DNA of 32,302 nucleotides from NCBI GenBank assembly GCA_030524055.1, contig JAUNHH010000026.1, forward strand, positions 1 to 32,302, written 5' to 3'. A model generated the notes under the pieces. It saw only the letters and a list, made by a program, of their open reading frames with translations. It was not told where the DNA came from and did no database searches. Of the stretch, positions 1 through 32,302 are shown one piece after another. The stretch is from Actinomycetaceae bacterium. Its GTDB lineage: Bacteria > Actinomycetota > Actinomycetes > Actinomycetales > Actinomycetaceae. The position numbers and the translations under genes were made by a program. How positions within the stretch are numbered: the first letter of the stretch is position 1; each line of letters starts with the position of its first letter.

Positions 1-102
1 GGTGGATACTCCGCTTCGGCCATTGAGGACCTTAGACACGGTGGGCACTGAAACCTCGGCCAATTCGGCGATGTGGGCAATGGTGACCCGGGGGGAAGTC
101 AT
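1..102 (-). CDS. LacI-family transcriptional regulator, N-terminal fragment
   Basis: The first 34 codons of a DNA-binding repressor are visible; the rest lies beyond the window edge. Translation gives MTSPRVTIAHIAELAEVSVP followed by TVSKVLNGRSGVST. This is the classic LacI/GalR helix-turn-helix: VTIxxIAxxAxVSxxTVSKVLNG, with the recognition helix at about residues 18-26 and the start of the hinge after it. The ATG at 102-100 is preceded on the minus strand by AGGAGGGG about 7 nt upstream, so the start is well supported. LacI-family proteins are cytoplasmic homodimers or tetramers that usually bind a sugar and control an adjacent carbohydrate gene. The divergent GH3 glycosidase at 524 is the obvious candidate target. 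The effector cannot be guessed because the ligand domain is missing. Confidence 0.9.
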   Translation of the reverse strand, partial: MTSPRVTIAHIAELAEVSVPTVSKVLNGRSGVST

Positions 103-180
103 AGGCGAGACCCCTCCTGTTGTTCAGCGTGTGGAAAGTCTGGAATGAGTCAAGCACACCTTGGCAGCTTCAGCATGAGG

Positions 181-198
181 GAGTCCAGGTGTGGACTC
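181..198. promoter_or_regulatory. Inverted repeat, candidate operator
   Basis: GAGTCCA and TGGACTC form a perfect 7-bp inverted repeat around a 4-nt spacer (GGTG), inside the divergent region next to a LacI-type gene. Classical LacI/GalR operators are usually palindromes centred on CG without a spacer. Assignment as the operator is therefore tentative, and the adjacent imperfect repeat at 198-222 is an alternative. Confidence 0.3.
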
Positions 199-248
199 GA
201 AATTACCGAAAAGATAACTTCGCAGTAAAAAAGAGAGGACCGAAAGCA

Positions 249-437
249 ATGGAGAGGATTGGCCCGCACTTCGCTGGGGATCTTGCCCACCGTGACGTAG
301 CAACAGTGGTGCGCATTATTGACGAGGACGCAGTCACAGCAGCTGGCGGTACGCGCAGTGCGGAGGGTATCCCGCCAAGGACTAGTGAATTCGATACGAC
401 ACCTGCGACAGGGGAGGTCACTATTCGCCTGTCCTAA
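249..437 (+). CDS. Possible small hypothetical protein
   Basis: A 62-codon frame starts at ATG 249, with AGAGGA about 10 nt upstream, and stops at 437. The product (beginning MERIGPHFAGDLAHRDVATV) shows no family I recognise. It has no membrane segment, no signal peptide and no cysteines. The same frame is open further upstream to an ATG at 120, but that longer version has no clear ribosome-binding site. It sits in a divergent regulatory region, so it could equally be chance or a remnant of an older gene. Low confidence. Confidence 0.2.
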   Translation: MERIGPHFAGDLAHRDVATVVRIIDEDAVTAAGGTRSAEGIPPRTSEFDTTPATGEVTIRLS

Positions 438-461
438 AACGTCTTTGCGTGGGGCACTGCC

Positions 462-475
462 GCCCCGCCCTCGTC
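462..475 (-). repeat. Dispersed 14-mer, exact copy
   Basis: GCCCCGCCCTCGTC read on the plus strand, intergenic, about 50 nt before the GH3 start. Confidence 0.85.
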
Positions 476-523
476 CCTTAAAACTGATTCGAGACCACTC
501 GCACTAAAGAATAGGAAACTCCC

Positions 524-2932
524 ATGCGCCCGTGGAATGATCCCTCTGCTTCAATTGATGAGCGCGTCACCGCATTACTGTCGCAGATGAATCTGACGGA
601 GAAAATCCACCAACTTGGTTCCTACTGGGATCGCCCCGAAGAAGAAGCTGCTCCTGCCCCTGAGCCCACAATGGCCGCCACTCCGGCGCCGAATCCTTCG
701 GAACTTAACCTTGACGCCCCGACTGCCGCTGCGCCCGCCGCCCCCGCCGGCCCCGCCGAGGATGATGAACCCCAAGCTATGGATAGTGCCTTCCTTGATG
801 ACCGCCTGTCCTGGGATGACACCATTAAAGATGGCCTTGGGCATCTGACCCGCATATGGGGCTCCGCGCCGCTGACCGTTGCCGATGGGGCGAAAAAACT
901 TCGTGACGTCCAAGCCCAGGTGCGGAAAACCAACGCTTTTGGGTTGCCCGCCCTCGTCCATGAAGAATGCCTGACAGGTTTTACCGCTCTGGGCGCCACC
1001 GTCTACCCTGCCGCTATTGCCTGGGGAGCGACATGGAACCCGGACCTCATTGAAAAAATGGCGGCACGCATTGGCGAAGATATGGCGGCCGTTGGCGTCC
1101 ACCAAGGCTTATCGCCACTGTTGGACGTGGTCCGCGACTATCGGTGGGGCCGCGTCGAAGAAACCTGCGGCGAAGACCCCTATCTAGTAGGGACGTTGGG
1201 TACCGCCTACGTGCGGGGACTGCAAGGCGCCGGCGTTGACGCCACTCTCAAACATTTTGTCGCCTACCCCGCCTCTAAAGGCGGACGTAACCACGCGCCA
1301 GTGCCAATGGGGCCGCGTGAATTAGAAGATGTTATGCTGCCACCCTTTGAAATGGCGGTCCGTGAGGGTAAAGTCCGCTCGGTCATGAACTCCTATTCCG
1401 ATATTGATGGCGCGCCCGCGGCTTCCTCCCACCACCTCCTGACCCATGTGCTGCGTGAACGCTGGGGCTTTGATGGCGTGGTTGTCTCCGACTACTGGTC
1501 GGTCCGCTTCCTCAATATGGTCCACCGTGTGGCCGCTGATTTGACCGAGGCCGGGGCGCTGGCGCTCAAAGCTGGCCTGGATGTCGAATTGCCTGAAACC
1601 ACGTGCTATGACCTGCTGGAAGAAGCAGTGCAGCGCGGGCTCCTGAGTGAAGAAGAGATTGATACGGCAGTACGCCGGGTCTTGACCCAAAAGGCCCGCC
1701 ACGGGCTACTCGACGAAAACTGGCAGGTCAGCGTGGATGACAAACATGACCTGGATTCTGCTGCGAACCGTGAGGTTGCCGCGGACATGGCCCGCGAAAG
1801 TGTGGTCCTGTTGTCCAATAATGGGATTTTGCCGCTGAAACGGGAATCAAAGGTCGCTGTGATTGGACCGGTCTTTGACGAGGTCCGCTCTTTTATGGGA
1901 TGCTACGCCTTCCCGAATCACGTTCTGTCGCGCTTTGAAGACCACGGCACCGGCATGGATATTACTTCCCTGAAAGATGCCCTCCCCGGCATTGTCGATA
2001 CTGAGCCCGTTTTTGTTCGTGGCACTGGATTTACTGAAGGGGATGACGAGGGTATTGCCGAGGCCGTTGCGGCAGCGGAAAAAGCTGAGGTCGCTATTGT
2101 TACTGTTGGCGATTTGGCGGGCTTGTTTGGCACCGGCACTTCCGGTGAAGGCTGCGATGTGGCTGATCTTGGCCTGCCAGGCCGCCAAGCGGAACTTGTC
2201 GAAGCTGTTCTGGCCACCGGCACCCCCACCATTTTGGTGCTGGTCACGGGCCGGCCCTATTCCATTGGCTCTTTTGCTCCGCGCTGCGCCGCTGTGATTC
2301 AGGCATTTATGCCTGGCGTTGAAGGAGCAGAGGCGATTAGTGGCGTCATTTCTGGCGACATTAACCCGTCCGGGAAGCTGCCTATTGGTATTCCTGACAC
2401 CCCTGGAGGCCAGCCCGGCACCTATTTAGCGCCAATTCTTGGGTGGGTTAATGCGGGAATGTCGAATATTAATCCGCAGCCGCTTTTCCATTTCGGACAT
2501 GGCCTGTCCTACACCTCCTTTGAGTATTCCGATGCGACTCTGTCTGCCCAGACGATGCCCCTTGATGGCAGCGTTGAGTATTCCTTAACGGTGACAAATA
2601 CGGGAGATCGCAGCGGTGCGGATGTCATCCAGCTCTACGCTTCAGATCCGTGGGCTGAAGTGGTTCGCCCCATTAAACAGCTCATTGGATTTACCAAGGT
2701 GGAGTTAGAAGCCGGAGAAAGTGCGCGCGTGACCTTTACAGTGCATGCCGATCGTCTGTCCTTTATTGGAGCGGATTATCAGCGCATTGTTGAAGGTGGC
2801 GAGATTGAGCTTTACGCCGGACATTCTTCTATTGACACCCTGGCCCCCAGTGTCCTCACCCTTGATGCGGGGCGCCGCATTGTGGGTGAAGGCAGGGTAC
2901 TGGTGACACCAGTCCTCGTTGAGAAGAAGTGA
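524..2932 (+). CDS. Glycoside hydrolase family 3 beta-glycosidase (beta-glucosidase/xylosidase type)
   Basis: This 802-residue GH3 enzyme would hydrolyse terminal beta-linked sugars from oligosaccharides or glycosides by a retaining mechanism. It has no signal peptide, so it probably acts in the cytoplasm on imported substrate. Visible landmarks are KHF at about 243-245 and GFDGVVVSDYW at about 315-325, with the expected nucleophile Asp323. SGEG at about 540-543 holds Glu542, the likely acid/base. The usual (beta/alpha)6 second domain follows, and a fibronectin III-like C-terminal domain spans about 675-785. An Ala/Pro/acidic-rich insert at about 40-85 is atypical. ATG 524 follows AGGAAAC with about 6 nt spacing. 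The gene is divergent from a LacI-type regulator, suggesting induction by its sugar. Substrate specificity (glucose or xylose) cannot be read from the sequence. Confidence 0.93.
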   Translation: MRPWNDPSASIDERVTALLSQMNLTEKIHQLGSYWDRPEEEAAPAPEPTMAATPAPNPSELNLDAPTAAAPAAPAGPAEDDEPQAMDSAFLDDRLSWDDTIKDGLGHLTRIWGSAPLTVADGAKKLRDVQAQVRKTNAFGLPALVHEECLTGFTALGATVYPAAIAWGATWNPDLIEKMAARIGEDMAAVGVHQGLSPLLDVVRDYRWGRVEETCGEDPYLVGTLGTAYVRGLQGAGVDATLKHFVAYPASKGGRNHAPVPMGPRELEDVMLPPFEMAVREGKVRSVMNSYSDIDGAPAASSHHLLTHVLRERWGFDGVVVSDYWSVRFLNMVHRVAADLTEAGALALKAGLDVELPETTCYDLLEEAVQRGLLSEEEIDTAVRRVLTQKARHGLLDENWQVSVDDKHDLDSAANREVAADMARESVVLLSNNGILPLKRESKVAVIGPVFDEVRSFMGCYAFPNHVLSRFEDHGTGMDITSLKDALPGIVDTEPVFVRGTGFTEGDDEGIAEAVAAAEKAEVAIVTVGDLAGLFGTGTSGEGCDVADLGLPGRQAELVEAVLATGTPTILVLVTGRPYSIGSFAPRCAAVIQAFMPGVEGAEAISGVISGDINPSGKLPIGIPDTPGGQPGTYLAPILGWVNAGMSNINPQPLFHFGHGLSYTSFEYSDATLSAQTMPLDGSVEYSLTVTNTGDRSGADVIQLYASDPWAEVVRPIKQLIGFTKVELEAGESARVTFTVHADRLSFIGADYQRIVEGGEIELYAGHSSIDTLAPSVLTLDAGRRIVGEGRVLVTPVLVEKK
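945..958 (-). repeat. Dispersed 14-mer, two mismatches
   Basis: TGCCCGCCCTCGTC inside the GH3 gene, encoding PALV. The match could partly be chance. Confidence 0.5.
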
Positions 2933-2986
2933 AAGGTAGGGGTCGGCGTTCTCGGCAGTGGCGCTAAGCCCCTCCTTTCCACCATG

Positions 2987-3000
2987 GCCCCGTCCTCGTC
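2987..3000 (-). repeat. Dispersed 14-mer, one mismatch (left terminator arm)
   Basis: GCCCCGTCCTCGTC; forms the 5' arm of the stem-loop at 2985-3020. Confidence 0.8.
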
Positions 3001-3004
3001 AATT

Positions 3005-3018
3005 CACGAGGGCGGGGC
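3005..3018 (+). repeat. Dispersed 14-mer, one mismatch (right terminator arm)
   Basis: CACGAGGGCGGGGC; forms the 3' arm of the stem-loop, in inverted orientation to the copy at 2987. Confidence 0.8.
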
Positions 3019-3138
3019 CAATGGTTTCTTATCGGGACCTTTTTTCCTCCAGGTGGTGGATGCCTACGACGCTTTCCCTTGCCATGCTGGACACTAGTAA
3101 CTGTCGGCCACTATGGCCCAAATGACAGGGGTGTCCTC

Positions 3139-5841
3139 ATGGGAAAGAAATTGCGCAGAGTAGGTCTGGCCGTAATAGCGGTCGTATTGAGTGTGGTCCT
3201 CATTGCGGTGATCACTATTGCGGTGGTGTCACGCGCACCCTTGCCACAGGTGGATGGGCGTATTGACGTACCCGGCCTGGGCGGCGACGTCACTATTCAC
3301 CGCGATGGCCAGGGCGTGCCACACATTTATGCCACCACCGATCATGATCTTTTCTTTGCGCAAGGCTATATTCACGCCCAAGAACGCTTTTTCCAAATGG
3401 ATATGCGGCGCCATATTACGGCAGGTCGCCTCTCAGAATTAGTGGGCGCATCGGGGGTGGAACCCGATACCCTGATTCGCACTTTTGGTTGGCGTAAAGT
3501 TGCAGAAAAGGAATGGACTCATCTTTCTGAGGAAGCCCGCGCAATATACACGGCCTACACCGAAGGAGTGAATGCCTATATTGCCGATAAATCCCCCAAT
3601 GATCTGGCCAATGAATACGCCGTTTTAGGTATTCAAGCGCCACTGAAACCTATTGAACCGTGGACTCCCGTGGATTCTTTAGTCTGGTTTAAAGCAATGG
3701 CGATGAGCCTTAATGGGGCAGGATATCCAGAGGATTTGCGGATGAAAGCCCTGACGGCATTGGGCAGTCCGGAAGCGGTACAGGCCCTGTATCCGCCAGA
3801 AGATCAACAGAAAACGCGGCCCGTAATCGCTGAAGCGGAAGGGTCGAATCTTCGTCCGAGGGCGGAGTATCCTCTTGGCACGCCCCGCCCAATCCCAACC
3901 TTCCAGGCGGGGCAAAGTGGAGCATCCGCGCATAGCGGATCAGCTCAGAGCGGGGCGAATACCCGCCCACAATCAGCTGCAATGACACTATCGGCCCCGC
4001 CCTCGTCCCCAGAGACAAAGGCGAGCGACGACGTGCGACGCCTGATTGACCAAGTCGCCCCAATGGGCCACGGCCAAGGAATCGGATCGAATTCTTTTGT
4101 GGTGGCTGGAAAACACTCCACCTCAGGCAAACCCATTATTGCTAATGACCCTCACCTGGGTTTAAGCCAACCGTCTACATGGCTCCAAGTAGGTTTACAC
4201 TGCACAACGCAAAATGAGACCTGCACATTTGATGTTTCTGGTTTTTCTTTTGCTGGCCTGCCAGGCGTCATTATTGGACGCAATCAAGATATTGCCTGGG
4301 GGTTTACGGATATTGAAGATGATGTGGCCGATATTGTCGTGGAAAAGAACCTCGGTAACGGCACCTATGAACGCGATGGGAAAGCCCTGACCTACGCGAC
4401 CCGACAGGAAACTATTGCCATTGCTGGGCAGAGCGAAAAAACCATCACTATTAAGGAATCGGTCCACGGCCCGATTGTCACTGACCTTCTTGCGAAAAAA
4501 GAAGACTACGCATCAATGCCGGGACTGCCCGATGATTATGATCTCGCTGTGGAATGGACGGTTTTAAAACCAGATACCACAGGGGAGGCAGTGTTAGCGC
4601 TGAATCGTGCGCGCAATCCACAAGAGATAGCGAAAGCCGCTGAATATTTTGCTTCGCCTGCACAAAATATTCTTTTTGCGACGACAAGTGGCGATATTGG
4701 CTACCAAATGCCAGGTCGCATTCCTATTCGCCCAACTAAATCCCCCGCCGATGGTAATGCCACGCGCGCCCATAGCGCCGACAATCTTGGAGCAGATGGG
4801 CGTTGGCCCAGACCAGGATGGGATTCTTCCTATGATTGGCAGGGGTATTATGCGCCCTCAGATCTCCCTGCCGCACTGAACCCACCCAGCGGCATTATTG
4901 TTCCCGCGAATCAATCAGTAACTGACGTGGGCCTTGGCCCCTTTATAGGGATCTACTCCGGCCTGGTCCACCGACCCGCCCAGATCCGCACCGAATTGGA
5001 GCGCCTCACCGCGGCTGGGCCAATTAATCCCGATCAGGCCGCGCAGGTCATGATGCTTGACCGCTCCTCCCAAGCTGATGAACTCCAATCCGCATTGGGC
5101 GCAGTCGAACTCACTGACCCCCGCCACCGCGAACTCCAAACCCTGCTGAACTCCTGGTATAAAGCGGGCGCCCACACCTCCACCGACCAGGCAGGTGCAG
5201 CCCTAATGGGCGGCCTTTTCTCGCATCTTGCTGCGGAAGCCACAAAAGACGAATTAGGGGAGAATGCGGTATATGACGGTTATGTCTTAGGGAATCTTTT
5301 GCGTCAGCCAGACCATATTCTGTGGGATGACACATCCACCCCAGAAAAAGAAAATGCTGACGATATTATGCGGCGTGCCTACGCTAAAGCTGACGCTGAT
5401 TTGACGGCTCAAATGGGGGCAGATTTTACCCAGTGGCGTTGGGGCCGTATTCACCAAGAAACCCCAGCCCATGACATTTTTGGCCAACCAGGAATTCCGG
5501 GCCCTATTGCCGATTACTTTAATGGGGAGCGCCGCGAAGTTCCGGGCGGTGTGGATATTCCTAATGCCAATACTTATGACCCCACTGTTGATGAATCGGG
5601 GCGCGTGAATTACGAAGTGATTCATGGGGCAGCCCTGCGCTTGGTCCACGATATGGCCAATACTGACCATGCCCAATGGGTGGTCAATACCGGTGTTTCT
5701 GGCCATCCTTTATCGCCCCATTATGGGGATCAGGTGGAGTACTGGGTCTCTGGTCGCCTCTACCCGTGGGCCCTGAGTCCAACAGCGGTCCAACAGGCCG
5801 CCACCAGCACACTTGTCCTGGCTCCTCCAAAAACTCCCTAG
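3139..5841 (+). CDS. Penicillin acylase / acyl-homoserine lactone acylase family protein (Ntn hydrolase)
   Basis: This is a 900-residue member of the penicillin amidase family, which hydrolyses amide bonds such as those in penicillins, N-acyl-homoserine lactones or other N-acyl compounds. The precursor normally self-cleaves into alpha and beta chains. Motif GIGSNSFVVAG puts the catalytic N-terminal Ser at about residue 317. It is followed by NDPHL about 20 residues later, and VPANQ carries the expected oxyanion Asn. The N-terminus (MGKKLRRVGL then about 20 hydrophobic residues) is a signal peptide or membrane anchor, so the enzyme acts outside the membrane. Start ATG 3139 has AGGGGTG about 6 nt upstream; an in-frame ATG at 3079 lacks this. 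The alpha-chain end/linker at about 240-295 is low-complexity (Gly/Ala/Ser/Pro) and contains one exact dispersed 14-mer. The natural substrate is unknown. Confidence 0.92.
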   Translation: MGKKLRRVGLAVIAVVLSVVLIAVITIAVVSRAPLPQVDGRIDVPGLGGDVTIHRDGQGVPHIYATTDHDLFFAQGYIHAQERFFQMDMRRHITAGRLSELVGASGVEPDTLIRTFGWRKVAEKEWTHLSEEARAIYTAYTEGVNAYIADKSPNDLANEYAVLGIQAPLKPIEPWTPVDSLVWFKAMAMSLNGAGYPEDLRMKALTALGSPEAVQALYPPEDQQKTRPVIAEAEGSNLRPRAEYPLGTPRPIPTFQAGQSGASAHSGSAQSGANTRPQSAAMTLSAPPSSPETKASDDVRRLIDQVAPMGHGQGIGSNSFVVAGKHSTSGKPIIANDPHLGLSQPSTWLQVGLHCTTQNETCTFDVSGFSFAGLPGVIIGRNQDIAWGFTDIEDDVADIVVEKNLGNGTYERDGKALTYATRQETIAIAGQSEKTITIKESVHGPIVTDLLAKKEDYASMPGLPDDYDLAVEWTVLKPDTTGEAVLALNRARNPQEIAKAAEYFASPAQNILFATTSGDIGYQMPGRIPIRPTKSPADGNATRAHSADNLGADGRWPRPGWDSSYDWQGYYAPSDLPAALNPPSGIIVPANQSVTDVGLGPFIGIYSGLVHRPAQIRTELERLTAAGPINPDQAAQVMMLDRSSQADELQSALGAVELTDPRHRELQTLLNSWYKAGAHTSTDQAGAALMGGLFSHLAAEATKDELGENAVYDGYVLGNLLRQPDHILWDDTSTPEKENADDIMRRAYAKADADLTAQMGADFTQWRWGRIHQETPAHDIFGQPGIPGPIADYFNGERREVPGGVDIPNANTYDPTVDESGRVNYEVIHGAALRLVHDMANTDHAQWVVNTGVSGHPLSPHYGDQVEYWVSGRLYPWALSPTAVQQAATSTLVLAPPKTP
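3994..4007 (-). repeat. Dispersed 14-mer, exact copy in coding sequence
   Basis: GCCCCGCCCTCGTC within the low-complexity linker of the acylase, translated as part of SAPPSS. This is a different reading frame from the PALV copies. Confidence 0.85.
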
Positions 5842-5852
5842 CTTACCAGCGC

Positions 5853-5917
5853 CCCCACCTGGAATTTTGTCTTACTTATTCTATTGCCCCAGGTAGAGAC
5901 GTAGCCCCCAGGTGGGG
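5853..5917. repeat. Inverted repeat downstream of the acylase gene
   Basis: CCCCACCTGG (5853-5862) and CCAGGTGGGG (5908-5917) are perfect 10-bp inverted arms around 45 nt. Just beyond lies a 6-bp inverted repeat, GGAACT/AGTTCC (5955-5960 and 5971-5976). They fall between the acylase stop and the RHS start. They could act as a weak terminator or as leader structure for the RHS mRNA. No T-run follows, so the function is undecided. Confidence 0.35.
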
Positions 5918-6016
5918 TGTAGCGTGAACGGGTTGCTTCCTTAAGGTGCTGTAGGGAACTTCGTAAAGGGAGTTCCTTCGGATGTTGCGATGAGGAATGG
6001 GTGCTGCAACGCAGGC

Positions 6017-6030
6017 GCCCCGCCCTCGTC
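6017..6030 (-). repeat. Dispersed 14-mer, exact copy
   Basis: GCCCCGCCCTCGTC in the leader of the first RHS gene, 58 nt before its GTG start. Confidence 0.85.
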
Positions 6031-6076
6031 ACTACATTCCCTGCCGCCCCATGCGAAGCCTTCCCATCGTCGCGCT

Positions 6077-6082
6077 AAGGAG
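6077..6082 (+). promoter_or_regulatory. Ribosome-binding site fixing a GTG start of the first RHS gene
   Basis: AAGGAG is followed by 6 nt and then GTG at 6089. This fixes the start 33 codons inside a longer open frame that begins at ATG 5990, for which no ribosome-binding site is visible. Confidence 0.6.
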
Positions 6083-6088
6083 TCAGTT

Positions 6089-9000
6089 GTGGCCGAACCC
6101 TACGCAATGGCCGATGTCGTTTTTGACTTTGAGGTGGCCGCGGAATACGCAGCTATCTGCCGTAAAACGGCCGATACCATCGACCTCACCCACGGTCACC
6201 GCAACAAATGGGCCCGCGATGCCTCCGTGGACTTCTCCGGACGATTCGCCGAGATCTTCAAAGGCAACGCCAAAGCCGAAGGCGTAGACGCAGGAAACCT
6301 ATCCACCTGCCTACGTGACCTCGCCGCGAAAATCGACGCCCTCGCAGAAGGAGCCCGAGCAGAAAACGCCGCCCGCGCTCGCGCCCGCGAATGGCAGGCC
6401 CGCCGCGACCAGAAATGGGACATCCATAACAACTTTGACGACTTCTTCGGTATGGACCAGCGGCCCGTTGGCACCACAGGCGAGGCGCCAACACAAACTA
6501 TCGCTGCGCCCGCCTTGGCTGAACGGCAACCCTTCACCCACGTCGCTAACAATAACGAAACCTCCTCCGCGCGCCCAGAAAATCTGCGGAAATACGCCAC
6601 CAACTGCACTGATGCTGACAGGATTCTTCAAGAAGAAGGACGGGCCCTCAACGCCAGAAACTACGCCTTCTCTATTAGCTGCAAATGGGGCATCCTCAAC
6701 GCTGACAGCGTCCTGGACGCATACCAGCACTACCTCATCGCCAACCGTGAACAAAGCCGCTGGGCCACCACTATTGCCGACGCCTTTGAAACAGCGGGCA
6801 CCGTAGGGGAAATTCCGACCCTGTCAGACCTCGCCCTTGCAGAAGCCCTCCGCGCCGAAGGCTTGTCTTTGAACCGAAGAGAGGTCAAAGTCCAGCCCGC
6901 ACAAATGCAAGGAATGCCGCCCTCCTCCGGTTTCGCTGACGACCCTGTCAACGTCGCCACAGGCAACTTCATCGAAGAAGAACGCGACCTGACCTTTATT
7001 GGTGGTGCCGTCACCCTGTCCTGGATACGCACCTACAACTCAGTCAATAGCGCAACTGGCGCCTTCGGGCTGGGGTGGTCATCCCCTGCCGATTCCCGCC
7101 TGACCTTCAGCGACAGTGGCGACGGCCAGTGGGTACGCGACGACGGACGCCTCCTCCTCTTCCCCCGCGACGAACTCACCTGGGCACGCTCCACAGGAGA
7201 TAACTATTGGCTCAGCCAACGCAGCAGCGGCTTCGAGATCACCAACGCCAGCGGCGGAGCGTGGACCTTTAACGCTGACGGTTTCCCTATTCGCTACAGC
7301 GACGGCCCCGGAAATACCCTCACCTACATATGGGAGGAGGGCCGCCTCACCCAGATTCGCCACGAACGCGGGCGCAGTGTTGACCTGACATGGGACGTCC
7401 AGACGCAGCGTATTGTCGGGGTTGCCACCGCAGGGCGTGCACCTATCGCGTATGTCTATGACGAGGCCGGTCGCCTCACTGAAGCCACCGACACCGACCA
7501 GGGAACACGCCACTACCGGTGGAATAGCATGGGGGTAATCGACCTCGTGCGAGACGCAGATGGCGTCGCCCTCGTCGAAAATACCTACGACGACGCTGGC
7601 CGCGTCACCACCCAACGATCCCCCCAGGGCCGCGTCTCGCGATACTCCTACCTCCCCAATGGGATCACAGAAGTCAGCGACGAGGACGGGGCGCGAGCCA
7701 ATGCCTGGGTCAGTGATGAGTATGGCCGACTAGTTGCCGTCACCGACAGCGACGGCAACCGCCAAACAATGGCGTATGACCGGTGGGGCAATCAAATCCT
7801 CACCCGCGACCGCGCAGGAAAACTCTACGCCCGCGAATACGACCAGCGTGGGCGCGTAAAAGCTGCCAAAGATGCCAATGGGGTGCGCACTGACTGGGTA
7901 TGGGATGACCAAGACCGGCTAGTGAGTATCTCAGTGACAATGCCAGGGCGAACAGGAAGTGCTGACCTGAATGGCGGGCAGGGGGTAGCAGAGGACGCCG
8001 GGTTGGCTGGATCGGCGAGGCTGGCGGGTGCCGCAAGGTCAGCGGGTCAGGCGAACGCAGAAATCGCCACCACCCACTTTGAATACGCTGGCGATGACCG
8101 CGACCCCAGCGTCATTACCGACCCCATGGGCGGACAAACCCTTTTCACCTGGGAAAACGGGCACCTCATTAAGGCGGTAGACCCCACCGGAGTAGCCACC
8201 TACTACTCCTACACTGACAGCGGCGACCTGGCCGCAGTGCGCGACGCCGCAGGCAATACCACCACCATGGAATACGACCAGGCAGGCCGCCCCACATGCA
8301 TGACCAGCCCCAGCGGATACCGCACCCGCTTCACCTGGCACGGCACCCGCATGGCGTCACGAATCGACCCTGACGGCGCCACCTGGACCTTCGACTACAC
8401 GCCAGCTGGGCGCCTGAGCGCCGTAGTCGCCCCTGACGGAGGCCGCACCAGCATCGACTATGACGCCACCGGCCAAGAAAGCGTCATTACCGACCCCCTC
8501 GGGCGGCGCCTCGAAAAAACCTGGGACGACCTTGGCAATCTCGCCAGCGCCATCCTGCCTGACGGGCGCACCTGGACCTTCGTCCACGATGCCCTCTCCC
8601 GACTACGCCACATCTGCGACCCAGCTGGAGCGCGCAGTACCTACACCTACGACGAAATGGGCCGCCCCACCTCAGTGACCGGCCCTGACGGGTTCAGGGA
8701 AACCCTGACCTGGGCGCTTGGCCAAATCACCCTGACATCCCAAGACGATACGCCAGGGGAAGTACAGCGCAGCGTGAGTGTTGATGGCTTTGGGCTGTCC
8801 ACTGGGTGGGACAGTGCGGGTAGCGCTCGCGGCATTATTGTCCGTGATTTATGCGGGCGAATTATCGAAACAATTGACGCCGAGGGGAATGCGGAAAAAA
8901 TTGTCCGCGATAAAGCGGGTCGCCCTATTCGCATAAAAAATCACGAGGGCGAAGCTATTTATGATTATGACTCTTGCGGGCGGCTCAGCATGATTTCCTC

Positions 9001-11647
9001 TACTCGCGAGAGAGTAGAATTTATTTGGGATGCCGATTCACGTCTGATTGAACGCCGTGAAACCCGTGGAAGTTATCGCTATGAATGGGATGAATGTGGA
9101 CGACTGGTGCGTGAACGTATTCCCGGGCGGGGCCTGGTCTCCTACTCCTACGATAAATGCGGGCGTATTGTCGCTATTTCTGGCGGGCAATGGGGAAAGA
9201 GAAAATTCTCCTGGGATGTGAGTGGGCAACTCACTTCAGTAACAAATGCTCTGGGTGGGGTGACCCGATTTGAATATGACGATTGTGGCCGGAGGATTGC
9301 GGAAATCAATCCTTTAGGTGGGCGTACTGCATTTACCTATACCGATCATGATCTGGTTGATTCCATTACTGATCCTTTAGGGCGCGTGACCCGCTCACAA
9401 TATGACCTGAACCGCCGACAAATCTGGCAAGAAAACGCTGATGGGTCCATTTTGAAGTGGGTCCGTGATGGTAGCGTGGATACGTTGTATGGTGGTGCAC
9501 CTAGTGGCGAGGAAGAAGTTATTTCACGCCACAGGTATAGTCCTGATGGGCGACAGGTCATCCGGAGCAGAGGTGATTCCGGTGGGGCTGATGGGGACAG
9601 TGATGCTGGCGGCCACAATGATTCTGGTGCGGCACACATAGAATATGACGCTTTTGGGCGGACTATCCGTTATGGCGCGCAGGGTAAAGACGCTATTTCT
9701 TGGCAGTGGGATCAATATGGCAACCTGTCCCGAGTTCAACGCGGCGGCGAGTATGTTGAATACCGCTGCGGCAAGGATGGTGCGCTGAACGAAATTGAGG
9801 GGAGCGTATTTGGGCTTATTTCCTACGAATATGATGACTCAAGTGCCACTATTTCAGGTCGCGACCTCAAGCAAAAATGGGAATACGATCATTTAGGTCG
9901 GATTACCTCCTATGTGATTACCCGCCCAGAGGGTGAAGAAACTATTTCCCTCCAATGGGATGACGAAAGCCGTTTGATATCAGTATCTGATAGCAGTGGT
10001 GTGACCAGTTATTCCTATGATGAAGCCGGACAAATCGCCAGCGTTGATTCACCCTCAGGGAAGCACGAATACCTATGGGATCATGCTGGGTTGTTACGGG
10101 AAGTTCTTTCCATTAACGAGGACGGGGCGCGGAGTGAAAAATTCACTTATGACGCGGCTGGGCAACTCATTGGGCGCGCGAGTGCTGAGGATTCATGGGT
10201 GTATACCTATGACGCCTTAGGGCGTCGGACTAGTGAAGTTGGGCCTGATGGTCTGCGGACCTATGAGTGGAATCTGGCTGGGCATCTTGAAGCCCTCACT
10301 GTAGCCAGCGGGAGGGTGGCTATCGACCGCGACTATGCGGGTCGGCCAACACGTATTGGGGATATCCCAGTGGAATATGATCCGCTGCAGGGTACCCCAA
10401 GCCATATTGGTGACACCTCCCTGTTCTGCCTGCCAGGTGTAGCAGTCTACGGGGCGGATCTTCAGCCTTTAGGACATCGCCGTGCGCGTGCAACGCATGT
10501 CAATAATCCTTGGGAAATGCAGGCACTAGCAGGGGATCGAGGAGCGGATTCTCCACTGCAGGTCAGTGCCACGGGCTCGGTCAGCATTCATGGTTATGAA
10601 CTGCTGGGTGCGCGCACCTATGACCCAGCAACATTCTCTTTCCTTTCTATTGATCCGCTCCATCAATTTCCTACAGCCCCCTGGGCTAGTAACCCCTACT
10701 CCTATGCGGCCAATAATCCCCTGGCCTTTAGTGACCCTTCAGGTTTTAAACCGCTCAGTGATCAGGATATCGAGGACTATAACCACCAGTCCTCCTGGTG
10801 GAAGCAACACGGCGATTGGGTAATTGGTGGAGCTATGCTCGTCGCTGGTGGAGTCATGGTCGCGACAGGATTCGGTGGCCCCGTTGGCATGATGCTCATC
10901 GGTGCCGGGGCGGATACCCTCATCCAGAAAGCGATGACAGGCAAGGTGAATTACTGGCAGGTTGCAGTTTCCAGTCTCTCTGGTGCTGTGGCTGGGGTAA
11001 ATGGCGCTTGGCTTGCTACCAAATTCAGCATGAAGCTTCTGCCAGGAACAATCACTATTGGCGCCATGTCTGGAGCAGCTTCTGGATCTTCATCTGGAGC
11101 TTTCAGCTATATGAGTATGCCTGGACCCCATACAGTGGGTGGGTTCGTGGAGCACTCAGTGCGAGGTGCTGCGTCAGGTGCCGTCTTTGGAGGGGCTGGT
11201 GGAGTTGCAGGGCATAAACTCACCAATGGCCTCTCAAAACTTTTTAATAGGCCGCTACACGGGAGTTCAACGGTAATTTCGGGACATGGTGGTATGGACC
11301 CAGGTGATTACTCAATGTTTACTGTGCCACGTGGCGTGAATATTCGTTTCTTTTGCCCTCATGGAGGGCGGGTTATGGATGACACCGGTAATCTCATCGA
11401 ACAGGGCGTTGCTCGTTGGCCATATAGGTCAACAACTCCGCTTAATGAGGTTGAACATGTGGCGCGGCCTGGCGACAGGGTTCCTGATTATCTTCTAGAT
11501 GCTCCCGATGCTGACCCAAAGAACATCCTTATCGTTAAGGGGAACCCCGTTACAGTGAAGGAAGAAACCCGCATGTCATCAATCATTACCGAACCTGGAA
11601 CGTATGACTGGGCAGCATGTCGAGAAGTAGGTTATAAGACCTACTAG
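6089..11647 (+). CDS. Giant RHS/YD-repeat polymorphic toxin, probable type VII secretion substrate
   Basis: The protein has about 1852 residues. Order: WXG-like helical region (about 1-110, strongly charged second helix); a second helical module (about 162-255) with CKW at 198-200; a DUF6531-like RHS entry region from about 284; dozens of YD repeats (YDxxGRL type) from about 450 to 1415; the RHS core closing motif GARTYDPATFSFLSIDP near 1507, then NPYSYAANNP and DPSG near 1550; and a 300-residue variable tip. The repeats are expected to form a cocoon enclosing the tip. The tip starts with a Gly/Ala-rich hydrophobic stretch (about 1570-1720) and ends in a compact region (ISGHGGMDPGDY, VPRGVNIRFFCPHGG). 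That region recalls the Stv-type domain; I cannot assign an activity. Two small paralogs follow immediately. Codon usage changes near 8820. Confidence 0.88.
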   Translation: MAEPYAMADVVFDFEVAAEYAAICRKTADTIDLTHGHRNKWARDASVDFSGRFAEIFKGNAKAEGVDAGNLSTCLRDLAAKIDALAEGARAENAARARAREWQARRDQKWDIHNNFDDFFGMDQRPVGTTGEAPTQTIAAPALAERQPFTHVANNNETSSARPENLRKYATNCTDADRILQEEGRALNARNYAFSISCKWGILNADSVLDAYQHYLIANREQSRWATTIADAFETAGTVGEIPTLSDLALAEALRAEGLSLNRREVKVQPAQMQGMPPSSGFADDPVNVATGNFIEEERDLTFIGGAVTLSWIRTYNSVNSATGAFGLGWSSPADSRLTFSDSGDGQWVRDDGRLLLFPRDELTWARSTGDNYWLSQRSSGFEITNASGGAWTFNADGFPIRYSDGPGNTLTYIWEEGRLTQIRHERGRSVDLTWDVQTQRIVGVATAGRAPIAYVYDEAGRLTEATDTDQGTRHYRWNSMGVIDLVRDADGVALVENTYDDAGRVTTQRSPQGRVSRYSYLPNGITEVSDEDGARANAWVSDEYGRLVAVTDSDGNRQTMAYDRWGNQILTRDRAGKLYAREYDQRGRVKAAKDANGVRTDWVWDDQDRLVSISVTMPGRTGSADLNGGQGVAEDAGLAGSARLAGAARSAGQANAEIATTHFEYAGDDRDPSVITDPMGGQTLFTWENGHLIKAVDPTGVATYYSYTDSGDLAAVRDAAGNTTTMEYDQAGRPTCMTSPSGYRTRFTWHGTRMASRIDPDGATWTFDYTPAGRLSAVVAPDGGRTSIDYDATGQESVITDPLGRRLEKTWDDLGNLASAILPDGRTWTFVHDALSRLRHICDPAGARSTYTYDEMGRPTSVTGPDGFRETLTWALGQITLTSQDDTPGEVQRSVSVDGFGLSTGWDSAGSARGIIVRDLCGRIIETIDAEGNAEKIVRDKAGRPIRIKNHEGEAIYDYDSCGRLSMISSTRERVEFIWDADSRLIERRETRGSYRYEWDECGRLVRERIPGRGLVSYSYDKCGRIVAISGGQWGKRKFSWDVSGQLTSVTNALGGVTRFEYDDCGRRIAEINPLGGRTAFTYTDHDLVDSITDPLGRVTRSQYDLNRRQIWQENADGSILKWVRDGSVDTLYGGAPSGEEEVISRHRYSPDGRQVIRSRGDSGGADGDSDAGGHNDSGAAHIEYDAFGRTIRYGAQGKDAISWQWDQYGNLSRVQRGGEYVEYRCGKDGALNEIEGSVFGLISYEYDDSSATISGRDLKQKWEYDHLGRITSYVITRPEGEETISLQWDDESRLISVSDSSGVTSYSYDEAGQIASVDSPSGKHEYLWDHAGLLREVLSINEDGARSEKFTYDAAGQLIGRASAEDSWVYTYDALGRRTSEVGPDGLRTYEWNLAGHLEALTVASGRVAIDRDYAGRPTRIGDIPVEYDPLQGTPSHIGDTSLFCLPGVAVYGADLQPLGHRRARATHVNNPWEMQALAGDRGADSPLQVSATGSVSIHGYELLGARTYDPATFSFLSIDPLHQFPTAPWASNPYSYAANNPLAFSDPSGFKPLSDQDIEDYNHQSSWWKQHGDWVIGGAMLVAGGVMVATGFGGPVGMMLIGAGADTLIQKAMTGKVNYWQVAVSSLSGAVAGVNGAWLATKFSMKLLPGTITIGAMSGAASGSSSGAFSYMSMPGPHTVGGFVEHSVRGAASGAVFGGAGGVAGHKLTNGLSKLFNRPLHGSSTVISGHGGMDPGDYSMFTVPRGVNIRFFCPHGGRVMDDTGNLIEQGVARWPYRSTTPLNEVEHVARPGDRVPDYLLDAPDADPKNILIVKGNPVTVKEETRMSSIITEPGTYDWAACREVGYKTY
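7679..7692 (+). repeat. Dispersed 14-mer, one mismatch
   Basis: GACGAGGACGGGGC in the first RHS gene, encoding DEDGA. Confidence 0.65.
10115..10128 (+). repeat. Dispersed 14-mer, two mismatches
   Basis: AACGAGGACGGGGC in the first RHS gene, encoding NEDGA. Confidence 0.55.
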
Positions 11648-11701
11648 AGGGTTAAGTGCCCATTTGCTTGTCTTGCTGCAATTAGAGAATGGAGGATGAC
11701 C

Positions 11702-12202
11702 GTGGTTTATATTCCTGACGGGACACTGATTGAAGTCGATCCCTATATTCCGCCTCCATTAACGGTTTGGCAGCGTCTACGGAGGAAGCCGGAACCGCAG
11801 GTAATTGATACTCCCACACATGTCCGCGCATTTGGCTGCCTGGATCCGGGATATTCATTTCCGACCGGGCCGGTCGATCCTGAAGTCCTCAAGGTCTTAG
11901 AGTTCAGCCTAGAACACTGTCACCTATGGGGATTACGCTGTTACCGTGCCAGCCCATTTGGCTGCCCTCGGTCCGAAAAACACCTGGGTGGGTGCAAGTA
12001 TGTTTACGAGGGCGGGACGCGTCAATTAGGGAGCTCCTGTTTGGTAGTCCTCGATGAAGAAGGGCAAGTCTGGGCCGCACCAAACCTCGTTGTTCACTAT
12101 GTGCGCGACATCCACTATGTTTTGCCCTTTACTCCGTTGCCACCGACTCGCGATCTTGTCGAGAACCTCGAACGCCGACACATGGAACGCAATCTCATCT
12201 AG
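11702..12202 (+). CDS. Small protein downstream of RHS toxin, candidate immunity protein (copy 1)
   Basis: A 166-residue soluble protein without signal or membrane segment. GTG 11702 is preferred because GGAGG (11691-11695) then has 6-nt spacing and the N-terminus (VYIPDG) aligns with the paralog's TYIPDG; the ATG at 11696 directly abuts the ribosome-binding site. Its C-terminal half has LGSSCLVVLDEEG, then WAAPNLVVHYVRDIHYVLPF. From memory, similar motifs (YAAPxLIxHYV) occur in a widespread family of uncharacterised actinobacterial proteins. It is closely related to the protein at 12260-12781. Placement 54 nt after an RHS toxin fits an immunity or toxin-neutralising role, which is inference. 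The CxxC present in the paralog is not conserved here (GCPRSEK). A degenerate dispersed 14-mer lies within its coding sequence at 12005. Confidence 0.75.
   Translation: MVYIPDGTLIEVDPYIPPPLTVWQRLRRKPEPQVIDTPTHVRAFGCLDPGYSFPTGPVDPEVLKVLEFSLEHCHLWGLRCYRASPFGCPRSEKHLGGCKYVYEGGTRQLGSSCLVVLDEEGQVWAAPNLVVHYVRDIHYVLPFTPLPPTRDLVENLERRHMERNLI
12005..12018 (+). repeat. Dispersed 14-mer, two mismatches
   Basis: TACGAGGGCGGGAC in immunity candidate copy 1, encoding YEGGT in a segment that differs from the paralog. Confidence 0.5.
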
Positions 12203-12208
12203 GGCAAT

Positions 12209-12240
12209 ATCAAATCTTACCGACATCAAATCTTACCGAC
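12209..12240 (+). repeat. Perfect tandem duplication of a 16-bp unit
   Basis: ATCAAATCTTACCGAC occurs twice without a gap (12209-12224 and 12225-12240), between the two paralogous small genes. A partial third unit may follow (CGC instead of ATC). It lies in the leader of the second gene, so copy-number change would alter the spacing between the genes. Confidence 0.9.
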
Positions 12241-12259
12241 CGCATAGGTACAATCAATC

Positions 12260-12781
12260 ATGACCTACATTCCTGACGGCGCAGTTCTTCGTCTTCCCCC
12301 CTTAAAACCGCCATCTCCAACGTGGTGGGAGCGTTTATGGCGTGCGCAAGAACCGGAACTTATTCGTGATCCTCCAGCAGTTAACGCATTTGGCTGGTTA
12401 GTTCCGGGCTTTGATTTCCCTTTCGGGCCGCCCGAAAAAGAGGTGCTGGATATTCTGGAGGAATCCCTTGGCAAATGCCGTGTTTGGGTAACGCGAGGAT
12501 TTTATGGTTGCTGGTTTTGCGAACGAGGGATCATTGTCTCGGTGCACGGTGGTGATATCGAAACGCATTTGGGCAGTTGCTCCATTCTCCTCCTTGATGA
12601 GGAAGGGCATCCGTGGGTGGCACCAAATCTCGTGTATCACTATGTCCGAGATAAGCATTATGTTTTGCCTTTCCGTCCTCGCCTTCCCTCACCTGAATTG
12701 GTGGAAAACGTGGCCCACAGACACTCCGAGACAATCGACGAATATCCAAAAGTAGAAAAGGAGCTGCTGGGCCTCAAGTAG
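12260..12781 (+). CDS. Small protein downstream of RHS toxin, candidate immunity protein (copy 2)
   Basis: A 173-residue protein paralogous to the preceding gene along its full length. Shared blocks are YIPDG, a Trp/Arg-rich patch (WWERLWRAQEPEL), AFGxLxPGxxFPxGP, LDEEG, WxAPNLVxHYVRDxHYVLPF and LVEN. It carries GCWFCER, a possible metal-binding CxxC, plus a further Cys in LGSCS, and a longer acidic/basic C-terminus. No signal peptide, so it is cytoplasmic. ATG 12260 has only a weak AGG about 10 nt upstream, so it may depend on coupling to the first gene. Tandem diverged copies after a toxin are typical of immunity genes acquired or kept against related toxin tips. The function is inferred from position alone. 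Confidence 0.75.
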   Translation: MTYIPDGAVLRLPPLKPPSPTWWERLWRAQEPELIRDPPAVNAFGWLVPGFDFPFGPPEKEVLDILEESLGKCRVWVTRGFYGCWFCERGIIVSVHGGDIETHLGSCSILLLDEEGHPWVAPNLVYHYVRDKHYVLPFRPRLPSPELVENVAHRHSETIDEYPKVEKELLGLK

Positions 12782-12834
12782 GCATTCAGAACCATGCCCC
12801 AAGCCCAGCGCTAGTTCAGGCCTTGCTTCCCCCC

Positions 12835-13620
12835 CTACCAACTGGCAGGAGGGTCAGTGGAGTCAGTGCTGGTGCTTTGCACCTCATGGTTACGACTAAG
12901 TGCGTTGTGAAAACGTACCTTGGCGACTTGGGCGTCCCACAAGGCACGAAGTCTCTCCTCTGAGGGAGGCTCAGGTGAATTCGAATCGATTCTTACCATT
13001 ACTAATTTGCCGTCAACTAACCCGTAGGCTCGTGCTGTTGAAGAGATCAGAGTATTTTCATCCCGGACAGGTGTTGGAGGAGGGGGTCCGTCCTTAAGTC
13101 TCCACGTCACCGAACGGAATGCCACCACACTCTGCCCAAAATCCAGAGGATAAACGCGCCAATCATCAGCAAGCTTATTGACATCACCGTCTGGCGAAGC
13201 CAATACAGTTTCCCTCATAGACAGACAGTAGGGCTCATGGAGTTTTTTTGCCATGTCTGCCAATAGGGCTTCGTACATTTCTGGGTAATTCTCCCAAACG
13301 CCTACAAGCGCCCGTTGGTCGCTCTGCAGAAAAGAAAGAATATTCACCCCATCTCGTGACTGTGCAGGGAAGGACACGCCCCCCTCGGGACCGCAGTTCG
13401 TGGCCCTGCCTATGTATGCGACTGCGCGAGCCTCGCCTTGACCGTTTGTTGCTTCAGCGAGAGTCAACAACTCGGGCCAAGGCATTTCAGCTGGTTCTGG
13501 GTTAGAGTGGAAGCAGCTGGAAGCGAATAATAGCGCCCCGAGACATGCGGCGAGAAGGGCTGGCCTATGGATTCGATAACTTCTGCGCCTGCTGATTTCT
13601 GAGCATTTTGTCAAATTCAT
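12835..13620 (-). CDS. Putative lipoprotein, last gene of the secretion block
   Basis: A 261-residue predicted lipoprotein. The N-terminus is basic (SRRRSYRIHR), followed by a hydrophobic core (PALLAACLGALLFASSC) with a lipobox-like FASSC and acceptor Cys at about residue 36. The mature part is soluble, with patches such as GPPPPTPVRDENT and AYGLVDGKLVMVRID near the C-terminus. I do not recognise a family. ATG 13620 was chosen because the signal sequence begins right after it; the frame is open further upstream but that portion runs inside the neighbouring gene. It overlaps the end of the 921-residue protein gene by 56 nt on the same strand, indicating translational coupling and a shared role. 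A partner or surface protection protein for that gene's product is possible but unproven. Confidence 0.75.
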   Translation of the reverse strand: MNLTKCSEISRRRSYRIHRPALLAACLGALLFASSCFHSNPEPAEMPWPELLTLAEATNGQGEARAVAYIGRATNCGPEGGVSFPAQSRDGVNILSFLQSDQRALVGVWENYPEMYEALLADMAKKLHEPYCLSMRETVLASPDGDVNKLADDWRVYPLDFGQSVVAFRSVTWRLKDGPPPPTPVRDENTLISSTARAYGLVDGKLVMVRIDSNSPEPPSEERLRALWDAQVAKVRFHNALSRNHEVQSTSTDSTDPPASW

Positions 13621-16330
13621 CTCTGTAAGTCGTTTCGTAAGTGCCGATTGCTGGATAGTCGGAGCGTAGTTGCCCCATGATTCGGTTGTAGGCATCCTCG
13701 GTGTTCGTGTTGTTAACCACTTCCGATTGGGCAACATCGCCTGATTGGGAAATGCCATCGTTCGAGGAAGGATCTCCGGGCGGTGAATAGCCTTCAATTA
13801 GCCACTTCTTAACCTGCTTGTGATCCTGGCTATGGCTTTTAGCAAGCTCTTCAACCCTATCGTTTTTGATTACGTCATTCTCATAAAGAGATTTAATTAT
13901 TTCTCCACGACGACTGTCGAGAGATTTTTCTTTTTGTTGATGTTCATGCACTTTTGCGGCATCTTCATTATGTAGAAGAGATTCTTCCAGAGCGCCTTCC
14001 CCTGCCTTAAATGTTTGATCTGCCAAAAAGTCAACGACTTTCGCGCCTCTGCCAGCAGGGTGGAGTCCCACTAGATCAGAAACGGGAATCTCCTGAAGGG
14101 CGTCGCTAGTGACGTTGATCCAAGCGCCCACTGCGGTATCCCGATCCTTCCCAGCATCTATGCTAGCTTCACTCACCTGGTGCACATAGAAAGCTTCAAG
14201 TTGTGCGTCTCTCCTTACGGCTTCTTGCAACCGCGCTTGAGAATCTCCACCTCCATCATAATTCTGTGCCAGGATATCAAAATGCATATTTTGGTAGTTA
14301 GATACAGTCTGCCGCATAAGGTCCTGCCCGCCTTCAGAGCGGAATATCGCTTGCATTGTGGTGGCTAGATCCTCCCTGCTAAAGGAAGGTGCATCCTTGA
14401 ATAGGACACCAGGGAAATCCTTTCTCTCGAAGCTAATGCTGCTGTTAACGCGGCTTTCTAGGGGTTTGACTTCGTTCTTTTCTGTAGATGAGGCACCACT
14501 TTGTGTATCTGAATCGAGATTTTCGTCCTCATCGAGTGTAATCGCGTCATCAACGGAATGCATATAGGTGCCGAAGATCTTCACTAGGCTTGTAGTGCCT
14601 TTTTTCCCAAAGGTGCCCGTAAGAAGTTGGTCGTTGTTGGCATAAGAACGGGTGATTTTTTCACCGAAGTTATCAGTTGACTGACCACGATTTGCCAGGT
14701 ACTCCACCATACTGGACACTAATTTAGCGGATTCTGGCTTGTTTGCATTGCCACCTTTTATCGATGCGGCTTCGACGGCCGACAAAACCCCGTCAAATCC
14801 ATCATGGCCCCACTGTCGGTCTTGTAACCAGTAACGAATGCGATGCTCTTCTTCCCAATCTCCACCAGTAAAGAAAATGTGTGCAGCTTTTGGATTCGTT
14901 GCCAAGGCTGACATATAAAATGCGCCGGGGTCATGGATCGCCGCATATTTCTCTGGCGGGAATAGAGAAGCCATGCCGTCGCTTACCGGCTCGGGACGCT
15001 TCCATCCACCTGAACCGTCTGAATAATGCTTTTCTGCTCGTTCAAACGCTCCCCCCATTGCGACTAGGAAAGGAGTGGATAGAGCCGAATCTTGAAGAAG
15101 GAAAGACAATGCGAAGACATCATTACCGCTAGTGGTTCCTCTTCTTTCCAATGTGGTGACACTATCCACGAGAGCAGTCGCGTAGTCGCGGGAAAGTTTT
15201 GGATCCACTGAAGCGAGAAAGGGTTCCCCCGTGCGGAAAACTCCTCGCAGTGCTTCCGCGTAGGCGACACCATCTTCGCGGTGCCCTAAATCGATCAGGC
15301 CGCCGCTAAGACCTACCCTGTCAACAAGGCCCTTTGCCTCGAGTTTACTTAACAATGCCCCACTTGCTTGTGGACTAGTCGCTACACCCTCAAGTAATGC
15401 AGTTGCCCGTTTGATCTGATCGGCATCACTGTTGACAGTTAGCGCATTGACTTCTGTAGTGGTGTAGTCAGCAACAACCTGTGCCATCGCCGGATCTTTG
15501 GCGAGCCCTTCTGCCACGAGTTTGAGTTGTTCTGGGGTCAGATTCTTATCTGATAGTAGTTGCTGGGCATAACGCTTGTCCATGCCTGCGACAGCAATCG
15601 ATACCTCCAACTCTGACAACTCTCCATTAGCGCCAGCGTGCTCAAAAGCCGCAGCAATCGTTTCTATCCATTGGGCCTCAGCCCGGTTTTCTTCAAGATA
15701 CCGCTGAGCTCCTGGAATAACTGGACACGCACCCACTCCAAGCCAGGAACATGAGGAAGTAAATGCACTCCAGGCCACTTCAACCTCATGGAGCAAGCCC
15801 TCCATCACCGCACTGGCCCCAAGTACATATGATGCAAAATGACGTAACGCTTCAGGTTTAGCGCTAACCGTCCCCGCCGAGTTGTGAGTGCTGGCCACAC
15901 GGGGGCGTTCACCAGCCTCAAAAGAGACGTTAATGCTGGGTGGAGCAACCGCAGGTATTCCAAAGTCAACAAACCGTGGAGCTGTAAACAGTTCAGGAGA
16001 GGACAGAGCTAGATTCTCAAGGCGCTTTTGGTTTTGGTGGAGTTGCTCTAACCGGTTTTCTTCCCGCTGGGCTGCCGCGGTTGCCTGCTCAATCTGATCG
16101 GCCAACGTATCAAGAGCTTGAGTCAACCTTGCTCGATCGGCACTCTCTATTTCGCAACCAGTAACTAGAAGAGTTGAATATGAGCCCTTAAAGTCTGCAA
16201 GTGCAACCCCTACCACTTCCCGTCGATGCCACCCCTGACCACGCAGATCCATCGCTACCCGTCGACATGTATCACTCGCATCCATGGCGGCATCCGCGCT
16301 GAAAGCAATCCATCTAAACACAGTCGTCAC
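13565..16330 (-). CDS. Large T7SS-associated helical protein (DUF6571-like)
   Basis: A 921-residue protein with no signal peptide or membrane segment. Residues about 20-105 (W34, then DFKGSYSTLL and a charged helix) and 158-240 (with CSW at 194-196 and IAAAFEHAG) match the two N-terminal helical modules of both RHS proteins in this window. Its middle (about 460-560) has FTGGDWEEEHRIRYWLQDRQW, which recalls the actinobacterial DUF6571 family. The C-terminus is charged and coiled. GTG 16330 follows GAGGGG with about 6 nt spacing. It lies downstream of the EssC-type ATPase gene on the same strand after a 144-nt gap and overlaps a lipoprotein gene. I read it as a type VII secretion substrate; toxin or structural roles are both open. 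No catalytic motif was recognised. Confidence 0.8.
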   Translation of the reverse strand: MTTVFRWIAFSADAAMDASDTCRRVAMDLRGQGWHRREVVGVALADFKGSYSTLLVTGCEIESADRARLTQALDTLADQIEQATAAAQREENRLEQLHQNQKRLENLALSSPELFTAPRFVDFGIPAVAPPSINVSFEAGERPRVASTHNSAGTVSAKPEALRHFASYVLGASAVMEGLLHEVEVAWSAFTSSCSWLGVGACPVIPGAQRYLEENRAEAQWIETIAAAFEHAGANGELSELEVSIAVAGMDKRYAQQLLSDKNLTPEQLKLVAEGLAKDPAMAQVVADYTTTEVNALTVNSDADQIKRATALLEGVATSPQASGALLSKLEAKGLVDRVGLSGGLIDLGHREDGVAYAEALRGVFRTGEPFLASVDPKLSRDYATALVDSVTTLERRGTTSGNDVFALSFLLQDSALSTPFLVAMGGAFERAEKHYSDGSGGWKRPEPVSDGMASLFPPEKYAAIHDPGAFYMSALATNPKAAHIFFTGGDWEEEHRIRYWLQDRQWGHDGFDGVLSAVEAASIKGGNANKPESAKLVSSMVEYLANRGQSTDNFGEKITRSYANNDQLLTGTFGKKGTTSLVKIFGTYMHSVDDAITLDEDENLDSDTQSGASSTEKNEVKPLESRVNSSISFERKDFPGVLFKDAPSFSREDLATTMQAIFRSEGGQDLMRQTVSNYQNMHFDILAQNYDGGGDSQARLQEAVRRDAQLEAFYVHQVSEASIDAGKDRDTAVGAWINVTSDALQEIPVSDLVGLHPAGRGAKVVDFLADQTFKAGEGALEESLLHNEDAAKVHEHQQKEKSLDSRRGEIIKSLYENDVIKNDRVEELAKSHSQDHKQVKKWLIEGYSPPGDPSSNDGISQSGDVAQSEVVNNTNTEDAYNRIMGQLRSDYPAIGTYETTYRDEFDKMLRNQQAQKLSNP

Positions 16331-16474
16331 GAGGAACCCCTCACTTTCTTACACAACTCCGTGACCAGTTCCGTTAGCCTAAACCTATATTCTGTGGGTC
16401 GCAACCCCTCACCCAGGTGTGTCAGCATACAAACAGGTCCATAAACTCGACTAACCAGAGAGTTGCGCTAAAGG

Positions 16475-19400
16475 TTAGCTGGTTGTTGATGGTAACGCGA
16501 CCTGTACAAGATTGGCTGACCCATTGAGACACAAATAGCCGCGTCCGGCCATCATTGCCACAGGCGCCCGTCGCGGGATGCGTACTGACAGTAGATCGGA
16601 GTCTTGGTCAACATTCGGCTGCAACAGAATGCCGCACCGTGAACGCCGTATGGCTTTGAGCCAGTGGTCTTGGCTCCAGATACTACGTATGTCATCATTA
16701 CGCCCCGCCGCGGCAACACGTATATGTGGTGAAGAGTCAGTCACTAACGACAATAGTACGTTACCGGAATCGGTCACCCGTTCAGCATCGTCAACAAGAA
16801 GTAGAAGTGGACCGTCATGCAATTTCATAGCGGCTTGAATGGCTGCAGTTCCCTCGTCAATGCTAAACAGCCGGTCAAGATCAGAGTTTGCCAAAGGAGA
16901 ACGCCGATTACATATTCCCCAGACTTGGAGATCGTCTTCTGGCCGCTGGTAGCGGCGTGCAACCTCAGCTAGAGCCAGCAAAGACAAAGACTTGCCAGAA
17001 CGCGGTGGTCCTGCAATAAGAATGTGTTCGCCCTCGTAAGATTCCAATAAGGCTGGCTCAAGGTCAGCTTCGGCAATGCCAATGGGCAATAGCCACGGAT
17101 CTCCGCCCACTTTTCCGCGCGTTCCCAACTCGCCAATGCGGACCTCGCTGGGTAGCTGCCCAATAAGTTCACGTTTCGGCGCAGAATCTGGCCAAATAGT
17201 GTCGCGGACATGCTCGACAGCAATATCTAAAGGTGCTGCAGGGGTCGCAATATGCGTTTGCAATGTGGTTTGCGTATTCACTGCGCGCCCTGGAACTGGT
17301 GACGGCGCATTCTCTGGTTTCAATCCGCCATTAGAGTAGTCATAACGATCAGACAGAAGGAAGAAATACTTCTGCTCAGTGACTTCCGTTATTGGCGAAG
17401 GAATAGATTTTGCGCGCGAGGTGGATATAGCAAAATGCAATCCAAGGTCTGGCCCATCCTGATAAACCCGATAGAAAAGATCCAACATATCGAGGCCATC
17501 GGAATCCTTATATTCATCGCGTAAAGCCCCAAAACCGTCAAGCAAAATAACCGTGCTGCGATGTGGCCCTGGTTGAGAACGCCGCCGGTCTAATTCAGCC
17601 CGAAGGTGCTTAATAAAACGCGCACGACGTTCTGCTGCGCCGGGCCCCGTGCCCACATAACCCACGCAATGTGGCAGAGCCTGGAGTGAACGCAATTCAT
17701 TTGCACCCATATCGAGAATCAGTAAATCCACATCCTGCGGATCGGCATGCGCGCAGATACTCAAGCCAATCGAGGCCAACGCTGTTGTGGTTCCATATCC
17801 TGGCATCCCCACCAGTAAGAGATTTCCATCCTGCAGGCGCCACCCAGCACTGATTTGCTGTTGACGATCAGGATCATCCGAGATGGCAAACTCCACCAGA
17901 TCACCGTCAAAAGAGCCCACTTCAGGCAGTGATTCTTCGCCCTCGCGTTTGGGGAATCCCTTCAAGTGGATGCGCTCACCCAAAGGTTCAGGCCACACTG
18001 GGCGCGGAGGTGCCAAGCCCACCTGGTTATTGGCCGCGACAATGGCGTCAATAAGGACGTCCAAATCAGTTTCATCCTCAGCGGAGGGACCGCGCGGGGC
18101 TGACGTCGCGGGAGTAAGCGCCCCAACCCCACCAATCATGGTCACGGGCTGGACCGCTTCGCCTTCAACTTGCCCAGTGACGAGGGCGGTCTGCACAGCT
18201 GTAATGTCATCCTGCCCGAGTTTGACCCAGGCCCGCCCTCGTTGAGCACGACCAATAGCGGCCGCGTCGGGCACCCCAATCACACTTTGGGAATCGTCCC
18301 GTGACTGCACGCGCAATGCCACGCGAAGGTTCGTATTGGCCAAAATATCGTCATTGACGACACCCGCAGGGCGCTGGGTTGCCAAAATCATGTGCACACC
18401 CAAAGTACGCCCAACAGCAGCTACGCTCACCAGTGACGACAATACGTCCGGGTATTCCTTAGCCAACATGGCGAACTCATCAACCACCAGCAGCAGCCGC
18501 GGCAAGGGCTTTTCTGGCTTGGTGGCCAAATAGGCGTCAAGATTATCGACACCTTCACCGGCTTCAGCAAAAAGACGCTGCCGGTAATTCATTTCTGCTT
18601 CTAATGCGCGCAAAGCGCGGTCCGCTAATTGCGCTTCCAGATTCGACACCGTACCAATAGTGTGTGGAAGCCTTTCACAGGTGGCAAATGCCGCCCCACC
18701 TTTAAAGTCAATCAGAATAAAGGTGAGTTTTTCGGGCGAATTCCGCGCCGCCAACCCGGCAACAAGGGTCCGCAAAAACTCCGATTTACCAGAACCGGTG
18801 GTGCCACCAACCAAACCATGCGGCCCATCTTTCACCAGATCCAGAGTAAAAGCACCATTATGGCCAGTTCCCACAGGGGTCGATATTCCTTTAGAAGAAG
18901 ACCAGAGGCGAATAATCTCTTCCGCATTCACTTCTTCCAGACCCAAAAGCGGATTCATCCGCACTAAAGACGGCAAGCCAGCGCCCGCTAAAACCTGTTC
19001 AGGGTCTTCAAAGTGCGCCAAGTCTTTTGCTGTTTCCAGCGCGTCTTCAACACTTAATCCCATGGGGCTAAAAGAATCAATCCGGGTCCGCTCCCCAGGC
19101 CAATGTAATGAGGCTGAGGTGGAATCTTTTACCTCAATAACAGCAGTACAAGCAGCAGGCAAATACTCAATAGAGGGGGCAATGACAATGCCGCTGACAC
19201 GCGGTGGAATAATGCCTCGCTCAATGCGCTCATTTCGTCCGAGCCCCATTAGTGCACGGGCTGGCGCATCGCGTCCCTCTAAAAGAACATCCGAGTCAAT
19301 CAGTAATAACGCCGAATAACCCGACCCCGAAGAATTCGCAAGATTCTCGCGCATTGTGCGCAGCATTGCCTCAGAAGGTTCACGCTCGCCAGAATATAAC

Positions 19401-20758
19401 CGCGCTCCACCGCCACCGTCAGATGAGCGAGTATGTGGCAACCATGTTGTCCATTCCCATTCTTCTGCGCGCCCAGGGTCGTGGAAAATACCAATGGATA
19501 AATCCGCCGGCCCACAATGCACAGCCGCCTGCACCAAAAGCGACCGCGCAATTTTCACTGCTAAAGGCCGTTGCCCAACAATGCCCACTACCCCAGCATT
19601 TGATAAATCTATATGGACGGGCGCATCCCCAATTTCTGTGGATTCAAGAATCTCCGTAATGGCTTCTTCTTGGCGCCCGCTCGAACGATTTTCTAACTCT
19701 GGCTTCCAGGGAACATCGCCAACCCCTGCACTGAGCAGAAGAAAATCGCTGTCTAACGTTCGGCGCTGCCATAAAGTGGTGGCTGGTAGTGCGGCCCGGC
19801 GCCGCACTAACTCAATATCGGGGGTCGCATGAATATATTGTGCGCGCACACGATCTACCTGTGCAGCAATATCCTTCTTAAAGGTCTCTAAACCGGCGGC
19901 ATATTCTTCTTCCGCCTCTTTTTCTTCCTTCCTCTTACGGCGCTTTTGCTCAATCATGGAAAAGAATCCAACGACAGGGGAAAGCAGCGCAAACAACACA
20001 TAACGAATATCGCGCATTACTGCGATCATGACCCCAGCCATAATAAGCGGGCCAAGAAACATGGCGACCGAAAAACTCGTGCCTTTATGGACTGTTCTTT
20101 TGACCGGTGGCTGTACTTTTTCCGGTGGGGGAGGGGCACTTGGCCGGGGAGGACGATTAAAGGGGACCGTCCCAGAAGCGGTGACATTCCGTAGTGCACC
20201 TGGCCGCGGCGCTACTTCTTCAGCAAGGTCTTTGCGGATAGAAATAATCGAGGAGCCCACTCGCATGGTGGCGTCTTCAGTGAGCTCCACCCCGTCCTCG
20301 TCAAGAAGACTGCCATCAACGCGAGTTCCATTGGTGGACCCAAGGTCGCGGACCCGCAAACCACTAGAGGCAAGTTCCGCGGCGGCATGGGACCATGAGG
20401 CGCTCGCTGAGGGGATACGGATTGTGCATTGTGGCGAACGGCCAATCGTATAAACCTGCCCACCCTGAATCGACGTGGAGCGCCCAACCCCGTCAACGGA
20501 AAGTTCCGTCATTGACCAACCGTACACGGGGCCTGGGACGGGACGAGCCTGAGTGGAAATCGTTGAGCCCTCAATGAGAATCCCTGCACTCAGGCGGTCC
20601 TCACAGCGGTATTCCCGCTCATCCACCCACACAGCGTCCTGCGGGTCGGGCCGAAAACCGGTGGCTTCCTCCAGCAGGTCCATAAAGGTTGCCCGCTCAG
20701 TATGTGACGTCAGATCAATGCGACGGGTTGCACCATCAAATTGAATACTCAGGAGCAT
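16475..20758 (-). CDS. FHA-domain FtsK/SpoIIIE ATPase, EssC-type type VII secretion motor
   Basis: A 1427-residue motor of a type VII secretion system. Residues 1-75 form a small N-terminal domain. An FHA domain spans about 80-175 (YTIGRS, SWSHA, RDLGSTNGT), expected to bind phosphothreonine. Two membrane helices follow at about 229-248 and 252-269, then a charged helix. The first complete ATPase domain has GGTTGSGKS at 651-659 and LLLVVDE at 755-761. A second has the degenerate P-loop GMPGYGTTT at 984-992 without Lys. A third has GPPRSGKS at 1250-1257 and LLLLVDD around 1318-1324. This order, including WxTWLPH near 437-442 and the Lys-less second P-loop, matches Firmicutes EssC rather than mycobacterial EccC, which lacks FHA. 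ATG 20758 follows AAGGA. The preceding lipoprotein gene ends 69 nt upstream. Confidence 0.92.
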   Translation of the reverse strand: MLLSIQFDGATRRIDLTSHTERATFMDLLEEATGFRPDPQDAVWVDEREYRCEDRLSAGILIEGSTISTQARPVPGPVYGWSMTELSVDGVGRSTSIQGGQVYTIGRSPQCTIRIPSASASWSHAAAELASSGLRVRDLGSTNGTRVDGSLLDEDGVELTEDATMRVGSSIISIRKDLAEEVAPRPGALRNVTASGTVPFNRPPRPSAPPPPEKVQPPVKRTVHKGTSFSVAMFLGPLIMAGVMIAVMRDIRYVLFALLSPVVGFFSMIEQKRRKRKEEKEAEEEYAAGLETFKKDIAAQVDRVRAQYIHATPDIELVRRRAALPATTLWQRRTLDSDFLLLSAGVGDVPWKPELENRSSGRQEEAITEILESTEIGDAPVHIDLSNAGVVGIVGQRPLAVKIARSLLVQAAVHCGPADLSIGIFHDPGRAEEWEWTTWLPHTRSSDGGGGARLYSGEREPSEAMLRTMRENLANSSGSGYSALLLIDSDVLLEGRDAPARALMGLGRNERIERGIIPPRVSGIVIAPSIEYLPAACTAVIEVKDSTSASLHWPGERTRIDSFSPMGLSVEDALETAKDLAHFEDPEQVLAGAGLPSLVRMNPLLGLEEVNAEEIIRLWSSSKGISTPVGTGHNGAFTLDLVKDGPHGLVGGTTGSGKSEFLRTLVAGLAARNSPEKLTFILIDFKGGAAFATCERLPHTIGTVSNLEAQLADRALRALEAEMNYRQRLFAEAGEGVDNLDAYLATKPEKPLPRLLLVVDEFAMLAKEYPDVLSSLVSVAAVGRTLGVHMILATQRPAGVVNDDILANTNLRVALRVQSRDDSQSVIGVPDAAAIGRAQRGRAWVKLGQDDITAVQTALVTGQVEGEAVQPVTMIGGVGALTPATSAPRGPSAEDETDLDVLIDAIVAANNQVGLAPPRPVWPEPLGERIHLKGFPKREGEESLPEVGSFDGDLVEFAISDDPDRQQQISAGWRLQDGNLLLVGMPGYGTTTALASIGLSICAHADPQDVDLLILDMGANELRSLQALPHCVGYVGTGPGAAERRARFIKHLRAELDRRRSQPGPHRSTVILLDGFGALRDEYKDSDGLDMLDLFYRVYQDGPDLGLHFAISTSRAKSIPSPITEVTEQKYFFLLSDRYDYSNGGLKPENAPSPVPGRAVNTQTTLQTHIATPAAPLDIAVEHVRDTIWPDSAPKRELIGQLPSEVRIGELGTRGKVGGDPWLLPIGIAEADLEPALLESYEGEHILIAGPPRSGKSLSLLALAEVARRYQRPEDDLQVWGICNRRSPLANSDLDRLFSIDEGTAAIQAAMKLHDGPLLLLVDDAERVTDSGNVLLSLVTDSSPHIRVAAAGRNDDIRSIWSQDHWLKAIRRSRCGILLQPNVDQDSDLLSVRIPRRAPVAMMAGRGYLCLNGSANLVQVALPSTTS
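18230..18243 (-). repeat. Dispersed 14-mer, two mismatches
   Basis: GGCCCGCCCTCGTT in the EssC-type gene. A weaker copy at 18179-18192 (GACGAGGGCGG core) lies about 40 nt away in the opposite orientation. Confidence 0.5.
20289..20302 (-). repeat. Dispersed 14-mer, two mismatches
   Basis: ACCCCGTCCTCGTC in the FHA-coding part of the EssC-type gene, encoding DEDGV on the minus strand. Confidence 0.55.
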
Positions 20759-20803
20759 GGGTTTTCCTTACACGGGCAGGGGGACCTAGGCAGACGTTGT
20801 ATT

Positions 20804-20817
20804 GACGAGGGCGGGGC
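20804..20817 (+). repeat. Dispersed 14-mer, exact copy
   Basis: GACGAGGGCGGGGC in the 69-nt gap between the substrate-binding lipoprotein gene and the EssC-type gene. Confidence 0.85.
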
Positions 20818-20827
20818 CCGGCAAACC

Positions 20828-22165
20828 CTACTGGGATTGCGCTGACGGATCAGAACGGAACCACAGGAGGGTGGGCGTCGGCGCCTCGGGGCTCGGACGC
20901 AAACCCACATCTTGAGTCGTAGCCGTTAATGAAACGACAGACTCATTTGGGGCTGCGATTGCTGTACTGAAGAAAAGTCTACTGGTGACAATCCCATCTT
21001 CGGGCCCTAATTTTAATGCCCGCAAAGCGCCAAGAACTTTATCGGGATCTGCCGATTGTGCTTTAGCCGAAGCACGCACAATCGCTACTACCGCATCATG
21101 ACTTCCAGGATGAGCCGTTATATGGGCGACTTGAGAAAATTCATTATCCCCAGAAATATCCGAGGTCTGCGGATCTAAAGCGGATTCACGTAATGCCGCT
21201 AAAAAGGCAGACATTGCTTGGCCATCAATTCCTGTTTCTAATGCCGTGGGGTCAGATAAAGGCAGGCCAACTGTGGTCATTGGTGAGGATGTTGTTGCCC
21301 CCACTTCACCAATAGCCGTGACAAAACGGGGAGACAACGCTTCCGGGGTCAAATACAGCGGGAGGCGCACCCCCGATGTTTGGAAGGCCATTAATCCAAT
21401 CGCCAAATTCGGTGCCGAACCGCTAATTAATACGCTAGTTGCGCCATTGTCATTGGCGGCAGCGGCAATTGGCTGGCCAAAGGTACGCGGGTCCGCCCCC
21501 GGAGGAATGGCCACTGTCGCCACAGGTTCAACACCTGCGGGTGCACCGCCACCAGCATCGATAAGAAGAACTTTCCCAGCGCCACTTTGGCCAAGGTCAG
21601 CAGCGAAAACCGCGGAGGTTTGGTCATTGGTAGGGCCGGTCAGCCATACGGATGTGGGCGCAGCCTCAACCCGGGCTGGGTCGGGTTCATAGGGCATAAG
21701 AACAGGGATTTTCTTTTCGCCTGCCTTTTTCAGGGCGTCATTAAGGTGAGCGCCCCGTGACGACACCACAATGCCAGAGACTTTCTGGCCAGCGAGCTGG
21801 TCAATAGCGGCCACTGCGCCTTCGGTTGTTCCCCGGTCGTCAACGGTCACTAGTTCGACGTTAATCCCGCCGTCAGCGAATCTTTTGGCAGCAACACGGG
21901 CGCCTTCAGCTAGTGGCGCCCAGTCAATGCCTTCACCCGTTTCAGAGGTGAAGGAGACAACGACCCCGATTTTCAGGCTTTTCGGGGCGCCTTCTGCGGT
22001 CAGGGGCACTGGGAGGGTTGCGGTGCCAGCCTCGGCGGATTGGACGAGGGCTTCCTCAGGGGTGCCTTCGGATTGGCCATCTGGCCCTTGCTGCCCAGGA
22101 ATACATCCACTGAGCACAAGCGAGGTAGCCGCTATCACGCTAAGAAATGCCAAGCGGAGTTTCAT
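20828..22165 (-). CDS. Lipoprotein with type 1 periplasmic-binding fold (Peripla_BP_6/LivK-like)
   Basis: A 445-residue lipoprotein: MKLRLAFLSVIAATSLVLSGC with lipobox LSGC and acceptor Cys21, then a low-complexity spacer. The binding domain begins about residue 64 (LKIGVVVSFTSETGEG) and continues with VDDRGTTEGAVAAIDQL and VSGIVVSSRG. These are hallmarks of branched-chain amino acid/receptor-type substrate-binding proteins. It would be tethered outside the membrane. No ABC permease or ATPase gene is nearby. Instead its start overlaps the stop of the exported coiled-coil protein by ATGA (22162-22165), and the type VII motor follows 69 nt later. This suggests it serves the secretion system, perhaps as a sensor or assembly part (inference), rather than nutrient uptake. 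Confidence 0.82.
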   Translation of the reverse strand: MKLRLAFLSVIAATSLVLSGCIPGQQGPDGQSEGTPEEALVQSAEAGTATLPVPLTAEGAPKSLKIGVVVSFTSETGEGIDWAPLAEGARVAAKRFADGGINVELVTVDDRGTTEGAVAAIDQLAGQKVSGIVVSSRGAHLNDALKKAGEKKIPVLMPYEPDPARVEAAPTSVWLTGPTNDQTSAVFAADLGQSGAGKVLLIDAGGGAPAGVEPVATVAIPPGADPRTFGQPIAAAANDNGATSVLISGSAPNLAIGLMAFQTSGVRLPLYLTPEALSPRFVTAIGEVGATTSSPMTTVGLPLSDPTALETGIDGQAMSAFLAALRESALDPQTSDISGDNEFSQVAHITAHPGSHDAVVAIVRASAKAQSADPDKVLGALRALKLGPEDGIVTSRLFFSTAIAAPNESVVSLTATTQDVGLRPSPEAPTPTLLWFRSDPSAQSQ

Positions 22166-24948
22166 CGTTTCGGCGCTCCAATGGTGAAGGTGTACACCGT
22201 GGTGACCCGGTCAGATTTTGGATCCATCCGGAAGGGGCGCGCGTCAGAAAGGACCTGCAAACTCGCGCGGACTTGGGCCTGCTCGAAGATGAGATGCGAG
22301 GCGTCAGTCGAGCGCAGATTGACGTATCCCGTATTGCGTTGTTCAGCCAGGGCCAACTGGAAGGTCGCATTATTACTCAATGCCGCAGAGGTATTAACGG
22401 ACCCGAGGAAGCCCTTTCCATTACCGTCAGGGCTACCAAGGTCAATCATTAATTTCGCCATATCTGCATTGAGTAGGGATCGTGCCCCTTCAATATCCTG
22501 GGCAGCTGAGGACGTTGACGCCACAATAGAATCCGCTGCCCCGCGAGTAGGTTCGCTGACAGGGTTTTTGCCCAGGCTGGAGATTTGCTGCTGCTGTTGG
22601 GCAAGGATCTGTTCGGTAGCTCCCGCTGCCCGCATCCCCTGTTCGCGCACTTTAGTCGAGGCTGTTCCCATGAATTGGTCTACTTGGGAACTAGCTGCCG
22701 CGGTAGTGGCGGTGATATTGCGGATCTGGGCATCAAAGAGGGGCCCAACTCCATTTTCGAGGGCGGAGGCAGAATCAACGATGCCTTGGACTTTCTTATT
22801 CGCTTCTACGTGTTTTGCCTCAAGATCAGACATCTGCTGGTCGAGGGAGGTGGCCTCCTTTTTAAGTTCCTCGACTTTACTGCGAATCAGGCCGAGGTCG
22901 ATCTTTTTCTCATCGCCATCCTCGTCACCATTCTGATTGCGATTGTTGGCACCATTCTTCAGGCCGTCAAGATCCTTGCGGAGCTCGTCGAGTTTACTGT
23001 TAACGCTGCTGACTTTTTTCGCCAGGCTGTTGTCAGTTTCTGGGTTTGTTTGCGCAACAATGATTTCCAGAGTGCCAGCTTGCGTATCGAGGACTTCAGG
23101 CAGGCGACTGGTGTATCCCTCAGGGAGTGGCAACGCCCCTGCTTCGCCCTCAGGCGTGTCTTCAGGTGCATCTGCAGGGGTGCAGCGTTCGGCACTGAAA
23201 TAGGCGCGAGCTTTTTCTAGTTCGGCAAGCATTTCACCTGACTCAAGGCCGTCAGCTGCCCTACAGATCTGCTCAGAAGCAGCCTGGGCTTGCGATCGAG
23301 CTGTCTCATTTGCCTTGAGTGAGCTTTGGGCAGAGTCGTGAATTTGGGTGACACGACTGTTAAAGGCATCAATATCGCCTTTCGCATCATCAATGCGTTG
23401 GAAGGCATTGTCAAAAGAGAGTGCGCCGGATTGTCCGGATTCCGGTCCATCTTCCCCGGATTGTGCCCCTTTCAATTCCGCATCAATGTCATTGGCTAGT
23501 GAGGAAATATGCGTGCTGGTGGATCGGGCTTGTTCGATAAATTCGGGCTGTAAATCTGCCAGCGCCTTTTCGCTATCTGTCCGAAGTTTTTCTCCCAGAA
23601 CAAGAACGCCTGCTTTTAATCCGGCTAATTGGCAGGTGGTTGAGGGGGTGTCTTTACAATTTTCTGCATTCGGTTCTGCCGGGCCAATGGCATTAAGAAT
23701 GTGGCCAGATAGAGCCTGGCGGCATTCATCATTGGCATTGGCATAGGCCTGAAGATAGCTATTCAAATTCAGCATGCTGCCATAAATTGATGCAGAGCCA
23801 CCTTGGGACTGAGAAATATCAGCCGCGCATCCACTGCCATTAACAGTGACCGCGCCAGGTGCAGGCGGGGCTGTGGCGTCACCAAATGCGGCAAGAAGTG
23901 TATTGACATTATCGTGCAGCATAGAGGTGGTTTGAGATTCTCTATTCCGCAAGGATGTCCCCAATGCCTCCGACAATCTCTGGAGGCTATCTCGAGTTCC
24001 TTCCATTGTCTTTGACAGGGAATCGGAGGAAGATGCCAAGTCGCGCACGGTGGTAGCGCCGAGGGTTTTGGAGGAGTTTGTCAGGTCATCACGGACCTTC
24101 ACGAGGATTTCTTCAGCGCTGGCCAGATTCGTATTGACTTCATTAATGACGTCAATAGTGGCTGCTGTCATTGCCGCTTCAGACGCAGGCCCGGAATTCA
24201 GTGCCTGGTCGAGAACCGCTTTTGATGAAGGGTCGGTGACATATCCACGCTGAACAGCGACATTAAAAGTGGGGACCTCGAAATTCTGGGCCTGCATCAC
24301 CAGGCGAAGTTGGGCGCTTGTGCCAAGGCGGGGAGGGGCCAGCACAGTTGCCCATTGAACGACGGCCTGTCCTTCGCCATTGCGGGAAAGAACGCCGTTG
24401 GTCACCGACTTTGGATTATCTCCAGCGGTAATGACAGTGGCAGGGTCAGCTTTAAGAGTTGTTGACCCAACAATGGTCAAAGGCACACCAACGAGGGCGT
24501 TGGCCCTGTAAGCGACACCGCCAACGTCGTAGGTGATCTCTTTGGGAGCCACTGTGAGGTTCTCCACAGTAACGTCAATAGTGACCTTACCGTTGTAGCC
24601 AGCGAGGTCCTCAAGATTGCTGCCTGTTCCTTTGTCAGTCCGGTATGACGTGCGAATACGCACCGGAAGATCGGCTGCTGCCTGGGTGGGTGAGTACTTC
24701 ACTTTCTCAGCTGAGGTGGCATTTGCCCCAACGGCGAGGACGGTGCCATTGATCCCCTCGATCTGCCCATTAGTACCCATCTGGACTTCGACAGATTGGA
24801 GCTTATTGACCTCTGCCGCATTGGCTGCATGGCCACCAGCAAGTGGCATAAGTGCCAGTGCGCATAGTGCGGCAATCAGCCGGTGTTTCTGCCCGGACCT
24901 GCGGCTTCGCTTCTGGGTGCTGGTTGATGGATGATGGTCAGGTCGCAC
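22162..24948 (-). CDS. Exported long coiled-coil protein, putative T7SS accessory factor
   Basis: A 928-residue exported protein. GTG 24948 was chosen because AGGGGAGGA lies 6 nt upstream; an in-frame GTG at 25023 lacks a ribosome-binding site. A basic N-terminus (KRSRRSGQKHR), a hydrophobic core (LIAALCALALMPLAGG) and AANAAE form a signal peptide with cleavage near residue 44. A beta-rich region follows (about 45-240). Long helical/coiled-coil stretches run from about 245 to 840, broken by acidic Gly/Ser/Pro linkers and containing six Cys that could pair outside the cell. A final folded region ends in TVYTFTIGAPKR. There is no C-terminal membrane segment. It is the first gene of the minus-strand block. 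The long extracellular helical character is reminiscent of the EsaA ectodomain in Firmicutes T7SS, but no homology is claimed. Confidence 0.78.
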   Translation of the reverse strand: MRPDHHPSTSTQKRSRRSGQKHRLIAALCALALMPLAGGHAANAAEVNKLQSVEVQMGTNGQIEGINGTVLAVGANATSAEKVKYSPTQAAADLPVRIRTSYRTDKGTGSNLEDLAGYNGKVTIDVTVENLTVAPKEITYDVGGVAYRANALVGVPLTIVGSTTLKADPATVITAGDNPKSVTNGVLSRNGEGQAVVQWATVLAPPRLGTSAQLRLVMQAQNFEVPTFNVAVQRGYVTDPSSKAVLDQALNSGPASEAAMTAATIDVINEVNTNLASAEEILVKVRDDLTNSSKTLGATTVRDLASSSDSLSKTMEGTRDSLQRLSEALGTSLRNRESQTTSMLHDNVNTLLAAFGDATAPPAPGAVTVNGSGCAADISQSQGGSASIYGSMLNLNSYLQAYANANDECRQALSGHILNAIGPAEPNAENCKDTPSTTCQLAGLKAGVLVLGEKLRTDSEKALADLQPEFIEQARSTSTHISSLANDIDAELKGAQSGEDGPESGQSGALSFDNAFQRIDDAKGDIDAFNSRVTQIHDSAQSSLKANETARSQAQAASEQICRAADGLESGEMLAELEKARAYFSAERCTPADAPEDTPEGEAGALPLPEGYTSRLPEVLDTQAGTLEIIVAQTNPETDNSLAKKVSSVNSKLDELRKDLDGLKNGANNRNQNGDEDGDEKKIDLGLIRSKVEELKKEATSLDQQMSDLEAKHVEANKKVQGIVDSASALENGVGPLFDAQIRNITATTAAASSQVDQFMGTASTKVREQGMRAAGATEQILAQQQQQISSLGKNPVSEPTRGAADSIVASTSSAAQDIEGARSLLNADMAKLMIDLGSPDGNGKGFLGSVNTSAALSNNATFQLALAEQRNTGYVNLRSTDASHLIFEQAQVRASLQVLSDARPFRMDPKSDRVTTVYTFTIGAPKR

Positions 24949-24954
24949 AATACT

Positions 24955-24963
24955 TCCTCCCCT
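24955..24963 (-). promoter_or_regulatory. Strong ribosome-binding site deciding the start of the coiled-coil protein
   Basis: On the minus strand AGGGGAGGA sits 6 nt before GTG 24948, inside an open frame that extends 25 codons further upstream. It favours the shorter protein, whose signal peptide then has a normal length. Confidence 0.65.
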
Positions 24964-25123
24964 TGTGGTTGCTGATTTCTCTGGCGAAAGATGGGAAAAC
25001 TGATTCGCCGGAAATCCGCTCACTCGGCATCATAGGTGCATGAGGGATTCAAGGGTACTTGGAACCAAAGAATCACGTTAGCGCCACTATATAGTCAGTA
25101 ACTCTAGGGACAGGAGCTCCACT

Positions 25124-27166
25124 GTGAAGCGAAATGCCGACTCACAAGCCAATATGCTGGGCGCTCACTACATTCTTGAAGATGAAATTGGGCGCGGCGC
25201 AATGGGCCAGGTGTTTCGCGCCACTGATAAGCGCAATCACGCCACGGTAGCGGCAAAAATCCTGCGTTCAGAACATATGGAGGACCCCGCCCTCGTCACT
25301 CGATTCATCCAAGAGCGGAATATCCTCATGGGCCTACGTGGTCCTGGAATTGTTGGCGTTCTTGACCTGGTCGTTGATGGTGGGCGACTGGGTGTGGTCA
25401 TGGAATATGTCCCTGGTGGTTCCCTGCGCAGTGCCCTGTCTCTTTCCGGACCGCTTCCACCTTCCCTTGCCTTGAATGTTTGCGGACGAATTCTTGACGC
25501 TTTGGCATTGGCGCACAGCGTTGGAGTCGTCCATCGTGACGTCAAACCTGACAATGTTCTTCTTGCTTCCTCCTGGACTAAGGGTGGAGTTGGCGATATT
25601 CGCCTTGTGGACTTTGGTATTGCCAGCATTGTCACGGACGGGGCGCGGCGGACCTCAACTGGCATTATTGGTACGCCGGAATATATGCCGCCAGAACTTA
25701 TTAGTGAAGGTGTTAGTGGTGCGCCTGGCGATGTCTACAGCACAGGCGTTGTTCTCTATGAACTTCTTGCTGGCCGCACACCCTTTGGTTCAGCTGGAAA
25801 TGACTTTACGATCGCTCACCGCCACGTCACGATGGCCGCCCCGGAAATCGATGTTCCTGCGCCATTGTGGAAGGCGCTGACCTCGATGCTGAATAAAGTT
25901 CCCTCGTCGCGTCCCACAGCTGCCGAGGCGGCCGAACTCTTGCGTTCACTCGCAAAAGAACACGCTGACCTGGCTGCTTTAGAGCGCCCAGAGGATCCGT
26001 CCACCTACTCCCCGACATATCATCCAGCCACTATCGCCTTGGGCGTGCCGGACGCATCTGCGCAAGTAGATACACCATTGCCAGACCCTCATGCCGCACT
26101 GGGAGCAATGGTTCCTGACAGCGGCCCACAGCGCATTAAACACAAACCAATTCCAAATCTGGGAACCCCAGACGGGCATACCATTGTCCAGCCTTTAGGC
26201 CTGCCAGGTGGGGAAAATGAAGAAAATGAGGAGATGGAAAAAGCCCCAACCTGGTGGCGCCGATTATTGCGCCCACGTATTTTTATTCCCCTTGCCATCA
26301 GCGTTGTTTTAGTTATTGGCCTGAGTGTCTATTTCGCACTTTTTGGATTCCCGAATGTCCAAGGCGAGGAACCTCAACCGCAATCCGAAAGTCCAATAAC
26401 TGCAAATGGGGCAGCAAAACCAACGGCCGCTGGATTAACAATGTCATGGAGCGCTGTTAAATCTCCCAACAGGGACACTATTGAAGTAACAATGACATTC
26501 AATGCGGATAATGCCCCATTGGAAGGACCATTCTTTGCTGTCCTTGGGCCTTTAGGTGACGAGGGCGGCTGTCCCTCTTTAACGTGGAATGTCCCGGCTG
26601 CTGCCTCTCGCAATTCTGCAGCCGTCAGTGGTGTGAATGCGAAATGTGGGTGGGCATTAAATCCAGGAACAATCGGGCCGAAATCTCAACTGACCCTACA
26701 AGCCACGATTACCCCGGAGAAGGAAGTGACGCAAGAAACTTTAACTTCCTGGGTAGAAGATAGTGTGGCGGCGACCGAAACGGCTATGGCTGATAAGGCT
26801 GTTCAGGGCACCGCCTATCCTGTACAGCGCCTGACGGGAGTGCAAATCAAAGTTCCGAGCAGTGTTGTAGCAAGCTCACCTGTGCAAATATCTGTGGTTC
26901 CTGTGTGGCCCTCCGGTGCGGATGAAGCGCATCCAATTTTTGTCAGTCCTGCTGGCGGTGAGCCCTCAACACTGTTGACATCTATTGCCGGCGGTGCTGA
27001 AGGAGTTGTTTTCTCTGATGGGTGTGCTGGGTCATTAGTGGTGTCTACTGATGGTCGGTCAGTGTCCACAGTTGGACCAACCCCATCATGCGTAGTTAAA
27101 GCTCAGGTCGGGAATTTCCTGAATCTGAACTCGAATCAATTCGCCATTGTGAATTCTGGAAGTTAG
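25124..27166 (+). CDS. Receptor-type serine/threonine protein kinase (PknB-like)
   Basis: A 680-residue transmembrane Hanks-type kinase. The N-terminal kinase domain (about 15-275) is complete: GRGAMG loop (23-28), Lys45 (VAAKIL), Glu64, HRDVKPDN (137-144), DFG (163-165), TSTGIIGTPEYMPPE activation segment (to 191). It is therefore predicted active, unlike the pseudokinase EssB of Firmicutes T7SS. A Pro-rich linker precedes one membrane helix (about 386-408). The extracytoplasmic part (about 410-680) is beta-rich with four Cys, has no PASTA repeats and matches no sensor domain I know. GTG 25124 follows CAGGAG by 7 nt. It is divergent from the secretion block and upstream of the WXG100 and RHS genes. 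Likely targets include the motor with its FHA domain (inference). A near-exact dispersed 14-mer encodes PALVT at about 55-59. Confidence 0.93.
   Translation: MKRNADSQANMLGAHYILEDEIGRGAMGQVFRATDKRNHATVAAKILRSEHMEDPALVTRFIQERNILMGLRGPGIVGVLDLVVDGGRLGVVMEYVPGGSLRSALSLSGPLPPSLALNVCGRILDALALAHSVGVVHRDVKPDNVLLASSWTKGGVGDIRLVDFGIASIVTDGARRTSTGIIGTPEYMPPELISEGVSGAPGDVYSTGVVLYELLAGRTPFGSAGNDFTIAHRHVTMAAPEIDVPAPLWKALTSMLNKVPSSRPTAAEAAELLRSLAKEHADLAALERPEDPSTYSPTYHPATIALGVPDASAQVDTPLPDPHAALGAMVPDSGPQRIKHKPIPNLGTPDGHTIVQPLGLPGGENEENEEMEKAPTWWRRLLRPRIFIPLAISVVLVIGLSVYFALFGFPNVQGEEPQPQSESPITANGAAKPTAAGLTMSWSAVKSPNRDTIEVTMTFNADNAPLEGPFFAVLGPLGDEGGCPSLTWNVPAAASRNSAAVSGVNAKCGWALNPGTIGPKSQLTLQATITPEKEVTQETLTSWVEDSVAATETAMADKAVQGTAYPVQRLTGVQIKVPSSVVASSPVQISVVPVWPSGADEAHPIFVSPAGGEPSTLLTSIAGGAEGVVFSDGCAGSLVVSTDGRSVSTVGPTPSCVVKAQVGNFLNLNSNQFAIVNSGS
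25284..25297 (-). repeat. Dispersed 14-mer, one mismatch
   Basis: ACCCCGCCCTCGTC in the kinase gene, encoding PALV just after the catalytic Lys region. Confidence 0.7.
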
Positions 27167-27177
27167 GAGGGTGATTT

Positions 27178-27207
27178 TTGCCTGGGGATTCAACGTTTTT
27201 ATACGAT
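27178..27207 (+). promoter_or_regulatory. Candidate promoter for the WXG100 gene
   Basis: TTGCCT (27178-27183) and TACGAT (27202-27207) are separated by 18 nt and lie about 110 nt before the WXG100 start, immediately after the kinase stop. They fit a housekeeping-sigma promoter moderately well. This would give the secretion partner its own transcript beyond readthrough from the kinase gene. Confidence 0.35.
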
Positions 27208-27316
27208 CGGCCCCGGGCGTTCGTCGCAGAAATCTTAATTTGAAGTGGCGAGGGTGCTGGGAGGCTGTTAGGGTCATTTTTGTCCGCAGTTAAAGAACTT
27301 CTTTTGGAGGTGTGTG

Positions 27317-27601
27317 ATGGCAGGTCGTGTGCTTGCGTCCCCGGAGGCTCAGTCGTCGATTGCGACGATGCAGGGCATCATTGATGGTGGTCTGGGTGAT
27401 CAGATTGCGAAGCTGGATGCTGAGGGCAATAAGCTGTCAGATCCTAATGTGTGGGATGGGCCTTTGGCTGAGCGTTTTCGTTCGAGTACTTGGCCTGATA
27501 CCAGTGGTGCGTTGAAGAAGGTTCAGCAGGAGCTTCTTGAACTTCGTGCCGAGTTGGAAAAGATCCAGCGCGACATTATGACCGCCGGCGGCGGCTCCTG
27601 A
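27317..27601 (+). CDS. WXG100-family (ESAT-6-like) type VII secretion protein
   Basis: A 94-residue helical hairpin protein. Helix 1 covers about 8-40 and the WXG turn is VWDGPLAERFR at about 46-56. Helix 2 (ALKKVQQELLELRAELEKIQ) runs to the GGGS C-terminus. Length and pattern are typical of actinobacterial WXG100 proteins, which are secreted as dimers and are needed for secretion of partner substrates. There is no classical YxxxD/E tail motif. ATG 27317 lies 6 nt after GGAGG (27306-27310); the overlapping GTG at 27314 is too close. It sits between the kinase and the second RHS gene. It has only one WXG100 gene here, consistent with an EssC-type system using a homodimer (inference). Confidence 0.92.
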   Translation: MAGRVLASPEAQSSIATMQGIIDGGLGDQIAKLDAEGNKLSDPNVWDGPLAERFRSSTWPDTSGALKKVQQELLELRAELEKIQRDIMTAGGGS

Positions 27602-27619
27602 CCTGGCAGCAATGCCAAA

Positions 27620-27698
27620 GCGCACCTACGTGCGCATCTGCATGTGGTGGCCTGCCTGACGAGGTCATGTGAATATCTCACCGCCCTGTCAGGCAGGC
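27620..27698 (+). terminator. Two nested/adjacent hairpins after the WXG100 gene
   Basis: GCGCAC-CTAC-GTGCGC (27620-27635) is a tight 6-bp hairpin. It is followed by perfect 11-bp inverted arms, GCCTGCCTGAC (27650-27660) and GTCAGGCAGGC (27688-27698), around 27 nt. There is no T-run, so the elements may attenuate or protect the very abundant WXG100 transcript rather than terminate it fully. Confidence 0.5.
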
Positions 27699-27723
27699 AT
27701 CCCACATTACTGAATTAAATTCA

Positions 27724-27738
27724 CCCGCGTAATGCGGG
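27724..27738 (+). other. Small hairpin in the WXG100-RHS intergenic region
   Basis: CCCGC-GTAAT-GCGGG forms a 5-bp stem. With the hairpins at 27620-27698 it makes the 286-nt non-coding stretch 27602-27887 rich in structure. No further gene or clear promoter is seen there. Confidence 0.35.
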
Positions 27739-27887
27739 CCCCGCTCCTGTCATTTGCGGGATTCCTTTATATGCAGGCTGACCGACTATATGCTCAGCTG
27801 CTCTTTAACCCATATTTCTCGGGCGTATCGTCTTAAATTACGCCGAAAACCGTCGCCGTAGTGCGTGTCACCTAGGGGAGAAACGCT

Positions 27888-30800
27888 ATGCCACAAGGTT
27901 CTGATCAGATCGGTCCACTCAAAGGGATTGATGAAGACGTCCGTTTTGATTGGGCTGCGGCAGAAGAGTGTGTTGCTGCTTTCCGTTCCTCAGCAGATCT
28001 GATTGATGGTCAAAAAGGAACGCGTTCCTCCGCAGTGTCAACAGCAACGGGTGAATTCCGCGGCTATTATGCGGATCTATTCAAGCAGAACGCAGGAATT
28101 CAAGAGCAGGACGCTACCAATGTGGCCACTGCGTTACGCGATGCTGCCACAAAAATTGAACGCCTCGCCGAAGAAGCGCGCAAAGAGCAACAGCGTCGCG
28201 AAACAGGGCGACGGTGGAAAGAAGAACATGACAACCGGAATTGGTTTGATAAGACCTGGGACGCAATTTTCGGCGAAGACCCTCCAGGTATCGGCCCCGC
28301 CGCCGAACCAATCGTTGAAACAAGCCCCGCCCCGGCCACCGGTGCACGCCAAGACCTGACAGGGCAAGGCCCCACTGGCACATCTTCAGCTAGGCCTGGC
28401 GATTTGCGCTCATTTGCCAGCACGTCTACTGACTTAAATAGCGCTCTGTCTGACTCTTCTTCAGCTGCGAAAAGTCGATATGACGCCTTTGTCGCCGGTT
28501 GCGGCTGGGGTAGCGTGGATGCCAGTGGAGTCCTGACTGGCTTTACGACCTACATTGCTGCCAACGAAAATGACGTCCACTGGGCCAATGTTGTCGCTGA
28601 CCTATTTGAAGCAGCAGGTTCCAATGGCGACGTCACCACACTATCCAATAGCACCATTGATGAAGGCCTACGCAATGCTGGAGTGAATGCGGTCCGTTCG
28701 CCTACGGCCGTTCAACCCGCGAATGTGGCCGGTGGGCAAACCACTAGCGGCTACGCTGACGATCCCGTTAATGCTGGGTCGGGCTCATTTGTTGAGCCCG
28801 AAGTGGATTTTGCTGGGGCAGGTGGCCTGGCAGCGCTCATCTTTACCCGCGTCTATAACTCTCGTGGTGGCGCGCCCAGTGGCGCTTTTGGCCCAGGCTG
28901 GTCCAGTGCAGCAGATTCGCGTGTGTTTTTCACTGACGAGGCCGGGGTGTGGATCCGTGAAGACGGCGCCCACATAAACTTCCCCCGAGACGGGCAGGGT
29001 TGGGGCCGCGCACCTGGCCATACCTTATGGCTTGAAGCAGACCCAGGCGGCTCCGGATACATCATTTCTGATCACCAGGGTGGCCGTTGGTATTTTGATG
29101 CTGCTGGTCTCCTTATTTCCACCTCCCGCGGGGCCGGCACGCGCGTGGACTTTGAGCGCAGTAACGGCAGACTTGTCCGTCTGCTTCACGAGAGGGGCCC
29201 CGCCCTCGTTTGTGAATGGGAAGGCGAGCGGATCGTCGCCCTTACCACATGGGATGGCAGGCGCACGGAATATTTCTACGACGAGGCCGGACGCCTCATT
29301 GGTGTTGCGGGTGGAGACCATGGCGGACGTTCCTACCAGTGGAACTCTGCGGGGGTCGTGTGCGCGGTCAGTGACGCTGACGGCGTGCGTTTTGTTGAGA
29401 ATACCTACGACGAGGACGGACGAGTCCTTACTCAACGCTCAGCGCGCGGAGCACTGACCGAATACACCTACCTACCAGGCCACATTACCCAGGTGGCCAG
29501 CGAAGACGGCACCAATGTGTGGCGCCACGATGATCGCGGCCGCCTGATTGCTGTTACCGATGGTAACGGCGGTAGACAAAACGCTGGATGGGACCGGTGG
29601 GACGGCCAAGTCATTTTCACTGGCCGCGATGGCGTGACCACCGCCCGCGAATTCGACGCGCGAGGCCGACTGGTCACCGAAGGACGCGATAAAGTCATTA
29701 CCCGAATCGAATGGGATGAACAGGACCGCGCCACCCGAGTCACCGTCACCAGCGACGACACAACCTACGAAACCCTCTACGAATACGAGGGCGAAGGCCG
29801 CTTCCCCAGCCGTATTACCGACCCTGAAGGCGGAGTAACCCAGGCGCAGTGGGATAAAAATCTGCTACTGAAAATTATTGACCCCACCGGGCGCGTCACC
29901 CGTTTTGAATACGATGCTCATGGCGACGTTATTGGTGTCATTAATGGTGTCGGTGGTCACGCGCGCCTAGAGCGTGATGAGGCGGGGCGTATTACGCGCA
30001 GTATTTCCCCGGAAGGGCGCGTTACCCGTTTTGAGTACAGCTCTGCTGGCCACTGTGTGCGGATCACTGACCCCGCAGGCGGTGTGTGGACGCGCGAATA
30101 TAGCGCAGCTGGCCGACTGATCGCCAAAACTGACCCTCTTGGTGGCCGGACAGAAATTCTGGTGGACCAGGCAGGCGACGAAGTGGGCACCATTGACGAA
30201 CTTGGTCGCCCCTTCCGTATGGAACTTGACTCCGCTGGAATGGTGTCCAACGTTGAACTTCCTGACGGAACCACATGGGAGTTCACTCACGACGCCTTGT
30301 CACGCCTGACCCAAATGCGCGATGGCTCCGGCGGCACCTGGGACCTGGAATTCGACAAGGCCGGACACCCACTAGTTGGCACTGACCCCACTGGTGTTCC
30401 CACTATCGCCACCGTTGGCACAGCAGGATTTACTGACTCTATTACTGCACTGGGCGCCACCTATTCCAGTGAACGTGACCGTCTTGGGCGGTTGATTTCG
30501 GAGACTGGTCCGGATGGTGCGAGTAGTCATTATGAGTATGACAGGTGTGGGCGGCTTGTTTGTGCTGTTGATCCTGATGGTGGGGTGACGCGGTATGAGC
30601 GTGACGCTGCTGGTCGGCCGGTGTGGGTGACGTTGCCGTCTGGGTTGCGGTATGGATACGAGTATGATGCGGCTGGCCGGTGGACTGGGGCTGTTTCTAC
30701 TGGTGGGAATCGGTGGAGTTTTGCGTATGACGGTGATGGGAACCTGGTGGAGGAGGCTTGGCCTACCGGGGAGAAAGTCGTTACTGAGTATGATGGGGCG

Positions 30801-32302
30801 GGCCGGCCTGTGCGCCGTTACCAGCCTGGGGAAGGCACTACCACGGTGGCCTATGACGCCTGTGGGCGTGTGGTGCGTGTGCGTGATCCGTATTGGGGTG
30901 TACGGAAATACACCTACACTGCCGCCGGACAGATCGAAACGATTACTAACGCTTTGGGTGGGGTTACACGTATTGAATATGACGTGAATGCTCGCCCGTA
31001 TAAGATGATTGACCCTGCGGGTGGGGTGTCTTTGCGGGAATTCGATGGGGCTGGGCGCACTATTAGTGTGACTGACCCTGCGGGTATGAGTACCCGTATT
31101 ACCTATGACGCTGCTGGTCGTCCTATTCGCCAGGTGCATGCTGTGGGTGAGTCTGCGTGGACTTACGATAAGTTCGGCAGGCTTGCTACTGAGACACGTG
31201 ATGGGATGACGCGCACGTGGGAGCATGATCCTGCGGCGGCGACTACTACTGTGACTGCTACTGATGAGGGTGGGTCTTCTGTCACGCAGTGGTGGTGGGA
31301 TTGGGCTGGTCGTACTACGAGGGCGCGGTCTGGGACGTTGGAGACCAGGTGGTCGTATACGCCGGATGGGCGTCTTGAGGCGATTGTTCGTCCTGATGGT
31401 GAAGTCACGCGTTTTGAGTATGACGCTGAAGGAGCCCTTGCCTCCTTGTCCCGCGACGGTATGGGCGAGCTCGCCGTGGAGCGGGATATGTTGGGCCGGG
31501 TTGTGTCTGCTCATGGTGATGGCGTGCATATGACCTGGACCTGGGAGAGTGGACACCTCGCCCGGTTTACTAGCGCCCGCGGCGGTGACCAGACGGTTGT
31601 TGATTATGACCGTGACGAGCAGGGCAGGATCTTGCGGCGGACCACTAATGGTGTGGTCGAGTCGTTTTCTTATGACGAGGCCGGCCAACTCACGTCGTGG
31701 AGTGGCCCGCACGGCCGGGAAGAGTGGTCCTGGGATGCGATGGGTCGCCTGCGCACCCACACCAACACCGATGCTGGGCTGGGTGAGGTGTCCACGTCGT
31801 ATTCCTATGACACTGGCGGCCGGCTACTGGCAACCGTCACCAACAGTGTGGCTGGCTCTGGCGCGTCTGGTCGGGGTGTGCGGGTGGAGTATGCCTATGA
31901 CGAGGCCGGCCGGCGCACAAGTGAGCGTACGGGTGATTCGTGGCGACGCTACTCCTGGAATGGGTCTGCTCTGGCCTCGGTGACTGACCTTGCTAAGAGT
32001 GGGGATTCCTGGCAGGCCACAGCGCACTGGGACCTCGGGTGGGACACCACCGGGGCACTGGCGACTATTAATGGCACGCCTGTGGATTGGCAGGGCACCT
32101 CGCCCTCGCAAATGGGTGCTGTGAGTGTCGAGACTTTGCCTGGCCTGCTGACCATGACCGCCACCCCCAACACTGACAGCTTGGACGGGCCTACGCTGGA
32201 TGAGGCAGCGCGCGCCACTGGTTTGGCTGATACTGGTCTTGCTGAGACGGTGGCGATTGGTGCGGCTCATACTGGTGGGCTGCCTGCTGGGGTCAGCCCG
32301 TG
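27888..32302 (+). CDS. Second giant RHS/YD-repeat protein, truncated by window end
   Basis: The frame is open from ATG 27888 (AGGGGAG 7 nt upstream) to the last base, about 1471 residues without stop. Order: WXG-like helical region (about 10-110, FDWAAAEECVAAF and a charged helix), an Ala/Pro linker, a second helical module (about 169-260) with CGW at 205-207, DUF6531-like entry from about 291, and YD repeats from about 461 to nearly the window end. It parallels the RHS protein at 6089 domain by domain. The window stops just before the expected core-closing motif, so the toxin tip and any immunity gene lie outside. Codon choice shifts near 30475 from C/A-ending to G/T-ending codons, suggesting a mosaic gene. 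Its position after the WXG100 gene makes it a likely cognate secretion substrate. A near-exact dispersed 14-mer is at 29197. Confidence 0.87.
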   Translation, partial: MPQGSDQIGPLKGIDEDVRFDWAAAEECVAAFRSSADLIDGQKGTRSSAVSTATGEFRGYYADLFKQNAGIQEQDATNVATALRDAATKIERLAEEARKEQQRRETGRRWKEEHDNRNWFDKTWDAIFGEDPPGIGPAAEPIVETSPAPATGARQDLTGQGPTGTSSARPGDLRSFASTSTDLNSALSDSSSAAKSRYDAFVAGCGWGSVDASGVLTGFTTYIAANENDVHWANVVADLFEAAGSNGDVTTLSNSTIDEGLRNAGVNAVRSPTAVQPANVAGGQTTSGYADDPVNAGSGSFVEPEVDFAGAGGLAALIFTRVYNSRGGAPSGAFGPGWSSAADSRVFFTDEAGVWIREDGAHINFPRDGQGWGRAPGHTLWLEADPGGSGYIISDHQGGRWYFDAAGLLISTSRGAGTRVDFERSNGRLVRLLHERGPALVCEWEGERIVALTTWDGRRTEYFYDEAGRLIGVAGGDHGGRSYQWNSAGVVCAVSDADGVRFVENTYDEDGRVLTQRSARGALTEYTYLPGHITQVASEDGTNVWRHDDRGRLIAVTDGNGGRQNAGWDRWDGQVIFTGRDGVTTAREFDARGRLVTEGRDKVITRIEWDEQDRATRVTVTSDDTTYETLYEYEGEGRFPSRITDPEGGVTQAQWDKNLLLKIIDPTGRVTRFEYDAHGDVIGVINGVGGHARLERDEAGRITRSISPEGRVTRFEYSSAGHCVRITDPAGGVWTREYSAAGRLIAKTDPLGGRTEILVDQAGDEVGTIDELGRPFRMELDSAGMVSNVELPDGTTWEFTHDALSRLTQMRDGSGGTWDLEFDKAGHPLVGTDPTGVPTIATVGTAGFTDSITALGATYSSERDRLGRLISETGPDGASSHYEYDRCGRLVCAVDPDGGVTRYERDAAGRPVWVTLPSGLRYGYEYDAAGRWTGAVSTGGNRWSFAYDGDGNLVEEAWPTGEKVVTEYDGAGRPVRRYQPGEGTTTVAYDACGRVVRVRDPYWGVRKYTYTAAGQIETITNALGGVTRIEYDVNARPYKMIDPAGGVSLREFDGAGRTISVTDPAGMSTRITYDAAGRPIRQVHAVGESAWTYDKFGRLATETRDGMTRTWEHDPAAATTTVTATDEGGSSVTQWWWDWAGRTTRARSGTLETRWSYTPDGRLEAIVRPDGEVTRFEYDAEGALASLSRDGMGELAVERDMLGRVVSAHGDGVHMTWTWESGHLARFTSARGGDQTVVDYDRDEQGRILRRTTNGVVESFSYDEAGQLTSWSGPHGREEWSWDAMGRLRTHTNTDAGLGEVSTSYSYDTGGRLLATVTNSVAGSGASGRGVRVEYAYDEAGRRTSERTGDSWRRYSWNGSALASVTDLAKSGDSWQATAHWDLGWDTTGALATINGTPVDWQGTSPSQMGAVSVETLPGLLTMTATPNTDSLDGPTLDEAARATGLADTGLAETVAIGAAHTGGLPAGVSP
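29197..29210 (-). repeat. Dispersed 14-mer, one mismatch
   Basis: GCCCCGCCCTCGTT in the second RHS gene, encoding PALV. A weaker core (GACGAGGGCGG) also occurs at 26558 in the kinase gene. Confidence 0.7.

Follow-up and report, generated by a model that had tools for sequence, protein, structure and literature searches.

A 14-nucleotide word recurs on both strands of a 32,302-nucleotide stretch of DNA from an Actinomycetaceae bacterium (the window, by which we mean this whole stretch), and it raises the question of whether the word is a signal and, if so, what reads it. The first-pass annotation had suggested a possible DNA uptake sequence or another genome-wide signal.

The motif and its copies in the window

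Seventeen matches to the 14-mer with at most two mismatches occur on the two strands of the window, whereas 100 dinucleotide shuffles gave 0.71 on average and never more than 3. All four exact copies claimed at the outset are present. Three of these are on the minus strand: GACGAGGGCGGGGC at 462..475, intergenic and 48 bp before a GH3 glycosidase gene (524-2932); 3994..4007, inside a penicillin-amidase-family gene (3079-5841) whose strand reads APPSS; and 6017..6030, at the 5' end of an RHS-repeat ORF (5990-11647, assigned from a scan of its first 837 amino acids), where the copy may lie upstream of the true start. The fourth, at 20804..20817 on the plus strand, is intergenic, 10 bp past the 3' end of a minus-strand ORF (20828-22165). 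Two further exact copies have A at the Y position, one at 7679..7692 (plus strand; DEDGA frame of the RHS-repeat ORF) and the other at 2987..3000 (minus strand), which forms the left arm of an inverted pair with a single-mismatch copy at 3005..3018 (plus strand). This pair begins ∼55 bp past the stop codon of the GH3 gene, has a hairpin of −37.2 kcal/mol (z −7.26) and looks like a terminator stem.

The other copies with one mismatch are at 10115..10128 (plus strand) in the RHS-repeat ORF, 20289..20302 (minus strand) in an FtsK/SpoIIIE-FHA gene (16475-20758), 25284..25297 (minus strand) in a protein-kinase gene (25124-27166) and 29197..29210 (minus strand). The last shares a stretch that is RHS-like by eye with a copy with two mismatches at 28935..28948 (plus strand), which lies in its reading frame. 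Two mismatches are also found at 945..958 (minus strand; inside the GH3 gene, whose strand reads LPALV), 7563..7576 (minus strand; RHS-repeat ORF), 12005..12018 (plus strand; ORF 11696-12202, DUF7919), 18230..18243 (minus strand; the FtsK/SpoIIIE-FHA gene) and 24733..24746 (plus strand; ORF 22162-25023, with no Pfam match). Thus, copies do lie both in unrelated genes and in gaps, and in several frames (LPALV, APPSS, DEDGA), as had been noted.

The logo of source-genome copies extends over ∼17 bp, A-T-(T/G)-N-ACGAGG(G>A,C)CGG(G/A)GC; the 14-mer first proposed is the best-conserved part of the motif, but the full motif is longer. The motif is non-palindromic and has one free base. The search word fixes ten core positions of the logo, and their hardness rests on a substitution table, in which single-substitution variants of the inner core are almost absent, while position 7 and the ends are tolerant. 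Beyond the 17 bp, information content is approximately zero, which speaks against a dispersed mobile repeat of the REP or MITE kind. Such a repeat would fit the many copies, some of them in palindromic pairs, but not the copies within reading frames of known families, nor a spelling that shifts between species while the core stays constant, and we regard it as most improbable; a REP, BIME or MITE repeat was rejected for the source genome, there being no conserved element longer than the motif. HIP1 of the cyanobacteria, a word of unclear function, is likewise very frequent genome-wide, but it is a palindromic octamer, whereas the motif is non-palindromic, with one base free, and occurs in dialects.

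Abundance, codon use and composition

Across the whole source genome, the exact 14-mer occurs 369 times (185 forward and 184 reverse), the 12-mer ACGAGGGCGGGG occurs 500 and 501 times on the two strands, and the core ACGAGGVCGG occurs 880 and 903 times, giving 1,783 copies or ∼590 per Mb. The corresponding controls gave 0 and 0, 0 and 1, and 16 and 22 (38 copies), respectively, the reversed-pattern control leaving codon use uncorrected. A sample of 423 kb was chosen non-randomly (contigs C1, C2, C3, C13 and C17 plus the window) and covers 14% of the genome. Each of the 25 top-ranked 9-, 10- and 12-mers listed for it is a fragment or variant of the motif, and ACGAGGGCGGGG was observed 122 times where a 4th-order Markov model expects 0.24. 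The motif is therefore almost certainly a real genome-wide signal, as had been supposed, and its enrichment is not confined to an island. Two core copies fall in one 20-kb stretch that carries a TrwC relaxase and a serine recombinase, compared to 9-15 in each of the 21 other bins. Such a scarcity would suit an uptake sequence, which should be sparse in newly acquired mobile DNA, but this is a single island of different GC that stood out as the lowest of the 22 bins.

Codon use and composition do not explain this abundance in the source genome. Genes were called with a home-made codon-score caller. In one call set (229 genes, 73.5% coding), the genes of the 423-kb sample hold 115 copies, but only 8.7 after synonymous-codon shuffling (20 shuffles, maximum 12). 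Motif density in non-coding sequence of this sample is 3.2 times that in coding sequence. With a call set of 288 genes (81% coding), non-coding CGAGGNCG was found 168 times in the source genome versus 17.6 in letter shuffles, although missed genes hold some of the ‘non-coding’ copies, mostly in GC-rich samples. An artefact of composition or codon usage would draw on the DEG- and DED-type codons of GC-rich genomes, which make GACGAGGNCG common. In six GC-rich relatives (G157, G155, G151, G148, G146 and G170), the excess in genes is indeed just 1.3-1.9 times the synonymous shuffle, and the sister word CGACGNCG is also raised in non-coding sequence (for example, 61 versus 16.2 in G151). Such an artefact is nonetheless scarcely credible: it is refuted for the source genome by the Markov, synonymous-shuffle and non-coding counts, and in one relative (G060) the enrichment is reversed, with CGACGNCG raised and CGAGGNCG not. 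In the GC-rich relatives, codon use and composition may be contributors.

Orientation, spacing and inverted pairs

Mixed orientation had been put forward as an argument against Chi or FtsK-guiding polar motifs. The genome-wide balance of the 14-mer is little informative here, because even a polar motif comes out balanced over a circular chromosome, but the argument holds locally: there is no bias between strands on contig C3 (48 and 42 copies) or contig C13 (39 and 39), and the counts by G-rich strand are 99 versus 83 (P = 0.27) in the 423-kb sample. Spacing is somewhat even, with 57 gaps of 80-800 bp where 78.5 are expected at random, and 69 gaps of 1.6-3.2 kb where 57.3 are expected. Even spacing would suit a signal for some other chromosome-wide DNA transaction (a Chi-like recombination stop, chromosome segregation or a nucleoid-protein site), and signals of this type also occur in hundreds of copies per genome and can vary by lineage. 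Chi and KOPS, like the motif, are short, frequent and genome-wide, but both are strand-polar, whereas the motif shows no polarity over the 423 kb analysed; nor would such signals be expected to form hairpin pairs behind genes or to change dialect between species. In addition, a UvrD-helicase and PDDEXK-nuclease gene pair, which adjoins the second Tad locus, resembles AdnAB, and this counts against a Chi-like role, since AdnAB is not known to use Chi. A polar Chi- or KOPS-like motif is rejected for the source genome, and a chromosome-transaction signal in the wider sense seems unlikely.

Close pairs of copies in the 423-kb sample are predominantly inverted (24 of 27). Twenty of these 24 inverted pairs lie outside called genes and none lies between divergent genes, and the expectation of inverted pairs after genes is confirmed by 16 of the 19 with a measurable distance, which are no further than 30 bp from the 3' end of a gene. 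Folding gave z-scores of −4.4 to −8.3 for five hairpins, and the inverted pairs at gene ends may have been co-opted as hairpin terminators in the source genome. If the motif were mostly an intrinsic-terminator stem, we would expect just such strong hairpins directly behind stop codons, but close inverted pairs account for only 48 of the sample's 246 core copies; the other 198 stand singly, 118 of them within genes. Moreover, it is only in the source genome (G000; 24 inverted and 4 direct) that inverted pairs in non-coding sequence are frequent; in samples of its relatives they are few or absent, with inverted and direct counts of 3 and 0 in G126, 4 and 0 in G211, 8 and 5 in G151, 2 and 5 in G148, and 0 and 3 in G157. 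The single copies and those in genes largely refute a role as terminator only, which we hold to be very improbable.

The placement of copies also bears on the idea that an abundant regulator binds them, or that a DNA methyltransferase or defence system recognises them. Some modification sites are non-palindromic with one free base, as is the core, but they are not usually so strongly enriched, and neither sites inside genes in several frames nor inverted pairs that follow genes and are missing from divergent gaps would be expected; this explanation is distinctly unlikely. A scan of genome contigs for inverted pairs found 105 stretches; among the 80 listed, 19 are named Schaalia, Actinomyces or Pauljensenia, 8 come from one record (Xylanimonas cellulosilytica 352_XCEL), and the remaining 53, which are spread across other, often GC-rich, genomes, are taken, as an assumption, to be chance or ordinary hairpins. 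Two viral contigs carry an inverted pair.

Dialects, competence genes and possible DNA uptake

CGAGGNCG ranks first for enrichment among 16,384 gapped words in 10 of 18 sampled genomes, and relatives have dialects, with their own species spelling around this common core. Two sampled genomes of other genera are instead enriched for CGACGNCG, which as a control word stands at 0.4-1.3 times expectation in the genes of 16 genomes. Enrichment is weak in G159 (gapped-word rank 187; non-coding count 2 versus 3.0) and G175 (rank 21; 5 versus 4.1). Dialects were assigned from k-mer and gapped-word ranks in seven genomes in which the motif fit was unconverged (G146, represented by a 27.9 kb sample only, G151, G148, G155, G175, G060 and G006) and in two in which it drifted to a T-centred form (G170 and G157). 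In a ComEC tree made to compare dialect with descent, none of the 7 inner branches was supported.

The source genome encodes a ComEA-like protein, ComEC, DprA and two Tad loci, and its strong pilus ATPase matches belong to the Tad/Flp rather than the type IVa kind. Thus, the com and tad genes proposed to accompany the motif are present, but they do not separate motif-rich from motif-poor relatives: ComEC is found in 209 of the 213 genomes of the family, some of them motif-less, and HHH_3 (ComEA-type) and TadA-type matches in all 24 genomes checked. A second TadA-like gene occurs in 8 of the 12 motif-rich genomes and in 3 of the 12 motif-poor ones, numbers too small to lean on, and four genomes (G152, G158, G185 and G069) have the motif without it. 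In Micrococcus luteus, of the same phylum, Flp/Tad-pilus-dependent transformation requires two tad loci, and comEA and comEC are present (PMC4322843), as in the source genome; by word search, the term ‘uptake sequence’ is absent from that paper's text.

The strand balance, independence of codon use, inverted pairs at gene ends, dialects and com/tad genes all support the suggested uptake sequence, and we estimate a probability of roughly 0.7 that the motif lets the Actinomycetaceae recognise their own DNA in the manner of a DNA uptake sequence. Double-stranded DNA with CGAGGNCG and species-specific flanks would be bound by a sequence-specific protein on the cell surface; the likeliest candidates are ComEA and, on the Tad/Flp competence pilus, a tip protein or minor pilin. 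Motif-bearing DNA would be pulled in and then pass ComEA and ComEC as a single strand, which DprA and RecA would recombine into the chromosome. Preferential recapture of motif-bearing kin DNA would result in genome-wide accumulation by molecular drive, and a change of receptor would shift the dialect from species to species.

In most features that can be read from sequence, the motif matches the known DUS and USS. The Neisseriaceae DUS is also short and non-palindromic, with hundreds to thousands of copies, and has an invariant inner core (CTG, in place of CGAGGNCG) with dialects elsewhere (PMC3630211); DUS pairs lie in terminators (PMC1852404), as inverted motif pairs behind genes probably do. 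However, DUS and motif have no sequence in common, the host here is a Gram-positive member of the Actinomycetota, and in place of a type IVa pilus with a ComP-type receptor there are Tad/Flp-type ATPase matches and candidate receptors (Tad minor pilins and ComEA). The Pasteurellaceae USS falls in the same density range, ∼200-800 per Mb over two types (∼200-500 and 500-800 per Mb; PMC12616744), and shares with the motif more than one dialect per family and inverted pairs in terminators, which for the motif are putative (PMC12616744, PMC1852404), but differs in sequence, phylum and envelope.

The uptake sequences described in the literature that we found belong to two Gram-negative families; our search found none described for this Gram-positive family, and no report of uptake or transformation for the source species or the Actinomycetaceae. 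We lean towards an independently evolved, family-wide DNA-uptake language of CGA(G/C)GNCG words, with two or more core classes and numerous dialects in the flanks; a Tad/Flp competence pilus or ComEA, and not a type IVa pilus, would read it, and its dialects would be partial mating barriers between co-resident species. If true, this would be a third independent case, in Gram-positive actinobacteria, and would imply that sequence-tagged uptake evolves again and again, here with a different pilus. The separate origins could then be compared, making the driver of uptake sequences testable; the motif would aid uptake studies in poorly tractable commensals, and dialects would predict partners in gene exchange.

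A dispersed motif across the source genome

The 32,302 bases of the window contain 17 matches to the 14-mer GACGAGGRCGGGGC when both strands are read and up to two mismatches are allowed; 100 dinucleotide shuffles contain 0.71 on average and never more than 3. The four exact copies reported in the first-pass annotation were all recovered, and two further exact 14-mers, of an A variant, lie at 2987 and 7679. That annotation had asked for a genome-wide count, and in the source genome, G000 (3,034,260 bases in 47 contigs, 98.3% complete, with the window as contig 33), the motif is far above its reversed control: 369 exact 14-mers (185 and 184 per strand) versus 0 and 0, 1,001 copies of ACGAGGGCGGGG versus 1, and, for the core ACGAGGVCGG, 1,783 copies (880 and 903) versus 38, a core density of about 590 per Mb.

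The shape of the motif was examined in 20 stretches of G000 plus the window, together 423,416 bases and a non-random 14% of the genome. A fourth-order Markov model predicts 0.24 copies of ACGAGGGCGGGG and 3.5 copies of ACGAGGGCGG in this sample, but 122 and 188 are seen. The 122 exact copies of ACGAGGGCGGGG are accompanied by 124 with one mismatch and 114 with two; for 20 permuted 12-mers, the corresponding averages are 0.15, 4.3 and 72. Alignment of the 188 ACGAGGGCGG copies places A-T-(T/G)-N in front and (G/A)-G-C behind, and information falls to about zero beyond 17 bp. Around the 98 exact copies of the 13-mer ACGAGGGCGGGGC, each single change within CGAGG and the next CG occurs in 0 or 1 copy, while substitutions are common at position 7 (to A in 13 copies and to C in 10), at position 11 (to A in 15) and at the final C (to T in 15); thus, the motif has a hard core and soft ends. 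The flanks are slightly T-rich about 9 bases before and 18–20 bases after the core start, resembling the tracts that flank the Haemophilus uptake sequence.

Copies are spread over the sample, and all but one of its 22 bins (12 to 20 kb each) contain 9 to 15. The remaining bin, C13:60001-80000 (L044), has 2 copies, a single case picked out as the lowest of the 22; it encodes a TrwC relaxase, a serine recombinase, an SMC-like ATPase and an MFS transporter at 63% GC, and is likely a mobile element, based on the relaxase and recombinase at that GC content.

Strand, coding sequence and gene ends

Equal strand totals across a genome are insufficient by themselves to prove non-polarity, and local counts were used. 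The two strands carry 48 and 42 copies in contig C3 (160 kb) and 39 and 39 in contig C13 (140 kb), and strands assigned by GC skew carry 99 versus 83 (bins with skew above 0.01; P = 0.27). The copies are not polar in G000, and the orientation bias for which the first-pass annotation suggested a test was not seen by local counts or GC skew in the sample.

Codon use, the alternative named in the same annotation, would account for the coding copies if synonymous shuffling preserved them. It does not: 229 called genes contain 115 core copies, but 20 synonymous-codon shuffles give a mean of 8.7 and a maximum of 12. The density per kb is 3.2 times higher in non-coding than in coding sequence. Similar results are obtained with a more complete set of 288 genes, in which CGAGGNCG occurs 346 times in genes versus 115.8 after synonymous shuffling, and 168 times in non-coding sequence versus 17.6 in letter shuffles.

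Neighbouring copies less than 80 bp apart are mostly inverted (24 of 27 pairs). Four of the 24 inverted pairs are within called genes; the other 20 are in convergent gaps (10), co-directional gaps (9) or at a sequence end (1), with none in gaps between divergent genes. As the suggested enrichment of inverted pairs after genes predicts, 16 of the 19 pairs with a measurable distance lie 30 bp or less from the 3' end of a gene. The pair at 2987-3018 of the window folds at −37.2 kcal/mol (z −7.26), and four other pairs of G000 fold at z −4.4 to −8.3.

The window also encodes an FtsK/SpoIIIE-FHA ATPase (16475-20758) and a protein kinase (25124-27166), both based on domain matches, and, by eye, a small WXG100-like reading frame (27317-27603) and a second RHS-like frame (27890-32302); together these may be a type VII secretion locus that carries RHS-type cargo.

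Spellings and a one-base switch among relatives

In the genus of G000, ACGAGGGCGGGG is frequent only in a minority of genomes (G146, 190 copies; G170, 157; G157, 135; G156, 108; G151, 93), with lower counts in G173 (41), G145 (39) and G153 (29), and the rest below. The relaxed pattern TTGNCGAGGNCG is at least 4-fold above its reversed control in 32 of 35 members; the exceptions are G149 (2.3-fold), G150 (2.7-fold) and G171 (1.7-fold). Among the 213 genomes counted in the family, taken to be the Actinomycetaceae, single genomes of several other genera are very high (for example, 453 versus 6 in G126, 262 versus 0 in G211, 234 versus 5 in G185, 218 versus 10 in G084). Elsewhere in the order, 317 genomes from other families have ratios that are mostly below 4 by eye and reach about 13 at most; genomes such as G332, G252, G326, G420, G518 and G307 have about 9- to 13-fold. 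It is possible that the signal extends beyond the family, with codon use an alternative for those order-level genera.

Spellings are species-specific across relatives, as k-mer and motif fitting in samples of 18 genomes shows: ACGAGGCCGGGG in G148 and G155, TGCCGAGGCCG in G152, TTGCCGAGGCCG in G158, TTGACGAGGACG in G167, T(G/T)CCGAGGGCG in G126, T(G/T)GNCGAGGNCG in G185, and A-T-(T/G)-N + ACGAGGGCGG + (G/A)-G-C in G000. When all 16,384 words of the form xxxxxNxx were ranked in these 18 genomes, CGAGGNCG was first in 10 (G000, G146, G170, G151, G157, G167, G126, G211, G185, G084), second or third in 4 (G148, G152, G158, G155), 21st in G175, 187th in G159, 503rd in G006 and 8,205th in G060. The top-ranked word in both G006 and G060 is CGACGNCG, a sister word that differs by one base and provides a built-in control. 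Relative to synonymous shuffles, CGAGGNCG in genes stands at 9.5 in G211, 6.6 in G084, 3.7 in G126, 3.2 in G167, 3.0 in G000 and G158, 2.7 in G152 and 2.4 in G185, at only 1.3 to 1.9 in G157, G175, G155, G151, G159, G148, G146 and G170, and at 0.8 in G006 and 0.5 in G060. The sister word is at 0.4 to 1.3 times expectation in 16 genomes, versus 4.9 in G060 and 1.6 in G006.

This control is less clean in non-coding sequence than in genes. Compared to letter shuffles, CGACGNCG reaches 61/16.2 in G151, 21/7.2 in G148, 21/6.9 in G155 and 30/10.9 in G170, and is raised less in these GC-rich samples than CGAGGNCG (87/17.1, 38/6.2, 44/7.6 and 51/9.2, respectively). In the 213 genomes, a low count of the G form goes with a high count of TTGNCGACGNCG (for example, 170 versus 5 in G064, 160 versus 5 in G069, 251 versus 31 in G196) and a high count of the G form with a low one (for example, 6 versus 460 in G000, 12 versus 262 in G211). 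Some genera (g27, g15) have both forms, and G171, G077, G181, G212, G072, G073, G130 and G131 have neither; composition may be behind part of either form's count in GC-rich genera.

Only G000 has many non-coding inverted pairs less than 50 bp apart (24, with 4 direct pairs). Inverted and direct pairs number 8/5 in G151, 4/0 in G211, 4/1 in G146, 3/0 in G126, 3/2 in G155, 2/2 in G170, 2/5 in G148 and 0/3 in G157, with at most one in other sampled genomes and, in the samples of G060 and G006, no such inverted pairs of their own word. Because these pairs are few in relatives, the source genome is the only one for which the use of hairpins at gene ends is well shown. Inverted pairs are also present, among the matches listed, in records that bear the names Schaalia, Pauljensenia and Actinomyces. 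A record labelled Xylanimonas cellulosilytica 352_XCEL has, among the matches listed, at least 8 such loci (L065, L066, L068, L077, L084, L101, L112, L117), like Schaalia-like genomes, and its name may be wrong.

Other repeats were noted in these samples. The 12-mer GGATGACCCCCG, with 73 copies in 160 kb of G126 (L227-L231, L243-L245), is probably a CRISPR array, and GAACAGAGCGGA, CGAAGTCCGCTC and like words, with 13 to 15 copies each across 105 kb of G157 (L057-L061, L195-L198), are a separate repeat family.

Competence genes and likeness to uptake sequences

G000 encodes DprA and a ComEC of 532 aa (L260 8466-10064) with a Competence domain and a weak DUF4131 match, but no C-terminal metallo-beta-lactamase domain among its domain matches. 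Directly preceding ComEC is a gene for a ComEA-like protein with SLBB and helix-hairpin-helix domains, which scores below the NCBIfam ComEA cut-offs. The two strong T2SSE matches are the ATPases of two Tad loci; the first TadA is above the NCBIfam cut-off, and the second is below that of the same model (267 versus 373 bits). The second locus adjoins an AdnAB-like pair of a UvrD helicase and a PDDEXK nuclease (L262 770-13678). In the actinobacterium Micrococcus luteus, natural transformation is described as requiring two tad loci, and comEA and comEC are present (PMC4322843, PMC6370729).

Co-occurrence of the motif with com and tad genes, which the first-pass annotation suggested testing, holds for G000 itself, but does not part rich from poor relatives. 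ComEC is present in 209 of 213 family genomes, and ComEA-type and TadA-type matches in all 24 genomes selected (12 with a high count of the G or C form, 12 poor in both), so that gene presence, being near-universal in both groups, fails to tell the two apart. A second TadA-like gene is found in 8 of 12 rich versus 3 of 12 poor genomes, numbers too small to count, although the distribution is compatible with decay after competence loss.

Judged by features readable from sequence, G000 resembles genomes with the uptake sequences of Neisseriaceae (DUS) and Pasteurellaceae (USS) in copy number, non-polarity, coding copies beyond codon use and a hard core. Its density of about 590 per Mb is within the range of about 200–800 per Mb given for USS (PMC12616744), its hairpin pairs behind genes have known counterparts among uptake sequences (PMC1852404, PMC13020248), and the dialects of its relatives parallel those described for DUS (PMC3630211). 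In TerminatorNet (2026), which was built from thousands of genomes, terminators of Neisseriaceae and Pasteurellaceae are reported to contain uptake motifs (PMC13020248). Among the matches listed from open-licence PubMed Central, we found no uptake sequence described for Actinomycetota. We do not claim membership in this class as proven, but consider it probable, at roughly 0.7, that the motif works like an uptake sequence, for which a Tad minor pilin or ComEA would be the candidate receptor.
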